Assembly: GCA_900343135.1 (NCBI GenBank)
Contig: OPYK01000004.1
Location: 1 to 64,000, forward strand
Source of the DNA: Atopobium massiliense
Lineage (GTDB): Bacteria > Actinomycetota > Coriobacteriia > Coriobacteriales > Atopobiaceae
Length of the DNA: 64,000 nt
Direction of reading: 5' to 3'
Under the pieces are notes generated by a model. The model was not told where the DNA came from and searched no databases. It saw only the letters and a program-made list of their open reading frames with translations. The position numbers and the translations under genes were made by a program. Below, piece by piece: positions 1 to 64,000 of the stretch. Within the stretch, counting starts at the first letter, position 1; each line of letters starts with the position of its first letter.

Positions 1-101
1 CAGGGGAGGTACACCCGGTTCCATTCCGAACCCGGAAGTTAAGCCCCCGAGCGCCGATGGTACTGCGGAGTGAGTCCGTGGGAGATTAGGACGTCGCTGA
101 C
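1..101 (+). rRNA. rrf: 5S ribosomal RNA, 3' part (5' end outside window)
   Basis: The first hundred bases carry the conserved 5S core, including CCATTCCGAACCCGGAAGTT, the GCGCCGATGGTACTGC stretch and the closing GTGGGAGATTAGGACGTCGC. The first 15-20 bases of the gene are missing, so the end is set by similarity and not by stem pairing. A 5S gene here implies that 23S and 16S lie to the left. Confidence 0.93.
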
Positions 102-243
102 CAACGAGGGACATTTGTGTATAGAGGGGCTGGTGGGCGCTTGCTTTGTTTGCGTTCACTGCTTGTTTTGCTGCTTATTTTGCCCGTTGACTTTGCATAG
201 TATTGTTCCGTTTTGTTCCGATTTCCACCTGCGTTACCAGGCT

Positions 244-473
244 TTACAAAATCTTTTCATTCATATTAGAAAATTACCCCACTTTGACACGCGTTTTGGC
301 GTCGCTCAAGCGTGCTTCATGTCGCTGCAAAAACGTGCCTTTTGCCTTTGCGCAGGTAGGAGTGTTGTGTCATTTTGGGTCACTTCCCACCATTGCTCAG
401 AAGGGCAATTTTTGGGTTTAAAACGCGTGTCAAAGTGGGGTAATTTTATAATATCGCTCAAATTTTTTTGTAA
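244..473 (+). repeat. 230-bp dispersed inverted-repeat element, copy 1
   Basis: This is one of four copies of a short non-coding element (others near 18050, 39089 and 50859). It starts TTACAAAA and ends TTTTTGTAA. Inside each end is a long inverted repeat with the shared core TACCCCACTTTGACACGCGT, giving terminal inverted repeats of roughly 50 bp. The middle holds a conserved block around GCTCAGAAGGGCAATTTTTG. No open frame is plausible. It looks like a MITE or a palindromic intergenic repeat. The rest of the 101-601 gap shows nothing I can name. Confidence 0.85.
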
Positions 474-601
474 GAGGTGCGCTGGTTTTAGTTACAGGCA
501 TTAAATCACAGCTAAATGCAGTAGCTACCTCGCCACGCCAATCACTACGCGATGCACACGTTGCTTATTTGCGTGCACCACGCATGCCGACGCGCTATGT
601 T

Positions 602-1315
602 CTACCTGCGTGTAAGGCGATTTTTCATGCGCCGTGCGCCTGCACGAACATGAGGTGTGAAATCTACGTTGTTGGGTGTTACCAAATTAAAGTGCAGCGA
701 AATTCTTCTCAATATAACAACAGTTACAACACATAAGGTAGCTGCAATTGGTCGGTTTATGTAGAGCACAAACACGCTTACGTACGACACCACCGAGCCC
801 GCGATGGCGCAAATGGCGTAATAGTTGCTGCTTTTGAAGATGCGCGGTGTGTCGTGCGTGCACACGTCGCGAATCATGCCGCCGCCAACCGCTGTGAGCG
901 TGCCCATAAGCACGCACGCCCAGGGGCTTAGCATAAAGCTCATGGCTTTATCGGTGCCCGCCGCGGCGAAAAGTCCAATGGAAATGATATCCACCCACTC
1001 TACGCAGCGCGGATGTCGGGTTAGCGCGCTTGGAAACATAAACGCACAAAGGGCGGTTATAACGGTTGAGGGGATAGCAAAGGTTGAATCGAGTGCATAA
1101 ACACCGCCGCGCTGCATGATGGTGTCGCGGATGAGGCCGCCACCAAGGCCGCCCATCACCGCAAGTGCCATAAATCCCACCAGGTCGAGCTTTTTTTGCT
1201 GCGCGACCAGCACGCCCGAGATGGCGCCCACGATAACCGACGCAAGGTCGAGCCATAGTGGCAGGGTAAGTGCGGATGTGTCGGGTCCGTAGGCAGAGAA
1301 GAAACCTGTTGGCAT
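602..1315 (-). CDS. TRIC/UPF0126 family membrane protein (glycine-rich cation channel family)
   Basis: A 237-residue, very hydrophobic protein with about seven membrane segments. It matches the UPF0126 (TRIC channel, YicG/YadS) family, which is built from two similar halves. Each half carries a glycine-rich helix break followed by Arg-Asp: GGLGGGLIRD near residue 57 and VGGGMIRD near residue 143, which is the family hallmark. Family members form trimeric channels for monovalent cations in the cytoplasmic membrane; some have been linked to glycine. The start is the ATG at 1315, preceded by GAAAGG seven bases upstream. The C-terminus is basic and cytoplasmic by the positive-inside rule. It stands alone, reading away from the serine tRNAs. 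Confidence 0.85.
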   Translation of the reverse strand: MPTGFFSAYGPDTSALTLPLWLDLASVIVGAISGVLVAQQKKLDLVGFMALAVMGGLGGGLIRDTIMQRGGVYALDSTFAIPSTVITALCAFMFPSALTRHPRCVEWVDIISIGLFAAAGTDKAMSFMLSPWACVLMGTLTAVGGGMIRDVCTHDTPRIFKSSNYYAICAIAGSVVSYVSVFVLYINRPIAATLCVVTVVILRRISLHFNLVTPNNVDFTPHVRAGARRMKNRLTRR

Positions 1316-1549
1316 GAGTTGGCCTTTCGTGGAGTTACGTGTATGCGGGTTATTATGCTGAGAATATCATGGATTATTCTAGCGTATATGTGTACAAAGC
1401 TCGAAAAATACGCTATACTAACGTACGCGCAAAACCGCGCCAACACACGCGCACCAGCTGTAAGTAGCTCCAAGCGGCTGCAGTCAGTTGTAACCAGCGT
1501 GAGTTGTGGCGTGAATGTGCCTCGCGCAATGCGCGTGCGACTATGTTGT

Positions 1550-1640
1550 GGAGAGTTGTCCGAGTGGCTGAAGGAGCACGATTGGAAATCGTGTATACGC
1601 CTAAAGCGTATCCCGGGTTCAAATCCCGGACTCTCCGCCA
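1550..1640 (+). tRNA. tRNA-Ser (anticodon GGA)
   Basis: The acceptor strand GGAGAGT pairs with ACTCTCC, followed by GCCA, so the CCA end is encoded. The anticodon stem-loop CACGA-TTGGAAA-TCGTG gives anticodon GGA. A long variable arm (CGCCTAAAGCG) marks a class II tRNA, and the T loop GGTTCAAATCC is normal. At 91 nt it has the usual serine tRNA length. Confidence 0.97.
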
Positions 1641-1680
1641 TTACATCTGGCGGCAGGATTCCTGCGCGGCGATGTGCCCG

Positions 1681-1770
1681 GGAGGGGTGGCAGAGTGGTC
1701 GAATGCGGCGGTCTCGAAAACCGTTTACCCCGTTAGGGGTACGAGGGTTCGAATCCCTCCTCCTCCGCCA
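1681..1770 (+). tRNA. tRNA-Ser (anticodon CGA)
   Basis: The acceptor GGAGGGG faces CCTCCTCC in the 3' part and ends in GCCA, so CCA is encoded. The anticodon arm GCGGT-CTCGAAA-ACCG gives anticodon CGA. The variable arm TACCCCGTTAGGGGTA forms a clear hairpin, typical of serine tRNA. It lies 40 bp behind tRNA-Ser(GGA) on the same strand and is probably co-transcribed with it. Confidence 0.97.
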
Positions 1771-2076
1771 TATTTTTTCTTATTAAATACCCTGTTTTAC
1801 CTGCATATTTACACATCGAAACCTTTAATTTTATTAAAAATATGCTAAACAACCACAAATATTAAGCGTAGAGGCGTACATATCGAAAAAGGCACCCAAA
1901 GCAATAAAGACACTCACGGCGCATAAACTTCAACACAAAAGCAAACAAAAGGTAAACAAAAGCACATACAAGCAACTAACAGCACACTACAAGCTGTACA
2001 ATAGTAGGCATGCACACAATAACTGCAGCTACTCCCTTGCATACGGGTTGAGCTCGCCTAAAAAAAGGAGTTGCAT
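1771..2076. other. Intergenic region after the tRNA pair
   Basis: A T-run directly behind the CCA end (TATTTTTTCTT) probably ends tRNA transcription. The rest is A-rich with no credible open frame. A strong ribosome binding site AAAAGGAG at 2063-2070 belongs to the gene starting at 2077. Confidence 0.5.
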
Positions 2077-3063
2077 ATGAGTACACATCAAGAAATGTTT
2101 CACACCGCGTGGAATTCTGTGTTTCGCAGAGACACGCAGGTTTGGAAAACACTGCTTTTACTTGCGCTTATCGGGCTTATTCCCATTGTGGGCGAAATCG
2201 TTATTTTGGGTTTTATAGCCGAGTGGGCATGCTCGCTTGCATGGGGTCAAATCACCGCCTTCGCGCGACCCATTAAATTTGTGCACCACCTTAAGCTTGG
2301 CTTTAGGGTTGCCGTGCTCTACCTGCTGTTTACCATTGCGTGGATGCTTTTTTCTACCTATGTGTTGTCGTTTTTTAATGACATCCCCTTTTTTAACATC
2401 ATCTCCTACGTGCTGGCGTCGGTGGTAAGTTCAATCTTCACTCTGTGCATCCTGCGCGCCACCATTTACCAAAACATTTCAGCAGCGTGGAATTTTGTTT
2501 TTATAAAAGATATGATTACGCGCGAAAACAACGAATTTCCGCTGTATCTGGTTACTCGTTTTTTGGTTGAACTTATTGGCTGCATCGTTGTTGCCGCTGT
2601 TGCCCTGCTGATGATGCTTCCCGGGTTTGGCGCGGTTGCAGAGGTAGTTACCCTTTACTTGAGCGCAGCGTCACACGGCGGACAGCATATTGCAACCGCG
2701 CTTATTTCGGGCGGGATATTTTCGCTGCTAGGCAAGCTGCTTGTGGCGCTTATCATTACCGCGTATGTGGTGTTAATTTTTGCCAACGCGGTGCAAGCTT
2801 TGTCGATGGGCGTAGCTGCCGTGTGGATGAGTCAATTTAATGTAAGTACCTGGGGAAATAAAAACGCGTCGCTTCCAGACGACGTTGCCTCATACAACGC
2901 GCTTTCAAATTATGCAGCTACTGCACCTGCGCCTGAGGGTGCACCTGCTGCTGGGGCTGCACCTACTGCTGGGGCTGCGCATGAACCTACAGCTGTACCA
3001 GCACCTGCGCCTGAGGCCGCTCAACCAAAAGACACCGCATCTGAGCCACCCGCGCAGCAATAA
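2077..3063 (+). CDS. DUF4013-like multi-pass membrane protein with Ala/Pro-rich tail
   Basis: A 328-residue protein. The opening, with a Trp-rich amphipathic start followed by a hydrophobic stretch around LIGLIPIVGEIV, resembles the DUF4013 family of membrane proteins of unknown function. Four or five further hydrophobic segments run to about residue 255. The last 60 residues are Ala/Pro/Glu-rich with repeated GAAPTAGAA-type units, probably a disordered cytoplasmic or surface tail. ATG 2077 is chosen over the in-frame TTG at 2071 because AAGGAG ends at 2070. The gene appears monocistronic and a modest terminator follows. The family assignment rests on pattern recognition only. Confidence 0.65.
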   Translation: MSTHQEMFHTAWNSVFRRDTQVWKTLLLLALIGLIPIVGEIVILGFIAEWACSLAWGQITAFARPIKFVHHLKLGFRVAVLYLLFTIAWMLFSTYVLSFFNDIPFFNIISYVLASVVSSIFTLCILRATIYQNISAAWNFVFIKDMITRENNEFPLYLVTRFLVELIGCIVVAAVALLMMLPGFGAVAEVVTLYLSAASHGGQHIATALISGGIFSLLGKLLVALIITAYVVLIFANAVQALSMGVAAVWMSQFNVSTWGNKNASLPDDVASYNALSNYAATAPAPEGAPAAGAAPTAGAAHEPTAVPAPAPEAAQPKDTASEPPAQQ

Positions 3064-3488
3064 CGGTGCACCTACGCAGCATCAATATTGTTATACACAC
3101 AACACGTATGTAACCACTGCTTACGATGTAGGTGGTGGTTTTTTGTGCCGCGCGCCAATGTAACTGCGCCAGTGTAACTGCGTTATGTGTGCACGTTGTG
3201 GAATGTGATAACGCGCCGCGAACATGGTGCGCGTTATGCCTGCGTAAACTGTCTTGCGTATCTGCTACACTAACGCCAGATTAGGTTCGCAATGTGTGAG
3301 GGCATGTGAGGTGATGGCAGGTTAAGCAAACGCAAACCAAACGCAGGGCAAATGCAAGGCGTCACATGGCTGATGCTAGATGGCTGAGCAGCAGCTCAAC
3401 ATATGCTTTTTTAGTGGATACATCTCGCACGAAAAACGACTGAAAATTTCGTGCACTGATGTGTTACAGTTAAATACTGTATTTTCCT
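3064..3488. other. Spacer between DUF4013 gene and rpsF operon
   Basis: After the terminator near 3112 there is a short imperfect tandem repeat of TGTAACTGCG (period about 14) near 3159-3183, then about 300 bases without a recognisable gene. The promoter of the rpsF operon must lie in the right-hand part, but no hexamer pair is convincing. Confidence 0.4.
3112..3144 (+). terminator. Rho-independent terminator, moderate
   Basis: AACCAC (3112-3117) pairs with GTGGTT (3135-3140), followed by a short T-run. It lies 50 bp after the stop of the DUF4013-like gene. The stem is short, so this is less certain than the other terminators. Confidence 0.55.
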
Positions 3489-3518
3489 GCTTCGAGTGCT
3501 ACCTTCACAGCTCGAAGC
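3489..3518 (+). promoter_or_regulatory. Hairpin in rpsF 5' UTR, candidate S6:S18 autoregulatory leader
   Basis: A perfect 8-bp inverted repeat, GCTTCGAG and CTCGAAGC, encloses a 14-nt loop and is followed directly by CG, so the 3' strand reads GAAGCCG. Known S6:S18 leader RNAs in rpsF operons use a stem with an unpaired CCG. The position 26 nt upstream of the rpsF start fits, but the match to that motif is only partial. Confidence 0.4.
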
Positions 3519-3543
3519 CGCTAGTCCAGAGGAGGTGACAGTA

Positions 3544-3837
3544 TTGAAGGCATATGAATTGTTGTATTTTGTAAGCCCGTCAGCTACCGATGAGGTACGC
3601 GCTGCTGTAGCAAAGCGTATTGACGACACTATTACCGAACAGAGTGGTGTTGTAGATTCCGTAGAAGACTGGGGTAAGCGTAAACTCGCGTATGAGATTA
3701 ATAAGCTTACCGAAGGCGACTATACCCTTATCAATTTCCACGCAGACCCTGCACACATTGCAGAACTTGATCGTGTACTTCGTATTAACGATACGGTAGT
3801 ACGCCATATGATCGTGCGTCGTCCCGATAAAGATTAG
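3544..3837 (+). CDS. rpsF: 30S ribosomal protein S6 (bS6)
   Basis: A 97-residue protein starting MKAYELLYFVSPSATDE, a standard bS6 opening, followed by the conserved DWGKRKLAYEI stretch and the RHMIVRRPDKD C-terminus. bS6 binds 16S rRNA together with bS18 on the small-subunit platform. The start is the TTG at 3544: GGAGGTGA at 3531-3538 sits five bases upstream and the length then matches the family. It is the first gene of rpsF-ssb-rpsR-rplI. A longer frame upstream runs through the leader hairpin and is not the real N-terminus. Confidence 0.95.
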   Translation: MKAYELLYFVSPSATDEVRAAVAKRIDDTITEQSGVVDSVEDWGKRKLAYEINKLTEGDYTLINFHADPAHIAELDRVLRINDTVVRHMIVRRPDKD

Positions 3838-3894
3838 GACAATTGAGGGTGGTGCTATGCATCACCGGGTAAGACCTATTGGAAGGTGAGTATT

Positions 3895-4485
3895 GTGAGT
3901 ATCAATCGAGTTGCAATTTCAGGTAATTTAACACGTGATCCTGAGCTCCGCGTTACTACGTCGGGCTCTCAGGTGATGACTTTTTGTCTTGCGGTAAACG
4001 ACCGTCGTCGCAATCCGCAGTCGGGCGAATGGGAAGATGTTCCCAATTATGTGGACTGTGTCTTATTTGGTGCTCGTGCTGAATCACTTAGCAAAATCCT
4101 CACCAAGGGTCAAAGGGTTGTATTAGATGGTAGACTTCGCTGGAGCCAATGGGAGCGCGATGGGCAAAAGCGCAGCAAGCTCGAAGTTATAGCAGAAACG
4201 CTCGACTTTGTATCGCCGCGCAGAACGCAAGCTCCAACAGCGCAAGGCGGCTATGGCTCGTATGCAGGTAGTGCACCTGCTGCTGCAGACTACGGCAACC
4301 AAAGTTATGGTGGGCCGCAGCAAGCACCATATGCTGCACAAAGCGCCGCGTATGCTCCTGCGCCCGCAGCACCAGCGCCTGCATCTGCAGCGCCAATGGA
4401 CGATGGCTACTCTGCTGCCGCTCCTATTGATGCAGCTATGCAGCCACCTGCGGCCGATGCGTATTCGGATGACATTCCGTTTTAA
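3895..4485 (+). CDS. ssb: Single-stranded DNA-binding protein
   Basis: A 196-residue SSB. The N-terminal OB fold (about residues 1-110) begins [18 protein letters not shown] and contains the conserved [13 protein letters not shown] block. A long flexible Ala/Pro/Gln/Gly/Tyr-rich linker follows, and the protein ends in the acidic tip DDIPF that recruits replication and repair proteins. It coats single-stranded DNA during replication and recombination. The GTG at 3895 is preferred over the GTG at 3886 because GGAAGG ends at 3886, eight bases upstream. It lies between rpsF and rpsR, the usual bacterial arrangement. Confidence 0.96.
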
Positions 4486-4532
4486 GCGCATGTGTTTACC
4501 ATGTACTGTTCGTCTTAAGAAAGGTATCAATC

Positions 4533-4805
4533 ATGGCTAGAAAAAAGCATGTTGAGCAGCGTCAACCGCTGCGCAAATATAGCCAACTTGATAAAGCCGA
4601 GCTTGATAATGTCGATTACAAAGACACTCAGCTTTTACGCAAGTTTATGACCGACCGTGGCAAAATTAAACCACGTCGTGTTACTGGCATTTGTACGCAA
4701 CACCAGCACAACGTTGCTATGGCTATCAAGCGCGCTCGTGAAATGGCGCTATTGCCATACACCGTAACCGTAGTTTCCACGCGTGGGAGCCGCAATAAGG
4801 GCTAA
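4533..4805 (+). CDS. rpsR: 30S ribosomal protein S18 (bS18)
   Basis: A 90-residue bS18 with the conserved signature region [18 protein letters not shown] and [24 protein letters not shown], which binds 16S rRNA as a heterodimer with bS6. A basic N-terminal extension is normal for the family. ATG 4533 has AAGAAAGG upstream. It lies 47 bp after ssb and 61 bp before rplI, so all four genes are probably co-transcribed. Confidence 0.96.
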
Positions 4806-4866
4806 TGCACGGCATCGTGTATACGTCCTGCGCTCCACAACGCACTACTGAGTTAAAGGAGTTCCT

Positions 4867-5418
4867 ATGAAAGTCATCCTTCTGGGTGAGCTTAGGGGCA
4901 AAGGTGGAGAAGGCGATATTGTAGACGTAGCTCAGGGATATGCAGAAAACTGCCTATTCCCAAACAAAATCGCTCAGCCTGCCACCCCTGGCAATATTAA
5001 ACAACTTAAGGAGCGTGCTCACAATATTCAACAGCGTGAAGAAAAACGCTTGTCGGATGCACGTGACATGAAGGCAAAACTCGATGATAAACAGGTATTT
5101 ATCGAGGCAAAGGTTGGAGAGAACAACCAGCTGTTTGGTTCAATTACCGCTGCGCAAATTGCAAAAGCTATTAATGAGCAGCTTTCGGTAGAAATTGATC
5201 GCAAACGCATTTCTCGCGGTGCTACCATTAAAACTGCTGGTACGCATGGTGTTGAAATTAACCTGTATCGCGACATTAACGCTCGTGTTTCGGTAACCGT
5301 TGGTGCCAGCATGAGTGAAATGAAGTCGTCTGAAGAAGCTGCAGAAGTTGAAGTAGCTGAAGCAGACGCTAACGAAGCAGCAGATGCTGAAAAGCAGGAT
5401 GCTTCTGAAAATGAGTAA
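4867..5418 (+). CDS. rplI: 50S ribosomal protein L9 (bL9) with acidic C-terminal extension
   Basis: A 183-residue bL9. The N-terminal 23S rRNA-binding domain opens MKVILLGELRGKGGEGDIVDV and includes YAENCLFPNKIA. A central helix and the C-terminal domain follow, with LFGSITAAQIAKAI and the ATIKTAGTHGVEI region. Typical bL9 ends near residue 148-150. Here a further 30 or so residues, almost all Glu, Ala, Asp and Ser, are appended. The start has AAAGGAGTTCCT directly upstream. A strong terminator lies 140 bp downstream, so this is the last gene of the operon. Confidence 0.95.
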   Translation: MKVILLGELRGKGGEGDIVDVAQGYAENCLFPNKIAQPATPGNIKQLKERAHNIQQREEKRLSDARDMKAKLDDKQVFIEAKVGENNQLFGSITAAQIAKAINEQLSVEIDRKRISRGATIKTAGTHGVEINLYRDINARVSVTVGASMSEMKSSEEAAEVEVAEADANEAADAEKQDASENE

Positions 5419-5558
5419 TACGTGCGCAAAGATAGGGTATAATACTCTTGTCTTTTTCGCACGGTAGCACGACGCACTAGTATTGTTCGATCGTGCTAAA
5501 TGCGCGGTACTATCGCGCAAGTTGGGTATGTATAGTTTTATAGTATAGTGGTATGCAA

Positions 5559-5586
5559 ACAGGTGCCTTTTGGGGCACCTGTTTTG
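5559..5586 (+). terminator. Rho-independent terminator of the rpsF operon
   Basis: A perfect 10-bp stem, AACAGGTGCC (5559-5568) with GGCACCTGTT (5574-5583), has a five-base loop and runs into T residues. It lies 140 bp after the rplI stop. Confidence 0.92.
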
Positions 5587-6127
5587 TGTTATGGGGCTGT
5601 TGTTGTGCGCTGAAAGTGCTGTGCGCGTTAGGTATCGCAGCTGTCGCGTGTTACGCACCGTGCTAGTCGCATGTGCCCACCCTGCGGCTGCCTTCGTTCC
5701 ACACGCACGCTGCGGCTGGCAATGTTGAAAACGCGCCTTTCTTTACCACTTTTCGTCATTCAAAACGCCTACGCTGACCACGCGCTATACATGAGTGTAA
5801 ACCTTTTACTGGTGTTAAACAAAAAGCATTACATAAAACTGCATACAAGACAAAGAAACACCAGGTAGCAGATATAAAAAGTGAATAATACGAGTAAAAC
5901 ATAAAAGTGCAGGTGGGCGCCTTGCGGGGGCTACACAGTTTATACACAACCAGTGGCGCGTTCAGAAATTGTTGAAAATGTTGATAAGTCGCTCATTTCA
6001 CGGTAAATGGGAGCAACTTTTCAACATTGGTGTGTTAAAAACAATTCAATAAAAAAGCCCACCGTTTGCAAGCGTGCCGCCTGCAAAAGCGTTTACACTA
6101 AGTTGTACATAGATGAAAGGTGCACCC
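5587..6127. other. Long spacer upstream of dnaB with one DnaA-box match
   Basis: About 540 bp without a credible gene. TTATACACA at 5940-5948 matches the DnaA-box consensus exactly. Nearby, GTTGAAAATGTTG and CAACTTTTCAACATTG form a loose inverted repeat around 5970-6025. A single box without dnaA or dnaN next to it does not make an origin. Confidence 0.35.
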
Positions 6128-7546
6128 GTGTCAGATTCACTTGCTACATCAACAGCGTCGCTGCTTAATTTTCCGCCCGTAAACCCCGACGGCACAACGC
6201 AGGGTAAAGCCTTGCAGCTGCCGCAAGACATTGATGCGGAAAAGTCGCTGCTTGCGGCGATGATTTTAAGCGATGACATTTTGCAAAACTGTATAACCGC
6301 ACTTAAAGAGGACGATTTTTACCTTACTCGCCACAAGATTATCTTTAGGGCAATCCTTGCGCTGGCAGATAAGGGGCAAACCGTCGACCCTGTTTCGCTT
6401 GCCGACTGGCTTAAAACTACAAACGAGCTCGATCGCATTGGCGGCTCGGCCACCTTAGTTGAGCTGAGCGAAAACAGTTTTTCGCTGGTTTCGTGGGAGC
6501 ACCACATCGAAATTTTGCACCGCGATGCGTGCTTGCGTTCGCTTATTTTGGCGTCGTTTAACATTCAAAAGCTGGCGTTTGATGCGCCCGAGGACACCAA
6601 AGAGGTTATCGACTCGGCGGAAAACATGCTGCTTGAGGTTACTAACAAAGAGGTGGCGAGCAATTATTCACCCCTATCGGAAGTAATGAGCTCGCTTTAC
6701 ACCGACCTTACCGAAATGCAGGCGTCGGGCACGCCGCAGGGCATTAACACCGATTACCCAACGGTTGATCGCTGGCTACAAGGCCTGCGACCTGGGCAAA
6801 TGGTGGTTGTTGGCGCGCGCCCCGGTGTTGGTAAAACGTCGTTTGCGCTTAACCTGGCGGTTAACTTTGCAAACAATGGGGCAAGCGTTGCGCTCTTTTC
6901 GCTTGAGATGAGTAAGGTTGAAATTGCACAGCGTTTGCTTTCGGCGCAGGCAAAAATTAACCTGTCGGCTATTCGTGGTGGTTCAATTCAAAGCGATCAG
7001 TGGCCGGCAATTTTGCAAGCAACAAACGACTTGTCCCAGCTCGACATTATGATAGACGACACGCCGGGCACAACGGTAACCGAAATTCGCGCAAAGGCAC
7101 GCCGCATGCTCAACAAAAAAGAGCGCGGCATTGTGATTATTGACTATTTGCAGTTGCTTTCGCCGCCACAAGGGCGTTTTCGTGCGGATTCGCGTGCCAC
7201 GGAAGTGTCTGAAATGTCGCGCGGCATTAAGATTATGGCGAAAAACCTTGAAGTTCCGGTGGTTGCGCTCTCGCAGCTTAACCGTCAGGTAACGGGACGT
7301 AGTTCGCAGCGTCCGCAGCTTTCTGACCTGCGTGAATCGGGTGCTATCGAGCAGGACGCCGACATCGTTATTTTGCTCGATCGTTCAATGACCGAAGAAG
7401 AAGCACAGCGCCCGCAGCGTCCGGAGATGGGGCAAACCGATCTCATTATTGCAAAAAACCGCTCGGGTCCGTTGGGCACCGTGTCGCTTGCATTTTTGCC
7501 TGGTACAACCAAGTTTCTTGAGGTTGATATGAACAACGTGGAGTAG
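6128..7546 (+). CDS. dnaB: Replicative DNA helicase DnaB
   Basis: A 472-residue hexameric helicase that unwinds DNA at the fork. The N-terminal DnaB domain (about residues 30-140) is followed by the RecA-like C-terminal ATPase with Walker A GARPGVGKTSF near residue 230, Walker B IVIIDYLQLL near residue 335 and the SQLNR and RESGAIEQDAD motifs. There is no intein. The GTG at 6128 is preferred because GAAAGG at 6115-6120 lies seven bases upstream; an in-frame ATG at 6113 would add five residues. The rpsF-ssb-rpsR-rplI-dnaB order is common in Gram-positive bacteria. Confidence 0.95.
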   Translation: MSDSLATSTASLLNFPPVNPDGTTQGKALQLPQDIDAEKSLLAAMILSDDILQNCITALKEDDFYLTRHKIIFRAILALADKGQTVDPVSLADWLKTTNELDRIGGSATLVELSENSFSLVSWEHHIEILHRDACLRSLILASFNIQKLAFDAPEDTKEVIDSAENMLLEVTNKEVASNYSPLSEVMSSLYTDLTEMQASGTPQGINTDYPTVDRWLQGLRPGQMVVVGARPGVGKTSFALNLAVNFANNGASVALFSLEMSKVEIAQRLLSAQAKINLSAIRGGSIQSDQWPAILQATNDLSQLDIMIDDTPGTTVTEIRAKARRMLNKKERGIVIIDYLQLLSPPQGRFRADSRATEVSEMSRGIKIMAKNLEVPVVALSQLNRQVTGRSSQRPQLSDLRESGAIEQDADIVILLDRSMTEEEAQRPQRPEMGQTDLIIAKNRSGPLGTVSLAFLPGTTKFLEVDMNNVE

Positions 7547-7730
7547 GGTGCGCCCGCTGCACACGCAACCCCGCTGCACACGTAATCCTGCCTGTTGCAC
7601 GCCCGCTGCGTACCGTGTGCGCGCGCCCACCCCGCGTCTGCGGAGAGTTTGTTGCTTTCTTGTTTGTGTGCTTCGAGCAGCGCGTATGAGTGTAATACTT
7701 AAAGAGTTGTATTGCGTAAGGAGGAACACT

Positions 7731-9008
7731 ATGCCTGCTTCAATTTTGGTTGGTGCACAATGGGGTGATGAAGGTAAAGGTAAAATTACCGACCTTATCG
7801 CTCGTGATTTTGATGTTGTATGTCGCTATTCTGGTGGCGCAAACGCTGGCCACACTGTTGTGGTTGGCTCCACAAAGTTGGCGCTCCATCAAATACCTTC
7901 GGGTATTATGTACAAAAATTGCCTTGCCGTTATTGGCAACGGGTGTATTGTAGATCCCACCGTTGTGCTCCAGGAAATTGAAACGCTTGAGGGCGAGGGT
8001 GTATCCTGCAAAAACCTTAGAATTTCGGGTAAAGCTCACCTCGTTATGCCATACCACAAGGTGCTCGACGGCGCGCAAGAAGTGCTCCGCGGCGACAAAC
8101 ACATTGGCACAACCAAGCGCGGCGTTGGCCCTACCTATAGCGACAAAATGTTGCGCATTGGCCTGCGCGTGCAAGATTTGCTCGACGAAACCGTGTTTAA
8201 AACTAAACTTGCCGACACACTCACCTATGTAAACGCCCTGCTTGAGCACGTATTTCACCTGTCAACATACACCGTTCAGCAAATTTGCGACGAATATCTG
8301 CCCTATGCCAAGCGTCTTGCTCCGTATATTGTAGAATCTACGCTTCTTTTGCACGAAGCGCTCGATAACAAGCAGTCAATTTTGTTTGAAGGTGCGCAAG
8401 CAACCATGCTCGATATTGACCACGGTACCTACCCCTTTGTTACGTCGTCTAACTGCACCGCAGGTGGCGCCACCACGGGTTCGGGTGTTGGTCCCACGCA
8501 AATTAGCCGCGTGATTGGCGTTGCAAAAGCCTACCTTACGCGCGTGGGTTCAGGTCCATTTCCAACCGAGCTTACCGACGAAGATGGCGAAAAGCTGCGC
8601 CAGGTTGGTGCGGAGTTTGGCGTTACCACCGGACGCGCACGCAGATGCGGCTGGTATGACGCGCCTGTTGTTCGCTATTCTGCGCAAATTAACGGTCTTA
8701 CCGATCTTGCCATTACCAAGCTTGATGTTTTAAGCTGCATGCCAACCATCAAAATTTGTGTTGCGTACGATTGCGCAGGTAAACGCTATACAAGCGTGCC
8801 TGAGTACGAGCATTTGTTTGAATGTGCAAAGCCGGTTTACGAAACAATGCCTGGTTGGAATTGCGACATTTCAAACGTGCGCACCTTTGACGATTTGCCT
8901 CAGCAGGCGCAAAATTACATTGCGCGCATTGAGGAGCTTTCGGGCGTACGCGTTTCGATTGTTGCCGTTGGCCCCGATCGTGAGCAAACCATTAATCGTA
9001 GCTGGTAA
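7731..9008 (+). CDS. purA: Adenylosuccinate synthetase
   Basis: A 425-residue enzyme that joins IMP and aspartate with GTP to form adenylosuccinate, the first step from IMP to AMP. It shows the GTP-binding loop GDEGKGK near residues 12-18, the NAGHT motif near residue 38, and the conserved STLLLHEALD, FEGAQATMLDIDHGTYPFVTSS and TTGRARRCGWYD regions. Length is typical. ATG 7731 has AAGGAGG at 7718-7724; a longer in-frame upstream stretch lacks similarity. It follows dnaB by about 180 bp, probably as its own unit. Confidence 0.97.
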   Translation: MPASILVGAQWGDEGKGKITDLIARDFDVVCRYSGGANAGHTVVVGSTKLALHQIPSGIMYKNCLAVIGNGCIVDPTVVLQEIETLEGEGVSCKNLRISGKAHLVMPYHKVLDGAQEVLRGDKHIGTTKRGVGPTYSDKMLRIGLRVQDLLDETVFKTKLADTLTYVNALLEHVFHLSTYTVQQICDEYLPYAKRLAPYIVESTLLLHEALDNKQSILFEGAQATMLDIDHGTYPFVTSSNCTAGGATTGSGVGPTQISRVIGVAKAYLTRVGSGPFPTELTDEDGEKLRQVGAEFGVTTGRARRCGWYDAPVVRYSAQINGLTDLAITKLDVLSCMPTIKICVAYDCAGKRYTSVPEYEHLFECAKPVYETMPGWNCDISNVRTFDDLPQQAQNYIARIEELSGVRVSIVAVGPDREQTINRSW

Positions 9009-9187
9009 TTCGCGCTTTATGGTATCGTAATACGCAGAGGTAAAGCGCGCAGGTGCACTTGTTACAACCGCGCGCCGTCTTATCCAGCGTGGTTTTGCAT
9101 CGCGCCCCGCGCCGTCCATGCGCTATCCGCGCTGCCACCCGTGCGTTACACGCTTTTGTTACACGCTTTGTGAAAGGAAGGGATACT

Positions 9188-10141
9188 ATGTCTCATACGC
9201 AAAAATCATTTGCCATTGTATGCGACAGTGGTTGCGACATTTTGCCTGCCGCCAGCGCCGCGTATGGTGTGGAGTTTGTCCCTTTTTACATACACACAAA
9301 CCAAGGTGAGCTGCGCGACACCGTTGACCTCGACAAAAACGAATTTTACATTCAGCTGTCGTCTACCAAGGGCTCGTTTTCAATTTACAATCCGCGTCCC
9401 GACGACTATCGTAGCTGTTTTACTTCCCTTGCTGAGCAGGGCTTTAGCGACATTATTTCGCTTCACACATCTTCGGCACTGCGCGGCTCCTATCAAGCTG
9501 CTCGTCATGCTGCGGGCGACATTGAGCACGCGCGCATTCATGTTATTGATACCAAATGCATTTCTGCGCAGTTAGCGCTGGTACTTGCTGCAATTCTTGA
9601 AGATCGCGACAACAATTGTACGGTTGAACACGCCTGCGAGCACGCGCTCGATGTGGCGAATGCCGCGCGTTTTATGGTTATTCCGGCGCCTGCTGCGCCG
9701 TTGCTTACCACCAATGAGCTGCCGTCGTACAAAAAGTGGATTTTGAATGCCAAAAATTTGCAGGCGCGTGCCATGGGCGTGCGTCGCGTGTACACAATGA
9801 ACAACGAAGGCTATCCGCAAGAGGCATATCGTGCACACGAAATGCACCTTTTAGCTGGGAATATTGTGCGTGCTATGAGCTTGTATTCGCACCGCGTGGG
9901 TCCGCTTGTGTATTTTGAAGTAAGTGCGGGCGCACCACGCATGCTCGATTTGCTCGAAAAGCCGCTTGATACCAACGAATTTGTGTCGCATTGTGCTGGA
10001 ACAATTAACACCAATCCTTCCACAACGCGCCAGCTTGGCGTGGGTGCTGTGGGTGTGGCATTTGTTCCTGCGTCGCTTGTTTCGCCCGATGCGTGCAGCC
10101 GCCTGGTAGATGACGCTGTGTATGCGGCCGCTGCACAATAA
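9188..10141 (+). CDS. DegV family fatty-acid-binding protein
   Basis: A 317-residue DegV protein, a family that binds a long-chain fatty acid; several members (FakB) present it to a fatty-acid kinase for phospholipid synthesis. Family marks are the opening AIVCDSGCDI, the HTSSALRGSYQAA block and VIDTK. The usual TSQPS motif is replaced by FSIYNPRP near residue 58, a clear deviation that may alter ligand binding. ATG 9188 has GAAAGGAAGGG upstream. No kinase subunit (FakA/DAK) lies next to it. It stands between purA and the Nudix gene on the same strand. Confidence 0.85.
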   Translation: MSHTQKSFAIVCDSGCDILPAASAAYGVEFVPFYIHTNQGELRDTVDLDKNEFYIQLSSTKGSFSIYNPRPDDYRSCFTSLAEQGFSDIISLHTSSALRGSYQAARHAAGDIEHARIHVIDTKCISAQLALVLAAILEDRDNNCTVEHACEHALDVANAARFMVIPAPAAPLLTTNELPSYKKWILNAKNLQARAMGVRRVYTMNNEGYPQEAYRAHEMHLLAGNIVRAMSLYSHRVGPLVYFEVSAGAPRMLDLLEKPLDTNEFVSHCAGTINTNPSTTRQLGVGAVGVAFVPASLVSPDACSRLVDDAVYAAAAQ

Positions 10142-10195
10142 CCTGCACGTTTATACCGAGTAGCTGGTAGTTGAGCTTGTAGCGAAGGGGCTTGT

Positions 10196-11182
10196 ATGAA
10201 AAAAGAATCGAACACTACGCGCACAAAACGCAAAGCAACATCTGCAAAGGTGGCGGGTTCAGACAACACTGCTGCTGAGAACACTGCTGTTGAGCCTGGC
10301 GCCGCACGTACTGCAGCCGCTGAGCCTGGTACAGCTGCCGTATCCAAATCCCCTAAAACACCCAAATCACCTAAAACACCTAAAGCACCCAAAGCGCTGG
10401 CGCAGGTAAAGCGGGCAACAATCCCTACACCCGTGGCGATGAGCGCTTCGCCCAAACAAATACAACGCGCACAAACGGCACTTGAGCAGCAAACGCAGGT
10501 GCTTGCAACGGGTGCGCGCGCCCTTCTCGACGAAATTGAACAAACCGAGCGTGACGATGCCGCCATGCAGCACGGCGTAAGGCTTACACCCACAAAAGAC
10601 ATGCTTGCAAGCCTACAAGAAACGCCGATTATGGAGCAAACGCTGTTTGAGGGGCTTATTTTTAACGTGAATCGCGTGGACGTGCGCCTGCCAAACGGCA
10701 CCATGTCGCAGCGCGATATTGTGCGTCACCCCGGCGCCGTGGGCATTGTGGCGCTTACCGACTCGGGAAAAATTTGTTTGGTGCGTCAGTGGCGTGCCAC
10801 GCTGGATAGAGCAACGCTTGAGATACCTGCGGGAAAGCTTGAGCCGGGCGAAGATCCCCTTGCCTGCGCAAAGCGCGAGCTTAAAGAAGAAACGGGCATG
10901 ACGGCGGGGAACATTGCGTTTTTAACCACGTTAGCGCCGTCGATCGGCTGCTCAGACGAGCTTATTCACTTGTACATGGCAACCGACCTTTCGTGCGGAG
11001 ATGCGCACCCCGATGCTGATGAGTTTGTGAAAGCGGAGCTTATCGACCTTGATACCTGCATAAATTTGGTTCTCGATGGTAGAATTGAGGATGCAAAAAC
11101 TGTTGTAGGCGCTCTTATTTGCGATGCAATTTCAAGGCGTTTACCTGCGCAGATTACAAACAATCAGATGAACACCATCTAG
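10196..11182 (+). CDS. Nudix hydrolase (ADP-ribose pyrophosphatase type) with basic N-terminal extension
   Basis: A 328-residue protein. The C-terminal half is a Nudix domain with the full box GKLEPGEDPLACAKRELKEE followed by TGM, near residues 220-242. The ARPP-type layout, with a conserved Pro-Gly-Ala before the domain and EIPAG leading the box, suggests an ADP-ribose or related nucleoside-diphosphate substrate. The first 90 residues are low-complexity, rich in Lys, Ala and Pro with tandem SPKTPK units, like the tails of histone H1-type proteins. Residues 90-150 look helical. ATG 10196 follows GAAGGGG. The stop is eight bases before the next gene, so the two are probably co-transcribed. Confidence 0.85.
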   Translation: MKKESNTTRTKRKATSAKVAGSDNTAAENTAVEPGAARTAAAEPGTAAVSKSPKTPKSPKTPKAPKALAQVKRATIPTPVAMSASPKQIQRAQTALEQQTQVLATGARALLDEIEQTERDDAAMQHGVRLTPTKDMLASLQETPIMEQTLFEGLIFNVNRVDVRLPNGTMSQRDIVRHPGAVGIVALTDSGKICLVRQWRATLDRATLEIPAGKLEPGEDPLACAKRELKEETGMTAGNIAFLTTLAPSIGCSDELIHLYMATDLSCGDAHPDADEFVKAELIDLDTCINLVLDGRIEDAKTVVGALICDAISRRLPAQITNNQMNTI

Positions 11183-11190
11183 AGGTTGGC

Positions 11191-12279
11191 ATGGCAAAAA
11201 AACAGGACAAAGCCCGCATTCAAAAGCACGCGCTTACTGCATCGAATGCCGAAGAGCTTTTCTCAACCGTAGACGAAACGGGTCATACAAACGCCGAAAC
11301 GGCAAAGAAGCAGCGGATTCGCCGCCGTATGTTTGGCAGCACCGTTGCTGTGGACCCGTTGTCGCGCGAAGACCCTTCGGGTTCAAACGTGGAGCGCGTT
11401 ATTACGCTTACTGCTGTGAGCTTTGTGCTGGTGTTTTTTGCGCTGGTTATTGTGGGTCAGGTGGGCATCGGCTACATTCGACGCGTGTCTACAGCCAACC
11501 TGGCAAACGAAGTGAGTGTAAAAGCAGTTGGCTCGGCTATGAGCGGCGGCGTTGAGTGGGGCAACGGCTTTACGCAGTTCCCCGAGCATTTTTCGGTGCA
11601 AGAGGCCGACGAAAACACCCATCGTATTGAGGTAACGGTTGTTGACACCACGTCAAAAGAGCTCATTGAGGTGTTTGCCGGCTCGCAAATTCAGGCGTCG
11701 GCGCTGGCAGTAAACGCGCTTCTCAACCCCAAGGTTAACCAGGTAATTTATCACGTAAATGTGTACTTCGACGAAAAAGGCAAGCTTGCTCCCGCTCAGC
11801 TCTTTGGGCTTTTGCCGCCGTCGGGTGTGCAAAAAACGCTGATGACGTTTGAGTGGCAAAAGGTGCAAACCGAGGAGGGCGTGCGTTTTAAGTGCACGAT
11901 TTCTGGTCTTGACTCCGGCACGCAAGCGCAGCTGCGCTCGGCCATTGCCTCGTCGTTTACGCCAAGCGACATTTTGGGCAAGGTGTTGGGTTCGTCCTCA
12001 AGCGGCGATGCTGCCGCGGGTGATGCTGCCGCAGGTGCAGGTACCGGCGCTAACAAGAGCGCAGGTTCGGGTGCAGCGGGCAACGGCGCTGGTAGCAACT
12101 CAAACGGCGGCGACGCTGCAAACGGTGCAAACTCCGGCTCGGCTTCTGGTTCTGGTTCGGCTTCGGGCGATAAAAACGCTAACTCCGGTGGCGACAATGC
12201 CAACGCCGCAGGTAATGGTGGGCACGTGGCTGAGCCAAAGGGTTCAACCGTTGCCGAAGACAACTCAAACAACGTGTAA
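11191..12279 (+). CDS. Single-pass membrane protein of unknown function with Gly/Ser/Asn-rich tail
   Basis: A 362-residue protein I do not recognise. A charged cytoplasmic N-terminus of about 70 residues precedes one transmembrane helix (about residues 70-95). A folded extracytoplasmic region of about 170 residues follows, rich in beta-strand-like alternation. The last 100 residues are low-complexity Gly, Ala, Ser and Asn. ATG 11191 is preceded by AGAGGTTGGC and begins eight bases after the Nudix stop. The last two codons and the stop form the first unit of a 15-bp tandem repeat, and a strong terminator follows. Confidence 0.75.
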   Translation: MAKKQDKARIQKHALTASNAEELFSTVDETGHTNAETAKKQRIRRRMFGSTVAVDPLSREDPSGSNVERVITLTAVSFVLVFFALVIVGQVGIGYIRRVSTANLANEVSVKAVGSAMSGGVEWGNGFTQFPEHFSVQEADENTHRIEVTVVDTTSKELIEVFAGSQIQASALAVNALLNPKVNQVIYHVNVYFDEKGKLAPAQLFGLLPPSGVQKTLMTFEWQKVQTEEGVRFKCTISGLDSGTQAQLRSAIASSFTPSDILGKVLGSSSSGDAAAGDAAAGAGTGANKSAGSGAAGNGAGSNSNGGDAANGANSGSASGSGSASGDKNANSGGDNANAAGNGGHVAEPKGSTVAEDNSNNV

Positions 12280-12326
12280 CTAAGCAACGTGTAACTAAGC
12301 AACGTGTAACTAAACAACGTGTAACG
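12271..12326. repeat. 15-bp tandem repeat across a stop codon (four units)
   Basis: AACGTGTAACTAAGC is repeated at 12271, 12286, 12301 and 12316; the third copy has one change and the last is partial. The TAA within unit one is the stop of the upstream gene. The period is a multiple of three, so each unit repeats Asn-Val-stop in the same frame. Confidence 0.95.
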
Positions 12327-12342
12327 GTTGAGGGTTCAACAA

Positions 12343-12388
12343 AATGCAGCTGTACATGCGCGCGGCACGTACAGCTGCATTGTTTTTG
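12343..12388 (+). terminator. Strong Rho-independent terminator
   Basis: A perfect 12-bp stem, AATGCAGCTGTA with TACAGCTGCATT (12343-12354 and 12370-12381), is followed by GTTTTTG. It ends the Nudix/membrane-protein unit on the + strand. Confidence 0.9.
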
Positions 12389-12455
12389 TGTACAAGCGGG
12401 GTGTGCCTGTTAAATCACCAGGTAAACCCCTATGTTACAAACTACAGTAACCTTG

Positions 12456-13397
12456 CTATTTTACAAACGCGGCCACATCGCCCAACAGCGGCTCAAAGCT
12501 CACGCCACGCATTTCCCACTCAGGCTGCGAGCGTGTAATCCACATGGCGTTGCGCACAAAGCGTGCCGCAAAAGCAACGGTATCTACCAGCGGTTTTTTA
12601 GCGAGCAAACCCGCGCATACACAGCTTGCAAATACGTCGCCGGTGCCATGCAGCGAGAACGGCAGTTTTTCTTCTTCAACCATGTTAACGGCAGCTTCAA
12701 TTGCAGCTACGTCTACCTGCATATCGTTAGCCGAAAGCGTTGATACGTCTTGCGTCGCAAACGGCGCTTCGTACACATAGTTAACAATTGTGTTGTGGTC
12801 GGTTTCGATGCCTTTGAGCACCACGCGCTTTGCGCCAAGCGCCACCAAATTGGCAATAATTTGGCAGGCTTCGTGCTTTGAAATTGCCTGTCCGCTATAA
12901 GGTTTGCCCGTAAGCAAAGCCGCCTCCGTGAGGTTGGGCAGCAAAATGTCGGCACCGTGTACGAGCTGTTTTGTAGCGTCGCACAGCTCTTGCGTATATG
13001 TTGCATACATCATGCCGCCGTCACCCATAACGGGATCTACCACGTGCAACGCCTGCGGGTAGGTGGTGTACAACTGCTTTATGATGTCTACCTGCTCACT
13101 TGAACCCAAAAAGCCCGAGTACACGGCATCGAGGTTAACATCTTCAACTTTCCACGCTTCAATGTAGTCGTGTAATATGGAGGTGGTGTCGTGCATGTAA
13201 AAGTGCTCGTATTTGGTGTGCGCCGAAAAAAGCGAGGTGGGAACGCTGCACACGTCGCAGCCTGCGCTCGAAAGCACCGAAATCGCCACGCTGAGCGAGC
13301 AGTTGCCATAGCCGCACAAATCGTGGACGGCTCCAACGCGGGGGATGTAGTTGCTTTTCTCTGCAGTTATTCTCTCCGGTAATACTGTTGTAGACAT
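12456..13397 (-). CDS. Pyridoxal/pyridoxamine kinase (PfkB-like)
   Basis: A 313-residue kinase of the PdxY/PdxK type, which phosphorylates vitamin B6 vitamers in the cytoplasm. Marks are VGAVHDLCGYGNCSLSVA near the N-terminus, the VVDPVMGDGGMMY block and the ADILLPNLTEAALLTG block. The catalytic region HGTGDVFASCVCAGLL carries the anion-hole Gly-x-Gly-Asp. ATG 13397 follows GAAAGGA, better than the upstream in-frame ATG at 13451. It is convergent with the terminator to its left and divergent from the sortase gene. Confidence 0.9.
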   Translation of the reverse strand: MSTTVLPERITAEKSNYIPRVGAVHDLCGYGNCSLSVAISVLSSAGCDVCSVPTSLFSAHTKYEHFYMHDTTSILHDYIEAWKVEDVNLDAVYSGFLGSSEQVDIIKQLYTTYPQALHVVDPVMGDGGMMYATYTQELCDATKQLVHGADILLPNLTEAALLTGKPYSGQAISKHEACQIIANLVALGAKRVVLKGIETDHNTIVNYVYEAPFATQDVSTLSANDMQVDVAAIEAAVNMVEEEKLPFSLHGTGDVFASCVCAGLLAKKPLVDTVAFAARFVRNAMWITRSQPEWEMRGVSFEPLLGDVAAFVK

Positions 13398-13676
13398 GCT
13401 ATTCCTTTCGTTGAGCGCACCTAGCGCAGAGGCTGGCGTGATATATTGCACGCGTGTACCTGCACGTCACGTGCGTGCGTCTATAACTTCTCCATATACT
13501 ATACCGTAAGTTTGCCGTGTTAGCACTGTGCATAACCCAAGTATATAACTGCACGTACATGGCTTTTTATGTACAAAATTTTGTATATTATCCGTTGTAC
13601 CACCATGCGTGCTTATACAAGGCTTACCCGTGCGCGTGCTACAATAGTGAGCAACTTACACAACAAAGGATTACTT

Positions 13677-14834
13677 ATGCCGAGAAACCACTCTCACCAC
13701 GCGTCCAATACCACCGAACCCACACCCGCAGCTGATACCGCAGCTGGTGGTGCGTCCAACCAAGCAGCCAACCAAGGCTCTAACCAAGCAGCCAACCAAG
13801 GCGGCGCGGTTGGATTTAACTCCTACACGCCGTCGCACCTTGCATCTGCAACTCAGCGCGCGGTGCACCGCACGCCAGCGGCGCATGCTGCAGCTGCACA
13901 TGCGCAAAGCGGTCAGGACGCGCGCGGGGATGCGTTTGGCAAAGCCGAGGCGAGCAGCTCTTCATTCAACCAAACAAGCAGGTCAAACCCCAAAAATACC
14001 AAGCGTCACGGCGGGCCTGTTGCGTTTGTTAAGCGGCATATTTCAACCATACTTATGTGCATTGGTGTTGCGCTTATGCTGGCCGCCGCCGGCTACTGGG
14101 GCTACTCGCAGTGGTGCTACTATGAGCAGGCGCAAACAAACAGCAAGCTTGCGGCGTTTGCCACCGTGCCCGACCAAACAGATAACCAGGTAAACGATGG
14201 TGTGCGCGAGGACACGTCGACGGCACCGCAGGTAGATTGGCAAGGCCTGAAGGCAGTTAATAGCGAGGTTGTTGGCTGGCTGCAGGTGCCCAACACCCCT
14301 ATAAACTACCCCGTTTACCAGGGAAAAGATAACGAGCACTATCTGCGCCACAATGCTGAGGGTAAGTGGACCATTGGCGGGCAAATTTTTATGGATTGCG
14401 ATAACACGGCGCCCGGGCTTGTGGACCAGCAAAGCGTTTTGTATGGCCATCACCTTAAAGACGGCTCGATGTTTTATCACTTCTTTTTACTGCGCGAACC
14501 CCAAAATTTTGAGGCAATGACCTGCGTATGGTATGTAACTGAGCACGCGGCGTACCGCCTGCGCCCGCTGTTTTATTATTACACCAATCCCGACGACCAA
14601 AACGTGCGTAAGTTTACGTTTGGTACCAACGACGAGTTTAGGGCGTATTTGCAGGAGCGGCTTAAGTTGGCTGTTACAAAAATGGACGATGCCGAAAAAA
14701 TTATTCCGCACATAACAAAGGTAATGACCATGTCTACCTGCAATTATGAGCCGGGTTTTGGTAGGTCGGAAACCGTATGCGCGCTGCAACGTGAAATTGA
14801 CTTGGCGGAGCAGGAGATTAATAGCGCAAAGTAG
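13677..14834 (+). CDS. srtB: Class B sortase
   Basis: A 385-residue transpeptidase that cuts sorting signals and links proteins to peptidoglycan on the outside of the membrane. The N-terminal 110 residues are low-complexity (Asn/Gln/Ala, with repeats of the SNQAANQG type) and cytoplasmic. A transmembrane helix near residues 120-145 is followed by the sortase domain with VGWLQVPNTPINYPVYQG, catalytic His in LYGHHLKDGSMF and catalytic Cys in MSTCNYEPG. The Arg is in GFGRSETV. The N-terminal tail is much longer than usual for SrtB. ATG 13677 follows AAAGGA. Likely substrates are the surface proteins at 20051 and 24653. Confidence 0.9.
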   Translation: MPRNHSHHASNTTEPTPAADTAAGGASNQAANQGSNQAANQGGAVGFNSYTPSHLASATQRAVHRTPAAHAAAAHAQSGQDARGDAFGKAEASSSSFNQTSRSNPKNTKRHGGPVAFVKRHISTILMCIGVALMLAAAGYWGYSQWCYYEQAQTNSKLAAFATVPDQTDNQVNDGVREDTSTAPQVDWQGLKAVNSEVVGWLQVPNTPINYPVYQGKDNEHYLRHNAEGKWTIGGQIFMDCDNTAPGLVDQQSVLYGHHLKDGSMFYHFFLLREPQNFEAMTCVWYVTEHAAYRLRPLFYYYTNPDDQNVRKFTFGTNDEFRAYLQERLKLAVTKMDDAEKIIPHITKVMTMSTCNYEPGFGRSETVCALQREIDLAEQEINSAK

Positions 14835-14884
14835 GCGTGTAGCTGCGTGTACGCTGCGTGACCGCTACAACCCGCTACAACCCG

Positions 14885-16147
14885 CTACGGAATGAGCGTT
14901 TGAATCGCGGTAATCGTGTCGTCTTTTTGCCCGCTGCCTTGGTTGTTGATGTCGGTGTAGGGCGCGCCCATGGTGACCACAATGTAGTGCTTTTTGTTTT
15001 TCTCAACCAGCGTTGCCCAACACAAACCCGCGTTGTCGGTTGTGCCCGATTTGCCGCCCAAAATTGTAAAACCCTGCTGCTCATCGGGGGTAAGGTGCGA
15101 CAGCACGGTGCTTTTTATGGTAATGCCCTTGGGGTGCTTGTCAGTTTTTGACGAGTCGTAACTGGCCGTGCAAAAAATTTTGCGAAATGTTTCGTTTTTA
15201 AGCGCGCAGCGCAGCATTTGCCCAATTTCGTGCGCTGTACTCATAAGACTGTTGTCGTCGAGCCCTGTTGTGTTAGCAAAATGCGTGTTGCGAAGCCCCA
15301 TTTTTTGAGCGTTTTTGTTCATTTCGGCAACAAAGGCATCCTCTGAACCCGCAGTGTTTACCGCTAGGCTTATGGCGCACTCGGCCCCCGACCGCAGCAT
15401 GGTGCCATAGAGCAAGTCGCGAAACGTGGTTTGCTCGCCCGCAACAAAACCCGCAGTAGACGCATTTTGCTCGTCGAGCTTGGCATACGACGCTGTGTCG
15501 ATGGGGGCCTTGGCGTCGAGGTTGCGTATATACTGCAGCGCGGTGTATACCGTCATAATTTTTGTGAGCGATGCGGGCGGTAGCTGCGCGTCTGCGTTTA
15601 GGTTTTTTACCTCGCAATTGTCGGTGAGGTTGTAAATGTAAATGCTTTTGCTTTGAAAGGGTGCGCCTGGCGGCTCGGGTGTTTTTTCCTTGGGTTTAAG
15701 TATGTCGAATACCTTAAATATCTGTGGTTCTTTGCTGGTGTAGCTTTGGTTGCTAAGAACGTAGTGCGCGGCGTAGGTTGCGCCCGCGCCCAACGCTGCG
15801 CATATGACGAGGCACAGCAGCACAAACGCGGCGGCGCGCCAGCGGTGGTTGCGAGGATGCTTGGATGGGCGGTCTTTTGGTTGCTGCTGGTAGGTGTTCT
15901 GCGCAGGTTGCTGAACACCGCGTTGCTGAACACCGCGTTGCTGCTGGTAGGCGCGCTGCGCGGTGTAGGCCTGCGGCTGGTAGGTGTTCTGCGCGGCGTA
16001 GGCCTGCTGCTGGTAGGCTTGTTGGTCGGCATAAGACTGCGGCACCGGCGGCTGCGCGGTGTAGGCCTGCGGAACCGGCTGCTGCGCGGGCAGGGGATGT
16101 GTGTGCGCGGCATACGTCTGCGCAGGTTGCTTGAGGTGCCGAGCCAT
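14885..16147 (-). CDS. D-alanyl-D-alanine carboxypeptidase-like penicillin-binding protein
   Basis: A 420-residue peptidase S11-type protein that would trim D-Ala from peptidoglycan stem peptides. The first 100 residues are Gln/Tyr/Ala/Pro-rich repeats of QQAY type, then comes one transmembrane helix (about residues 108-130). The catalytic SxxK is in PASLTKIMT, and KSG in GGKSGTTDNAG replaces the usual KTG. The second motif reads RSGAECA, with Ala where SGN normally has Asn, so activity may be altered. ATG 16147 follows AGGAGA. The stop codon lies in a three-fold CCGCTACAAC-type repeat between this gene and convergent srtB. Confidence 0.87.
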   Translation of the reverse strand: MARHLKQPAQTYAAHTHPLPAQQPVPQAYTAQPPVPQSYADQQAYQQQAYAAQNTYQPQAYTAQRAYQQQRGVQQRGVQQPAQNTYQQQPKDRPSKHPRNHRWRAAAFVLLCLVICAALGAGATYAAHYVLSNQSYTSKEPQIFKVFDILKPKEKTPEPPGAPFQSKSIYIYNLTDNCEVKNLNADAQLPPASLTKIMTVYTALQYIRNLDAKAPIDTASYAKLDEQNASTAGFVAGEQTTFRDLLYGTMLRSGAECAISLAVNTAGSEDAFVAEMNKNAQKMGLRNTHFANTTGLDDNSLMSTAHEIGQMLRCALKNETFRKIFCTASYDSSKTDKHPKGITIKSTVLSHLTPDEQQGFTILGGKSGTTDNAGLCWATLVEKNKKHYIVVTMGAPYTDINNQGSGQKDDTITAIQTLIP

Positions 16148-16368
16148 GTTGTCTCCTGTATTTTTGTGTTGTTACATGTTCCTTACATATAGGCGAAATT
16201 ATAACATTTTAGATGCGCATAAACTCAAGAGTTGATACACTAAAACAAATGGTTTTTAAGCTGTATGCAAAACAAACCGCGCTGCTGCAGCATCCCGCGC
16301 TGCACCGGCTGCACCAGCCCGCTGCACAGCCCGCGTACCAGCACATATCGGTAGAAATGGAGAATGCA

Positions 16369-17742
16369 ATGGCACAAACAAACGCTCAAATACAAGCTGC
16401 CGCACAGGCCTACATGGACACTGCGATTGATTTTCTCAAACGAAAAATTGCTATGAAAGCAGTTTCAGCCGAAGGAATTTCTGCCGAACACATGAAGCTC
16501 GACGCGCAATTTGTGGCCGATGAGCTGGAGCGCGTGGGCGTAACCACCCGCGTTGTGCTGTCCAAAAACGCCGACGGCACCCCGGGTGCCTGGGAAGTTA
16601 TCGGCGAAAAAATTGTGAACCCCGCGGCAAAAACCGTGCTTTTGTATGCCCACCACGATGTTCAACCTGCGCCAACAGACGACGGCGTGTGGAAAACCGA
16701 CCCGTTTGTGGGCACCATTAAGGGTGACCGTCTATATGGACGCGGTGCGTCCGACGACGGATCGGGCATTGCTATTCACCTGGGCGCGCTTGCAATTTTG
16801 GGCGATGAGCTGGGCGTTAACGTTAAATTCTTTATCGAGGGCGAAGAAGAAATGGGCTCGGATAGCTTTATCCCGTTTGTAAAAGAGCACCCCGATTTCT
16901 TTGACGCCGATATTATGATTGTTGCCGACTCGGGCAACTGGTCGCCAGAAATCCCCAGCTTAACCACATCGCTGCGCGGTAACACCAACATCGACGTTAC
17001 GGTGCGCGTGATGGAGAGCCCGCGCCACTCCGGTGCGTTTGGCGGCGTTGTGCTCGACGCAAATACCATGGCTGCGCTGCTCATTGCCAGCATGTACGAC
17101 AAAGATGGCGAGCTCGTGGTTGATGGTGTAAAGTCGCAAGAGGTTGTTGGTGGTTTGCAGCAGGACATCGACGAAGCGCAGCTGCGCATTGATGGCTCGA
17201 TTTTGCCGTCGGTTAAACTGCCTGGTACAGGCTCTTTGGCGTCGCGCCTGTGGGTAAAGCCGAGCGTTACGGTTATTGGATTTGACGCGCACCCGGTTGA
17301 GGGGTCGTTTAACGTTATTTCGCCTGCTACAACCTTTAGACTGTCGCTGCGTACGGCACCTTCTCAAGACCCGCTTGAGGCACAGCGCGCGCTTGGTGAG
17401 TTTATGGTTGCTCATGCGCCGTTTGGCTGTGAGGTAAGCTGGAAGCCTGTTGATGCAGGTAGGGGCTGGGCTATGGATGCCGATTGCGACGTGAGCAAGA
17501 TTGCCGAGAAGGCGCTTGAGGATGCGTTTGAGTGCGCGCCGATTAACCAGGGGCAAGGCGGGTCCATTCCGTTTATCCCCGATTTGTGCGAAATGTATCC
17601 AAAATACCAGGTGTTGGTAACGGGTCCTGAAGATCCGCAGGCAAATGCACACAGCCCCAACGAGTCGCAGTCGCTTTCGAGCTTGCGCAAGCTCATTGCT
17701 GCTGAGGCTATGATGCTGCGCGATTTCGTGCACGCCGAGTAG
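16369..17742 (+). CDS. M20 family metallopeptidase (dipeptidase type)
   Basis: A 457-residue cytoplasmic metallopeptidase of the M20/M25 family, expected to cleave dipeptides or related amide bonds with two metal ions. The metal-binding His is in YAHHDVQPAP, the bridging Asp in GRGASDDGSG, and the catalytic Glu pair in EGEEEMGS. A dimerisation domain sits in the middle and the final His lies in NAHSPNES. ATG 16369 is preferred because GGAG lies six bases upstream; the frame stays open 52 codons further but with unlikely composition. A 15-bp duplication follows the stop and then a strong terminator. Confidence 0.88.
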   Translation: MAQTNAQIQAAAQAYMDTAIDFLKRKIAMKAVSAEGISAEHMKLDAQFVADELERVGVTTRVVLSKNADGTPGAWEVIGEKIVNPAAKTVLLYAHHDVQPAPTDDGVWKTDPFVGTIKGDRLYGRGASDDGSGIAIHLGALAILGDELGVNVKFFIEGEEEMGSDSFIPFVKEHPDFFDADIMIVADSGNWSPEIPSLTTSLRGNTNIDVTVRVMESPRHSGAFGGVVLDANTMAALLIASMYDKDGELVVDGVKSQEVVGGLQQDIDEAQLRIDGSILPSVKLPGTGSLASRLWVKPSVTVIGFDAHPVEGSFNVISPATTFRLSLRTAPSQDPLEAQRALGEFMVAHAPFGCEVSWKPVDAGRGWAMDADCDVSKIAEKALEDAFECAPINQGQGGSIPFIPDLCEMYPKYQVLVTGPEDPQANAHSPNESQSLSSLRKLIAAEAMMLRDFVHAE

Positions 17743-17772
17743 GCTTGCCGTTGCGCTGCTTGCCGTTGCGCT
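17743..17772. repeat. 15-bp tandem duplication immediately after a stop codon
   Basis: GCTTGCCGTTGCGCT occurs twice, at 17743-17757 and 17758-17772, directly behind the M20 peptidase stop (17740-17742). Confidence 0.95.
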
Positions 17773-17796
17773 ATATTCCAACTCATGCTAATGCTG

Positions 17797-17827
17797 CGCG
17801 CGCGGGTTATCCTGCGCGCGTTTTTTT
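17797..17827 (+). terminator. Strong Rho-independent terminator
   Basis: A 10-bp GC stem (CGCGCGCGGG with CCTGCGCGCG, one G-T pair) has a TTAT loop followed by seven T residues. It ends the M20 peptidase transcript. The following stretch to 18049 shows no gene. Confidence 0.92.
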
Positions 17828-18049
17828 GTGCAATCTTGCTCAATATTTTTGCCGAAAAATTAAAACGCACCCAATTGCACCATTCCTAGCGTTTTGTCAC
17901 TTTTTTATTATTTTGACAATACGCTAGTAATACCATACATGTGTCTGCGGGCAAATAATACGGCGGCGATATCCGGTTTATTTCGGTTTACTGTGTTGGT
18001 GGGGGTGTGTATGGTTTTAGCATATGCTTACCTGCGTTCGCCTGTTTTA

Positions 18050-18278
18050 TTACAAAACTTTTTGCTTCATATTAGAAAATTACCCCACTTTGACACGCGT
18101 TTCAGCGTCACTCAGGCGCGCTTCGGCTCGCCACAAAAACGTGCGTTTTCCAAATGCCCAGGTATGAGCGTTGTGGCATTTTTGGCCTGTACCCAACGTT
18201 GCTCAGAATGGCAATTTTTGGGTTCAAAACGCGTGTCAAAGTGGGGTAATTTTCTAATATCGCTCAATAGTTTTTGTT
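18050..18278 (+). repeat. 230-bp dispersed inverted-repeat element, copy 2
   Basis: Same family and orientation as the copy at 244. It opens TTACAAAACTTTTTGCTTCAT and ends near TTTTTGT. Both ends carry the TACCCCACTTTGACACGCGT core in inverted orientation, and the interior carries GCTCAGAATGGCAATTTTTG. It lies 28 bp beyond the stop of the - strand MFS gene. Confidence 0.85.
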
Positions 18279-18306
18279 GGGAGGTTGGTGACGGAGGGTC
18301 ATGCAG

Positions 18307-19662
18307 CTAGGCGAGGTGCTTTTTGCCTGCTACGCTGAGGACAAAGCCGCAGATAAGGACAACCGCTGCCGCCAGCATGATGGGTTTTGTTCCGCCGCTA
18401 TCTAATAGCGCGCCCGCAGACATCGACCCAAGCATAATTGAGCAGTTAAACGACGCCGACTGCAGCGAGTTGGCAACCGCTGTGCCCGACGTAACCTGTC
18501 GCGCTGTTGCCGTTTGAAAGATGCTGCTAAGCGACCCAAACGCCACGCCCCACAGCACAAACGCTACACACGATATTTGGTTGGCTTGGTTTGCGACAAG
18601 TCCTACTGCAAATACCAGCACAAACGCAACCATGCTCACCGCGCCTATAGCAAACATGGCAAGGGTTACCAGCCAGAGGTGTTTGTCGATAAAAGCAAGC
18701 GTTGCCACAACCGAAATAATCGATCCAATACCAAAGAAAAGTTGTGCCTGCTCGATAGTAAGCGGCGCGATAGTGGTCACGCTACCAGCCAAACCGCTAG
18801 CCAAAGCCCCGGAACCACCACAGGCTCCCGCCAGCTCCTGCACGAGGTTCGAGATAAACGTGTACGCGCCGTAGTTTGCGCCCACCGCCAAAAACGTCAG
18901 CGCAACAACAAGCAGCACGCCGCGGTTGTGCAGCATAGTGCCAATTGAGTTGTTGCGGCTGCGCGCCTCACCCGGAATGCTTGGCAAAAATAGCCAGCAC
19001 AACGCGGCCACAAGACACAAAATAATTCCCAGCGCAAAAAATTCAACACGATAATTACTCAGCGTGCCAAGCCACGTAATCGCAGGTAAACCCACTGCCA
19101 TGCCTGCCGTAATGCCCGACATAATAATGGTTACGGCCTTACCACGATTGCCCGCACCCACACACTCCATGCCGTACGCGGTAATCATCGGCCACAGCGT
19201 ACCCGCGCACGCGCCGCCCAGCGCCCGTCCAACCAGCGCCACTTCAAAGCAGCTCGCGCCGCCTACAATACAATTCGAAAGTGCAAAACCAATCAGCAGC
19301 ACGCAGAGCAGGCGTTTTCGGTTAGCGCTCACCGTGAGCGTTACCAGGGGAATGCCGCAAATTGCCGACGTAATCGCGTAGCTACCCACCAGGCTGCCGC
19401 AGGTAGCGCTGCTCACGCCAAACGCCGCGGCCATATCGGGCAGCACGCCCGACGGCACGAGCTCGCACAGCACGGCCAGCGCGGTAATCGACGACATCAA
19501 CAGCAGCATGCCCAGCTCAGCGCAGGTAAGGCGCGCGTTGCAATTGCGCGGCGCGGCGGCTTTGGCTTTAGCATTGGTTGATGTTGTGGTTGCGTTGCTT
19601 GCTGCAGTTGCAGTTGCACAGGTGGTTGAGGGGGTTTGGTCGTTTAAGCTGGTAGGTGACAC
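18307..19662 (-). CDS. Major facilitator superfamily transporter (exporter type)
   Basis: A 451-residue protein with about twelve hydrophobic segments after a 45-residue Ala/Thr/Asn-rich N-terminus. The pattern, with a short loop and arginine between segments 2 and 3 (SANRKRLL) and the region GGACAGTLWPMITAYGMECVG, fits the MFS drug/arabinose-efflux type. It would use the proton gradient to export a small molecule; the substrate cannot be read from sequence. The start is the GTG at 19662 with GAAAGG about twelve bases upstream, so a downstream start at ATG in MLLLMSS is possible but would lose the first helix. No regulator is adjacent. Confidence 0.82.
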   Translation of the reverse strand: MSPTSLNDQTPSTTCATATAASNATTTSTNAKAKAAAPRNCNARLTCAELGMLLLMSSITALAVLCELVPSGVLPDMAAAFGVSSATCGSLVGSYAITSAICGIPLVTLTVSANRKRLLCVLLIGFALSNCIVGGASCFEVALVGRALGGACAGTLWPMITAYGMECVGAGNRGKAVTIIMSGITAGMAVGLPAITWLGTLSNYRVEFFALGIILCLVAALCWLFLPSIPGEARSRNNSIGTMLHNRGVLLVVALTFLAVGANYGAYTFISNLVQELAGACGGSGALASGLAGSVTTIAPLTIEQAQLFFGIGSIISVVATLAFIDKHLWLVTLAMFAIGAVSMVAFVLVFAVGLVANQANQISCVAFVLWGVAFGSLSSIFQTATARQVTSGTAVANSLQSASFNCSIMLGSMSAGALLDSGGTKPIMLAAAVVLICGFVLSVAGKKHLA

Positions 19663-20050
19663 GCGGGCTCTATGCCTTTCTTGGGTGATGGGTTTGTTTG
19701 CAAGTGAATGTATATGCTATACGGTACTACGCTTATCTGTGCACGTAGCCCGCGTAGACAAAAAATCCTGCTGTGCATAAAAAACGCATCGTATGCAAAT
19801 GGCGGGAAAGTGGAAACGGCGCAACGGCGCAGCGGGCCATGCAAACGACGGAAAAGGCGCAACGGCGGCGCCCAAACGGCGCAACGGCCGGAAACGGTGC
19901 ACAGCGACGATACAAAAACCCTGCTAGCGACAGGGTCGCATAGCAGGGTTGCATAGCAGGGATAATTTTGCTTTTAACACCGCGCTTAACACCGCGTGCA
20001 GCGCGCACCTAACAGTGCGCCTAACAGCGCAAACGCCGTAGCGCGTGCAA
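19663..20050. other. Intergenic region with GC-rich short repeats
   Basis: Nothing protein-coding is credible. From 19810 to 19890 the sequence is built of recurring GGCGCAACGGCG-like units. From 19977 to 20040 it holds two short tandem pairs, TTAACACCGCG and CCTAACAGTGCG/CCTAACAGCGC, just beyond the stop of the - strand surface protein gene. Confidence 0.5.
19913..19951 (-). terminator. Rho-independent terminator of the coiled-coil surface protein gene
   Basis: Read on the - strand, AACCCTGCTA and TAGCAGGGTT pair around a smaller inner GACCCTGTC hairpin and lead into TTTTTG. A second copy of CCCTGCTATGC lies just upstream. Confidence 0.8.
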
Positions 20051-22351
20051 CTAGCGGGATTTGCGCGACAGGTTCAAGCGTCCACGGAATGTAAACGCTG
20101 CGAGCGCCACCGAGCCCGTTATCAGGGCCGCCGCACCAAGTTGCATAGCCATGTTCATGGTGTTTGCTTCTTGCGGCGAAGAAGCGCTAGCAACGGTGTT
20201 TGCCGAGCTTACGGGCGCTTCCGAAGCTTCGGTGTTGGTGCCACTCTCGCTTGCTGCAGGCGCTTCAGGCGCTGGAGTTGCAGCTGCAGCATCAGTCGCG
20301 CTGCCATTGTTGCCACCGTTGCCGTTGCCGCCGTTTGCCTGCGCGGGTGCTGGAGTTGCTGCCGCAGCAACAGACGAGCCTTCTACCTGCGCATGTGTGT
20401 TTGCGCGAAGCATGTGAGCGCCACGTACGCGTGCGTGTGCACCGCGCGCGTTGCTGGTACCAGCTGCGCTGTCAGCATCGGCCGCAGCTGCGTGCTTGGG
20501 CTGAGCCTGCGCGCTGTCTTGCGTAGAGCCCTGCGCGGCACCATCCGCGTTGTTTTCCTGGGCAGCCACACCAGGCGTAGCTTGCGGAGCGGCAGGCGCG
20601 GGCGCAGCCACCTCGGGTGCAGGTGCAGGCGCAGGCGCTGCCACACCAGGTGCGGGCGCAGTTCCAAGCCCCGCCGAAGGTGCGTCGCTCTCGCTTGGCA
20701 TATAGTGCTCAACGGCATATTGCGCCTGAAGCTTGTTGTACGTGTGTATTGCGCGCTCAAGCGTTGCCTTTGCAGCTTCATGCTTTTCGTGCAACTCATT
20801 TAAGGTGTTAATAGCCGCAGCAACGGTTGAATCAAGTTCATTTTTTGCGGTTTGAGCCTTGTTCACGCGCTCCAGTGCAGCCAGCTTGGTTTGATATTGC
20901 TCGCGCAGCGGTGCAAACGTTTTTTGCTCCTGCTCATACGTCGCGCGTGCAGCTTCGTACGCCTGTTTAGCTTCTGGAGCAGCTTTACCTGCGGTTTGGT
21001 GCGCCTTTTTCGTTTGTTCAATAATCTGCTGCACTTCTTCAATAAGCTTTTGTTTTGCTGCAACCTCAGCATTTGCAGCTGCTACCTGCGCCTGACGCTT
21101 TTTCACAACAACGCCCACCGCTTCGTCATAGTTCTTAATCCAGTCGGTTTTTTCCTGCGTTCTTGCTGCTTCAAGCGCTTGCGCCACTTTCAGCTTAACC
21201 AGCTCGTCTACCAGCGCTTTCTTTGCTATTTTAAGCTGCTCAATCTCCTGCATTTTCTTGGTAATTTCTTCTTGAGCGGCTTGTTGTTTCTTGCTCTCAG
21301 CAGCTATTGTGGCCTGGAATTGCACCTGTGCTGCCTTAGCTTTTTCCTCGTTTTGCTTTGCTTCTGCCTGGCGCTTTTTGTTCTCTTCGAGCTCATTTTT
21401 GTCAGCTTCATAAATCGTCCTAGCTGCGTTGTATTCTACCTGGTAGCGGTTTTGATCTTGCTGATATTTAAGTTCCATTTGGTTAAAAGCAAGCTCGCTC
21501 GTTCGCAGTTTCGTTTCAATGCCTTGCTGCTGTTGAGTTAACGTTTTATGCCATTCTTTTGCTTTCGACTCGTTTTGTACCTCTTTAGCAAGCTCTTCTT
21601 GTGCTTTCTTAATGGCTAAATCAGCCGTCTCTTTTTCCTTGTTGGGCGCAGCAAGCTCCCCGGTCGCCTTCTCAATCTTTGCGTCCTGTTCTTTAACAGC
21701 AGCCTCTTTATCTTGCTGTTTCGATTCAAGTTTCTGTTTTACAACGCCCTGCTCAGCATTCTGTTTTTCGAGCGCCTGCTTGACAGCTTCATGCGCCTTC
21801 TGAGCCTTCTCGTGAGCAGCGGTTGCCTTCTGCAACCCGCTTTCCGCAACCGATTTTTCCTTGTTCGTAAGCTCAAGGCGTTGCTGCGCTGCAGCCGACT
21901 CTTGAGCCGCTTTTTGCAGTTCCTGAGCAGCACGTTCGTTGTTCTCTTTTTTGGTGTCATGTTCTTTTTTGGCGTTCTCAAACTTTTCAGCTGCCTGTTT
22001 GTATGCAGCGTCATCAACCTTCGGCGCTTTAGCTTGCGCTGCCTTAGCTTCATCGAGTTCGCGCTCGGCTTCAGCCTGTTTCGCCTGCGCAGATTTCAAT
22101 TTATTCGCAGCGTCGTCGTGATCGCGTTTAGCTGCAGCTTCCTTTGCTGAAGCATCGCGCTGTGCGGCGCGCGCATTGTCCACATCTGCCTTGGTGGGGC
22201 TAGCGGGAGCTGGTGCTTCCGCTACGTGTTGGATGGGCTCGCCGGCAGTTGTTGCAGCAGCCAAAACGGCTGGTTGGTTTGCATATGAAGCGACGGGTAC
22301 GGCCAGCAGGGTAGTGGTTGCAAGCATTGCCACGTTGGCTTTTTTCACCAT
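20051..22351 (-). CDS. Secreted coiled-coil surface protein with C-terminal membrane anchor
   Basis: A 766-residue protein. It has a signal peptide (residues 1 to about 32: KK, a hydrophobic core, then AxA-type cleavage). From about residue 50 to 540 follows a long Ala/Glu/Lys/Gln-rich helix with heptad character and very few Gly or Pro, like M-protein-type fibrils. A Pro/Ala-rich segment (VAAPAPAPAPEVAAP type) may cross the wall. The end is a hydrophobic helix (MQLGAAALITGSVALAAF) and a basic tail. No canonical LPXTG is present; SPQEANT just before the helix could be a variant signal, or the protein may simply stay in the membrane. ATG 22351 follows AAGGAG. Confidence 0.85.
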   Translation of the reverse strand: MVKKANVAMLATTTLLAVPVASYANQPAVLAAATTAGEPIQHVAEAPAPASPTKADVDNARAAQRDASAKEAAAKRDHDDAANKLKSAQAKQAEAERELDEAKAAQAKAPKVDDAAYKQAAEKFENAKKEHDTKKENNERAAQELQKAAQESAAAQQRLELTNKEKSVAESGLQKATAAHEKAQKAHEAVKQALEKQNAEQGVVKQKLESKQQDKEAAVKEQDAKIEKATGELAAPNKEKETADLAIKKAQEELAKEVQNESKAKEWHKTLTQQQQGIETKLRTSELAFNQMELKYQQDQNRYQVEYNAARTIYEADKNELEENKKRQAEAKQNEEKAKAAQVQFQATIAAESKKQQAAQEEITKKMQEIEQLKIAKKALVDELVKLKVAQALEAARTQEKTDWIKNYDEAVGVVVKKRQAQVAAANAEVAAKQKLIEEVQQIIEQTKKAHQTAGKAAPEAKQAYEAARATYEQEQKTFAPLREQYQTKLAALERVNKAQTAKNELDSTVAAAINTLNELHEKHEAAKATLERAIHTYNKLQAQYAVEHYMPSESDAPSAGLGTAPAPGVAAPAPAPAPEVAAPAPAAPQATPGVAAQENNADGAAQGSTQDSAQAQPKHAAAADADSAAGTSNARGAHARVRGAHMLRANTHAQVEGSSVAAAATPAPAQANGGNGNGGNNGSATDAAAATPAPEAPAASESGTNTEASEAPVSSANTVASASSPQEANTMNMAMQLGAAALITGSVALAAFTFRGRLNLSRKSR

Positions 22352-22740
22352 GGTATGTGTCTCCTTATCGGGGTCTGTGAATAATGTAATGTGAGTATAT
22401 CCAACACATCAAAAAATTAACTTAAGCTCCGTTTAAGGTACATGTAATGGTTGTGTTATTGTGTGCTTGCAACTTACGCATGCGGTATATGCGCAGCTAC
22501 AGGCCATAATAGCGCCACTTTTAGTTGCGTTTATGTGGCCAGGCCGCGCCCTTTTACCCGCTGCACATGATTACAATTTAGCAACAAGTTTGCCCCAAAG
22601 CGCCCATTTCTCCACATGTAGGCTATGGCATAAACCTGCAATCCTATGCATTATTTGCTACGTCTAACTTTTTTGAGAAAACACGCATCGTCCAAGCAGC
22701 CATCATCCACCCCGCTGCATGTCCATTTTTGGTGCGCGCG
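22352..22740. other. Intergenic region upstream of the coiled-coil protein
   Basis: The right-hand gene ends at 22741 and the left-hand gene starts at 22351, both on the - strand. The region holds the promoter of the coiled-coil gene, with an inverted repeat CTTAAGCTCCGTTTAAGG near 22421-22438 that could be an operator. I see no gene and no clear terminator for the DUF2974 gene. Confidence 0.4.
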
Positions 22741-24012
22741 TTACCGGTGTGAGTTGGTGTTGTCCGTGCGCGGCACTGCTATATACGTGCGTCTTTCACG
22801 CGGCTCGCGCCCGCGCGTCACGTCGCCGCGCTCGCGCCCGTCGGAAATTCGCCTATTCACGTCGCTCATAAATTGCTTGTACGACCCCGCGGCATCGGCC
22901 AACTTTGCACCAACAGCATCGCTCAGCCCAGCCATCCTCGCCCCAACAGCGTTAGTCACTCCCGTTCCAACAGCGTCGGCAAACCCTACGCCAAAGCATT
23001 CAATAAACGCACCAATATATTCACGCGTTATCGGGCTCACCTTTGACGCAGCAGCATACACCCGCTTCCAACAGCGCGGATCGCCCACAATTTCGGTTAT
23101 GTCGTTTTTACCGCTTGCATACAGCGCATCAAAAATCTCGTCAACAGCCTGTTTTTCAGCGTCTTTCACAAGCGATCGCTCCCAGCGCGCATGCATTTGC
23201 GCTACTCGCGTTGCCGCCGGATGCAAACCGCGCGCAGCAATAAACGATGTGGCACCCACGCACCACGACAGCGGCTCATGCTCAAACAGCCCCATCGCTG
23301 TGCTTTTCACCACAAAACATGGTGCAGCATCGGTGCCAAACAGCTGTCCTACTACGCTAAATTCGGGCACAATGCGCCGGTAGCGGCTGCCATACACCGT
23401 GTAGGGGTTGGGCACATTAAGCGCGGGAGAAAAACCGGGCCCATCCAGGTTATAAACCGCTGCAATGCGCTGCTGCAGCTCCTGCGGCATCGACACTGCC
23501 GCAAATGCAGCAAGATTGCCACCTTTAGAGTGACCAAGCACGGCGATGGGAAGTGGGGTGGGGTGCTCACGTGCGGGGTTGTCGTCCGCCACACCACACC
23601 CGCCGTCAGCACCGCTACCGCCGGCCACCACCTGCGCCAAGTACTCCCGCGCCATCGTTTGTGCTGGTACCTCACCCAACTCCAGCAAAAAATCTTCTTT
23701 CCACCCAGCAATCGACAAATCGGTTCCCCTAAAACACACCAGTTCAAACGTGTTTGGCACGCTCCAGGTTTCCGCGCAAAACTGTACGTGCTTGGCGTTG
23801 TTGCACACGTCGGTGTAATTGCGCAGTACCACGTGCGCGTAGCGCGGCGCATTGGCTAGCTGCTCAAACATGCGGCGCGCGGGCGCAATCATGCTGCGGA
23901 TATAGGCAGGGTTGATAGTTTTACTGTCAGGCGGTGTAAGGGCAACAAGGCTGCGCGCAAGGTCGCTTCGCCAGGTGAGGTAGTCGTAGATGGTAGTTTG
24001 AGCGGATGCCAT
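22741..24012 (-). CDS. DUF2974 alpha/beta-hydrolase (lipase-like) protein
   Basis: A 423-residue protein of the DUF2974 group, predicted serine hydrolases related to lipases. It starts with the typical IYDYLTWRSDLA region, has the FRGTDLSIAGWKEDF block, and the nucleophile elbow GHSKGGNLA near residue 180, followed by NLDGPGF. Substrate and location are unknown; no signal peptide is visible. The C-terminal 80 residues repeat Ala/Val/Gly units (DAVGTGVTNAVGARMAGLS) that look like tandem heptad-like repeats, and end in Arg-rich sequence. ATG 24012 follows AAAGGGGGC; an in-frame ATG 45 bases upstream lacks a binding site. Confidence 0.85.
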   Translation of the reverse strand: MASAQTTIYDYLTWRSDLARSLVALTPPDSKTINPAYIRSMIAPARRMFEQLANAPRYAHVVLRNYTDVCNNAKHVQFCAETWSVPNTFELVCFRGTDLSIAGWKEDFLLELGEVPAQTMAREYLAQVVAGGSGADGGCGVADDNPAREHPTPLPIAVLGHSKGGNLAAFAAVSMPQELQQRIAAVYNLDGPGFSPALNVPNPYTVYGSRYRRIVPEFSVVGQLFGTDAAPCFVVKSTAMGLFEHEPLSWCVGATSFIAARGLHPAATRVAQMHARWERSLVKDAEKQAVDEIFDALYASGKNDITEIVGDPRCWKRVYAAASKVSPITREYIGAFIECFGVGFADAVGTGVTNAVGARMAGLSDAVGAKLADAAGSYKQFMSDVNRRISDGRERGDVTRGREPRERRTYIAVPRTDNTNSHR

Positions 24013-24652
24013 GCTGCCCCCTTTGCGCTGTTGATATATGTGGTACGTGTGTTGCACCTGCGTTGCAATGCAGGTGCAATGGCGCGTAAGCTACCGTGCG
24101 CCGCCATGCGCGAGCGCGCAACTATGCGTATACTGCATGCTTAGCGCATATAAGGTATGCGTGTTTGTAATAACTTCATACAAGAAATGTGTACACTCTG
24201 TGATTTTACGTAAGTGTACACGTATTGCCATTTTCGCGCTACTCATCGTAAAACCCGCTTTGCCCACTGCTTTGGCCACTTTTGCACTCACGCTGCCACC
24301 AAGCCGTCTTTGTACGTACGATATACAACATGCACACCTCAAGCGTACGGGATGCACTACATCACGTGTTATCACAAACAACTGCGGGGGGGGGTCAATG
24401 GTAAAGACCCTAGCGAGCGTATTTTTTGCTCGCAATTCGCGTCACGCAGTAACAAAATCGCACCTACAATGGCATACCGATTGTAACCGTTTACCGAGAA
24501 AACCCCCGTGCACCCTGCGGCGAGCAGCCTGGTTTGCTAAAATTTAGCTTAAAGCGAACTCAAACGTGGTATATATCTTACTATACACACCTATATCACG
24601 ACTATATTTGTACGTGCACGCCGCGCCCGTCACTACGAAAGGAGCTTTTATT
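24013..24652. other. Long divergent promoter region between DUF2974 gene and giant adhesin
   Basis: About 640 bp without a credible gene. It must hold the adhesin promoter; an AT-rich stretch with TATATCTTACTATACAC lies near 24571-24587. A 9-G tract sits at 24386-24394. The ribosome binding site GAAAGGAG is at 24637-24644. Confidence 0.5.
24386..24394 (+). repeat. Homopolymeric G9 tract upstream of the giant adhesin
   Basis: Nine consecutive G residues lie about 260 bp upstream of the adhesin start. A second G9 tract lies within the adhesin gene. Tracts of this length are prone to slippage during replication and often mediate on/off or graded expression. Confidence 0.9.
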
Positions 24653-27600
24653 ATGGCTCGCAAAAAATATGGTAAGCACAGTAAAACTCCCGCTGCAACT
24701 TCTGCTACAGCTCGCCGCTCACACGTTGCGCTTGGAGCTGCAACCGCGGTAGTGGGCGCATCTCTTGCCTTGGGCGTAACTCCCGCGTTTGCACAGACTG
24801 GTGCTACTACTCCTGTTGCTCCTGCGCAACCTGGTACTCCTACTGCGCAACCTGCAGCGCCCGCTAATAATAAACCTGCCAAGGCTCAAACACCCGTTGT
24901 TAAACAGGGCGATAAAAAACAAGTCGAAACTAAAGTTGATAAGAAACAAGCCGACACAGCCGAAAAAACCGAGCGGGGGGGGGTATCCTCCACGAAGCCT
25001 GCCGCTGGTAACAAGGTCGCTGGCAATAGCAGCGTAGCACCACAAGCGCCTAAGGCAGTACAAGGTACAGACAGAGATGTCAATCCTGCTCCAGCTCCAA
25101 AACCTCAAGCTAACAGCACCGTCGAACTTTCAAAAGACAAAAAAGACACCCTGCCAAACATGTACGCATGGGGTTCTTCCAACAATGTCTATATTGAAAA
25201 TGGACAAAACCAAGAAGTTAAATTTATTCTTAAGTCAGCCGATGGTGTTGCAGTTACCAAGGTGGCTATTTTCCCGAACGATAACATTGATATTAATGGT
25301 AGGAACGCAAAGCAGTTTGTTGAGTATAGGACTGATGATGCTGATGGTACCTGGCATCAAGCTTATTCTGGCAAGTACTCTTTTGTAACAAACAAAGCCG
25401 ATGGCTCCGCTACTCTTACCATGAGCCCCATGTATAGAAACAACAACATGGCAGCAGCAGGATATGCCGCAAACCGCTGCATCTATGTGTATGGCATGAA
25501 AGACGGGCAGGAAGTCTTGCTGTACAAAACGAACATCGCACGTGCGGCAACACTTATTCCGCCTAAAAAAACAGGTTCCGTTGTTTTAAAATACAACGAA
25601 GAACTTACCGACGAGCAAATTCGTGCGAAGCTAAAAGCCGCCCTTGATGCCCCTACCGAAGGCAAAGATGGTAAATCACTTCGCGAACAAATTAAAGATG
25701 CAAGCACCGCTAAAGGCGTGGGTGTGCGCGATAAAAATGACAATAGAAAACTTGATACAACACCCGATAACCCTGAGAAAAAGGTTGTTGTTACCGATAA
25801 GCAAGCGTATGTACCCACTGAGCTTGATAAGATTAACACGGTAACGTCCGCAGCAGACGCCAAAGAAAAAACATATAAAACCGGTGTTACGAACCTTAAA
25901 ACCTACCTGGTTTCCGACCTTGGCTACAAATCCGAGGCACTTGCGCTTACGGTTGCGCGCTACGATACGCGCATTGATAAGCCAGTTGTTACAGACCCGA
26001 ACAGCATCTCCGACGACGTAAAGAAGGAAATCGCAAAGAAGCTGGCCAATCTTAACCACATTCCTCAAGACAAAGTTACCGTTAACGCCGACGGCACAGT
26101 TACCATCAACTTTGAAGGTGTAGACGCTAAAGACGCTCCTAAGCTTAATCTCAGCGACCTCGTTTTGAAGCAGCTTGCGGAAGCTGATGTTAAGGTTCCA
26201 ACTGGTGATAAAGCAACCTTTGTGGCTAATCCACTTGGATATTCAAACGCTGAACTTGACCGAATCAAGCAGTCGATTTTGGATGCTAATAAAGACAATA
26301 AAAAGCTTGGTCTTACCAGCAAAGATCAGATTACGCTTGAGTATGTTAAAGGTGATACTACCGTTGGTCATGAAAATATAGGTATCTCGAACGGTCAGGC
26401 GGAAAACAAGATTACCGTTAAGATCAAGACCGATAAGGCTGTTGCTGAGTTTACGTCTAATGTAAAAGAGAGCAAGCTTACAAAGCTTCCAAACATTCGT
26501 ACAGATTACGACGTTTCGTGGGACAAGACTAAGATTGATGGTCGCGATACCGACGAAGGCATTTCTTGGAGTAATGATAGTAAAACCACGATCATCTACC
26601 GCTACGACCCAACCAAAGCAGAAGAATTTGATACAACAAAAATTCTTGGTTTGCTGAAAGCTACGCCAAAAGACAAGCAAGCTGGTTTGCGTGACCTTCA
26701 AGGCGGCGAGCAGCTCGATCACGAAGATTCAAACGGTAAACCTCGCAAGTCGCACATGCACTATGCGCTGCAGGGTGACGAACCAACAGGCGAGCTTTCG
26801 CTGGGCAATATGAGCGGTGCATACTGGATAGGCAACCAAAAGGTGAGCCATTCCGATGAAAAACTCGGTGATAATTTATCAGAAGCTGGTTCGTATTCAT
26901 GGGATACAGAAGCTGGTTCGGTAAAGGTAGCCGGCAAAAAGGGCAAAATCTACAAAGCGCGTTTATTTGTTCAGCCGTATGCAATGTCATACTATAAGGA
27001 CGTGTATCTGGAACAAGGCCGCAACCCAGGCAACACCGCAAAAGCTATCAACATTATCTTTGTGCCGCAGACGAATCACAAGACGAGCGATTTGAAGACG
27101 TCGGTTGATGAGCACAAACTTGCTGCTGACAAGAAGACTCCAACTGATTCTGCGTACTACAATGCGTCTGACAAAGTGAAGAAAGACTACGAAGATGCGC
27201 TTAGCAATGCAAAGACGCTGTATGACTCTGTGAAGGATACAGCTGAAAAAGACCTTACCGAAGAGCAGAAGGCGCAAATCGATAACGCGACGATTACGCT
27301 TAAGAAGGCGCGTGCGGCTCTTGATGGTGCTAAGACCGACAAGAACGGCTTGACCCAGTCGATTGAAGCCAATGGCAAGGCTAAAGAAGGTCAAGCTGCT
27401 GAAGTAGCTGGCACTGTAACTACTGATAAGTATAAGAACGTTACTGAACCTGACTTCAAGAAGGCCGACGGTTCTGCTGACACCGAAAGGAATGAAGCAG
27501 CTAAGAAAGCCAAAGAAGCTTACGACAAGGCTCTCGAAGACGCTAAGGCGTTAAAGGATGACGAAAACGCCACGCAAAAGGCTGTTGATGCTGCCAAGGC

Positions 27601-30600
27601 GAAACTTGATGCTGCACGCGCAAAGCTTAACGACTTTACCACCAACAAGGATGAGTTGAGCGCCGCGATTGCCAAGGACGGCAAGGTGAACACGGGTGAG
27701 GCTGGCAAGACAGGTGACGAAAAACTTAAGACCGCCGACCCAACCTACCAAAACTCTACCAAGGAAGAGCGCGACGCATACGATGAGGCTGTTGCTGAAG
27801 CTCAAAAAGTAGTTGGTGATCCAAACGCTTCCCAGAAGGAAGTGAACGAGGCTATCAAGAAGCTTAAGGACGCTAAGTCAAAGCTAGACGCTAAGGCTAC
27901 AGATAAGTCTAAGCTTGCCGCTGCGGAAAAGCAGAGCTTTGATAATCCTGATGCTAATGATACAAGCAAACAGAGCGTGTTCTACAAAAATGCACTAAAC
28001 AAGAAAGACAACGGTGCAAGCGAGCAAGAAAAACAAGCAGCAGAACAAGCAATTAAGAATTATGACCAGGCATTAGCTAATGCTCGCACCATTCTTAACA
28101 ACGAAAAAGCAACTCAAGCGCAAGTTGATGAAGCTAAGACAAAGCTTGAAGAAGCTGAAAAAGCACTGCATGAGAATTATAAGTCCGACGATAACGACCT
28201 TACGAAGGCAATCGCAAACAATGTGAGCGGTTACCTTATGCCTGCGTACTTCAATGCGTTTGATCAGGCTCAAAAGGATGGCGCAGACTCTCAGGCTGCG
28301 AAGGACTTCAAAGCCTACAATGACGCCTATCAGAAAGCTAAGGAATTAAGCAAGAAGCTTAAGGAGACTGAAGAGTCCAAGAAGCCAAAGCAAACAGAGA
28401 TTGATGCTGCAAAGACTGCGCTCGAAGAAGCCCGTAAGGTCATCGATAAGTACGCAACCGATACCAGCAAGATTTCGGCGGCGCTGCTTCACAGCTTGGC
28501 TATTACTAATAGCCCGGCGTATAAGAATGCGTCCGCTGGTGCTGAAGGTTCTGACGAGGCTAAGGCAAAGAAGGCGTACGACGATGCGCTTAAGGAGTTG
28601 CAAAAAGCCTTTAATGACCAAATGGACAAGGACAAGGGTGACGACGGTAACGAAATCTCAGAGTCTGTTATTCCAGATAAGAACATTGATATGACCAACA
28701 AAGATGCGCTTAAGAAGTTGCAAGCGCACGCTAAGGGTCAGCCTTTGAATAGGGATGTAACAAGGCTCCTTGCAAAGCTTAATGATGCTGTTAAAGGTCT
28801 GGATAAGTTTAAGACTAATACCGACGAGCTGATTAAGTCGATTAATGAGGACGCAACCACGCATCCAAGCCCTGCGTTTAAGAACGCATCAGTTCATAAT
28901 TATTTGGATACTGATGGTAATGCGGATTCTGCTAAGAACGCCGCTGCGCGTAAGGCTGCCGGTGATTATGGTCAAGCTCTTAATGAAGCTAGGGATTTGT
29001 TGAACAATCCTAACGCTACGCAGAAGGACATCAACGACGCTAAGGATAAGCTTGACAAAGCCCGCAAAGAGCTTGACAAGTACAACACCGATACCGCCAA
29101 GCTTGTGGAAAGCGTAAAGAAGCACGGTGATACAGAGGGCACTGCGCCTACAGAAGGAACGCAAACTTCTGATGCATATCGCAACGCGTCTGATCCTCAT
29201 TTCTTAACTGCTGATGGCAAGCCTGACACTACCAAGAATGATGCAGCCAAGAAAGCTAAGACCGATTACGACAAGGCGTTGGTTGAAGCCCAAGAGCTTT
29301 TGAATAAGCATGACGATAAAGCTACACCACAAGACGCAAAGCCAACGCAAGCAGAAATCAACGACGCGCTTAAGAAGCTCGATGACGCTCGTAAGAAGCT
29401 TGAGGACAACTACAAGACGAACACCGATGCGCTTGAGGCAGAAGCTAATAAGTCTACTCCTGAGAATACCGCTGTTACTGAACACGACTTTGAAGCTACG
29501 CCAGAGTTCAAGAACGCTCAAGCCAAGAGAAAGGATGGTGCGGAAAACGCAGACGTTGCTGCTTACAAGGAAGCTCTTAAGAACGCGCGCGATCTTGCAA
29601 AGGCTGCTCATCCTACAGATCCAGATGCAAAGAACAGTTCTTATCCAACTCAAAAGCAGATCAACGATGCGCTTGATGCCCTTAAAGCGGCTAAGAAGCA
29701 AATCACCGACAACTACAAGACAAATCTTGACGCGTTGACCGCTGCCAAAGACTTTGCAGATGACGGCTTTAAGAAAACTCCTGAATACAAGAATGCTCTT
29801 GCTAAGAAGGCTGCTGGAGATCAGACTGCAAAAACTGACCTTGGTATAGAAAATCAGCAAACTGGCTTTGACAATGTTCTCAATCAAATCAAGCAGAAAC
29901 TTAATGATGAGAACTGGAAGAAAACAGCAACTCAGAAGTCTGTAAACAACTTGCTAAAGAAGTTGCAAGATGCTCAAAACAAGATTGCTAAGGACTACAA
30001 GACTGATGCCAAGCTGCTCTCTAACGAGGTGGGCGATAAGGATGTTCAGGGCAATGATGTAACACCTCCGTTCGAGGCGACAGTTGAGTACAAGAATGCG
30101 CTTACGAAGAAGGATGCTGAATCTGAAGAGGATGCCAAGAAAGATGATTCCGCAACCAAGAAGCTCAAGGACTACGCCGACAAGCTGAAAGCAGCACAAG
30201 ACTTGATTGCGCAGGTAAACAGCACCGATCCGAATGCTGATCCAGATAAAAAGCCAACCCAAGCGCAGGTAGACCAGGCTCTGACTGATCTTAAGGCTGC
30301 GAAAGATGCAATCACCAATGGTTTCAAGACCAACGCTAAGGATTTGAAGAAAGAAACGAACGAGCTTAAGGACAACGGTCAACCAAAGGATGACAAAGAC
30401 AAGTTTGAAAACTCTACCGAGTATAAGAACGCGTTTGCTAAGACGGATGCTGACAGCAAAAACGATGTACAAACGTACAAAGATGCCCTAAAGAAAGCTA
30501 ACGAGCTTCTTCAGTTGTTCAACGATGATGGTACGCCAAAAGCTGATATCCCAGCTGGAAAGCAAATTCCAACTCAGCAAGAAGTTGACGAAGCTCAGAA

Positions 30601-31684
30601 GGCTCTTAAGGAAATCAAGGACAAGATTCTTGCTAACTACAAGACCAATCCTGTTGACCTGCAAAAAGAAGTTGACCTGTCTAAGGACGGCGACGACGAC
30701 AAGCGTGATGACGTGTTTGAGAACACTCCAGAGTTCCAGAACGCGACTGCTAAGGGTGATGATGCTGCCAAGCAAGCTCTTAAGGATTACACCGACAAGC
30801 TTAAAGCTGCCAGGGATATGCTTGACAAGTTTGACCGTGCAACTGGCCAGCCGAAGAAAGACGCAAAGGATGTTCCAACGCAAGCCAAACTCGACGAAGC
30901 CCTAAAAGCCTTGCAAGACGCGAAAGCGAAGATCGAAAACGATTACGCAACCAAGAAAGAGGATCTCACAAAAGACTACGACAGCAGAAACAAGGAGCAC
31001 ACCAGCGACTACACGATGGCGTCGAAAGATAAGCAGGAAGCATACTCGAAGATGCTTGATGAAGCAAATAAGGTGCTCAAAGACCCGAACGCTACGCAAG
31101 CCGAGGTAGATGCGGCGCAGGCTGCGCTTAAGAAGGCGCTCGAAGAGCTTGTGAAATCGGCAAATGCTAACCGTCGTGCGTACTACGAGGACATGGTAAT
31201 TGACGCGCGCAATGCGCTGCAAAAGCTGGTAGATGCAAACGAAGCGACGCACCTTAAAGACCTGTACACGCACGCGGAGCCTGCTGCACAACACGAGTTT
31301 ATGGCAGCTATGGACAACGCAAAGAAAGTGCTTGCCGACAAAGAGGCGCTTGCGAGTGAGCTTGATGCTGCACGCGTACGCCTGCTCCAGGCGCTCGACG
31401 GCCTTGCAAAGCATCAACTGCCAGGCATGACCAACGCAGGTGCAGGTGCGGGCGCCAATGGCAACGCGGGTGCGGCTGCCAACGGTGCAGCTGGATACGG
31501 CGCGCACGCAGCGGGCGCATATGGTAGAGGTGCTCATGCAGCGGGTCGCGTACGCGCGCACGCAGGAAAGCACCTTGCGCAAACGTCCGACCCAACAAAT
31601 GCGCTGGCAGCTGCCGGCATGCTGGCTTCTGCCTTAGGCTTTATAGCAATGGGCTTTAAAACGAAAAAACGTCGCGCAAAGTAG
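24653..31684 (+). CDS. Giant repetitive cell-wall adhesin (FIVAR-like modules, sortase signal LAQTSD)
   Basis: A 2,343-residue secreted protein. The start ATG 24653 follows GAAAGGAG. A signal peptide covers about residues 1-50, ending ALGVTPAFAQ. A Pro/Ala/Lys-rich linker with the G9 tract at codons 108-110 comes next. A non-repetitive ligand-type region spans about 150-800, including YAWGSSNNVYIENGQN. From about 812 to 2180 there are about 13 degenerate helical modules with a recurring NATQxxVDxAxxxLxxA-type core and YKTNxxxL linkers, like the FIVAR modules of Gram-positive adhesins. A Gly/Ala region, LAQTSD near residue 2306, a hydrophobic helix and KTKKRRAK form an anchor. It probably extends from the wall and mediates adhesion. 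Confidence 0.9.
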   Translation: MARKKYGKHSKTPAATSATARRSHVALGAATAVVGASLALGVTPAFAQTGATTPVAPAQPGTPTAQPAAPANNKPAKAQTPVVKQGDKKQVETKVDKKQADTAEKTERGGVSSTKPAAGNKVAGNSSVAPQAPKAVQGTDRDVNPAPAPKPQANSTVELSKDKKDTLPNMYAWGSSNNVYIENGQNQEVKFILKSADGVAVTKVAIFPNDNIDINGRNAKQFVEYRTDDADGTWHQAYSGKYSFVTNKADGSATLTMSPMYRNNNMAAAGYAANRCIYVYGMKDGQEVLLYKTNIARAATLIPPKKTGSVVLKYNEELTDEQIRAKLKAALDAPTEGKDGKSLREQIKDASTAKGVGVRDKNDNRKLDTTPDNPEKKVVVTDKQAYVPTELDKINTVTSAADAKEKTYKTGVTNLKTYLVSDLGYKSEALALTVARYDTRIDKPVVTDPNSISDDVKKEIAKKLANLNHIPQDKVTVNADGTVTINFEGVDAKDAPKLNLSDLVLKQLAEADVKVPTGDKATFVANPLGYSNAELDRIKQSILDANKDNKKLGLTSKDQITLEYVKGDTTVGHENIGISNGQAENKITVKIKTDKAVAEFTSNVKESKLTKLPNIRTDYDVSWDKTKIDGRDTDEGISWSNDSKTTIIYRYDPTKAEEFDTTKILGLLKATPKDKQAGLRDLQGGEQLDHEDSNGKPRKSHMHYALQGDEPTGELSLGNMSGAYWIGNQKVSHSDEKLGDNLSEAGSYSWDTEAGSVKVAGKKGKIYKARLFVQPYAMSYYKDVYLEQGRNPGNTAKAINIIFVPQTNHKTSDLKTSVDEHKLAADKKTPTDSAYYNASDKVKKDYEDALSNAKTLYDSVKDTAEKDLTEEQKAQIDNATITLKKARAALDGAKTDKNGLTQSIEANGKAKEGQAAEVAGTVTTDKYKNVTEPDFKKADGSADTERNEAAKKAKEAYDKALEDAKALKDDENATQKAVDAAKAKLDAARAKLNDFTTNKDELSAAIAKDGKVNTGEAGKTGDEKLKTADPTYQNSTKEERDAYDEAVAEAQKVVGDPNASQKEVNEAIKKLKDAKSKLDAKATDKSKLAAAEKQSFDNPDANDTSKQSVFYKNALNKKDNGASEQEKQAAEQAIKNYDQALANARTILNNEKATQAQVDEAKTKLEEAEKALHENYKSDDNDLTKAIANNVSGYLMPAYFNAFDQAQKDGADSQAAKDFKAYNDAYQKAKELSKKLKETEESKKPKQTEIDAAKTALEEARKVIDKYATDTSKISAALLHSLAITNSPAYKNASAGAEGSDEAKAKKAYDDALKELQKAFNDQMDKDKGDDGNEISESVIPDKNIDMTNKDALKKLQAHAKGQPLNRDVTRLLAKLNDAVKGLDKFKTNTDELIKSINEDATTHPSPAFKNASVHNYLDTDGNADSAKNAAARKAAGDYGQALNEARDLLNNPNATQKDINDAKDKLDKARKELDKYNTDTAKLVESVKKHGDTEGTAPTEGTQTSDAYRNASDPHFLTADGKPDTTKNDAAKKAKTDYDKALVEAQELLNKHDDKATPQDAKPTQAEINDALKKLDDARKKLEDNYKTNTDALEAEANKSTPENTAVTEHDFEATPEFKNAQAKRKDGAENADVAAYKEALKNARDLAKAAHPTDPDAKNSSYPTQKQINDALDALKAAKKQITDNYKTNLDALTAAKDFADDGFKKTPEYKNALAKKAAGDQTAKTDLGIENQQTGFDNVLNQIKQKLNDENWKKTATQKSVNNLLKKLQDAQNKIAKDYKTDAKLLSNEVGDKDVQGNDVTPPFEATVEYKNALTKKDAESEEDAKKDDSATKKLKDYADKLKAAQDLIAQVNSTDPNADPDKKPTQAQVDQALTDLKAAKDAITNGFKTNAKDLKKETNELKDNGQPKDDKDKFENSTEYKNAFAKTDADSKNDVQTYKDALKKANELLQLFNDDGTPKADIPAGKQIPTQQEVDEAQKALKEIKDKILANYKTNPVDLQKEVDLSKDGDDDKRDDVFENTPEFQNATAKGDDAAKQALKDYTDKLKAARDMLDKFDRATGQPKKDAKDVPTQAKLDEALKALQDAKAKIENDYATKKEDLTKDYDSRNKEHTSDYTMASKDKQEAYSKMLDEANKVLKDPNATQAEVDAAQAALKKALEELVKSANANRRAYYEDMVIDARNALQKLVDANEATHLKDLYTHAEPAAQHEFMAAMDNAKKVLADKEALASELDAARVRLLQALDGLAKHQLPGMTNAGAGAGANGNAGAAANGAAGYGAHAAGAYGRGAHAAGRVRAHAGKHLAQTSDPTNALAAAGMLASALGFIAMGFKTKKRRAK
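24975..24983 (+). repeat. Homopolymeric G9 tract inside the adhesin coding sequence
   Basis: Nine G residues encode the Arg-Gly-Gly-Val stretch at codons 108-111. Gain of one G would bring a TAA into frame at 25009-25011. Loss of one G would shift into a frame ending near 25037. Either change leaves only the signal peptide and linker, which is the usual design of a phase-variable surface gene. Confidence 0.92.
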
Positions 31685-31781
31685 CGCAATACACGTGAGG
31701 TTAAAACGCAGCCGTACAGAAGTGCTCGGTACAATGCGTTGATGCGCTGATTTACGCAACGCGTAAGCGCGCAATGCCAAA

Positions 31782-31818
31782 AAACGGTGCCTGGTGTAAC
31801 CACTGGGCATCGTTTTTG
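31782..31818 (+). terminator. Rho-independent terminator of the adhesin gene
   Basis: AAACGGTGCC pairs with GGCATCGTTT, one G-T pair, around a TGGTGTAACCACTG loop that can itself fold, followed by a T-run. It lies about 100 bp after the adhesin stop. Confidence 0.8.
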
Positions 31819-31893
31819 TGTTGGTGGAGTGATATTCCGATGTATTGAGTGAGGATGTGTTGAAACCTGCGCAAACGTTATCCTGTGCTTGCG

Positions 31894-32649
31894 TTACCTG
31901 CGCAACGTGCGCACGTACGCTTTTTGCTCGGCAGAAAGGCGCCTACTTTCGCACGCCTTTTGAATCGTTTTATTATGCACAAAATTGTCGAGCGTGTTCT
32001 TGCGCAAAAACGAAACGGTAGCCTTCCACTGCTTTGCCAGCGCCGTTGCGTAAAACCAAGCAATCATCATGGCCACATAGTACTTATTTGTGTGTATATG
32101 CGCAGGTATATCAAGGTAATCTGTGCAAAAATGTTCGTCCAAATAATGTGTCATAAGCATTTTGAGCGCAAATCGCTGCGTATACACGGCGTTAGCCGTA
32201 AGCCACCGCATAATGTGCGGCATAAGTGCATTGGTATGTGCGGCAAATACCTGCGGCGATAGTGCATCGCACACCGCCCAATTGTCCACGTAAGGCAAAA
32301 ATTCGTCGAGCAGCGTTATGCATTCGGTAAAATTGGCACAGTGCGACAAAAGCACAGCGTGGAGCATGTTTTCTTCGTAATAGGTGTGTGGCAATGTATG
32401 CAGATATGCACCTGCTTCGCCCACCCGCTCAAGCGTTTTTGCACGCGCCCGCACCTGTGGCATGCGCACGCCAATAACCAAGGAAGGTTCCACTGTTGGC
32501 ATAAGTTTGCTCTGAAACGCCGCATACGTGGCATCGCGCTGCGCAAATAAGTCGCGCGTAACGCGTTGCGCAACGCCTTCCGCAATGGCTTGAGCGGTTT
32601 TTTGGCTCTGCACCTGCGAATTTGTATGTTGAAATGTGCCCGTCTTCAT
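31894..32649 (-). CDS. DNA alkylation repair protein, AlkD family
   Basis: A 251-residue, all-helical protein of the AlkC/AlkD HEAT-repeat glycosylase group, which removes N3- and N7-alkylated purines. Family marks are the IGVRMPQVRARAK segment near residue 60, YEENMLHAVLL, and DNWAVCDALSPQ near residue 135, which carries the catalytic Asp and Trp region. The second half has the KYYVAMMIAWFYATAL block. ATG 32649 follows AAGGG. It stands on the - strand upstream of nothing obvious and 45 bp after the membrane protein gene, so the order MarR, membrane protein, AlkD could be one transcript. Confidence 0.87.
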   Translation of the reverse strand: MKTGTFQHTNSQVQSQKTAQAIAEGVAQRVTRDLFAQRDATYAAFQSKLMPTVEPSLVIGVRMPQVRARAKTLERVGEAGAYLHTLPHTYYEENMLHAVLLSHCANFTECITLLDEFLPYVDNWAVCDALSPQVFAAHTNALMPHIMRWLTANAVYTQRFALKMLMTHYLDEHFCTDYLDIPAHIHTNKYYVAMMIAWFYATALAKQWKATVSFLRKNTLDNFVHNKTIQKACESRRLSAEQKAYVRTLRR

Positions 32650-32693
32650 GCTATTAGCCCTTATCAGCTGCTATGTTACGTGCTTGCTGTGTG

Positions 32694-33176
32694 TTATGCC
32701 ACTACACCGTTTGTGCCGCCCATACCATTACCCGCACCATTGCCGCCATTCGCACAGTTCGCACGACTTTTACCATACCTCAGGTAGTTCTTAACAAACA
32801 CAACGCCCGCGCCCATAAGTGCGCACCCGAGCCCCGTGTAAAAAAATGCCACAAATACCTGCGGTAACACGTTTGTCGCGCGCAGCCCAATGCCAGCGCT
32901 CATCATAAACGCCATAATCAGGTACGATTTTGTGTCGAAAAAATTCCAAAACGGACGCATGCCCTCGTAGGCAAGAATCCGCGCGGTGTGCTTGGAGCTC
33001 ATGGCAACAAACATGCCCCCAAACGCGGCAAAAACCAGCACGCTTAGCAGGTACGTAAGCCAGCTTGGGCTAATGAGCCCATAGGAGAGTATGCCCAGCC
33101 GCGCCACGTTAAGGCCGGCAAAAAGCCACACGATACCTGCAATGAGCAGCAGAGTTTGTTTTTTTACTTTGAACAT
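32694..33176 (-). CDS. Four-helix membrane protein of unknown function
   Basis: A 160-residue protein with about four membrane segments (near residues 8-25, 40-58, 88-105 and 112-132) and a Lys/Arg-containing end. I do not recognise the family. ATG 33176 follows AAAGGA, and its first 13 bases overlap the end of the MarR gene, so translation is probably coupled. A target under control of the regulator is the natural guess. Confidence 0.75.
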   Translation of the reverse strand: MFKVKKQTLLLIAGIVWLFAGLNVARLGILSYGLISPSWLTYLLSVLVFAAFGGMFVAMSSKHTARILAYEGMRPFWNFFDTKSYLIMAFMMSAGIGLRATNVLPQVFVAFFYTGLGCALMGAGVVFVKNYLRYGKSRANCANGGNGAGNGMGGTNGVVA

Positions 33177-33679
33177 GTGTCATCATCCTTTGGTGAGTTT
33201 GTTGTTTCGGTCTTGGTGTCCGCGTTTGCGCAATCGCCAACCCCAGCCTCCCGCAGCCCGCGCTCGGCATTCGCGCATATGGCGTCAAACACGCGCTGAA
33301 ACGCGGCAAAGTCGTCCTTCGAAATGCCGTCTATTACCGTGCGCACAAATTGCCGGTGCGCTTGGACACCCGCATGCACCACGTCGGTGGCATCATCCTG
33401 CAAAAACAGCTCAATCCGCCGTTTATTTGTGTCTGTGCGCTTTTTTGCAATATACCCGCGCTGTTCAAGCGTCGCTAGCGCTGCCGATACGTGCGACTTT
33501 GTTAACTTTCGCTCCCGCACCATGTCCGCTGCGGTGTTGAGCTGCGGATGCGCGTGCAAAAACATAATAACGTCGTATTCCATCTGCGTTAGGCGCCAGC
33601 GCTCACACACCGCGCGCGTCAGCGTTTCGTAATACCGCGTAATCGTTTTATGCTTGTCCCAAAACTGCCGCACGTGCAT
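33164..33679 (-). CDS. MarR family transcriptional regulator
   Basis: A 171-residue winged-helix regulator. The DNA-binding part is clear: LTQMEYDVIMFLHAHPQLNT, then the recognition helix in KLTKSHVSAALATLEQRGYI and the wing KKRTDTNKRRIELFL. Helices before and after form the dimer interface. MarR proteins usually repress nearby transport or stress genes and release DNA on binding small ligands. Its gene overlaps the downstream membrane protein gene by 13 bases. The start ATG 33679 has GAGG five bases upstream. Short repeats of CGGTTAGCTGCGC at about 33700-33740, just upstream, are possible operator material. Confidence 0.88.
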   Translation of the reverse strand: MHVRQFWDKHKTITRYYETLTRAVCERWRLTQMEYDVIMFLHAHPQLNTAADMVRERKLTKSHVSAALATLEQRGYIAKKRTDTNKRRIELFLQDDATDVVHAGVQAHRQFVRTVIDGISKDDFAAFQRVFDAICANAERGLREAGVGDCANADTKTETTNSPKDDDTCSK

Positions 33680-33935
33680 CGCCTCATTTCACTTTGCTTG
33701 CGGTTAGCTGCGCCTTAGTAGCTACGGTTAGCTGCGCATTTCCGTTATAACGGTTCTATTTAGAACAATTATAATCGCGAGAAAACCCCTCGTCAAGCTT
33801 TCACCATATTTGCTACAGATTGTCTTCCTCGCACATGCGCGCGCCAGTTTTCGCGTTCTTGCAGCTTACAGGTTACAGCTGCACCGGCACCGCAGCTCTT
33901 TGGAGCTACGCGCGTGTAGCTTGTCTACCTGCGCA

Positions 33936-34376
33936 TTAGTAGCTGCCGCCAACAAGCATTGCCAGCGCGTACGCCGCGCTACAAACAGCCAGCATAACAA
34001 GGGTGTAGGCAGTCGCATGCCACACGCCGCGTCCTGCGGCGTGCGAGGTGGTGCAACTACCTGGTTTACCTGTGGTTTTTTCGTCCGCCATGTGCGCGCT
34101 TTGTGCAGCGGGAGTTGAAAACGACGTAAAGCCGCCCAGCACGCCTGCGGACACGCACGCAATGAGAGTTGGATTAAGGGCGTAGTGGCGCGCCACAAGA
34201 GCCCAGGTTGCTGCCGCCGCGCAGCCGATCGCGTTAACGCACAGCATACCGACATTTACCTGGTGTAACGGCGCTATTACAAGGTGGGCGGTGCGGTTTA
34301 GGATATACTGGCGCGCAACCGCGCCCACACCGCCGCACACAGACGCAATAAGTATAAGTACAAGTGAGAGTGTCAT
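33936..34376 (-). CDS. crcB: Fluoride channel subunit FluC/CrcB, second copy
   Basis: A 146-residue membrane protein with four helices. Family marks are the GGVGAVARQY start, VNAIGCAAAATW and GGFTSFSTPA, which corresponds to the GGxTTFSTF track that lines the fluoride pore. A loop of about 30 residues rich in His, Gly and Thr before the last helix is unusual. ATG 34376 follows AGGA; a 28-codon in-frame extension upstream overlaps the other crcB and is not needed. It lies 40 bp downstream of the partner gene. In Gram-positive bacteria two such proteins often work as a pair. Confidence 0.88.
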   Translation of the reverse strand: MTLSLVLILIASVCGGVGAVARQYILNRTAHLVIAPLHQVNVGMLCVNAIGCAAAATWALVARHYALNPTLIACVSAGVLGGFTSFSTPAAQSAHMADEKTTGKPGSCTTSHAAGRGVWHATAYTLVMLAVCSAAYALAMLVGGSY

Positions 34377-34416
34377 GATGTTCCTGTCATGTTGGTAGTG
34401 GGTTGTTGCGCCCGTG

Positions 34417-34854
34417 TTACCTGCTTGATGTTGCACGTGTTTTTGTACACGTTTTTGCACGTGCCATTGTGCCTGCTATTTGACCTGCCCGCGCACAAAG
34501 CACACCGCCTGCCAGCGACGCTGCCGCATAGAGTGCACAGAGCCACGGCGCAGCTGCCAGCGTTGCCAAAATGCCCACAAACGTTGCGTACGTGGTAAAC
34601 GCTCCGCAAAAACCGCTGGTTACGAACTGTTTTAGGTGAGGATGGTTGGCGCGCATATACGTTTGAGAAAATCCCAGCACGGCCGAGCCCGCCAGGTTTA
34701 TGGCTAGGATAATGCCCGGGTGAGAAAAACCCAAGCCGGCAAGCACGCACACGCCCACGCGCGCAAACGTGCCGCAGCAGCCTCCCGCAAACACGGCAAG
34801 CATCCCTGCCTGCGGCTTTTGTGCCCGCACCAGATTCGCGTTTTTCATGTTCAT
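34417..34854 (-). CDS. crcB: Fluoride channel subunit FluC/CrcB, first copy
   Basis: A 145-residue four-helix membrane protein. It has GGCCGTFARVGV, INLAGSAVLGF and SGFCGAFTTYATF, the conserved FluC sequence around the break in helix 3. It exports fluoride passively from the cytoplasm. The C-terminus is basic. It is the first gene of the pair; AGAGG lies before the start. I looked upstream (34855-35000 on the - strand) for the fluoride riboswitch and saw only a possible -10 element TATAAT near 34885, with no riboswitch-like fold. Confidence 0.9.
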   Translation of the reverse strand: MNMKNANLVRAQKPQAGMLAVFAGGCCGTFARVGVCVLAGLGFSHPGIILAINLAGSAVLGFSQTYMRANHPHLKQFVTSGFCGAFTTYATFVGILATLAAAPWLCALYAAASLAGGVLCARAGQIAGTMARAKTCTKTRATSSR

Positions 34855-35122
34855 AGCAGCACCTCTAAATCGTGTGGTCTAAATTATACGTTAATTTAAA
34901 AGGTTGGTAGAACACAGGTTGGTAGGACACGTCACACAGTTCCAAAACATAGCACAACACATCGTTCAGCCTCCACCATTTTTTTTGTACAATTTCAGCC
35001 AAAAAAATAAACCGAATAAAAACAAGTCAAAAAACAAACCGAAACTTTTTTCCAATTGTAAGACCCTTTGTTAACTAATGGTGTATATTGTTTGGGGTTA
35101 AGGAAAGAAGGAGGTTTTACAA

Positions 35123-36529
35123 GTGGCAAATACAGAAAAAAAGGAAGGATTGCAGAAAAGCCTGGCGCTGATTTTTGTTTACACCGTGGCTACCGGCTCA
35201 ATCTTTACCTACGTAAGTTACTGGGATTCCGTATTCTTCAATTATTGTGGAGCGGGTACATTCCTGGCGTTTGCGCTGATGTCGCTGGCTATTTTGCCCG
35301 TGGCGCTTGTTTACAGTGAGTTGTCATCCCTGTTTCATACGGCGGGCGGCGAGCTCATTTACAACACGGTTGGCTTAAACAAGCACGTTGGTTTCTTGGC
35401 GTCGTGGCTTATTATGGCAGCGTGGATTTCGGTGCCGCCAGCAGTGGTTATGGCTATTGCAACGTATGTAAGCAGGACATTTGGTTTGGCTCTAAATTTC
35501 GAAAGCATCATGATTATCGGCGTAGTTATTTTGCTTCTCGTTTTCTTTATGAGCTTGCAGGATGTTCAGTTTTTGGTTAAGGCGCAGGCGTTTTGCCTTT
35601 TTGCCAACATTACAGGCACGGTGCTCACCGGTTTTCTTTTGCTGTTTTCTGGTCACTGGAACATTGCAAATTTGGGCAATTTTTTCCAAACCAATTTAAC
35701 GCCCATTAACGGCATTCCTGGTTGGATAATTGGTATGGCGCTGCTCATCACCCCATTTTTTGGCTTCGAAACCGTGCCGCAAATGGTTGAGGAAGGCGAC
35801 TTCCCAATTTCCAACACCAAAAAAGCAATTTGCGGTTCGGTGTTAACCTGCGGTACTATTTACACGTTCTTCTTCTTCTGCGTTGCTGGCTTGGACAGCT
35901 TCCAAACCCTGCTTGCAGGCGGTAAAGACGGCTTTATGACCATCACGGCAATGCAACAAATTTTAGGTTGGCAAATTTGGCCTTTGATTTACGGATTGTT
36001 GTCAATTTTGCTGGGCATGACGGCTTCCATCCTGGGCTTTTGGATGTCGATTGTTAGAATGCTCTATGCTATGGGCAAGAAAAACTTCTTACCCGCAATA
36101 TTTACCAAGGTAAATAAGCACAGTCAACCTATTGTTCCTAACATTTTCTTGCTTGCAATTACGCTTACGTTTGTTTTGATCCAAAACGCAACCACTTTTA
36201 TGAACGACTTTTTCAACCTTATGTCGTTCGGTTGTGCGTGTGCGTATGCCATCACGATGATTTCGGCAATGAGCATTAGAAAGAAGCATAAAGATTGGTA
36301 CGAGGGCAATAAAAATTTGGTTAGGGGTGGCAATTTCACACGCTTATTAGCGATGGTTATCATGATTGCCATTGCATACTTCTGCACACTGGGTCAGGGT
36401 CGCGGCTCGTGGATGTCCTTTGGCGTTTACATGGGAGTTGGCGTGCTGATTTGGCTTTGGATGGTTTGCGTACGTTGGCGCAAAACTAAGGTGCTCATCG
36501 AAACACCCGAAGGTGAACAGGAGTTTTAA
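35123..36529 (+). CDS. APC superfamily amino acid permease
   Basis: A 468-residue permease with about twelve membrane helices. The first helix region LALIFVYTVATGSIFTYVSY, the YSELSSLFHTAGGELIYNTVGL block and GFETVPQMVEEGDFP near residue 210 fit the amino acid/polyamine/organocation superfamily. It would import or exchange an amino acid or amine. The start is the GTG at 35123 with AAGGAGG eight bases upstream. The next gene, a UcpA-like dehydrogenase, begins 49 bp downstream in the same direction, so the two are probably an operon. The stop lies in a 20-bp imperfect duplication. Confidence 0.87.
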   Translation: MANTEKKEGLQKSLALIFVYTVATGSIFTYVSYWDSVFFNYCGAGTFLAFALMSLAILPVALVYSELSSLFHTAGGELIYNTVGLNKHVGFLASWLIMAAWISVPPAVVMAIATYVSRTFGLALNFESIMIIGVVILLLVFFMSLQDVQFLVKAQAFCLFANITGTVLTGFLLLFSGHWNIANLGNFFQTNLTPINGIPGWIIGMALLITPFFGFETVPQMVEEGDFPISNTKKAICGSVLTCGTIYTFFFFCVAGLDSFQTLLAGGKDGFMTITAMQQILGWQIWPLIYGLLSILLGMTASILGFWMSIVRMLYAMGKKNFLPAIFTKVNKHSQPIVPNIFLLAITLTFVLIQNATTFMNDFFNLMSFGCACAYAITMISAMSIRKKHKDWYEGNKNLVRGGNFTRLLAMVIMIAIAYFCTLGQGRGSWMSFGVYMGVGVLIWLWMVCVRWRKTKVLIETPEGEQEF

Positions 36530-36560
36530 ACACAGCCATTGAGCTTTAAACAAAGCCATT
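36521..36560. repeat. 20-bp imperfect tandem duplication across a stop codon
   Basis: GAGTTTTAAACACAGCCATT (36521-36540) and GAGCTTTAAACAAAGCCATT (36541-36560) differ at two positions. The first unit contains the stop of the permease gene. Confidence 0.93.
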
Positions 36561-36578
36561 GAGTTAAAGGAGTGTATT

Positions 36579-37376
36579 ATGGCAAAGTTAGCAGGTAAAG
36601 TTGCAGTTGTTACAGGTGCCGCAGTTGGTTTGGGCGAAGGTATTAGCGAAGCATATTCAAAATACGGTGCTAAGCTGTGCATGATTGATATGTCGCCCGC
36701 AGTTGAGGAAACCGCAGAGCGCCTTAGGAAAACCTACAATGCCGACATTATCACGTATGTAGGCAACGTTGCCAAGAAAGACCAGATGAAGGAAGCTGTT
36801 GAGCAAACAGTTGCTAAGTTTGGTAAGCTCGACGTTGTGTGCTGCAATGCTGGTGTATGTCGCTTGGCACCTTTTGAGGAAATGACCGATGAGATGCGCG
36901 ACTTTCACATTGATGTAAATATCAAGGGTGTTTGGAACACCTGCCAGGCTGCTGTTCCTTATTTGCTTAAGAATAAGGGTGGCGCGATTGTTATTGCGTC
37001 TTCTGTTACTGGTGATATTGTTGCCGACGCTGGTGAGGCTGCATACGCAACAACTAAAGCAGCGCTGGTAGGCTTAACAAAATGCCTGGCTGTTGAATAT
37101 GCCAACCGCAACATTAGGGTTAACTGCTCGCAGCTTGGTTATGCACGTACACCTATGGTTGAAAAAATGGCCGTTGAATCTGATCCGGACGACCCAGAGA
37201 GCGCAATTAATGCCATTGCTATGAACGTACCAATGAAGCGTCTTGCTAAGCCAATTGAGGTTGGCGAGCTGTTTGCGTTCCTTGGTAGCGACGAAGCTTC
37301 GTACATTACCGGTGCACAGTTTGTTATCGATGGTGGTGCAACGCTGCCCGAAACAATGAGTATTGGTACTAACTAG
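36579..37376 (+). CDS. ucpA: Short-chain dehydrogenase/reductase, UcpA-like
   Basis: A 265-residue NAD(P)-dependent oxidoreductase. The cofactor loop TGAAVGLGEG is near residue 12. The run NAGVCRLAPFEEMTDEMRD, then FHIDVNIKGVWNT, SSVTGDIVADAGEAAYATTK and IDGGATLPETMSIG match the E. coli UcpA protein closely throughout. The catalytic Ser, Tyr and Lys are all present. UcpA has been associated with furfural tolerance, but the natural substrate is unclear. Here the gene sits directly behind an APC permease, suggesting oxidation or reduction of the imported compound. ATG 36579 follows AAAGGAG. A 15-bp triple repeat follows the stop. Confidence 0.9.
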   Translation: MAKLAGKVAVVTGAAVGLGEGISEAYSKYGAKLCMIDMSPAVEETAERLRKTYNADIITYVGNVAKKDQMKEAVEQTVAKFGKLDVVCCNAGVCRLAPFEEMTDEMRDFHIDVNIKGVWNTCQAAVPYLLKNKGGAIVIASSVTGDIVADAGEAAYATTKAALVGLTKCLAVEYANRNIRVNCSQLGYARTPMVEKMAVESDPDDPESAINAIAMNVPMKRLAKPIEVGELFAFLGSDEASYITGAQFVIDGGATLPETMSIGTN

Positions 37377-37377
37377 G

Positions 37378-37416
37378 GTTTTACTGCCTGGCGTTTTACT
37401 ACTTGGCGTTTTACCG
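37378..37416. repeat. 15-bp tandem repeat just after a stop codon (three units)
   Basis: GTTTTACTGCCTGGC, GTTTTACTACTTGGC and GTTTTACCGCG begin at 37378, 37393 and 37408, right behind the ucpA stop (37374-37376). Confidence 0.93.
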
Positions 37417-37429
37417 CGTAGTGTTTATT

Positions 37430-37470
37430 CCCACCGTCTGGTCGCGTCGCGCACCGGCGGTGGGTTTTTT
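37430..37470 (+). terminator. Rho-independent terminator of the permease/ucpA operon
   Basis: CCCACCG (37430-37436) pairs with CGGTGGG (37458-37464), followed by six T residues. The GC-rich loop may add inner pairs. Confidence 0.85.
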
Positions 37471-37490
37471 CTCATATTGCTCGTACGTTT

Positions 37491-37568
37491 TTGTAATCAA
37501 TTACCCAAACTTGCAAAAAACAAAAGTTCTTGTAATCAATTACCCAAACTTGCAAAAAACAAAAGTTT
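37491..37568. repeat. 39-bp tandem duplication upstream of an AAA_14/DUF4143 gene
   Basis: A 39-bp unit occurs at 37491-37529 and again at 37530-37568 with one difference. Each unit holds the inverted pair GTAAT-CA-ATTAC and an A-rich tail. It ends 58 bp before the ATPase start, so it may hold duplicated promoter or operator sites. Confidence 0.93.
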
Positions 37569-37626
37569 TTGTCATACTTGCCGTATATAACTCGCATCAA
37601 CACGATACGAATCGGGGCATGGCATT

Positions 37627-39036
37627 ATGCAACAATCAAAACGCACCAAATTGCTCAAAAAACGCGATCTCTACCTGCAGAAACTTATTGCGCTCAAAGA
37701 CACGGAGCCGGTGAAAGTGGTAACGGGTATGCGACGCTGCGGAAAGTCTAGTTTGCTTGCGCTTATGCAAGAGTATTTGCGCGGCGTGGGGGTGGATCAG
37801 CGGCGCATTATTGCGATGAATTTTGAGTCGATGGCCTTTCAAGATATGACGTACAAGGATGTGTACGCGTATATTAAGCAGAAGATTGAAACGCTTGATG
37901 CCGCCGAGCAGGGCTCCGACATGCCCACCACCTACCTTTTTTTCGACGAGTTGCAGCGCGTAGACCGCTGGGAAGACGCCATTAATTCGTTTCGTGTAGA
38001 TTTTAATTGCGATATATACATTACCGGCTCAAACGCCTACCTGCTTTCGAGCGAATATGCCACCTACCTTTCAGGCAGGTATGTTGAAATAAAAATGTAT
38101 CCGCTTTCGTTTAAGGAGTTTATCGACTTTTTGGGCTATACCATCGAGGAGCGCTGTACGCCTACGGGCGCACGCAATCAGTGTATTCGCAGTCCAGAGG
38201 GTGATTTGGCAGAGGAGTCGGAGCTATTTGACGCGTACATGCGCTATGGCGGCATGCCGGCGATTTCCGAGATGAATTTTAATCAGAGCAGCATAATGGC
38301 GCTGCTTGAGGGTGTTTATACAACGGTTGTGATGCGTGATATTCTCGATCGCGAAAACAGGCGCGGGCAGCGGCGTATAACGGATAGCGAGTTGCTGCGG
38401 CGGCTTACGCTTTTTTTGGCTGATAATATTGGGAACAACACGTCGCTTAATGCCATGTGCAACACGCTTTCGGCGGAAAAGCTTATTGCCAAGCGCGCTG
38501 GGCAGCGTGTTGGCGAGCGTCTTGACGGGTGTCCTGACGGGCGCAGTGGTGGTACTTGCTCAACCAAGCCCGCGCATCAAACGGTGGCGGCATACGTTGC
38601 AGCGCTTAAGGAGTCGTACTTTTTTTACGAGATTAAACGTTTTGACATTAAGGGCAGGGATTATTTGCGCACGCTTGGCAAGTATTACATTGTTGACGTG
38701 GGGTTGCGCAATTACCTGCTGGGTTTTCGTGACCGCGACAGGGGACATGCGCTCGAAAACGTTGTCTACCTGGAGCTTCTTCGCCGCGGGTATGACGTTG
38801 CGGTGGGGAAAATTGATGCTCTTGAGGTTGATTTTGTTGCTCAATCAGCTGATGAAAAACTGTACATTCAGGTGAGCGAAACGATGCGTGGTGAAGAGCA
38901 TCGGGCGCGTGAGCTGCGGCCACTTGAAAAGGTGCGGGACAATTACGAGAAGATTGTGCTTACGCTGGACAGGGCGCTCGACGACGACTACAACGGGATT
39001 CGCGTGGTTAATGTGGTTGATTGGCTGTTGGCGTAA
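37627..39036 (+). CDS. ATP-binding protein, AAA_14/DUF4143 type (1 of 3)
   Basis: A 469-residue P-loop ATPase. Walker A MRRCGKSSL lies near residue 38, Walker B LFFDELQRVDRWED near residue 105, and the sensor-like ITGSNAYLLSSEYATYLSGR near residue 135. The C-terminal DUF4143 domain (about 210-460) has a restriction-enzyme-like core, with EVDFVAQSADEKLYIQVSE; the Lys expected after the second strand of PD-(D/E)xK enzymes is absent. Function is not established for the family. A 30-residue Gly/Ser-rich insertion (near 290-320) separates two halves of the C-domain. ATG 37627 has only a weak GGGG upstream. Two paralogues lie at 39439 and 46467. Confidence 0.83.
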   Translation: MQQSKRTKLLKKRDLYLQKLIALKDTEPVKVVTGMRRCGKSSLLALMQEYLRGVGVDQRRIIAMNFESMAFQDMTYKDVYAYIKQKIETLDAAEQGSDMPTTYLFFDELQRVDRWEDAINSFRVDFNCDIYITGSNAYLLSSEYATYLSGRYVEIKMYPLSFKEFIDFLGYTIEERCTPTGARNQCIRSPEGDLAEESELFDAYMRYGGMPAISEMNFNQSSIMALLEGVYTTVVMRDILDRENRRGQRRITDSELLRRLTLFLADNIGNNTSLNAMCNTLSAEKLIAKRAGQRVGERLDGCPDGRSGGTCSTKPAHQTVAAYVAALKESYFFYEIKRFDIKGRDYLRTLGKYYIVDVGLRNYLLGFRDRDRGHALENVVYLELLRRGYDVAVGKIDALEVDFVAQSADEKLYIQVSETMRGEEHRARELRPLEKVRDNYEKIVLTLDRALDDDYNGIRVVNVVDWLLA

Positions 39037-39088
39037 GGTCGCGCGTAGCTGCCCGCACGCCTGCACCCGGGCGCTCGCGAGCTTGCTT

Positions 39089-39318
39089 TTACAAAAAATT
39101 TTGCTTCATATTAGAAAATTACCCCACTTTGACACGCGTTTCGGGGTCGATTAGACGCGCTTCAAGCCGCCGCAAAAACTTGTGTTTTTCAAATGCCCTG
39201 GTAGGAGCGTTGTGACATTCTTGACCACCTCGCGCCATTGCTCAGAATGGCAATTTTTGGGCTCAAAACGCGTGTCAAAGTGGGGTAATTTTCTAATATC
39301 GCTCGTACGTTTTTGTAA
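39089..39318 (+). repeat. 230-bp dispersed inverted-repeat element, copy 3
   Basis: It has the same family features: TTACAAAAAATTTTGCTTCA at the left, TTTTTGTAA at the right, inverted TACCCCACTTTGACACGCGT cores and GCTCAGAATGGCAATTTTTG inside. It lies between two convergent AAA_14/DUF4143 genes. The flank at 39319-39438 contains a duplicated GCGCTGCCGTGCGG block (period about 37) and nothing else. Confidence 0.87.
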
Positions 39319-39438
39319 GAGGCGCGCTGCCGTGCGGGTTGCACGTGTTATGTGGGCTGTGCGCTGCCGTGCGGTTGCGCCTGTGCCGCGCGGGTGTGCG
39401 CTGTCGTGCGCACAAGGCACGTTTTCAGCCCAGACGTG

Positions 39439-40779
39439 CTAAAACAACTCAACACGATTAAGCAACATGTCAATTAAATTGCAATGGAAAATGCCATTGT
39501 CGTCGTAAAAGCTGTGCGGAATATCCATGCGTACAACAACCTTTTTGAAAAAATCCCCGGTGAGCATGAGCGATGCAAGCTCGGTGGTCTCTTTTTGCGT
39601 GGTATCCATACGAAACGCCGATTGGATATACAGTTTTTTATCTGCATTATTAACAACAAAATCAATTTCTTTTTGCGCATTTGCCCCGTTTGTTCTGTCG
39701 GCTATTACGCCCACGTCCACGCTGTACCCACGCCGGACAAGATCGTTGTAGATAATATTTTCCATCATGTGACCGGGGTCGTACTGGCGATAATTAAGCC
39801 GCGCATTACGGAGTCCCATGTCAGCGTAGTAGTATTTGTTTGGATAGTTGAAATATGCCTTACCCTTTACATCGTAGCGCTTCGCCTTTGACACCAAAAA
39901 CGAGTCGATGCTGTACTGTATGTAGTTAGCCACTAAACTGCTGTTTACCTGCTGTTTTTTTATGCTTGTAAGCGCGTGTGCAATGTTAGAAGGATTTGTG
40001 AGTAAACTAATTTGTGAGGCAAGGAAATCGAGAATACCCTCGAGAATGTCCTCGCGCTTTACACCGTTGCGTTCCACGATGTCGCGTATGTAGAGCTCAT
40101 TGTAGAGGGAAAGCAGGTATTCCTTCTTGTCCTGCTCGGTGTTTAAACTCAGCAGGCGCGGCATACCGCCATACAACATGTACGTGTCAAGCGCATCGCG
40201 CGCATTTACGTGCGCGTTTTCTTGTTCGGCGGGATTGCTGTTTGTGTTTCCGTTTGTGTTTGCGTTTCCGTTTCCGTTTGCGTGCGCATAAAATTCCTCA
40301 AATGAGAGTGGATATACATGTATTTGTGTTGCACGCCCGCGAAACTCTGTCGCAATATCGCTCGAAAGACCCTTTGAGTTGCTGCCCGTTACATATACAT
40401 CCAGGTTGTCATAGGCTTTTAGCTCGTTGAGCATGTCATATACAGAAACTTCTATGCCGCCGTGTTCCTTATCAACAATTTTTTGTGTGTACTGAACTTC
40501 GTCAATAAAAAGATAAAACTTTTCATCACGATGTTCTAACACGTGGTTTTCAACGTAAGCGCACAGCGTAATGGGATTTCGATACATGTAATAGCGTCTT
40601 TGGTCGAGCTTTATGGCTATGATGTGGTCTTTTGGCACATGTTGAGAAAGCAAGTAATCGTAAAATAGGTCGAATAGCAGCACCGACTTGCCACAGCGGC
40701 GAATACCGGTTATAACTTTAACTTCGCCATTCCACATATGATGAATGATGCGGTTTAAATAAAAGTTTCGTTTAATCAT
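39439..40779 (-). CDS. ATP-binding protein, AAA_14/DUF4143 type (2 of 3)
   Basis: A 446-residue P-loop ATPase related to those at 37627 and 46467. It shows ITGIRRCGKSVLLFDL (Walker A), FYLFIDEVQYTQ (Walker B) and VTGSNSKGLSSDIATEFRGR. The C-terminal domain contains EIDFVVNNADKKLYIQSAF, again without the Lys of a working nuclease site. A short low-complexity insertion of alternating Asn, Gly and Thr near residues 170-185 comes from a 6-bp DNA repeat. The ATG at 40779 has GAGG five bases upstream and is preferred over the GTG at 40785. It converges with the first ATPase, with the dispersed element between. Confidence 0.83.
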   Translation of the reverse strand: MIKRNFYLNRIIHHMWNGEVKVITGIRRCGKSVLLFDLFYDYLLSQHVPKDHIIAIKLDQRRYYMYRNPITLCAYVENHVLEHRDEKFYLFIDEVQYTQKIVDKEHGGIEVSVYDMLNELKAYDNLDVYVTGSNSKGLSSDIATEFRGRATQIHVYPLSFEEFYAHANGNGNANTNGNTNSNPAEQENAHVNARDALDTYMLYGGMPRLLSLNTEQDKKEYLLSLYNELYIRDIVERNGVKREDILEGILDFLASQISLLTNPSNIAHALTSIKKQQVNSSLVANYIQYSIDSFLVSKAKRYDVKGKAYFNYPNKYYYADMGLRNARLNYRQYDPGHMMENIIYNDLVRRGYSVDVGVIADRTNGANAQKEIDFVVNNADKKLYIQSAFRMDTTQKETTELASLMLTGDFFKKVVVRMDIPHSFYDDNGIFHCNLIDMLLNRVELF

Positions 40780-41100
40780 AGTCACCTCAAACTTGCGACG
40801 TATGCGTCGCTACTTTTAGGTAGGATGGGTATAGTATGACAGATGGGAACCAGGTTTGCAATGATGTTGCGGCTGGTATAGCAGGTGCGCATAGTAGGGC
40901 GACGTTGACGTCGCGCGCATTAAAGCCGTGTTTAAAACTTGGCGAGAAGTTGTTTCTGTAGCTTACGCTATATATTTGCACAGAGTTTTCAACATGGGCA
41001 CCTTACGTGCGCAAACGTGCTTGATACCTTACAACTGATACATACTGTATAGCTTTGTTTTTGCAGGATAAATGTGATCTCTATACATTTCTAAACCGGC
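40780..41100. other. Spacer with one copy of a 38-bp direct repeat
   Basis: No gene is credible here; a 64-codon frame at 40787-40981 (-) has no ribosome binding site. Positions 40984-41021 hold the first copy of a 38-bp sequence that recurs at 41879-41916. Confidence 0.5.
40984..41021. repeat. 38-bp direct repeat, left copy
   Basis: The sequence begins AGTTTTCAACATGGGCACC and ends GCGCAAACGTGCT. An identical copy lies at 41879-41916, 857 bp further on. The two bracket a two-gene cassette on the - strand. Confidence 0.93.
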
Positions 41101-41535
41101 TCACCTAATAGCTCGCTGAAGATGCTGATGATATGTCGTAACGATGCATAAAAGCGCAGGTACAATGTATAATATCGCCATTATAAGTGCATGGACCTTT
41201 GTTGCGTGCACACCACAAAACGGGGAAAGCAAACTCATAGTGTAATAGCTAATTACAATGTAAGGAAGTTGTAAAAATAAAGCGAGCGTAAAGCCCTTAA
41301 TGTAGCGGATAAAAGGGCGTACTGTGGTTTCAAGCACACAATTGCACAGACTAATAACAGCAGCCATCATACAGAGCTGACAAATTAACACTGCCGCAGA
41401 GCCATTTGTTGGCAGGCTTACAGGCATGCGCATCTCAGGTGGATAAACAAAGAACGGCAAACAAAGGCATAATGCCAGAAAGCTTCTTACAAAATCTTGT
41501 GCACACGTACGAATGCATCGAATTTGAAAGCTCAT
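41101..41535 (-). CDS. Small membrane protein of unknown function
   Basis: A 144-residue protein with about four hydrophobic segments and several Cys residues. I do not recognise it. ATG 41535 is chosen because AAGAGG lies seven bases upstream and the gene then starts ten bases after the stop of a small secreted peptide. The gene and the peptide lie between two identical 38-bp direct repeats, so this may be a mobile or recently inserted cassette. Confidence 0.55.
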   Translation of the reverse strand: MSFQIRCIRTCAQDFVRSFLALCLCLPFFVYPPEMRMPVSLPTNGSAAVLICQLCMMAAVISLCNCVLETTVRPFIRYIKGFTLALFLQLPYIVISYYTMSLLSPFCGVHATKVHALIMAILYIVPALLCIVTTYHQHLQRAIR

Positions 41536-41545
41536 TGTGGCCTCT

Positions 41546-41647
41546 TTATTTTGTTTCCTGGCTATAAGCAGCCGAAGAACAAACAAAAGTGAACGTCGCA
41601 ATGGCGACAGAGAGAAACAGTGAAAACAAACAACTCTTACTTCTCAT
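41546..41647 (-). CDS. Small peptide with signal-sequence character (33 residues)
   Basis: MRSKSCLFSLFLSVAIATF followed by TFVCSSAAYSQETK: basic start, hydrophobic core, then an AxA-like cleavage region and only a few further residues. Its stop lies ten bases before the start of the membrane protein gene. It could be an exported peptide, a membrane peptide or a truncated secreted protein. The ribosome binding site is poor (GGGG). It is too short for most gene finders. Confidence 0.35.
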   Translation of the reverse strand: MRSKSCLFSLFLSVAIATFTFVCSSAAYSQETK

Positions 41648-41878
41648 GGTGCCCCAATCATCACAGGAATTTCGGGTGTGAGTTTTGACTACGCAGTAAT
41701 AGTAGCATAACCAGCATATATTCAAAAGCATGAATACTATATTTTGGGCACAAAACGGGCGGGTTGAGGCGTGTGGCACGCATGCCGAACTTATGCAAAC
41801 AAGTCCTAAGTATCAAAATCTTGTCTTCAAGTCGCGTGCAGCAGAGGAGTTTACGTATTAATAGTACATATTGCCGTT
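41648..41878. other. Upstream part of the repeat-bracketed cassette
   Basis: This is the region between the small peptide and the right 38-bp repeat. A possible promoter for the - strand cassette lies here, but I cannot assign hexamers with confidence. No other gene is visible. Confidence 0.3.
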
Positions 41879-41916
41879 AGTTTTCAACATGGGCACCTTA
41901 CGTGCGCAAACGTGCT
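41879..41916. repeat. 38-bp direct repeat, right copy
   Basis: Identical to 40984-41021 and in the same orientation. It ends about 20 bp before the promoter of the first ECF transporter operon. Confidence 0.93.
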
Positions 41917-41935
41917 AAAAATTGTATAAAAATTG

Positions 41936-41965
41936 TTGTTTGGGCTTTTTCTGAACGAGTATAAT
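41936..41965 (+). promoter_or_regulatory. Candidate promoter of the first ECF operon
   Basis: TTGTTT (41936-41941) and TATAAT (41960-41965) are separated by 18 bp, about 47 bp upstream of the S-component start. The -10 element is a perfect match and the -35 element is weaker. Confidence 0.6.
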
Positions 41966-42012
41966 AGTTCTCAATGTAAATTAGTACTTCGTGTGGAGAG
42001 GAAGCCTTCGCC

Positions 42013-42609
42013 ATGAAAGCAGCCGAAAACCTTTGGAGTTTTAAGTTATCAACCGCATCACTCGTGCTTATACCTGCGGCTATTGGTATTAATTACGTTG
42101 CAAAACTATTTGCCAGTGTGCTTAAACTTCCACTTTGGTTGGGAACTCTTGGAACGTGCATTGCGTCTTGTTTGGCGGGTCCTGTGGTGGGTGGCATCGC
42201 AGGCTTTTTAACAAATATTGTATATGGTCTTACCATCGACCCCATTTCAACGGTGTATAGCATTACTGCCGCAGCTATTGGCGTTAGTGTAGGTATTGCC
42301 GCGCGTCTCAATTACATGGACAAGTGGCAGCACATTCTTGTTACGAGTCTTATTGTTGCAGCTATAGCCATTATTATTTCTACGCCGCTCAACATGATTT
42401 TTTGGGGCGGTACCACCGGAAACGTGTGGGGCGACGCCGTGTTTGCTGCCATGGGCTCGCAAGGCTTTTTTGCTTCGTTTGTTGATGAACTTGTTGTAGA
42501 CATTCCCGATAAAATTGTCGTGCTGTTCCTCGCTGCGGGTATTTATAAAGCGCTTCCACAACGTTTGATTGGGCTTTATCAATCTCATGATGAAAACCTT
42601 GATGAATAA
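42013..42609 (+). CDS. ECF transporter S component (substrate-binding membrane subunit)
   Basis: A 198-residue membrane protein with about six hydrophobic segments, a Gly/Ala-rich middle and the loop AGFLTNIVYGLTIDPIST, a pattern seen in S components of energy-coupling factor transporters. It would bind one micronutrient at the outer face and pass it inward through the T component. The ligand is unknown. ATG 42013 follows GGAGAGG. The T and two ATPase genes follow at once, so this is a complete dedicated (group I) ECF operon. Confidence 0.8.
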   Translation: MKAAENLWSFKLSTASLVLIPAAIGINYVAKLFASVLKLPLWLGTLGTCIASCLAGPVVGGIAGFLTNIVYGLTIDPISTVYSITAAAIGVSVGIAARLNYMDKWQHILVTSLIVAAIAIIISTPLNMIFWGGTTGNVWGDAVFAAMGSQGFFASFVDELVVDIPDKIVVLFLAAGIYKALPQRLIGLYQSHDENLDE

Positions 42610-42623
42610 CCTGTTTGAGCAGC

Positions 42624-43421
42624 ATGAAAAGCATCAGCCTATTTGTAGATAAACATTCGTTTTTGAATGGCTTATCTCCAAAAACCAAACTTGCATATGT
42701 GGTGTGTGCGATAGGCGTGCCGGGGCTGGTAGGCGGCTATGCTATTGGCGTGCTGTTTATTGCGCTGAGCGTGCTGTTGCTTGCGTGCTCCAAAGTTATT
42801 GCAAAAACAAAAATCGTGCTTCAGGTCACTGGATTTATTATCGTTACCATTTTTGTTGTGCAAACGTTTTTTAGATCGGGCACGTACACGCCTCTCTTTG
42901 CGCTTGGGCCTTTGGTTGCGCGCAAAGAGGGGTTTGAATTTGCCATGAAAATTGTTTTAAACATTTTCAACATATCCTTTGCGTTTTGCGTGCTTACTCT
43001 TACTACCAAGCCGTCCGACATGCTCCAAGAGCTGGTAGAAGCAGGTTTTTCACCCAAATTTGGCTATGTGTTTGTGTCGCTGTTTCAAATTATTCCGCAA
43101 ATAACCGAGCACACATCGGTGGTTCTCGATGCGCAGCGTAGCCGCGGCTTGCGCACAGGCGGTTCGCTGCTCACGCGCTTTAAAGCTTTTGTGCCGCTTA
43201 TTTCACCCATTATGATTTCGTCGTTTATGAGTGCGCGCGAGCGGGCAATAGCCCTCGAAGTGCGCGGGTTTTCGTGCGCAAACAAAAAAACGTTTATAAC
43301 ACCGTTTGTGCCTTCTGCTTTCGACACGGCATGTTTTGCCGCCTGCTGCGTTGTTTTTGCGGCGGCTGTTTTGTTTGCGCTGCTTAAATGCGCAGGTATT
43401 GTGGGGTGGGTACCATGGTAG
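42624..43421 (+). CDS. ecfT: ECF transporter T component
   Basis: A 265-residue membrane protein that links the S component to the two ATPases. The family coupling motifs are visible as RSRGLRTGG near residue 175 and the second RERAIALEVRGF motif near residue 215, which contact the ATPases. The opening SPKTKLAYVV is typical of EcfT. The start ATG lies 14 bases after the S-component stop, with a weak binding site; TTG 42615 is an alternative. The last seven bases overlap the start of the first ATPase gene. Confidence 0.88.
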   Translation: MKSISLFVDKHSFLNGLSPKTKLAYVVCAIGVPGLVGGYAIGVLFIALSVLLLACSKVIAKTKIVLQVTGFIIVTIFVVQTFFRSGTYTPLFALGPLVARKEGFEFAMKIVLNIFNISFAFCVLTLTTKPSDMLQELVEAGFSPKFGYVFVSLFQIIPQITEHTSVVLDAQRSRGLRTGGSLLTRFKAFVPLISPIMISSFMSARERAIALEVRGFSCANKKTFITPFVPSAFDTACFAACCVVFAAAVLFALLKCAGIVGWVPW

Positions 43422-44326
43422 CGGTGCGTATTAATCATTTGAAATATCGGTATCCCTATGCAAAAACGTTGGCGCTTAATAATATTTCGTGCGAAATAGC
43501 AGCGGGCGAATTTATTGGCGTGATTGGCGCTAACGGCGCCGGAAAATCCACCCTTGCGCAGGCATTATTGGGTTTAGTTCCCAATTTATACCACGGTGCG
43601 TATGGCGGGAGTGTTGAAGTTGATGGCTGCAATGTAAAAACTACGTCTATCGACACGTTGTGTCGAAAAGTGGGGCTGGTGTTTCAAAATCCGTTTAACC
43701 AAATTACTGGCGCCAAGCTTACCGTGTATGAAGAGATTGCATTTGGCCTGGAAAACCTAGGTATTCCTCAAAAGGAAATGAATAGGCGCGTTGAAAACAT
43801 TATGGAGCTGCTTTGCATTGACGACATTCGCAATGCTTCGCCCTACGATCTTTCAGGCGGGCAGATGCAGCGCATGGTTATTGCTGGTACGCTTGTTATG
43901 CAGCCCGATATTATTGTGCTCGATGAACCCACTTCGCAGCTCGACCCTCAAGGCGCAAAGGAAGTGTTTAACGCGGCAGAAGCGCTAAAACAGCAGGGTA
44001 AAACCATTATTATGGTTGAGCACAAAATGGAAAAAATTGCGCAGTATAGCGACCGCGTGATGCTGCTGAGCGACGGGAGTCTTATCGATTTTGATACACC
44101 ACAGTGTATATTTTCGCGTGAAGATATTGAAACCTATGGGGTGCATCCGCCTGTATATACGCAGGTGTGCAAGAAACTTTCGCTTCGCTGCAAGAATGGG
44201 TTGTATCCTACAACGTTGAACGACGCCGTGGAAGTGTTGCGCGCGGGGGGTGCGCCTGGTGCGGCTAGTACGCTTAGTGCGCTTGGTGCAACCTGTGTAC
44301 CTGACAAAACAAAGGAGCGTGTATGA
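43415..44326 (+). CDS. ecfA: ECF transporter ATPase A1
   Basis: A 303-residue ABC ATPase. Walker A is GANGAGKST near residue 40, the Q loop lies in GLVFQNPFNQITGAK, the signature is LSGGQMQR and Walker B is IIVLDEPTSQLDP. Switch His is in MVEHKMEKI. The ENLG-type region after the Q loop is typical of the ECF A subunits. ATG 43415 overlaps the EcfT stop, which implies translational coupling. Four bases at the end overlap the start of the second ATPase. The C-terminal 40 residues carry a Gly/Ala/Thr-rich stretch. Confidence 0.92.
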   Translation: MVAVRINHLKYRYPYAKTLALNNISCEIAAGEFIGVIGANGAGKSTLAQALLGLVPNLYHGAYGGSVEVDGCNVKTTSIDTLCRKVGLVFQNPFNQITGAKLTVYEEIAFGLENLGIPQKEMNRRVENIMELLCIDDIRNASPYDLSGGQMQRMVIAGTLVMQPDIIVLDEPTSQLDPQGAKEVFNAAEALKQQGKTIIMVEHKMEKIAQYSDRVMLLSDGSLIDFDTPQCIFSREDIETYGVHPPVYTQVCKKLSLRCKNGLYPTTLNDAVEVLRAGGAPGAASTLSALGATCVPDKTKERV

Positions 44327-45135
44327 TGACTCACTCCATTAGTTTGCACAATGTAACGTTTTCGCATATGCAGACGGCAACTATATTCAATAATCTGAAT
44401 ATTTCCTTTACGCCTGGTACCTGCGCAATTGTTGGCCAAAACGGCGCCGGAAAAACAACGCTCCTTAAGCTGCTGCGCGGACTTCTTACTCCTCAAGCAG
44501 GCTGCGTTTGCTTAAACGGGCAGGATATTGCGGGCGTTTCAGTTGCTGACTGCGCGGGCGACATTGGCTTTGTGTTTCAAAATCCCGATGACCAAATATT
44601 TGAATCAACGGTACTACGCGAGGTTATGTTTGGACTGTTGCAAACGGGTAAGAGTGAAAAAGACGCGAGGGCGGCTGCACAAGAAAGCCTTGAGCTTGTG
44701 GGACTTTTAAACAAAAGCCAGGTAAACCCCTATGATTTAAGTCCAAGCGAGCGAAAAATGGTTGCAATTGCATCTATTGTGGCCATGGATACACAGGTTG
44801 TGCTTTTGGACGAGCCGACTATGGCGCAAGACGCAGCCAGCAAGGAGCGCCTTGAAGCCATCATTGACCACCTTGTTTCTCAACAAAAAATTGTGATTGC
44901 TGTGCTGCATGATATGGATTTTGTAGCGCGTGCGTTTGACCGCGTGATTGTGCTGGTACATGGCAGTGTTGCGTTTGATGGAGCGGCTCGCGAATTGTTT
45001 TTGCATAATGATTTGCTCAAGCAAGCAAAACTCGACAAGCCCGACGTGGTAAAGCTGGGCGAGGCTATGGGCTTTGACGCGCCAACGCGTTCCGTTGATG
45101 AGTTTGTGCGCGCTTATCGACATTCCACTCGCTAG
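44323..45135 (+). CDS. ecfA: ECF transporter ATPase A2 with atypical signature motif
   Basis: A 270-residue ABC ATPase, partner of the protein at 43415. Walker A is GQNGAGKTT, the Q loop is FVFQNPDDQIFEST and Walker B is VVLLDEPTMAQD. The signature motif reads LSPSERKM in place of LSGGQ. In an ABC dimer the signature of one subunit completes the site of the other, so one of the two ATP sites may be non-hydrolytic. The start overlaps the previous gene by four bases. The stop lies inside the first unit of a 15-bp duplication. Confidence 0.9.
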   Translation: MMTHSISLHNVTFSHMQTATIFNNLNISFTPGTCAIVGQNGAGKTTLLKLLRGLLTPQAGCVCLNGQDIAGVSVADCAGDIGFVFQNPDDQIFESTVLREVMFGLLQTGKSEKDARAAAQESLELVGLLNKSQVNPYDLSPSERKMVAIASIVAMDTQVVLLDEPTMAQDAASKERLEAIIDHLVSQQKIVIAVLHDMDFVARAFDRVIVLVHGSVAFDGAARELFLHNDLLKQAKLDKPDVVKLGEAMGFDAPTRSVDEFVRAYRHSTR

Positions 45136-45160
45136 CAATCTTCCTGCTAGCAATCTTCCT
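45131..45160. repeat. 15-bp tandem duplication across a stop codon
   Basis: GCTAGCAATCTTCCT occurs at 45131-45145 and 45146-45160; the TAG of unit one is the stop of the ATPase gene. Confidence 0.95.
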
Positions 45161-45171
45161 GCTTTCGCCAA

Positions 45172-45179
45172 CCCCCCCC
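45172..45179 (+). repeat. C8 homopolymer tract upstream of a D,D-carboxypeptidase gene
   Basis: Eight consecutive C residues lie about 100 bp before the start at 45277. The position could place it in the promoter or 5' UTR, where length changes can alter expression. Confidence 0.85.
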
Positions 45180-45276
45180 GCGCACCACCGTAAGGAACGT
45201 GCGGCATCATGAGGTATTGCACGCCGTACGTGAGGTTATGTACAATATCCTAAACACGGTAAACGGGAGGCAAACT

Positions 45277-46224
45277 ATGAACAGGCTCCATAAAAACAGG
45301 CGAAATGTGCTGCTCATTGTGGGTTTTATAGTTTTGGCAGTGGTTGCTGTCGCGTTCGGTCTTTTTAAAAACAGGATTTTACAATCAAGCCTATTTATGA
45401 GTGTTAACGACAAAATCGATTATATCTTTAATACTAAAGACCTTAAAATCCCAGATGACGCGCTTGCATTTTCGGTATATGACATGAATGCGAATAACTA
45501 CTTGTTTTATGAGGGCGCAGGTCAGCTGCCAACCGTTGCAAGCCTGTCCAAACTTTTTGCCATAGATTACGCACTTAGTAAGGTTAAGCTTGATGACGTT
45601 TTTGAAGCCAACGAAGAAACGCTTAAACTTGTACCTGCGGGTTCATCGATGGCTAATCTAACGCGTGGAACGTATACTGCAAAGCAAATTTTTCAGGCGA
45701 TGCTTGTTCCATCCGGAAACGACGCGGCGTATGTTATGGCATATAATATCGGCAAATTAGACTTAGGCGCCGGTCACAGTGCAAAAGAATATACCAATCA
45801 TTTTGTAAAATCACTGAGTACATATTTAGCACGTGAGGGCTATAGCAAAACGCATCTCTTTGATCCAAGTGGATTTTCAATGCAGGCTGATACCAATCTG
45901 GATGACATTAATAGGGTAACTCTTAAACTGCTTAATTACGATTTTGTCAAAGAGTGCATGGGAGAGAGCTCGTTTACCATTACAACAAAACAGGGCAATT
46001 TTACCTGGAAAAATACCAATGAATTTTTAGATAAAGAGTCGCTGTTTTACAATAGTCACATCAAAGGCGTAAAAACGGGAACGATGGGGTCTTCTTATAA
46101 TATTATTGCTTTGTACGAGAACGATGGTAGAAGATATTTAATTACCTGTTTAGCTGCGCACTCAAACAAAGACAGATACCAGGCTGTTCAGGCGGCCATA
46201 CATACGATTATCGAAAAACAATAA
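45277..46224 (+). CDS. D-alanyl-D-alanine carboxypeptidase (S11-type)
   Basis: A 315-residue protein with one N-terminal membrane anchor (residues 9-30) and an extracytoplasmic penicillin-binding domain. All three active-site motifs are present: SLSK in VASLSKLF, SGN in PSGNDAAYVM and KTG in GVKTGTMG. It would remove the terminal D-Ala of peptidoglycan stem peptides. ATG 45277 follows GGGAGG and is preferred over a longer frame starting at 45199. It lies between the first ECF operon and an AAA_14/DUF4143 gene. A small repeat of GGAACTGCT units follows the stop. Confidence 0.9.
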   Translation: MNRLHKNRRNVLLIVGFIVLAVVAVAFGLFKNRILQSSLFMSVNDKIDYIFNTKDLKIPDDALAFSVYDMNANNYLFYEGAGQLPTVASLSKLFAIDYALSKVKLDDVFEANEETLKLVPAGSSMANLTRGTYTAKQIFQAMLVPSGNDAAYVMAYNIGKLDLGAGHSAKEYTNHFVKSLSTYLAREGYSKTHLFDPSGFSMQADTNLDDINRVTLKLLNYDFVKECMGESSFTITTKQGNFTWKNTNEFLDKESLFYNSHIKGVKTGTMGSSYNIIALYENDGRRYLITCLAAHSNKDRYQAVQAAIHTIIEKQ

Positions 46225-46318
46225 AGTTTTGAACTGCAGGGGATCGGAACTGCTGGGAACTGCTCACTGGGTTAGCATAATCAGGCTGTTAGCGGCGATG
46301 CAACATCACAAAAAAATA

Positions 46319-46366
46319 TATAATTATGTGATAAAACTCACGAAATTACGTATAATTATGTGATAA
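46319..46366. repeat. Direct repeat TATAATTATGTGATAA, two copies 32 bp apart
   Basis: The 16-bp unit is identical at 46319-46334 and 46351-46366, a spacing of about three helical turns. Each contains TATAAT. The pair lies about 100 bp before the third AAA_14/DUF4143 gene and may be a regulator site or duplicated promoter. Confidence 0.85.
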
Positions 46367-46466
46367 GCGCAGGTACTACGTGCGCATGGGGATGATAGCT
46401 ACAGACAGCAACGAACGTTGCGTTGACACGTGCATTGAATGCTGCAATGAATGAAAGGTGAGCACC

Positions 46467-47798
46467 ATGGAACGATGCATTATGAGCAAGCTTTTGGCCT
46501 GGAAAAACTCGCCATACCGCAAGCCGTTGATAGTAAAGGGTGTGCGTCAAGTTGGTAAAACTTGGGCGCTTAAAGAATTTGGCAAACGCTATTACAACAA
46601 CACCGCTTATTTTAATTTCGACGAAAACAAAGAGTACAAGCAATTTTTTGAGACCACCAAAAATGTGGAGCGTATCCTGCAAAACCTTATGCTGGCAAGT
46701 GGACAGAAAATTGAAGCGGAAACTACGCTCATTATATTTGATGAAGTTCAAGATTGCCCTGAAGTTTTAAACGCAATGAAATATTTTTGCGAGGACGCTC
46801 CGCACTATCATGTTGCATGCGCGGGTTCTCTGCTGGGCATAACGCTTGCAAAACCTTCCTCATTTCCGGTTGGAAAAGTTAATTTTATGCAGATATATCC
46901 AATGACGTTTAAAGAGTTTTTGCTGGCTAATGGTGATGAAAACTTAGTGACTTTTTTGGATCAAATGGATACGATAGAGCCTGTTCCGGACGCATTTTTT
47001 AATCCACTTTGTGAAAAACTCAAAATGTACTATGTTACGGGTGGTATGCCGGAATCGGTTTTGATGTGGAGTCAGGCGCGCGACGTCAACGCAATGCAAC
47101 AATCGTTGTTCGAAATTATAACGGCATATGAGCGAGATTTTGCAAAACATCCGAGCGTGAGTGAATTTCCAAAAATTTCAATGATTTGGAATTCTATACC
47201 GTCTCAGTTGGCTCGCGAAAATAAAAAATTCCTGTATAACGTTGTGAAAAAAGGGGCGCGCGCACGCGAATACGAAGACGCGCTACAATGGCTTGTGGCC
47301 GCGCAACTAGTGTTGAAAATTTATCGAAACACCCGTCCCAACCTGCCTATTTCTGCGTATGATGACGTGTCTGCATTTAAAATTTACTTGGCAGATGTGG
47401 GTTTACTGCGCCGGTTGGCACAACTTGCACCAACTGCATTTGCAGAAGGCAATCGGCTGTTTACGGAGTTTAAGGGCGCATTAACGGAAAATTATGTCTT
47501 ACAGGCACTTCTTCCTCAATTTGAGGTAACGCCCCGATACTGGTCTCAAACAAATCCGCCGTACGAGGTTGATTTTTTGATTCAGCGTGAAAATGATATG
47601 TTCCCAATTGAAGTTAAGTCTGAGGCAAATACCACCAGCAAAAGTTTGAAAAAATTCAAGGAATTGTTTCCTAATCAGACAAAACTACGCATTCGGTTTT
47701 CGTTAAACAACCTAAAACTCGACAACGACATGTTGAATATTCCGCTGTTTATGGCCGATTATGCCGATAAACTCATTGGAATTGCATTGCACGAGTAG
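46467..47798 (+). CDS. ATP-binding protein, AAA_14/DUF4143 type (3 of 3)
   Basis: A 443-residue P-loop ATPase. Walker A is VRQVGKTWAL near residue 28, Walker B is TLIIFDEVQDCPE near residue 92, and CAGSLLGITLAK follows. The C-terminal DUF4143 domain contains YEVDFLIQRENDMFPIEVKSE, which keeps the Asp and the Glu-x-Lys of a PD-(D/E)xK nuclease fold; the two paralogues lack the Lys. It is more distant from those two than they are from each other. ATG 46467 with GAAAGG upstream is preferred over GTG 46458. Base composition is more AT-rich than that of the ECF genes around it. Confidence 0.85.
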   Translation: MERCIMSKLLAWKNSPYRKPLIVKGVRQVGKTWALKEFGKRYYNNTAYFNFDENKEYKQFFETTKNVERILQNLMLASGQKIEAETTLIIFDEVQDCPEVLNAMKYFCEDAPHYHVACAGSLLGITLAKPSSFPVGKVNFMQIYPMTFKEFLLANGDENLVTFLDQMDTIEPVPDAFFNPLCEKLKMYYVTGGMPESVLMWSQARDVNAMQQSLFEIITAYERDFAKHPSVSEFPKISMIWNSIPSQLARENKKFLYNVVKKGARAREYEDALQWLVAAQLVLKIYRNTRPNLPISAYDDVSAFKIYLADVGLLRRLAQLAPTAFAEGNRLFTEFKGALTENYVLQALLPQFEVTPRYWSQTNPPYEVDFLIQRENDMFPIEVKSEANTTSKSLKKFKELFPNQTKLRIRFSLNNLKLDNDMLNIPLFMADYADKLIGIALHE

Positions 47799-47816
47799 TT
47801 TTTGCAAGGCGTGCAG

Positions 47817-47874
47817 CGTGTGCGGCGAGCAAGCGTGCAGGCGGGCGTGAGCCGTGTGCGGCGAGCAAGCGTGC
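47817..47874. repeat. 22-bp direct repeat, period 36
   Basis: CGTGTGCGGCGAGCAAGCGTGC is present at 47817-47838 and 47853-47874, just behind the third ATPase gene; related GTGAGCCG units follow. Confidence 0.9.
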
Positions 47875-48007
47875 GTGAGCCGCGAGCAGCGTGAAAGCCC
47901 TAAAAAAATGCCGAAACGGGCTGGTATTTATCAAAAATTAGTCTACGATTAACTTAAACATGAATTGGTGCCTTTGTATATATGCCTTGCAAAAAGGAGG
48001 AAATTAC

Positions 48008-48592
48008 ATGGAACACGAAAATAAGTTAAACGGGCACGACCTGATGAATATTGGTATTTTTGGGGCAATTTATTTTGTCATTTTGTTTATTGTTGCCATG
48101 CTGGGCATCATACCTATTTTCCTGCCGCTTCTTTCGGTATTTGTGCCAATTATAGGCGGCATTCCCTTTATGCTTTTCTTAACAAAAGTTAAAAAGCCGG
48201 GCATGATTTTTATCATGGGAATTATTATGGGCATTCTTATGATGCTTACCGGCATGGGCATGTGGCCGCTTCTTACGAGCGCTCTTGCTGGTCTTGTTGC
48301 AGAAATCGTGTTTAAAAGTGGCAACTATCGCAGCGCTAACCAGGCAGTTCTTGCGTATGGATGTTTTAGTCTTTGGATTTTTGGCAACTATTTGCCCCTG
48401 TTTCTAAACAGCGCTGAATATTTTGCACAGCGTGCAAGTTTGGGGCAAGCGTATGCAGACGCCGTTTCAAAGCTTATGCCAAATTGGATGTTGTTCGTTC
48501 TGTTTATCGCCTGCTTTATCTGCGGTGTCGTGGGCGGTTTGCTTGGACAAAAAGTGTTGAAAAAGCATTTTGAAAAAGCCGGACTTGTTTAA
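48008..48592 (+). CDS. ECF transporter S component, MptD/Trep_Strep type
   Basis: A 194-residue membrane protein with five or six helices. The opening LMNIGIFGAIYFVI and the strongly hydrophobic GMIFIMGIIMGILMML stretch fit the MptD/Trep_Strep group of S components, whose ligand is not firmly known. ATG 48008 follows AAAGGAGG. Its stop overlaps the start of the T component, and a two-domain ATPase follows, so this is the second complete ECF operon in the window. Confidence 0.85.
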   Translation: MEHENKLNGHDLMNIGIFGAIYFVILFIVAMLGIIPIFLPLLSVFVPIIGGIPFMLFLTKVKKPGMIFIMGIIMGILMMLTGMGMWPLLTSALAGLVAEIVFKSGNYRSANQAVLAYGCFSLWIFGNYLPLFLNSAEYFAQRASLGQAYADAVSKLMPNWMLFVLFIACFICGVVGGLLGQKVLKKHFEKAGLV

Positions 48593-49335
48593 TGGCTTAT
48601 TCATCGCTCGCAGCGCAAAAAAATAAACGCGGTTTTTTAGATCCGCGCGTTAAACTCGCTCTCGTGATACTGTTGGCGTTTTTTGTAATGGGCGGCGTGG
48701 GCGGCGCGCGGTTTACTTATGTTCGCATTGCGTTATCTGTTATCCCGTTTGCATTGTTGCTGGTAGAGCTGCAGTGGCAAAAATTATTGCGCGTATGCGT
48801 GATGGTGATAGTTGGCTACGGCTGTCTTTTAGCCACGCCATATGTACCTGGTGTCTTGCATTTTATAGCATTGATGTGCGGATATGTGTTTACACGGCTG
48901 GTAATAACCGTTGCCATGGGGGAGTATGTTACGGCAACAACATCGGTAAGCGAGTTTATTGCTGCAATGGAAAAAATGCACGTACCGCAAGCAATTATTG
49001 TGCCGATGTCTGTTATGTTTCGCATGGTTCCTACGATTGGCGCGGAGTGGAAGTCCATTTGTCGTGCAATGACTATGCGTGGGCTGCATGTTGGGTCGGC
49101 GGGCATTGAGCCCTTGCTTGAATACCAGCTTATTCCCATGATTAGCTCGAGTGTTCGTATTGGCGAAGAATTATCGGCTGCTGCGTTAACGCGCGGTCTA
49201 GGCGCCCCAGGTAAACGCACCAATATTTGTCAAATTGGCTTTCGTGCACAAGACTGGCTGCTCATGCTTGTTTCTTTGGCAGTTATAATCTTTTGGCTGC
49301 TCACGTGTGTAGCATATGGAGGAGTTGCAGCATGA
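48592..49335 (+). CDS. ecfT: ECF transporter T component
   Basis: A 247-residue membrane protein. The opening DPRVKLALVILLAFFVMG is typical of EcfT. The coupling motifs are CRAMTMRGLH near residue 160 and AAALTRGLGAPGKR near residue 200, matching the Ala-x-x-x-Arg-Gly pattern that contacts the ATPases. Start and stop both overlap the neighbours by one to four bases, so the three genes are likely translated together. Confidence 0.88.
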   Translation: MAYSSLAAQKNKRGFLDPRVKLALVILLAFFVMGGVGGARFTYVRIALSVIPFALLLVELQWQKLLRVCVMVIVGYGCLLATPYVPGVLHFIALMCGYVFTRLVITVAMGEYVTATTSVSEFIAAMEKMHVPQAIIVPMSVMFRMVPTIGAEWKSICRAMTMRGLHVGSAGIEPLLEYQLIPMISSSVRIGEELSAAALTRGLGAPGKRTNICQIGFRAQDWLLMLVSLAVIIFWLLTCVAYGGVAA

Positions 49336-50873
49336 GCGAACGTGGCACGGTTGAATTAAAGCACGTTTATTTTCAATATGGAGCTGCAGCCGCGCAAGCA
49401 GCTAGCACGCAGGATGCAGCTGCGCAAGCAGCTTCCGCAGCGGATCAGTCGCGCGCGGGCGAATTACAGGACATAACCCTTACCATCCAAAAGGGTGAAT
49501 TAGTGTTGATAAGTGGTCCTTCGGGATGTGGTAAAACAACACTGTTACGGCTGATAAACGGGCTTATTCCTCGTTTTTATCAGGGTCGCGTGCGTGGCGA
49601 AATTCGCATAAACGGCACATCTTTTCAACATGGCGAGCTGTATGAATTGGCGCGCGTGGTGGGCACCGTTTTTCAAAATCCAAAATCGCAATTTTATACT
49701 GTTGATACTACGAGTGAGCTTTCGTTTGCGTGCGAAAATCAGGGGCTGCCAGAAAACGATATTTACCAGCGCATTGATGCTGCGGTTGCGGATTTGCATG
49801 TGGAATCGTTGATGGATAGAAATATTTTTCACCTGTCTGATGGTGAAAAGCAGCAAATAGCGTGCGCATCAATTGAGGTTGCAGGTATGCCAATAATTTT
49901 ATTGGATGAGCCGTCAGCCAATTTAGATTACGACGCTACGATTATGCTGAAAAAACTTATTCTGCATTGGAAACGTGCAGGTAAAACAGTTGTTGTTGCC
50001 GAGCATCGGATAGTGTACCTTTGGGACGTTATGGATCGCTTAATTGTAATGGAGCATGGTACCATAGTTAATGAGATTACACGCAACCAAAAAGATGCAC
50101 TTTTAAACACGGATTTACAAAAAATGGGACTGCGTACACGCGTTATGGAATCGCCCATGGAGATTGCGCTGCCATCTGTTTTGCCAGATGACCAGGTAAT
50201 TAAGGTAAATAATTTTGCCTTTGCATATAGGGGAACAACACAGCCAATCGTAACGATTGATTCGCTTGATATTGCACAGGGCGAAATTACTGCAATTGTT
50301 GGAAAAAATGGCGCAGGCAAAACGAGTTTTCTACACTGTTTTTGCGGGCTTGAGCAAAGATGCACAGGTACGGTGGTATATGAAAGCCGTGTTGAAAACA
50401 ATCGCGCGCGAAGAAAACTATGTTTTATGGTGATGCAAAATACAGCAAACCAGCTTTTTACTGAAAGCGTGTTAGACGAGGTGCTTATCAGCCTGCCCAA
50501 ACATACCCAACACAAAGAAAATGCTGCGATGGGTGTGTTGCGCGCACTCGATTTAGAGGCTCTTGCTCAGCGACATCCGCAAAGTCTTTCGGGTGGGCAA
50601 AAACAGCGATTAGCCATTGCGTGCGCAGTTGCGTCGGAAAGAAAGATTTTGCTGCTCGATGAGCCAACGAGCGGGCTGGACTATGCACATATGAACGAAA
50701 TGGCGCACGTGTTAACATCGATCAAGGCAATGGGCATAACTATTATTGTGGTTACGCATGACGCTGAGTTTATACACGCGTGTTGCACGCGCTTGCTGTG
50801 CATTTGTGGGGTTTCGGCGCGCTCGTTGTGTAGTCGGGAAGACGCGCGTCCGTTTGCTTACAAAAAAAGTTGA
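49332..50873 (+). CDS. ECF transporter ATPase, two ABC domains fused; 3' end lies in a dispersed repeat
   Basis: A 513-residue protein with two ABC domains. Domain 1 (about 1-245): Walker A GPSGCGKTT, signature LSDGEKQQ, Walker B IILLDEPSANLDY. Domain 2 (about 280-500): Walker A GKNGAGKTS, signature LSGGQKQR, Walker B ILLLDEPTSGLDY. Such fusions replace separate A1 and A2 subunits. An Ala/Gln/Ser-rich insertion lies near residues 15-40. ATG 49332 overlaps the T-component stop. The last residues, after ARPFA, are encoded within the 230-bp element at 50859, which also supplies the stop, so the original C-terminus was probably replaced. Confidence 0.92.
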   Translation: MSERGTVELKHVYFQYGAAAAQAASTQDAAAQAASAADQSRAGELQDITLTIQKGELVLISGPSGCGKTTLLRLINGLIPRFYQGRVRGEIRINGTSFQHGELYELARVVGTVFQNPKSQFYTVDTTSELSFACENQGLPENDIYQRIDAAVADLHVESLMDRNIFHLSDGEKQQIACASIEVAGMPIILLDEPSANLDYDATIMLKKLILHWKRAGKTVVVAEHRIVYLWDVMDRLIVMEHGTIVNEITRNQKDALLNTDLQKMGLRTRVMESPMEIALPSVLPDDQVIKVNNFAFAYRGTTQPIVTIDSLDIAQGEITAIVGKNGAGKTSFLHCFCGLEQRCTGTVVYESRVENNRARRKLCFMVMQNTANQLFTESVLDEVLISLPKHTQHKENAAMGVLRALDLEALAQRHPQSLSGGQKQRLAIACAVASERKILLLDEPTSGLDYAHMNEMAHVLTSIKAMGITIIVVTHDAEFIHACCTRLLCICGVSARSLCSREDARPFAYKKS

Positions 50874-51087
50874 ACGATATTAGAAAGATACCCCACTTTG
50901 ACACGCGTTTTGAGCCCAAAAATTGCCATTCTGAGCAATGGCGCGAAGTAACCAAAAATGCCGCAACACGCCTACCTTGACAAATGCAAAACGCAACTTT
51001 TTGCGGCGAGCCGAAGCGCGCTTGAGCGCCGCCGAAACGCGTGTCAAAGTGGGGTATTTGTCTAATATGAGTGAAAAAGTTTTGTAA
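50859..51087 (-). repeat. 230-bp dispersed inverted-repeat element, copy 4 (opposite orientation)
   Basis: This has the same ends and inverted cores as the other copies, but the interior GCAATTTTTG block appears as its complement. It starts inside the last codons of the ECF ATPase gene and ends 54 bp before the YhcG-type gene. It also marks the border between sequence typical of the window and the AT-rich segment to the right. Confidence 0.87.
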
Positions 51088-51140
51088 GAGCTCGTCCGCA
51101 GCCCCGAATCACCTTCTACGCATTATATTTATTAAATTTT

Positions 51141-52172
51141 TTAATAGTTTGTTTCTTCCGTAATATCTATATATTCTTTCAATTTTTGTTGCAACAAATT
51201 CTTATCTATCAGTTTTAATGTATACTCCGATACCATTGTAGGCGAAAGACTTCTACTTAATGCAAATTCTACTACCTCATCATCTTTTGAAGCACAAAGA
51301 ATTACTCCTACGCTTGGATTTTCAGTTTGTTTCTTTACTTCTCTATCCAGCGCTTCTAAATAGAGGTTCATTTTTCCGATATATTCCGGCTTAAACTCTC
51401 CCATTTTTAATTCAAATGCAACTAAGCAAGATAGTCCCCTATGATAGAACAACAAATCTATATAGTAATCATGATTGCCAACCTGTACCCTATACTCATT
51501 ACCTATAAAGGAAAAATCTTTCCCAATCTCTAAAATAAAGTTCTTCAAATTCTCGAGAATTGACTTCTGAAAGTCTCTTTCATTTCCAGGCTTGGGAGCA
51601 TCAAGAAATTCTAAAACATATCTGTCCATAAATAAATTATGCGTCTCTTGTTTTGCCCTTTGCATAGCAGGCAAATTGTTACTATTTGAAAGCATATAAC
51701 GCTCATAATAGCCACTGTCCATCTGCCTTACCAACTCTCGGTGAGTTAGATGCTCATTAATCGCTAAGTTAATATAGAATTCTCTTTCTTCTTTACTTTT
51801 CGATCCGGATATTATTTTCAAATGATTAGACCAGCTCAATTGTGTCAACAACGTTGACACTTTTTCATCATCCTTATATATCTCATAGAATTGCTTCATT
51901 CTATAAAGTCCCCTACGGGTAAAACCTTTTAAATCAGGATAATTTTCAGAGAAAAAATCAGCAACATTCTCCACAAAATTTGATCCATAAGCTGCTTCTT
52001 TACTTTTCTCGCTTATATACTTTCCCACTTCTTGATACATCAAGATCAATTCTTCATTGACTTTTCTATAAGCGCGATCTTTTGCACTTTCGACAATCTT
52101 GACAATACCATCAAACTGATGATTATCTTTTCTAATACTTGTATTCTGCAATACCATCTTAGCCTCATTCAC
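51141..52172 (-). CDS. YhcG-type PD-(D/E)xK nuclease (DUF1016)
   Basis: A 343-residue protein of the YhcG/DUF1016 group, predicted nucleases common in defence and mobile regions. The N-terminal helical domain has the YGSNFVENVADFFSENYP and GFTRRGLYRMKQFYEIY blocks. The C-terminal nuclease domain shows YIDLLFYHRGLSCLVAFELK, giving the catalytic Asp and Glu-x-Lys. The start is a GTG at 52172 with GGAGG eight bases upstream. The gene is clearly more AT-rich than the ECF genes on its left and begins an apparent acquired segment. No methylase or other restriction partner is next to it. Confidence 0.88.
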   Translation of the reverse strand: MNEAKMVLQNTSIRKDNHQFDGIVKIVESAKDRAYRKVNEELILMYQEVGKYISEKSKEAAYGSNFVENVADFFSENYPDLKGFTRRGLYRMKQFYEIYKDDEKVSTLLTQLSWSNHLKIISGSKSKEEREFYINLAINEHLTHRELVRQMDSGYYERYMLSNSNNLPAMQRAKQETHNLFMDRYVLEFLDAPKPGNERDFQKSILENLKNFILEIGKDFSFIGNEYRVQVGNHDYYIDLLFYHRGLSCLVAFELKMGEFKPEYIGKMNLYLEALDREVKKQTENPSVGVILCASKDDEVVEFALSRSLSPTMVSEYTLKLIDKNLLQQKLKEYIDITEETNY

Positions 52173-52334
52173 TTTTTCACCTCCCTCATATTTACACTCT
52201 TTTAACCTACTTATACTACGAAAAGTATAACATTTAGGTGGAGGATTTTTCCCACTCCGAAATTAGTGGGTATTACTTACAACATGTTAAAATTCGTTAA
52301 TTCCAAAGGTTAGCCGAACGCTACATGACGGCGC

Positions 52335-52369
52335 GGACAAAAAGCAGGACAGTGTGACACTCGATACAC
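52335..52369. repeat. 35-bp sequence shared with 58373-58407
   Basis: The two stretches both begin GCGGACAA and end TGACACTCGATAC, with about 28 of 35 positions equal by eye. The first bases resemble the right end of the IS element (GGACAAAAAG on the complement), so both may be IS-end remnants. Confidence 0.6.
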
Positions 52370-52413
52370 ATCTCGTATGTAGTACAGCAAATAGAAATTA
52401 GCCTGTTTATTGC

Positions 52414-52442
52414 TTGACAACGTATACCAAATGTATTACAAT
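52414..52442 (+). promoter_or_regulatory. Promoter of the dinJ-yafQ operon
   Basis: TTGACA (52414-52419) and TACAAT (52437-52442) are 17 bp apart, about 24 bp before the dinJ start. The spacer carries GTATACCAAATGTATTAC, an imperfect inverted repeat and the probable operator for autoregulation by the antitoxin. Confidence 0.8.
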
Positions 52443-52465
52443 CGTCTTAAAAAGGAGCTGATACT

Positions 52466-52747
52466 ATGGCAACAAGTCCTACTCAAATTCGTATCGATAG
52501 TAATGTCAAAGCAGAAGCAAATGAACTGTTTAGCGAACTTGGCATCGATATGTCAAGCGCTGTAAACATCTTCTTGCGCCAGTGCATTTTGCGCGGCGGC
52601 CTTCCATTTAAAGTTGAAGTCCCGAAGTATAATGCTGAAACACTGGCTGCTATGCAAGAAGCACGCGATATCATGTCAGGTAAAATTCAAGCAACATCCT
52701 ATAACACCACAGATGAGCTTTTGAAAGCGCTCAATGCAGAGGATTAG
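52466..52747 (+). CDS. dinJ: RelB/DinJ family antitoxin
   Basis: A 93-residue antitoxin. The N-terminal ribbon-helix-helix region, with TQIRIDSNVKAEANELFSELG then IDMSSAVNIFLRQCI, is the standard DinJ start and binds the operator as a dimer. The C-terminal half wraps the toxin. It should neutralise the YafQ-type toxin encoded five bases downstream and repress the operon. ATG 52466 follows AAAAGGAG. Confidence 0.93.
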   Translation: MATSPTQIRIDSNVKAEANELFSELGIDMSSAVNIFLRQCILRGGLPFKVEVPKYNAETLAAMQEARDIMSGKIQATSYNTTDELLKALNAED

Positions 52748-52752
52748 GTTAT

Positions 52753-53031
52753 ATGCTTAAACTTCAAGCAACGTCTAAGTTTCGCAAGGACTACAAGCGC
52801 ATTAAAAAGCGAGGCCTCGATATATCTTCACTTCAAGAAGTGCTTGACAAGCTCTGCGCTGGGGAAGCACTAGACCTAAAGCACAAAGACCACGCTCTTA
52901 CTGGGTCCTACCAAGGGTTTAGAGAATGCCATATCCAACCAGACTGGCTTTTGATTTATGCTATTCACGAAGACGAGCTTATACTTGTTGCTTCTCGTAC
53001 GGGAAGTCATGCTGATTTATTTAATATGTAG
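52753..53031 (+). CDS. yafQ: YafQ family mRNA interferase toxin
   Basis: A 92-residue RelE-superfamily toxin that cuts mRNA on the ribosome. It shows SKFRKDYKRIKKRGLD near the start, the HALTGSYQGFRECHIQPDW block with the conserved His and Arg, and TGSHADLF at the C-terminus with the catalytic His. The gene follows dinJ by five bases. A GC hairpin downstream may end transcription. Confidence 0.93.
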   Translation: MLKLQATSKFRKDYKRIKKRGLDISSLQEVLDKLCAGEALDLKHKDHALTGSYQGFRECHIQPDWLLIYAIHEDELILVASRTGSHADLFNM

Positions 53032-53084
53032 CAAGGATGGAAGCCTAACATGCACCCACCTAACCAGCCTTTAACATCACGCAG

Positions 53085-53110
53085 GCGCTCTCAGCGCGGG
53101 TTGAGAGCGC
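53085..53110 (+). terminator. Hairpin after yafQ, possible terminator
   Basis: GCGCTCTCA pairs with TGAGAGCGC (53085-53093 and 53102-53110). There is no T-run, so function as a terminator is uncertain. Confidence 0.45.
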
Positions 53111-53127
53111 GAGTAGTACATCAACTT

Positions 53128-53634
53128 TTATAGAGTAATCCAATATCTTCTTGTTGTAACATTTCCTCTCGGCACGCTATTTTTCACTTTGTTTTCCAAA
53201 ATTCCGCCATTATTTTCTATAACCTTTATTGATCCGATGTTGTCATCATCGCATGTAATCAAAACTTTCTGCAGATTCAAAGCCTCTTTACAATATGTAA
53301 GTGCCATAGAAAGCATTTTTGTTCCATAGCCCTTCATACATTCAGATTGCCTAATTTCGTACCCTATGTGACCACCATAGTTAATTAAAAAGGAATTTAA
53401 TTCATGCCTAATGTTAATTTCACCAATAAATTTTTCATTATCTATCAGCCAAAATGTAGTAGCTCTTACATAATTTGCAGGCAAATTTATACCATGCTCC
53501 ACATTATAAGAGCTCTCTACAATTGTCTCATAGTTTCTAAAACGTCTTTCTGCATTCGGCCTAAACATTTCATCTTCTTCATTTGCTTCTATATAGCTTT
53601 GGAGATATTTCTTATCTGGTCTAATTAATCTCAT
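53128..53634 (-). CDS. GNAT family N-acetyltransferase
   Basis: A 168-residue acetyltransferase. The region GHIGYEIRQSECMKGYGTKML contains the acetyl-CoA-binding pattern (Gln/Arg-x-x-Gly-x-Gly in degenerate form), and VLITCDDDNIGSIKVIENNGG is the common GNAT segment after it. The acceptor is unknown; the RRY-WIT ending resembles small-molecule or drug-modifying members. ATG 53634 follows AAGGAGAA. It is AT-rich, like its neighbours in the acquired segment. Confidence 0.87.
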   Translation of the reverse strand: MRLIRPDKKYLQSYIEANEEDEMFRPNAERRFRNYETIVESSYNVEHGINLPANYVRATTFWLIDNEKFIGEINIRHELNSFLINYGGHIGYEIRQSECMKGYGTKMLSMALTYCKEALNLQKVLITCDDDNIGSIKVIENNGGILENKVKNSVPRGNVTTRRYWITL

Positions 53635-53765
53635 AAGTTCTCCTTCTTCTAACTATGTAATTCTAGTAGGTATAGCTCTATTAACATTAGAATCCGTATT
53701 AGTCTGTTTAGTTTTCATGATATTGTAATAAAAAATACCACAATCCAATCTGCCCCTACCATTCA

Positions 53766-54410
53766 CTACTTATTACGAAGCAAACCAACTTTCAAAAATT
53801 CCTTATCTCCGATACGGAACTTTTTACTGTTAAACGCCATTCCCATAATTCTGCTAATAATATACTCATCAGTTATAAGCACGAAATACTGCTTATCTTT
53901 TTTATCTACCAAATAATACGAATCGGCTCCAAGAGTGGCAGCCGCTTTACTGACATCATATATGTCAAACAATGGCAATCCTCCAAGGAGTGTAGAAAAC
54001 CATCCAACAAAATTATCCACTATCTTCTCAGATGAACTGTTATAAGTCTTAACAACAGTTAGCATAGTGATTTTTGAATCAGGATATTCATCTAGGACAA
54101 TCCGCTCTTTGATTTTCGACTTCTTAATACTGCTCAACCTACCGTCGAAACCATATTTATTGAGATTAATAGGCTTCTTAGTAACAGAAAAATCAACGCT
54201 ATTGTTCTCATCCAAAAGATAATCAACACTCACGTTTAAAGCAGATGCAATACATTTCAGATTCTCGATATCTGGCATACCCCGATTCGTTTCCCATTTT
54301 GCTACAGCAGCACGAGATACCATCAACAATTCCGAAAGCTCCTCCTGCGTCATTCCAGCTTCCAGACGAGCCTTTCTAATTTTTTCTCCCAAAGATATAA
54401 CACTACTCAT
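53766..54410 (-). CDS. XRE-family transcriptional regulator
   Basis: A 214-residue protein. The first 65 residues are a classic helix-turn-helix: IRKARLEAGMTQEELSELL, then VSRAAVAKWETNRGMPD, and the second part IENLKCIASALNVSVDYLL. The C-terminal 140 residues form an alpha/beta domain I do not recognise; it may sense a signal. ATG 54410 follows GAAAGGAG. Its target is unknown. A 240-bp AT-rich spacer without visible genes separates it from the kinase fragment. Confidence 0.87.
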   Translation of the reverse strand: MSSVISLGEKIRKARLEAGMTQEELSELLMVSRAAVAKWETNRGMPDIENLKCIASALNVSVDYLLDENNSVDFSVTKKPINLNKYGFDGRLSSIKKSKIKERIVLDEYPDSKITMLTVVKTYNSSSEKIVDNFVGWFSTLLGGLPLFDIYDVSKAAATLGADSYYLVDKKDKQYFVLITDEYIISRIMGMAFNSKKFRIGDKEFLKVGLLRNK

Positions 54411-54652
54411 GACAAAACTCCTTTCAAATCACTTATTACACATCATGAAATTACTCGACGGATACCAAATTAGTATTGAAACATTTGATTTAGATGCCGT
54501 CTAATTACAAACTAACAAATAATTTACAACGGAAAAAGAAATAAGGTGAAACACTTTAGTTACCAACTGTAACAGCATAAGAATGCAAACAATGTAAGGA
54601 ACTTTTTTACGATTATTGCGACGGTTTGTTCCCCAAAACATGCGCAATTAAA

Positions 54653-54913
54653 TCAATACGCAACTAATGCGTTCTCTGGTGCAAAACTAGCGCGTTTAGC
54701 TTGGCTCACTGGAATGTAGAGTTTGACCATAAAACCACCGCGTGCGCCCGTGCCTATCTCAACTGTTCCGTTGTCGGCGCCCTCGGAAAGCGACACGGAT
54801 ACATAAATCGTGCAACCATCTTCATTGTGGCTCATGCTATTTTGAATAAGATTTGCAACTGCTCGCTTGAGTAAACCCTGGTCGACATTGCCGATGCAGG
54901 TTTCTGAATGCAT
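54653..54913 (-). pseudogene. Histidine kinase C-terminal fragment with internal deletion (copy A)
   Basis: The 86 codons match the ATPase domain of a sensor histidine kinase: the N box VANLIQNSMSHNEDGC and the final strand GTVEIGTGARGGFMVKLYIPVS. Compared with copy B at 58487, an in-frame stretch of about 87 codons is missing, including the G1 and G2 boxes, so it cannot bind ATP. The upstream (N-terminal) part of the kinase is absent; the sequence joins the transposase gene, whose end overlaps it in another frame. Confidence 0.8.
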
Positions 54914-55922
54914 TTATCAGTGTTTGCAGGTCTTTATTTCTAGGCATGCTCCTGAGTATCTCTGCAGGCTCTAGAGGGGCTTCTGTATGCATGTAACACC
55001 ACCAAAATACAGCTTTAATACGCCTTAGCTCACTCAATCCTCGATAGTTACGAAGCATTTCTCTTATAGGGGAATTTACTCCTCCTTCTATTCGATTGTT
55101 AAATTTAGAAAGCTCTCCTGAACGAGTCAGCTGAAGATCAAGGTAGGAAAATAAACTACCTTTTCTAAATGCACTAAAAATGGCACTTTGAGCTTTTCGT
55201 AGACGAACATGAGTAAATTGATACTTACCATCTATAAGGCTTTTCTCTTTAAGAAAATCTTGCCAAAACTCCGACCATTGGCACAATTTATCAAACCACC
55301 ACTTTGCTTGTTGAAGATTGTCAATATGCATAAGCTCATATGCAAGTCCAAGGAGCTCTCTACCTGCTTGAAGGCGAGGATGAGAAGTTAAATAGCGTTT
55401 TACTAGAGTGTACATATGAAACAAACAGCGCTGGTAAAGTGTGGTTGGCCATATGTTTTTAAGAGCTGTTTGAAAACCTGATCCACCATCAGCAACAACC
55501 ATATCAGGAGGAGCTATCCTTCTAAGAAGTGCCATATAAGCCACAGTGCTTTCTGATTCTGCAAGGTGCCAGGACAATACATACTCATCAGTGGTTGCGA
55601 TAAGGACCACAGTCTTTCTTGAAATGTAAATGCCGTCTATATAGATAACTCGATGTATTTCATCTACTAAAGGTGGCATAGGCCAAATGTCCCAAAACTT
55701 CGCCGTCTTCCTTCTAAAAGATCGGCCTTGACCTTGCATATCTCTTTGGAGTTGTTTACCTAGTAACCAGTCTAAGAAAAGTTTTAACTCTCTTGCTTGT
55801 AAGTCATATCTACGTGATTGCGAGCTTCCGCACTCAAGACATCTATATCGTTGCTTTCCAGCCTTTGTCTTGCCATTTTTTACCATCTTGTTACTACAAA
55901 CAGAACAAATATTGGCACTCAT
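54837..55922 (-). CDS. IS1249-like (IS256 group) transposase, copy A
   Basis: A 361-residue DDE transposase. The N-terminus has a zinc ribbon, CSVCSNKMV and YRCLECGSSQS. The catalytic core shows YIDGIYISRK (first Asp), MVVADGGSGFQ (second Asp) and the Glu region in FNNRIEGGVNSPIR, as in IS256/MULE-type enzymes. About the last 25 codons overlap the histidine kinase fragment in a different frame, so the natural 3' end of the gene was probably lost and the tail is borrowed. Copy B at 58932 differs at only two residues. ATG 55922 at the element's right side. Confidence 0.88.
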   Translation of the reverse strand: MSANICSVCSNKMVKNGKTKAGKQRYRCLECGSSQSRRYDLQARELKLFLDWLLGKQLQRDMQGQGRSFRRKTAKFWDIWPMPPLVDEIHRVIYIDGIYISRKTVVLIATTDEYVLSWHLAESESTVAYMALLRRIAPPDMVVADGGSGFQTALKNIWPTTLYQRCLFHMYTLVKRYLTSHPRLQAGRELLGLAYELMHIDNLQQAKWWFDKLCQWSEFWQDFLKEKSLIDGKYQFTHVRLRKAQSAIFSAFRKGSLFSYLDLQLTRSGELSKFNNRIEGGVNSPIREMLRNYRGLSELRRIKAVFWWCYMHTEAPLEPAEILRSMPRNKDLQTLINAFRNLHRQCRPGFTQASSCKSYSK

Positions 55923-56104
55923 AATCCACCACCTAAAACTAGTAATTTTTTCTCTAATTTAGATGGTTTTACCTGCTTATATGCTGATATTTTTACACAC
56001 TTTTTGTCCAGGTGAAAAAATGGATAATTTTGAATTGTTTACGAAAAATCGGCTGTTTACCTGGGCAAACAACCAATTTTATACACACTTTTTGTCCTAT
56101 AGCT
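54914..56104 (-). mobile_element. IS1249-like insertion element, copy A
   Basis: The homology shared with copy B runs from about 54672 through the transposase to 56104, where the two sequences part. The right end carries two ACACACTTTTTGTCC blocks (55995 and 56083), a likely end sequence. No matching left end is seen at the transposase/kinase junction, so the left border is set only where the kinase fragment begins. Confidence 0.7.
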
Positions 56105-56439
56105 TATTTTCCAATCTGGTACTTAAAAATAAAACAATTCTGGAACTTTATTCCATATCAGGTTTGCGATACTGTGTAAACGTAATGAAGTAGCAGAGCG
56201 CTTCACCCGCAAGAAACATTGCAAGCCGCGCGGCCTTTTGAGGCATCGCACCGAGGCACTTCGCAAGGAGCAACACGCACACCGCACCCGCGCAACGTGC
56301 ACCATCGCAAGGCTGCATCCGCGCAACGTGCACCATCGCAAGGCTGCACCCGCGCAACGTGCAATTCGCATACCGCAAGCTTGCAACCACACACCGAGGC
56401 ACACTGCTTCACACGTACCTTAATTGTGAGGAGTTTACC
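56105..56439. other. Spacer between IS copy A and aldehyde dehydrogenase, with a 31-bp triple repeat
   Basis: A 31-bp unit beginning GCGCAACGTGCACCATCGC occurs at 56290, 56321 and, partly, 56352. It lies about 60-150 bp before the aldehyde dehydrogenase start, where promoter and regulator sites are expected. No gene is credible in the spacer. Confidence 0.75.
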
Positions 56440-57924
56440 ATGAATGTACAACTGAAAGATACATATAACCTGTTTATCGGCGGAAAATTTGTTCCTGCGT
56501 CCGACGGAGCAACCTTTGAAACCACAAACCCCGCCACCGGCGAGCACCTGGCTTACGTTGCTGAAGCCACCAAAGAAGACGTTGACAGCGCTGTGAAAGC
56601 TGCATGGCGTGCGTTCCCCGCGTGGAAAAACACTTCCGTTGCCCAGCGCAGCGCCATCCTGAACAAAATTGCCGATGTTATTGACGCTAACAAGGAGCGC
56701 CTTGCAACCATCGAAACGCTCGACAACGGCAAGCCCATTCGCGAAACTATGAACATTGATATTCCGCTTTCGTCCGAGCATTTTCGCTTGTTTGCCAGCG
56801 CTGTTCAAACGCAGCAAGGCTCAAATAGGCTGATCGATGGCAATTTATTGAGTATCGTTATGCGCGAACCAATCGGTGTTGTCGGCCAAATTGTGCCGTG
56901 GAACTTCCCGTTTTTGATGGCCGCGTGGAAACTGGCGCCCGTCCTGGCGGCAGGCGACTGCACCGTGTTCAAAACCTCGTCCAGCACGCCGCTGAGCGTG
57001 ATTGTGCTGATGGAGCTTATCCAAGACATTGTTCCTGCTGGTGTTATCAACATCATTTCGGGGAAGGGCTCGAGTAGCGGTCAGTTCCTGCTTGACCACC
57101 CTGGCCTGCGCAAACTTGCGTTCACGGGTTCAACCAGTGTTGGCTACAACGTAGCGCGCGCTGCAGCCGACAAGCTTATTCCGGCAACGCTTGAGCTGGG
57201 TGGCAAGAGCGCGAACATTTTCTTCGACGATTGCAATATGAACCAGGCCATCGACGGCTTAATGCTGGGAATTCTGTTCAACCAAGGGCAAGTGTGCTGC
57301 GCTGGCTCGCGTGTGTTTGTGCAGGAAGGCATCTACGACGAGTTCGTGAAACGCGCAACGGAGCAGTTCAACCGCGTAATACAGGGCAACCCGCTTGATC
57401 CGAAAACGCAAATTGGCGCGCAAATCAATGAAGCGCAAATGAAGAAAATTGCGTCGTACATGGACATCGCACGCGAAGAGGGGGCTACGATTGCCGCAGG
57501 TGGCGCGCGTAATACCGAGGGCGATTTAGCGAAGGGCTGCTTCTTCAAGCCAACGCTGCTTACCAATGTAACGAACGATATGTGTGTCGCGCGTGAGGAG
57601 ATTTTTGGCCCTGTAGCTTCGATTATGAAGTTCAAGACCGAGGACGAAGTGGTGAAGCTTGCCAACGATTCCGACTATGGCTTGGGCGGTGCGGTTTGGA
57701 CGCGCGATATTACGCGCGCGCTGCGTGTGTCGCGTGCCATTGAAACCGGCCGCATGTGGGTAAACACCTACAACCAAGTGCCTGGCGGGGCGCCGTTTGG
57801 CGGCGTGAAGAAGTCGGGCATCGGCCGTGAAACCGACCTGTCGATTTTGGAAGCATATACGCAGGTGAAGAACATCATCATCAACCTGAGCGATGCGCCC
57901 AGTGGGTTTTATCCCGAGCACTAA
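56440..57924 (+). CDS. NAD(P)-dependent aldehyde dehydrogenase
   Basis: A 494-residue aldehyde dehydrogenase that oxidises an aldehyde to the acid in the cytoplasm. The cofactor region has VPWNFPFLMAAWKLAPVLAAG and FTGSTSVG, the general base Glu is in LELGGKSA and the catalytic Cys286 in GQVCCAGSR. Late motifs REEIFGPV and PFGGVKKSG are intact. The usual KPSEQTPLS reads KTSSSTPLS, losing the Glu that selects NAD, so NADP use is possible. ATG 56440 follows GTGAGGAG. Base composition is like the main chromosome. It lies between two direct copies of an IS/kinase-fragment segment. Confidence 0.93.
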   Translation: MNVQLKDTYNLFIGGKFVPASDGATFETTNPATGEHLAYVAEATKEDVDSAVKAAWRAFPAWKNTSVAQRSAILNKIADVIDANKERLATIETLDNGKPIRETMNIDIPLSSEHFRLFASAVQTQQGSNRLIDGNLLSIVMREPIGVVGQIVPWNFPFLMAAWKLAPVLAAGDCTVFKTSSSTPLSVIVLMELIQDIVPAGVINIISGKGSSSGQFLLDHPGLRKLAFTGSTSVGYNVARAAADKLIPATLELGGKSANIFFDDCNMNQAIDGLMLGILFNQGQVCCAGSRVFVQEGIYDEFVKRATEQFNRVIQGNPLDPKTQIGAQINEAQMKKIASYMDIAREEGATIAAGGARNTEGDLAKGCFFKPTLLTNVTNDMCVAREEIFGPVASIMKFKTEDEVVKLANDSDYGLGGAVWTRDITRALRVSRAIETGRMWVNTYNQVPGGAPFGGVKKSGIGRETDLSILEAYTQVKNIIINLSDAPSGFYPEH

Positions 57925-58486
57925 AGCGCGCCAGTCGCGCAAAACGCCTGCGTAAGCGCGCAACCGCGCATAACACGCAGGAAATCGGGGAGCGCCATGT
58001 GCCGCTGATGTGGGCATCTTATGTAGGTGTGGGTATGCTATACCAGCACATGCATGATGAGGGGAAGCGGCGCGTGGCATTCATATAGCGGCGCGTGGCA
58101 TTCATAATCAGAGAGAGTCGAAGCGCAGCATGCATGAATCCGCAACGCTATGCGGTGTGTGTGCTGCGTTTTTTATAGAACGGTGTACGATCACGGGTAC
58201 AGATTGTAACTGGACATACGGCTTGGGTGTGGCTGTCTAAAAAATGTCCGCATCCCCAATCATATTTTATCGTGGCAAAAATTGCAAAATTAGCAAAAAG
58301 TGTCACGATAACTCGGTTTTTGCGATATAACTAACCCATACGACAATGCGAAAAAGAGCTTGACTCGGGAGTGCGGACAAGAACTTGGATAGTTTGACAC
58401 TCGATACATGACATATCAATGTTCTTTTGCATGTTTTAGCCACTTAAGCATGAATGAGTTTACCTAACATCGCGAGAATGTAGTAA
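57925..58486. other. Spacer after aldehyde dehydrogenase with short repeats and a small inverted-repeat segment
   Basis: AGCGGCGCGTGGCATTCATA is duplicated at 58066-58085 and 58087-58106. A segment of 135 bp at 58245-58379 is bounded by TGTCCGCATCCCC and GGGAGTGCGGACA, an inverted pair. The right one continues into a sequence shared with 52335-52369. No gene is credible. Confidence 0.6.
58245..58379. repeat. 135-bp segment with 13-bp terminal inverted repeats
   Basis: TGTCCGCATCCCC at 58245 and GGGAGTGCGGACA ending 58379 pair at 11 of 13 positions. An inner pair, TATCGTGGCA with TGTCACGATA, is also present. It may be a small non-autonomous element or two IS ends facing each other. Confidence 0.55.
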
Positions 58487-59008
58487 TCATGCGTGTGTTG
58501 TGTTCTCTGGTGCAAAACTGGTGTGTTTAGCTTGACTCACTGGAATGTAGAGTTTGACCATAAAACCACCGCGTGCGCCCGTGCTGATCTCAACTGTTCC
58601 GTTGTGAGCGTTGATGATTTGTTGCACAATCAAAAGTCCTAGCCCGTGGCGTTGCTCAGTGATGCTGGTATCACAGATCATATAGTGCGGCGCATGTCTG
58701 AGAGCCTCGAGCGCCTCAGCGGAGGCGCCTATGCCGTCGTCTTCAACGCAGATGACGCAATTACGGGTATTGCTGGGGGCTGATGTGCCGCTGGCACCCG
58801 CAGAAACCGACGTGCCGCCGTTGCCCGCAGAAACTGATGTGCCGTTTCCCGCGGAGGTCAGCACGTTGCCGGCGCCCTCGGAAAGCGACACGGATACATA
58901 AATCGTGCAACCATCTTCATTGTGGCTCATGCTATTTTGAATAAGATTTGCAACTGCTCGCTTGAGTAAACCCTGGTCGACATTGCCGATGCAGGTGTCT
59001 GAATGCAT
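58487..59008 (-). pseudogene. Histidine kinase C-terminal fragment (copy B)
   Basis: The 173 codons encode a HATPase domain: N box VANLIQNSMSHNEDGC, G1 box EDDGIGAS and G2 box RHGLGLLIVQQIINAH. The sensor, dimerisation helix and phospho-His are missing; the 5' end joins IS copy B. Between N box and G1 box lies an unusual insertion of about 30 Gly/Ser/Thr/Ala residues in tandem units such as SAGNGGTSV. Copy A at 54653 has lost this insertion and both G boxes. Confidence 0.8.
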
Positions 59009-60017
59009 TTATCAGTGTTTGCAGGTCTTTATTTCTAGGCATGCTCCTGAGTATCTCTGCAGGCTCTAGAGGGGCTTCTGTATGCATGTAACACCACCAA
59101 AATACAGCTTTAATACGCCTTAGCTCACTCAATCCTCGATGGTTACGAAGCATTTCTCTTATAGGGGAATTTACTCCTCCTTCTATTCGATTGTTAAATT
59201 TAGAAAGCTCTCCTGAACGAGTCAGCTGAAGATCAAGGTAGGAAAATAAACTACCTTTTCTAAATGCACTAAAAATGGCACTTTGAGCTTTTCGTAGACG
59301 AACATGAGTAAATTGATACTTACCATCTATAAGGCTTTTCTCTTTAAGAAAATCTTGCCAAAACTCCGACCATTGGCACAATTTATCAAACCACCACTTT
59401 GCTTGTTGAAGATTGTCAATATGCATAAGCTCATATGCAAGTCCAAGGAGCTCTCTACCTGCTTGAAGGCGAGGATGAGAAGTTAAATAGCGTTTTACTA
59501 GAGTGTACATATGAAACAAACAGCGCTGGTAAAGTGTGGTTGGCCATATGTTTTTAAGAGCTGTTTGAAAACCTGATCCACCATCAGCAACAACCATATC
59601 AGGAGGAGCTATCCTTCTAAGAAGTGCCATATAAGCCACAGTGCTTTCTGATTCTGCAAGGTGCCAGGACAATACATACTCATCAGTGGTTGCGATAAGG
59701 ACCACAGTCTTTCTTGAAATGTAAATGCCGTCTATATAGATAACTCGATGTATTTCATCTACTAAAGGTGGCATAGGCCAAATGTCCCAAAACTTCGCCG
59801 TCTTCCTTCTAAAAGATCGGCCTTGACCTTGCATATCTCTTTGGAGTTGTTTACCTAGTAACCAGTCTAAGAAAAGTTTTAACTCTCTTGCTTGTAAGTC
59901 ATATCTACGTGATTGCGAGCTTCCGCACTCAAGACATCTATATCGTTGCTTTCCAGCCTTTGTCTTGCCATTTTTTACCATCTTGTTACTACAAACAGAA
60001 CAAATATTGGCACTCAT
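58932..60017 (-). CDS. IS1249-like (IS256 group) transposase, copy B
   Basis: A 361-residue transposase almost identical to that at 54837; I see two residue changes, Tyr to His in the RNYRGLSE region and Asn to His near INAFRNLH. The zinc ribbon and DDE core are intact. As in copy A, the last 25 or so codons overlap the kinase fragment, so both copies share the same unusual junction. Both lie on the - strand. Confidence 0.88.
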   Translation of the reverse strand: MSANICSVCSNKMVKNGKTKAGKQRYRCLECGSSQSRRYDLQARELKLFLDWLLGKQLQRDMQGQGRSFRRKTAKFWDIWPMPPLVDEIHRVIYIDGIYISRKTVVLIATTDEYVLSWHLAESESTVAYMALLRRIAPPDMVVADGGSGFQTALKNIWPTTLYQRCLFHMYTLVKRYLTSHPRLQAGRELLGLAYELMHIDNLQQAKWWFDKLCQWSEFWQDFLKEKSLIDGKYQFTHVRLRKAQSAIFSAFRKGSLFSYLDLQLTRSGELSKFNNRIEGGVNSPIREMLRNHRGLSELRRIKAVFWWCYMHTEAPLEPAEILRSMPRNKDLQTLINAFRHLHRQCRPGFTQASSCKSYSK

Positions 60018-60199
60018 AATCCACCACCTAAAACTAGTAATTTTTTCTCTAATTTAGATGGTTTTACCTGCTTATATGCTGATATTTTTACACACTTTTT
60101 GTCCAGGTGAAAAATTCGATTTTTTTGAATTGTTTACGAAAAATCGGCTGTTTACCTGGGCAAACAACCGATTTTATACACACTTTTTGTCCTATAGCT
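59009..60199 (-). mobile_element. IS1249-like insertion element, copy B
   Basis: Same content as copy A, with two ACACACTTTTTGTCC blocks near 60090 and 60178 and homology ending at 60199. A short stretch around 60114-60125 differs from copy A. A possible left end is GGACAAGAAC at 58376, which would place the kinase fragment inside the element; this is inference. Confidence 0.7.
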
Positions 60200-60254
60200 C
60201 CAACATGACGCTTAAAATAATGGTACAAATTTGAACTTTTGAACAAGCACACGT

Positions 60255-60288
60255 AAAAACGCACGTACGCGTGATGCATACGTGCGTT
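60255..60288 (-). terminator. Rho-independent terminator (- strand)
   Basis: AACGCACGTA (60259-60268) pairs with TACGTGCGTT (60279-60288); on the - strand the stem is followed by TTTTTA. It ends the zinc-ribbon protein gene at 60321. Confidence 0.85.
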
Positions 60289-60320
60289 ATAACCACATTC
60301 TTGCTCCATTGGCACAGCGA

Positions 60321-60755
60321 CTATTGCTGAATACGCGTGCGGCAGTACGGACACACTTTCCAATCGGCATTAAGCGGACGGTGACACGTGGGGCACACGT
60401 TACGTACCTGCGTGTTGCACAGCGGGCACACTACAAAATCACGGTCGATAGGAGCTCCACACTTGGGGCAAATGCCATAGTGCGAAAGCTGGTGTTCGCG
60501 AAGTGCGATATCAAGATCTTGCTCTTCTCTATCAATAAGATATGAACCGGGGCGCAAAATTACATAGGCTAAAATACCAACAATGGGCACAACCGAAACG
60601 AGCGCCCACAGCCACCAGGGCTCCGCACCGCGGCGTTGTGCATCGCGAATAACATAAATAATTGAAAGTAAGTAAATAACTACAACACACAAAACCATAA
60701 GGTAGAGCACCATGCGCACCTCAGGAGTTATAATTTGGTCGAGAAGTTCGGACAT
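60321..60755 (-). CDS. Membrane protein with double zinc ribbon
   Basis: A 144-residue protein. Two membrane helices (about residues 15-35 and 48-68) flank the basic loop RDAQRRGAEPWW, a pattern like the PLDc_N/cardiolipin-synthase N-terminal module. The C-terminal third has four CxxC pairs: CPKCG, CPLCN, CPTCH and CPYCR, which form two zinc ribbons in the cytoplasm. The role is unknown. ATG 60755 follows AAGGAG. The gene has its own terminator and is probably independent of the folate genes. Confidence 0.82.
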   Translation of the reverse strand: MSELLDQIITPEVRMVLYLMVLCVVVIYLLSIIYVIRDAQRRGAEPWWLWALVSVVPIVGILAYVILRPGSYLIDREEQDLDIALREHQLSHYGICPKCGAPIDRDFVVCPLCNTQVRNVCPTCHRPLNADWKVCPYCRTRIQQ

Positions 60756-61019
60756 ATAGCTGCTAGCTCCTTATCATCATCTAACGGTTGTTTTGCTACT
60801 CACATGCCTTACGCACAGCGCGAAAAACATGCAGACAGCTGCGCGGACGCTTGGCTGTCAAGAGAAGAATAGCTATAGTATAGCGTCTTTACCAATAATT
60901 TGCCGCGTAAAATTATCTTAGCTGTGTACCTGCAATTATATGGACATACGCGCACAAAATACACACCTGGAGTACATCCGCACACCAAGTGAGCACGTAG
61001 TGCAGCCGAACGGTGCATG

Positions 61020-62468
61020 TTAGTTATTTGCGCGCGCAGCAACAAGACGGGAAAGTTCCCCCGCAAGCGTAATAGTGCCACATGCAACCACAGGCTGGTC
61101 GTGTAATGCCCGATAGGCAGCCGAAACTGTAGGATATGTTGTCGGCACATATCCTGCATATGCAGCTACACGGCATGCAAGTTCATCGGCAGGAAGTGCA
61201 CGTGGATTGGCAGTTTGTGTGCATACAATATGTGGAAAACGAGACGCAAGCCTACGCACAATACCATCAACATCCTTATCGGCAAAAACGGCGCAAAGGA
61301 GCACCACATCATGCAAACATGCTGGGTTAATATGCTGTAAGCTCGACAAAAATACATCAACCGATTGCGGATTGTGGCATGCGTCGATAAGCAAAAGCGG
61401 CTGCGTGCAGAGCATGTCAAAACGACCAGGTGTGCGACAATGCAACACCTGCTGGGCAGCCTGAGCACAAGGAAGTGCATGCGTTAAAAACTGTTCGGCC
61501 AACGCATATGCCATCGCAATATTTGCTGCTTGATACACCGGTTTGTAGGCCTTAACCTGTGTATATGTAGAGATAGGCGTGTGTATATCAAGCGAAAGCG
61601 CATCAGAAAAGCTATGAGGGACGTGCTGTATCGTATAGGTGCTCATGCTATGTGCGCCCATATACGCGCAGGTAGACAAGGCAGGCTCATGCAAAACTGC
61701 AGTACTTTGCACACGTGAAACTCCAGCAGCGGTTGATTGTTCGTATACGACAACAGGTTCAACGTTTGCAGAAGCACATTGGTTTGAAATCACCTCACAC
61801 ACCGAAGCAGCCTCGTGGGTGCCAACTCCCAAAACACAACGTCTACCAGGCTTTATAATAGCTGCTTTTTCGGCGGCGATGGCCTCTTTTGTGTCGCCCA
61901 AAATACGCATATGGTCTAAACCAATGCCTGTTATGCCCACCGTTGTAATTGATTGTATGGCGCTTGTTGCATCCCATCGGCCGCCCATGCCGCATTCAAA
62001 CACCACACAATCGCAGTGCGCACGGGCAAACATCACGCAGGCACCCGTGGTGATAAGGTCAAACTCAGTAATACTATATGGGTCTTTACCTGCTTTTTTG
62101 CGCGCAGCGTTCACACGGGCGCCCGCTTCTTGTGCAGCAGCAATCCCAAGCGCAAACTCCTCTTGCGACACGCACACACCAGCTATTTCTACCCTATCAG
62201 TGTATGCAACAAGCCCCGGCGATGTATATAAGCCGCAGCGCAACCCACATGCGCCAAGCAGCGCTGCCGTATAGCGCGCGGTGGAAGTTTTACCGTTCGT
62301 ACCTGCAATTTGTACGCTTGTAAACTGCGCATCGGGCCTATCCAGCACGTCAAGCATTTCTTCTACCGACTCGAGCTTGGGATCGATCCCAAAGCGGAGC
62401 GCAGATCTCAGCTCATTAATTGTTTGCTTATAACTACATACGTCTACAGAAAACGGAATAGTATACAC
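61020..62468 (-). CDS. folC: Folylpolyglutamate synthase / dihydrofolate synthase
   Basis: A 482-residue Mur-ligase-like enzyme that adds glutamate to folates (and possibly to dihydropteroate). The ATP loop is IAGTNGKTSTAR near residue 54. GLYTSPGLVAYTDRVEI, the FECGMGGRWDATSAI block and GIGLDHMRILGDTKEAIAAEKA with PGRRCVLG follow. The C-terminal domain begins with GRFDM and LIDACHNPQSV. The middle holds an insertion of about 60 residues after residue 235. The start is a GTG at 62468 with GAGGA upstream. It is the last gene of a - strand run with folD and the cyclodeaminase. Confidence 0.93.
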   Translation of the reverse strand: MYTIPFSVDVCSYKQTINELRSALRFGIDPKLESVEEMLDVLDRPDAQFTSVQIAGTNGKTSTARYTAALLGACGLRCGLYTSPGLVAYTDRVEIAGVCVSQEEFALGIAAAQEAGARVNAARKKAGKDPYSITEFDLITTGACVMFARAHCDCVVFECGMGGRWDATSAIQSITTVGITGIGLDHMRILGDTKEAIAAEKAAIIKPGRRCVLGVGTHEAASVCEVISNQCASANVEPVVVYEQSTAAGVSRVQSTAVLHEPALSTCAYMGAHSMSTYTIQHVPHSFSDALSLDIHTPISTYTQVKAYKPVYQAANIAMAYALAEQFLTHALPCAQAAQQVLHCRTPGRFDMLCTQPLLLIDACHNPQSVDVFLSSLQHINPACLHDVVLLCAVFADKDVDGIVRRLASRFPHIVCTQTANPRALPADELACRVAAYAGYVPTTYPTVSAAYRALHDQPVVACGTITLAGELSRLVAARANN

Positions 62469-62489
62469 AGCTTATCCTCGAATTTGATG

Positions 62490-62511
62490 GTTTGCAGCTG
62501 GTTTGCAGCTG
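62490..62511. repeat. 11-bp tandem duplication between folD and folC
   Basis: GTTTGCAGCTG occurs at 62490-62500 and 62501-62511, in the 92-bp gap beyond the folD stop. Confidence 0.9.
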
Positions 62512-62560
62512 GTTTTAAACGTGCTTTTGGCGCGAGCGCTGATGGCGCCTTGCGAGATGG

Positions 62561-63412
62561 TTACTGGCCTGCTCTACGTTTCGCGGCAAGCACAACATGG
62601 TGCATAAGCATCGACGTAGTAAGGGAGCCCACACCCCTTGGTACCGGGCTAATAGCACGAACGATGGGCTCTACCTCGGCAAAGTTTACATCGCCCACAA
62701 TTTTTTGTGCACGCTCGTCCCAATTTATGCCAACATCGATAATGGTTTGATTGGGAGAAACCATGTCTGCACCAATAAAGCCTGCACGGCCAACAGCAGC
62801 AACAATAATATCCGCACTGCGCGTAAGCTGCGCAAGCTTAGATGTTTTTGAATGGCACATAGTAACAGTAGCGTTTTTGTGCTGAAGCAGCATGCTTACC
62901 GGACGACCAATTACAAGCGATCGTCCCACCACACACACATGCGCACCTTCGAGAGGAACTTCGTAATGCTCAAGCATGTGCACCACAGCCTCGGCAGTGC
63001 ACGGTGCAAAGCCAATTGCCTCGCCCGTAAATACACCAGAGAGTGACAACGACGTAATACCGTCAACATCCTTGGTGCTATCAAGGGTTTCACACACCGC
63101 ACGCTCATCAATACCGCGCGGAAGTGGACGAAACAGCAAGCACGCATGAATTGTAGGATCGGCATTAATCGATTTGATGGTATCAATAAGCGAGGACGTT
63201 GTTGCGTCGCTTTCCTCAAACACGAAACTTCGCACCGAACAGCCGCACATATCAGCGCGTTTATAAAGCGCACGCTCATAAGAGAGCGCCGATGGATTAT
63301 CGCCAACGCGAATGCACGCAAGTGTAGGCGCAACAGAAAGCGTGCGCGCGGACGCTGCAGTTATGTCGTCAAGCGCGTGAGCAGCCGGCGCACCAAGCAA
63401 TAATTGAGCCAT
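62561..63412 (-). CDS. folD: Methylene-THF dehydrogenase / methenyl-THF cyclohydrolase
   Basis: A 283-residue bifunctional FolD that interconverts 5,10-methylene-, methenyl- and 10-formyl-tetrahydrofolate with NADP. Marks are SYERALYKRADMCG with the catalytic Tyr, the substrate Lys replaced in position by the YKRA region, CLLFRPLPRGIDE, the PCTAEAVVHMLEHY block and VVGRSLVIGRPVSMLL. The C-terminal VSPNQTIIDVGIN and SPVPRGVGSLTTSMLM are also intact. ATG 63412 shares one base with the stop of the upstream cyclodeaminase gene, which implies coupled translation. Confidence 0.95.
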   Translation of the reverse strand: MAQLLLGAPAAHALDDITAASARTLSVAPTLACIRVGDNPSALSYERALYKRADMCGCSVRSFVFEESDATTSSLIDTIKSINADPTIHACLLFRPLPRGIDERAVCETLDSTKDVDGITSLSLSGVFTGEAIGFAPCTAEAVVHMLEHYEVPLEGAHVCVVGRSLVIGRPVSMLLQHKNATVTMCHSKTSKLAQLTRSADIIVAAVGRAGFIGADMVSPNQTIIDVGINWDERAQKIVGDVNFAEVEPIVRAISPVPRGVGSLTTSMLMHHVVLAAKRRAGQ

Positions 63413-64000
63413 TACGAGTTTCCCTTCATATATGCACGCACGCGCGCCGCAACATCTTCGCTGCGCGGCACATAGGTGCGCATCATTGTTTCACATTCAT
63501 CTTCTATCGATTGTGCATACGCCTTATCGTGAAATAACCGCGTATTCACAACCACGTTATACCACGCTGCTTCCAAGGCAGCACGGCACAAAAGCGCGCC
63601 GCTCGCCACATCGCTTAGCAGCATAGGCGTACATATCGATTCAAGCTCATCGAGGATATCAATTGCGCGACAAATATCATGCATCATAGCAAATGGACTT
63701 TGCATCGCCTGCGTAAGCGCAGTTTGCAAACGCTGCGAGCGCGCAGGATCGGATTTTGGCAGTTGATAGGTTTCCATTAGAATTTTGAGGTAGTGCGCAT
63801 CGTCATCGATAAGTGTAAGCAAGTGTTCACGCAGGTTATCGGTTTGTGCAATGAGGATGACAAGACGCGGCTCGTGCTGCGTATACGCAGGCTTACCACA
63901 AGTAAAGCCAGCCGACATTGCTGCAAGAGCACAGCCAAGTGCACCCGCAAGCGCAGCTGCACTACCGCCACCCGGATTTGAAACGCGCGCAGCGAGCGTT
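63412..64000 (-). CDS. fchA: Formimidoyl-THF cyclodeaminase (FTCD C-domain type), 5' end outside window
   Basis: The visible 195 codons run off the right edge. On the - strand the frame reads NPGGGSAAALAGALGCALAAM just before the visible in-frame ATG at 63918, the conserved FTCD_C opening, so the gene starts beyond 64000. The helical remainder, including a LMETYQLPKSD segment, fits the family. The enzyme turns 5-formimidoyl-THF into methenyl-THF and ammonia, or acts as methenyl-THF cyclohydrolase, feeding FolD. Its stop overlaps the folD start. A typical gene is about 205-215 codons, so little is missing. Confidence 0.9.
   Translation of the reverse strand, partial: TLAARVSNPGGGSAAALAGALGCALAAMSAGFTCGKPAYTQHEPRLVILIAQTDNLREHLLTLIDDDAHYLKILMETYQLPKSDPARSQRLQTALTQAMQSPFAMMHDICRAIDILDELESICTPMLLSDVASGALLCRAALEAAWYNVVVNTRLFHDKAYAQSIEDECETMMRTYVPRSEDVAARVRAYMKGNS

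Follow-up and report, generated by a model that had tools for sequence, protein, structure and literature searches.

A family of 230-bp non-coding repeats with nearly invariant inverted arms in Atopobium massiliense, best read as lineage-restricted MITE-like elements

The BIMEs and REP elements of enterobacteria are intergenic, palindromic sequences at gene 3' ends, where they form composites with neighbouring hairpin modules. For bacterial MITEs, one account gives a TA at each end together with long stem-loops as characteristic traits (PMC2229807), and another describes flanking direct repeats that fade with age and a length of 178 to 235 bp for the MITE Chunjie (PMC10969869). Here we describe a 230-bp non-coding element that occurs in four copies within a 64-kb stretch of the Atopobium massiliense genome (the window). 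We read it, on balance, as MITE-like: a family of short non-coding repeats restricted to one lineage.

All four window copies, first recognized in a sequence-only reading, are present, the fourth on the minus strand (Table 1). Each consists of an 8-bp left outer box (TTACAAAA), an 11-nt left spacer, a 34-bp arm (ATATTAGAAAATTACCCCACTTTGACACGCGTTT), a 124-bp interior, the inverted 34-bp arm, an 11-nt right spacer and an 8-bp right box (TTTTGTAA) that usually matches the left one. No other inverted repeat in the window comes close in length to the two arms, 124 bp apart: the next pairs measure 25 nt (76%) and 22 nt (86%). The sequence-only reading had assigned the element inverted ends of about 50 bp; the inversion is real, but these ends are made up of box, spacer and arm, and the spacers differ in sequence between the left and right sides. 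Likewise, the ends are shared with respect to the left box, which is changed at 1/136 positions among the 17 full copies of the genome, but not with respect to the right box (21/136); copy 2 ends in TTTTTGTTG. At copy 4, the reading frame of the ABC-transporter ATPase stops 16 bases inside the element.

Table 1. Full copies and fragments of the element in the window
Feature	Coordinates	Strand	Parts	Context
Copy 1, full element	244-473	+	Arms 263-296, 421-454; interior 297-420	Flanked by 5S rRNA gene end (+) and glycine-transporter gene (-)
Copy 2, full element	18050-18279	+	Arms 18069-18102, 18227-18260; right outer box altered	Flanked by M20 peptidase gene (+) and MFS transporter gene (-)
Copy 3, full element	39089-39318	+	Arms 39108-39141, 39266-39299	Flanked by two AAA_14/DUF4143 genes facing each other
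Copy 4, full element	50858-51087	-	Arms 50877-50910, 51035-51068	Flanked by ABC-transporter ATPase gene (+) and YhcG-type nuclease gene (-)
Probable half of subfamily-2 element	17822-17861	+	GCTCAATATTTTTGCCGAAAAATT common to right ends of both subfamily-2 elements	Just 3' of hairpin with T-run
Right-end element fragment	37467-37496	+	Nearest to right end of copy 3	Behind hairpin with T-run

Searching the genome (16 contigs, 1.55 Mb, 95.5% complete), we found 17 full copies, nine in plus and eight in minus orientation. Thirteen of them lie beyond the window, so the refuting condition named in the sequence-only reading, absence of other genomic copies, did not hold. The span from box CCCCACTTTGACACG to its inverse is 164 bp in all 17, and one copy (C13:33838) carries this arm box with two mismatches. 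When up to two mismatches were allowed, the arm box matched at 39 sites, 38 of them inside elements or subfamilies and one unrelated, with five matches for a reversed-pattern control, indicating that the arm has no existence outside the elements. A singly scattered signal, such as an uptake sequence, was ruled out, since the arm box is almost always paired. Two copies at C9:37421 and C7:250719 constitute a second subfamily with the same plan and a span of 165 bp, in which 20/23 and 18/23 letters of a central block (GCGTTTTCCATTTGCCCAGGTAG) are kept; C10:33595 is one more distant relative.

The genome also contains four remnants of 40-42 bp (L107, L111, L117 and L121), all with a left TTTTT joined to a right CTAATAT, and a subfamily-2 remnant at C13:12751. 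Since TTTTC is present at both corresponding places in the full copy, deletion between short repeats is the simplest origin for these remnants, and we infer from the junction that such deletion occurred recurrently at this one point. Two remnants each share a flank with a full copy: the left flank of L107 aligns at 82.7% with that of L012 over 202 columns, and the right flank of L121 aligns at 89.9% with that of L011 over 99 columns. These shared flanks reach the element or stop one to two bases short of it; at such paralogous loci, a remnant of 40-42 bp stands where others have 230 bp.

Among the 17 full copies, the arms differ from the consensus at 14/1156 positions (3/578 in one arm, 11/578 in the other), whereas the interior differs at 373/2108 (17.7%), in agreement with the earlier impression that the interior varies more than the ends; substitutions in the two spacers amount to 29/187 and 30/187. 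The interiors give a star-like tree whose end branches have a median of 0.1 and in which 1/14 inner branches is well supported; there is a weak sign that the interiors may be mosaic through exchange between copies (23/1000 permutations). The end branches of the tree, summed by hand, come to about 2.1 changes per site, so that about 143 changes would be expected in the 68 arm positions at the interior rate, counting end branches alone, compared to the 14 seen in all. In addition, the interior aligns across all 17 copies without a gap, the first gap not appearing before column 225. As an indel control we used seven alignments of shared flanks (at least 170 columns, less than 85% identity), each of which has 1 to 18 gap columns as counted by hand, shorter or closer flank alignments being often gap-free. 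The contrast between gap-free interiors and gapped flanks suggests that length, like arm sequence, is held; both appear to be under constraint, with the letters of the interior free to vary. The interior changes favour no codon position (119, 131 and 122 at the three), on which grounds a coding role was rejected, in support of the view that the element encodes nothing.

The element appears to be confined to this lineage. Two exact gapped patterns matched none of the 139 other genomes in a set of 140 from the bacterial family (35 genera, own genome included), alignment gave no match in 59 relatives, and one exact gapped pattern had no match in a species-wide contig collection from which the genome itself was left out. 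Plasmids and phages likewise yielded no element match. In viral contigs, a 17-base piece of the arm has two exact matches. Nor did 341 kb of sister genomes (18 stretches of four genomes, one 1.2-kb stretch being without readable bases) contain any member of the family; the script used there to detect inverted repeats is incomplete as a finder, having overlooked the 22-nt, 86% pair in the window. A literature search on repeats in this bacterial family returned nothing on point.

The four window copies all lie in gaps between convergent genes, in keeping with the earlier remark that they adjoin gene ends; with 8 convergent pairs among 47 hand-picked gene pairs of the window, this corresponds to P = 0.0004, or 0.0016 when weighted by intergenic length. 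Genome-wide, as read from open frames and Pfam names with rough gene calls, the setting is convergent for eight copies (L001, L002, L005, L007 and L011-L014), tandem for six (L004, L006, L009, L010, L015 and L016) and unclear for three (L003, L008 and L017, the last adjoining a tRNA-Ser). In 16/17 copies, all but L008, the element is faced by the 3' end of one or more genes or tRNAs.

The main rival to a retained mobile repeat builds on this setting and sees the element as host-owned and now immobile: like a BIME, it would offer a docking site at gene 3' ends to which an architectural protein or a topoisomerase binds, the arms and their fixed spacing forming one nucleoprotein complex between convergent genes. 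It is favoured by the frozen arms and the locked 124-bp interior, by the central block kept across subfamilies, and by both the convergent gaps of the window copies and the 3' ends facing nearly all genome copies. However, presence in a single genome among 140 of the family would be odd for a basic chromosome function, the remnants are evidence that copies can disappear, a total of 17 is small, and 9/17 sit in gaps that are not callable as convergent. We regard a host-owned docking site as possible, though somewhat doubtful.

The very long hairpin anticipated from the inverted ends is real on paper, RNA folding predicting a strong and long hairpin for 17/17 copies. Together with the position at 3' ends, T-runs close to both ends and a terminator-like site inside window copy 3 (39234-39251, a stretch not kept in all copies), this could point to a bidirectional terminator or structured 3'-end RNA, in which transcripts from either side would form the hairpin and be ended or cut. 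Within the arm helix, however, only one pair has changes on both sides (in 2/17 copies), the covariation score is reached by 63/500 shuffles, and four copies have an unpaired T-T at arm pair 31/200. In the interior no helix was seen to covary consistently; the strongest mutual-information pairs there are mostly non-complementary and variable pairs form runs of four at the longest, a length given without a null, although RNAalifold draws small helices. With the arms not covarying beyond shuffles and no such helix in the interior, the data do not support a folded RNA. An Rfam search of the window matched only 5S and two tRNAs, leaving the element without a match. Moreover, at least six copies (L008, L009, L011, L012, L013 and L016, judged by eye) already have a separate T-run hairpin in front of them, the distance between the arms is 124 nt, and a fixed interior length would be unnecessary for termination. 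Paired terminators, proposed before as one possible role, are not supported as the main one, and we consider the terminator or RNA account improbable.

The layout would also suit an inverton, with long, perfect inverted repeats enclosing a short interior of fixed length; the arms would then be recombination sites between which the 124-bp interior flips. Relative to the side-specific spacers, however, the interior has the same orientation in 17/17 copies and is reversed in 0/17, which is evidence against an inversion switch and leads us to discard it as extremely unlikely.

With regard to mobility, a target duplication, not obvious in the sequence-only reading either, was not found beyond chance outside the element ends (301/500 shuffles reach the observed score), but the TA at both ends could conceal a 2-bp TA duplication. 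Searches of the genome with PF00872 and PF01797 gave no candidate for a transposase with the element's ends; PF01797, the Y1 transposase, had no match at all in the 95.5%-complete assembly. PF00872 has a single match above its cut-off, in a 68-aa fragment that is fused to copy L015. This fragment starts at the point where the right outer box is lacking, has GAGCGATAT in common with the element, and thus looks like a chance deletion fusion; an IS256-type origin was rejected on these grounds. The insertion sequence of the window (MULE, 23.1 bits; Transposase_mut, 19 bits; each below the cut-off) was also dismissed as a source, its ends being unrelated to those of the element (235/1000 shuffles score as well).

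Six copies (L001, L002, L005, L006, L009 and L015) have no long flank in common with another copy. The remaining ones form shared-flank groups, with both flanks common to L008/L016 and to L013/L016, indicating that insertion-like dispersal and local duplication were both at work and that part of the spread was duplication rather than transposition. A clean empty site was not obtained: C8:70177 and C8:121318 join both L016 flanks but keep a short, different spacer.

Our preferred explanation, to which we assign a probability of about one half, is a dispersed, MITE-like repeat in which selection for putative protein binding would maintain the arms and their spacing. The family would have spread by transposition, with the help of a protein supplied in trans, and in part as a passenger of larger local duplications. 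A dedicated DNA-binding protein, either the mobilizing transposase or a host protein taking over its sites, would bind both arms simultaneously; such two-arm binding would place arm sequence and arm spacing under selection and lead to the retention of copies, and copies losing it would collapse through a deletion running from one TTTTC repeat to the other at the palindrome's base. Accumulation at 3' ends might reflect either an insertion preference or the loss of harmful insertions elsewhere.

In favour of this explanation, and in partial support of the MITE interpretation already put forward for the window copies, are the sharp shared ends in several unrelated flanks, the occurrence in both orientations and at gene 3' ends, the restriction to one lineage, the diverged subfamilies with the same plan, the remnant junctions, and the conservation of arm and spacing, which would fit a putative docking protein. 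Against it stand the failure to find a target duplication, a same-ended transposase in the two families searched or a clean empty site, and the flanks common to several copies. Furthermore, frozen arms, indel-free interiors of locked length and long end branches are unusual for MITEs, if these are thought of as passive copies.

A more far-reaching proposal, in our view rather doubtful, is a domesticated two-site docking platform. Here, a dedicated DNA-binding protein would sit between convergent genes and hold the two 34-bp arms, kept 14 turns apart; arms and length would stay under selection in resident copies as the interior drifts. The same plan may recur with other sequences in sister genera, as would befit a fast-diverging protein-site pair that organizes gene 3' ends.

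While the element family is new to the libraries searched, its kind, the MITE-like short interspersed repeat, is already known; what is unusual is the combination of frozen arms, a drifting interior and a locked length. Most bacterial short repeats decay after insertion. In this family, arms and length have stayed while the interior drifted far, indicating that something acts on resident copies. This raises the testable question of whether we are looking at a mobile element under continuous turnover or at a repeat taken over by its host, and the arm is an obvious bait for finding the putative binding protein.

Among known systems, BIMEs and REP elements resemble the element in being intergenic and palindromic, at gene 3' ends and with neighbouring hairpins. 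They differ in number, with more than 100 copies compared to 17 here; the element is moreover a fixed-length unit of 230 bp, and the Y1 transposase associated with REPs was not found in this genome. Bacterial MITEs such as Correia/NEMIS, ERIC, RUP and Chunjie, as portrayed in two accounts, share with it a length below 500 bp, the non-coding and intergenic character, terminal inverted repeats, TA ends, a long stem-loop fold and the lack of a transposase of their own (PMC10969869, PMC2229807). In contrast to them, the element has 34-bp arms that sit inside an 8-bp outer box and are nearly invariant, an interior that is 17.7% diverged and yet indel-free, no duplication that we could find and no known transposase with the same ends. 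The CIR repeats of Caulobacter and Brucella are likewise described as intergenic inverted-repeat elements with conserved DNA-protein signals (PMC2229807), but the two separate arms of their inverted repeat and their GANTC methylation site were not seen in the element. The last comparison is with a 127-bp palindromic repeat of a sister genus (genomes G014 and G071): although its sequence is unrelated and its copies are near-identical and built from several copies of one short motif, it too is low in copy number, with 17 in each of the two genomes, has long inverted ends and is intergenic in both copies examined.

Apart from the 230-bp element, a hairpin family of 84 nt was found in the genome, where it adjoins DUF5648 surface-protein genes as well as other loci. 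Across the six sequences compared, 20 of the 32 pairs of this hairpin show double changes, while the loop letters GAAGTGCGC, GCGAAACTTC and AGCTC are kept. With a model made from the same six sequences, 17 places were found, spread over 13 of the 49 sources searched; neither the window nor any of 17 sister stretches contained one. An Rfam search with the family returned nothing at gathering level and, at an E-value limit of 1, a single chance-like hit. At locus L013, three hairpins of the family are each nested within another's loop, an arrangement that looks as if one hairpin had inserted into another.

Features recorded alongside the 230-bp element (L, numbered loci; C10, a contig of the same genome)
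Feature	Location	Remark
84-nt hairpin family	L008 1298-1381; L011 1298-1381	genome loci outside window
84-nt hairpin family	L013 1315-1398 and 1842-2206	genome locus outside window
84-nt hairpin family	L016, L043, L074	genome loci outside window
127-bp palindromic repeat, different from 230-bp element	L142 7115-7243	sister genus
Short-motif cluster, intergenic, both orientations	L146 12353-12545	genome G018
Short-motif cluster, intergenic, both orientations	L148 164-317	genome G018
2372-aa reading frame with FIVAR domains	window 24566-31684	
Insertion sequence, two copies	window 54769-56104 and 58864-60199	99.4% identical to each other
IS256-type transposase, N-terminal fragment	C10:9956-10105 (L045)	

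The short-motif clusters, built on CTATAGTCCCCG in one case and CTTGCGGTGTACG in the other, are likewise specific to one genome. The 127-bp repeat occurs in 17 copies in each of two sister-genus genomes, G014 and G071, with orthologous loci in all 15 compared (95-99.9% identical); three further genomes of that genus yielded no match to it.

Within the window, the FIVAR-domain frame probably encodes a large surface protein. The insertion sequence, whose match to MULE/Mutator-type transposases was weak and below cut-offs, has a third copy at C8:20667, and it is in this copy that 25-bp inverted ends (GAGCTATAGGACAAAAAGTGTGTA) were seen. The right end of one element copy, L015, is fused to the IS256-type transposase fragment, the junction being the common GAGCGATAT.

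Follow-up and report, generated by a model that had tools for sequence, protein, structure and literature searches.

A gene of the window (the whole stretch of 64,000 nucleotides analysed here, from contig OPYK01000004.1 of Atopobium massiliense) carries a tract of nine Gs in its 5' coding part, which raises the question of whether the length of this tract switches a large surface protein on and off. An earlier note had placed the tract in codons 108-111 and had predicted that one added G would bring in a TAA at 25009, that one lost G would lead to a stop near 25037, and that both changes would remove a surface part of about 2,200 residues. The open reading frame starting at ATG 24653 confirmed the position of the tract, which reads CGG GGG GGG GTA (Arg-Gly-Gly-Val), and in silico edits bore out the predicted outcomes. 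The addition of one G gave a 119-residue product, the loss of one G gave a 127-residue product, and about 2,220 residues were removed each time. Changes of three Gs in either direction retained the full-length protein.

The FIVAR profile (PF07554) matched the protein in six stretches with 141.7 bits, above the curated cut-off. From this type of domain the label adhesin is a reasonable guess, and an adhesive role of the product is predicted from its sequence. At the C-terminus, a homologue from Umbribacter vaginalis has LPKTGD where the window adhesin has LAQTSD. The adhesin matched no solved structure in a PDB sequence search and no entry in an NCBIfam search, and a plasmid search with the region gave no match. 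The coordinates of the gene, the tracts and the associated features are collected in Table 1.

Table 1. Features of the adhesin locus and positions of the long G/C tracts of the genome (plain coordinates refer to the window)
Feature	Position	Strand	Product or remark	Basis
Adhesin gene	24653-31684	+	2,343-aa secreted FIVAR-repeat surface protein	ORF, translation, Pfam
Shine-Dalgarno AAAGGAG	24638-24644	+	good match	sequence
Predicted signal peptide	24653-24793	+	residues 1-47 (...VTPAFA)	judged by eye; aligns with homologues
Best of six FIVAR matches	27728-27889	+	residues 1026-1079	PF07554 profile
Sorting-signal-like C-terminus	31574-31681	+	LAQTSD, hydrophobic stretch, KKRRAK (non-canonical LPXTG)	translation
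Sortase	13569-14834	+	sole one found in genome; detected at 14280-14744	genome search
G9 coding tract, codon 108	24975-24983	+	FIVAR adhesin; proposed translational on/off switch	sequence, in silico edits, genome-wide context
TAA met after +1 G (or -2)	25009-25011	+		in silico tract edit
TAG met after -1 G (or +2)	25035-25037	+		in silico tract edit
Second G9	24386-24394	+	candidate second switch; 258 bases before adhesin ATG	sequence
Coding tract, codon 6	C4		C69-peptidase-like secreted protein	
Coding tract, codon 37	C7		691-aa secreted protein	
Coding tract, codon 12	C8:18449		GA-module protein	
Coding tract, in signal peptide	C10:27984		aRib/GA/FIVAR protein, about 1,840 aa	
Coding tract, codon 53	C9:7381		DUF5648 protein	
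Upstream tracts	C8:123441, C9:5296, C10:4692, C10:7695, C14:83036, window 24386		75-267 bases before start codon	

The earlier note had called homopolymers of this length unusual for coding DNA of this composition. A G7/G8 pattern search on both strands of the whole genome (1,548,103 bases, 16 contigs) found one G/C run of length 7, one of length 8, 11 of length 9 and one of length 10. When Markov models of order 1-3 were fitted to the window and projected to the 1.548-Mb genome, they gave an expectation of 0.8-1.2 G/C runs of at least nine and of 20-25 runs of exactly seven. The long repeats are therefore both longer and commoner than chance would provide (12 seen against about one expected), as is looked for in contingency loci. 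The length distribution of G/C runs in the genome shows a gap at lengths 6-8 followed by a second mode at 9, and the A/T runs of the window drop smoothly (94, 20 and 1 at lengths 6, 7 and 8) without any such mode. The second mode at length 9 is no chance tail. An order-5 model, trained on the window that itself includes the tracts, expected about 10 runs of at least nine, but also about 42 of length 7, of which one was seen. A comparison of poly-G counts across relatives gave no guidance, because the counts range widely and the genomes differ in base composition and assembly quality.

All 12 long tracts were found at genes for secreted or surface proteins (signal peptides judged by eye), six in the 5' coding part, within codons 6-111, and six located 75-267 bp upstream of the start codon. 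Most of these genes encode Rib, GA, FIVAR, DUF5648, C69 and similar domains, and the tracts thus show the association with surface or host-interaction genes expected of contingency loci. Each of the six coding tracts is in frame at length 9, which has a probability of about 0.001 by chance if lengths are random. A change of one base in either direction alters the frame and in silico truncates every one of the six products to 10-127 residues. The DUF5648 surface gene with the tract at C9:7381 (L033:5804-7546, minus strand) also contains an in-frame TAA that follows the tract by about 54 codons; we considered the gene as an OFF-phase allele and rejected this, because the tract is in frame and it is the later, separate stop that interrupts the gene. 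The only 8-run of the genome, eight Cs at 45172-45179 of the window, lies shortly before the gene for a secreted Peptidase_S11-like protein (45199-46224) and is perhaps a shortened or incipient tract. As this run and the single 7-run are also near gene starts, such a location is not exclusive to the proposed set.

These counts bear on two rival explanations of the coding G9. The tract might be a neutral G run in a low-complexity linker without any switching role, and the alignment with the homologues from U. vaginalis, Gardnerella and NR021 does place it in a variable linker that all three are missing. A neutral run would nevertheless leave unexplained why 12 long runs occur where about one is expected, with almost none of length 7 or 8, and why each of the 12 stands either at the beginning of a surface gene or upstream of one, which makes this explanation very improbable. 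The tract length might instead be an artefact of sequencing or assembly. Poly-G is hard to sequence, gaps adjoin 12 of the 42 tracts in three other genomes, and G-tract lengths in databases have been the subject of a warning (PMC9187656). The assembled tract length could represent a consensus or could be wrong, and the near-uniform length of 9 could come in part from base-calling. However, the intact frame of all six coding tracts at length 9 argues against random length errors, and the A/T homopolymers show no second mode, so that an artefact is extremely unlikely.

The upstream tracts were analysed by a promoter test, in which sigma70 -35/-10 pairs spanning the tract were compared with flank shuffles for 24 upstream tracts from four genomes. 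A spanning promoter in the orientation of the gene was found for 12 of the 24 (p<=0.05), and on the other strand for one. In this genome, three of the six upstream tracts lie between the -35 and -10 boxes, where a unit change alters promoter spacing: TTGAAA-N8-G10-TATACT at C10:4692 (L034:4692) and TTGAAA-N8-G9-T-TATACT at C8:123441 (L032:7942), both with the tract inside an 18-base spacer, and TTGACG-(17)-TAAGAT around the tract at C9:5296. The promoters at L034:4692 and L032:7942 are nearly alike, and both genes encode DUF5648/List_Bact_rpt domains. The adhesin gene itself has a second G9, absent from the earlier note, in the divergent intergenic region between an Mbeg1-like gene (22741-24057, minus strand) and the adhesin. 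A promoter spanning this upstream tract was tried and rejected, as no -35/-10 pair fits (p=0.58 against flank shuffles) whose spacing a unit change would alter.

The earlier note had also proposed a check of the mismatch-repair genes. This genome had no hit to the profiles for MutL (PF01119), MutS_V (PF00488, which would report MutS2 too) or NucS (PF01939), and the control genomes were positive. Because the genome is 95.5% complete, the absence of MutS, MutL and NucS is likely rather than certain. U. vaginalis likewise had no match to the three profiles, and in Gardnerella and NR021 only NucS was found among them. All Coriobacteriia examined in a previous study were without NucS and MutS-MutL (PMC5290159).

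The adhesin has homologues with 75% identity (over residues 1-2108) in U. vaginalis DNF00809, 63% in Gardnerella GED7760B and 58% in Bifidobacteriaceae NR021. None of the three has the coding tract, and all carry upstream tracts, of length 9-13 and at differing positions: ten Cs located 180 bases before the ATG in U. vaginalis, 13 Gs located 332 bases before it in Gardnerella, and nine Gs adjoining an assembly gap in NR021. The gene body shares 78% DNA identity with that of U. vaginalis, and a search for similarity between the upstream DNA of the two found none. A further 2,397-aa surface protein of this genome, the adhesin at C14:83036 (L037), is 84-85% identical in the DNA of its start region to genes of Gardnerella and NR021 (L087, L111), and the homology reaches about 180 bases upstream; where this genome has a G9, the other two have AGAGAG(C/T)T and carry C15/C10 tracts farther upstream. 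The presence of tracts at different places on homologous genes indicates that the tracts arose separately. In the family of C10:27984, a coding LGGG tract occupies the same position in this genome, Gardnerella and NR021.

The DnaB protein of the window is 55-71% identical to those of its own family, 44% to that of U. vaginalis and 39-40% to those of Gardnerella and NR021, and therefore U. vaginalis DNF00809, which the 75% adhesin identity might have suggested to be a close relative, was rejected as such. This member of the Coriobacteriia probably belongs to another family than U. vaginalis. The N-terminal 833 residues of the adhesin (window 25121-27620) had no full-length relative among 139 other genomes of the family. 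An adhesin identity well above that of DnaB, together with the lack of a family relative, points to horizontal sharing of the adhesin with U. vaginalis, and the similarity of the C14 adhesin points to exchange between classes. We tentatively propose, as a plausible though by no means favoured scenario, that bacteria associated with humans and spread over different orders and classes (this member of the Coriobacteriia, U. vaginalis, Gardnerella and NR021) swap a pool of giant adhesin genes, and that in each recipient a poly-G switch is built anew at these genes, in the promoter region or at the start of the coding part; the ability to switch would then be selected again and again on the same genes. 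A scan of viral contigs for the sequences on either side of the tract, with the gap between them left variable, gave no match. In the U. vaginalis, Gardnerella and NR021 drafts, the assembly gaps beside poly-G/C tracts (L084, L087, L097, L098, L039, L101, L107-L110) are as expected if tract lengths are mixed or hard to sequence. In U. vaginalis DNF00809, an in-frame C9 tract also lies near codon 51 of L079:2447-3259 (minus strand), whose product gave no Pfam match and has a DNPPF motif like those of adenine methylases; this product is possibly a phase-variable methylase.

The homologues raise the question of which of the two tracts of the adhesin gene matters. The upstream G9 could be the main switch, acting on transcription, with the coding tract secondary, as the homologues carry upstream tracts only and promoters extend across many of the upstream tracts in these genomes. 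The tract at 24386 is, however, spanned by no -35/-10 pair and is 258 bp away from the ATG, and the coding tract unavoidably affects the frame; a leading role of the upstream tract thus appears rather unlikely, and both tracts may act. Homopolymer runs can promote slippage of the polymerase or the ribosome, and if this rescued alleles of off length, expression would be graded rather than on/off. Work on both kinds of slippage is cited in a study of Bifidobacterium breve (PMC9187656). Against such a rescue, the frame is already open at G9 and none is needed, and we consider it improbable.

Taken together, the bimodal run lengths, the placement of all 12 tracts, the intact frame of all six coding tracts, the spacer tracts, the tracts of the homologues and the lack of detectable MutS, MutL and NucS support the reading of the earlier note, and from them we infer switching at 24975-24983 itself: this G9 is very probably a contingency site that turns the adhesin on and off by slipped-strand mispairing. 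During replication the tract would gain or lose one G, and the slippage products would go uncorrected by the MutS, MutL and NucS pathways. With nine Gs, or nine plus or minus a multiple of three, the frame would be intact and the FIVAR adhesin secreted and probably wall-anchored; the assembled G9 would then correspond to the ON state in the population. With eight or ten Gs, translation would stop at most 20 codons past the tract and leave only a short secreted N-terminal fragment, a loss of the surface part that would be reversible. The three upstream tracts between -35 and -10 boxes would set promoter strength. In the larger picture, the coding G9 is probably one of a genome-wide set of switches on surface proteins, and some of the tract-bearing surface genes are common to bacteria of different classes.

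If the tract switches, cells of one clonal population would wear different surface coats, and independent switching of all 12 tracts would allow as many as 2^12 combinations. Such a mixture would have consequences for adhesion, biofilm formation and immune recognition. No report of poly-G phase variation in Coriobacteria, Eggerthella or Atopobium was found in the literature searched, and the mechanism being known, its occurrence in this lineage and gene appears to be new. The range of poly-G phase variation, known from Gardnerella and Bifidobacterium, would then include the Coriobacteriia, which are reported to lack MutS/MutL and NucS. The findings also point to a set of switchable adhesins that moves horizontally and is shared among bacteria, agents of bacterial vaginosis included.

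In Gardnerella, G/C tracts of at least 8 are abundant; some 70% are upstream and roughly a quarter lie within ORFs, they are common at genes for Rib, GA, FIVAR, InlB and LPXTG proteins, and one tract of a GA gene had 9 or 10 bases among colonies by Sanger sequencing (Garcia et al. 2024, PMC11287997). The tracts described here resemble those variable tracts in their FIVAR, GA and Rib surface genes, and the Gardnerella homologue of the window adhesin has its own upstream G13. In contrast, strain GED7760B encodes NucS, whereas the present case is a member of the Coriobacteriia with a coding tract in the adhesin and no MutS, MutL or NucS detected. In B. breve, an intragenic G tract switches sortase pili on and off, and the replication slippage was measured by maximum-depth sequencing (Penno et al. 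2022, PMC9187656). As in B. breve, the intragenic tract stands near the 5' end of a surface gene and the frame depends on its length; the B. breve gene encodes a sortase substrate, and the window adhesin has a predicted variant sorting signal. Unlike the pilin operons of B. breve, with a tract of 11-12 at bbr_0113 and slippage shown, the gene studied here is a stand-alone FIVAR adhesin with a tract of 9. In Neisseria, the classical poly-G/C contingency loci (porA, opc type) are of two kinds: tracts in the 5' coding part, which act on translation, and tracts in the -35/-10 spacer, which act on transcription. These bacteria are Gram-negative and have MutS and MutL, and the genes are unrelated to the window adhesin. 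The tracts of this genome are like those loci in occupying both kinds of position, the 5' coding part and the -35/-10 spacer.
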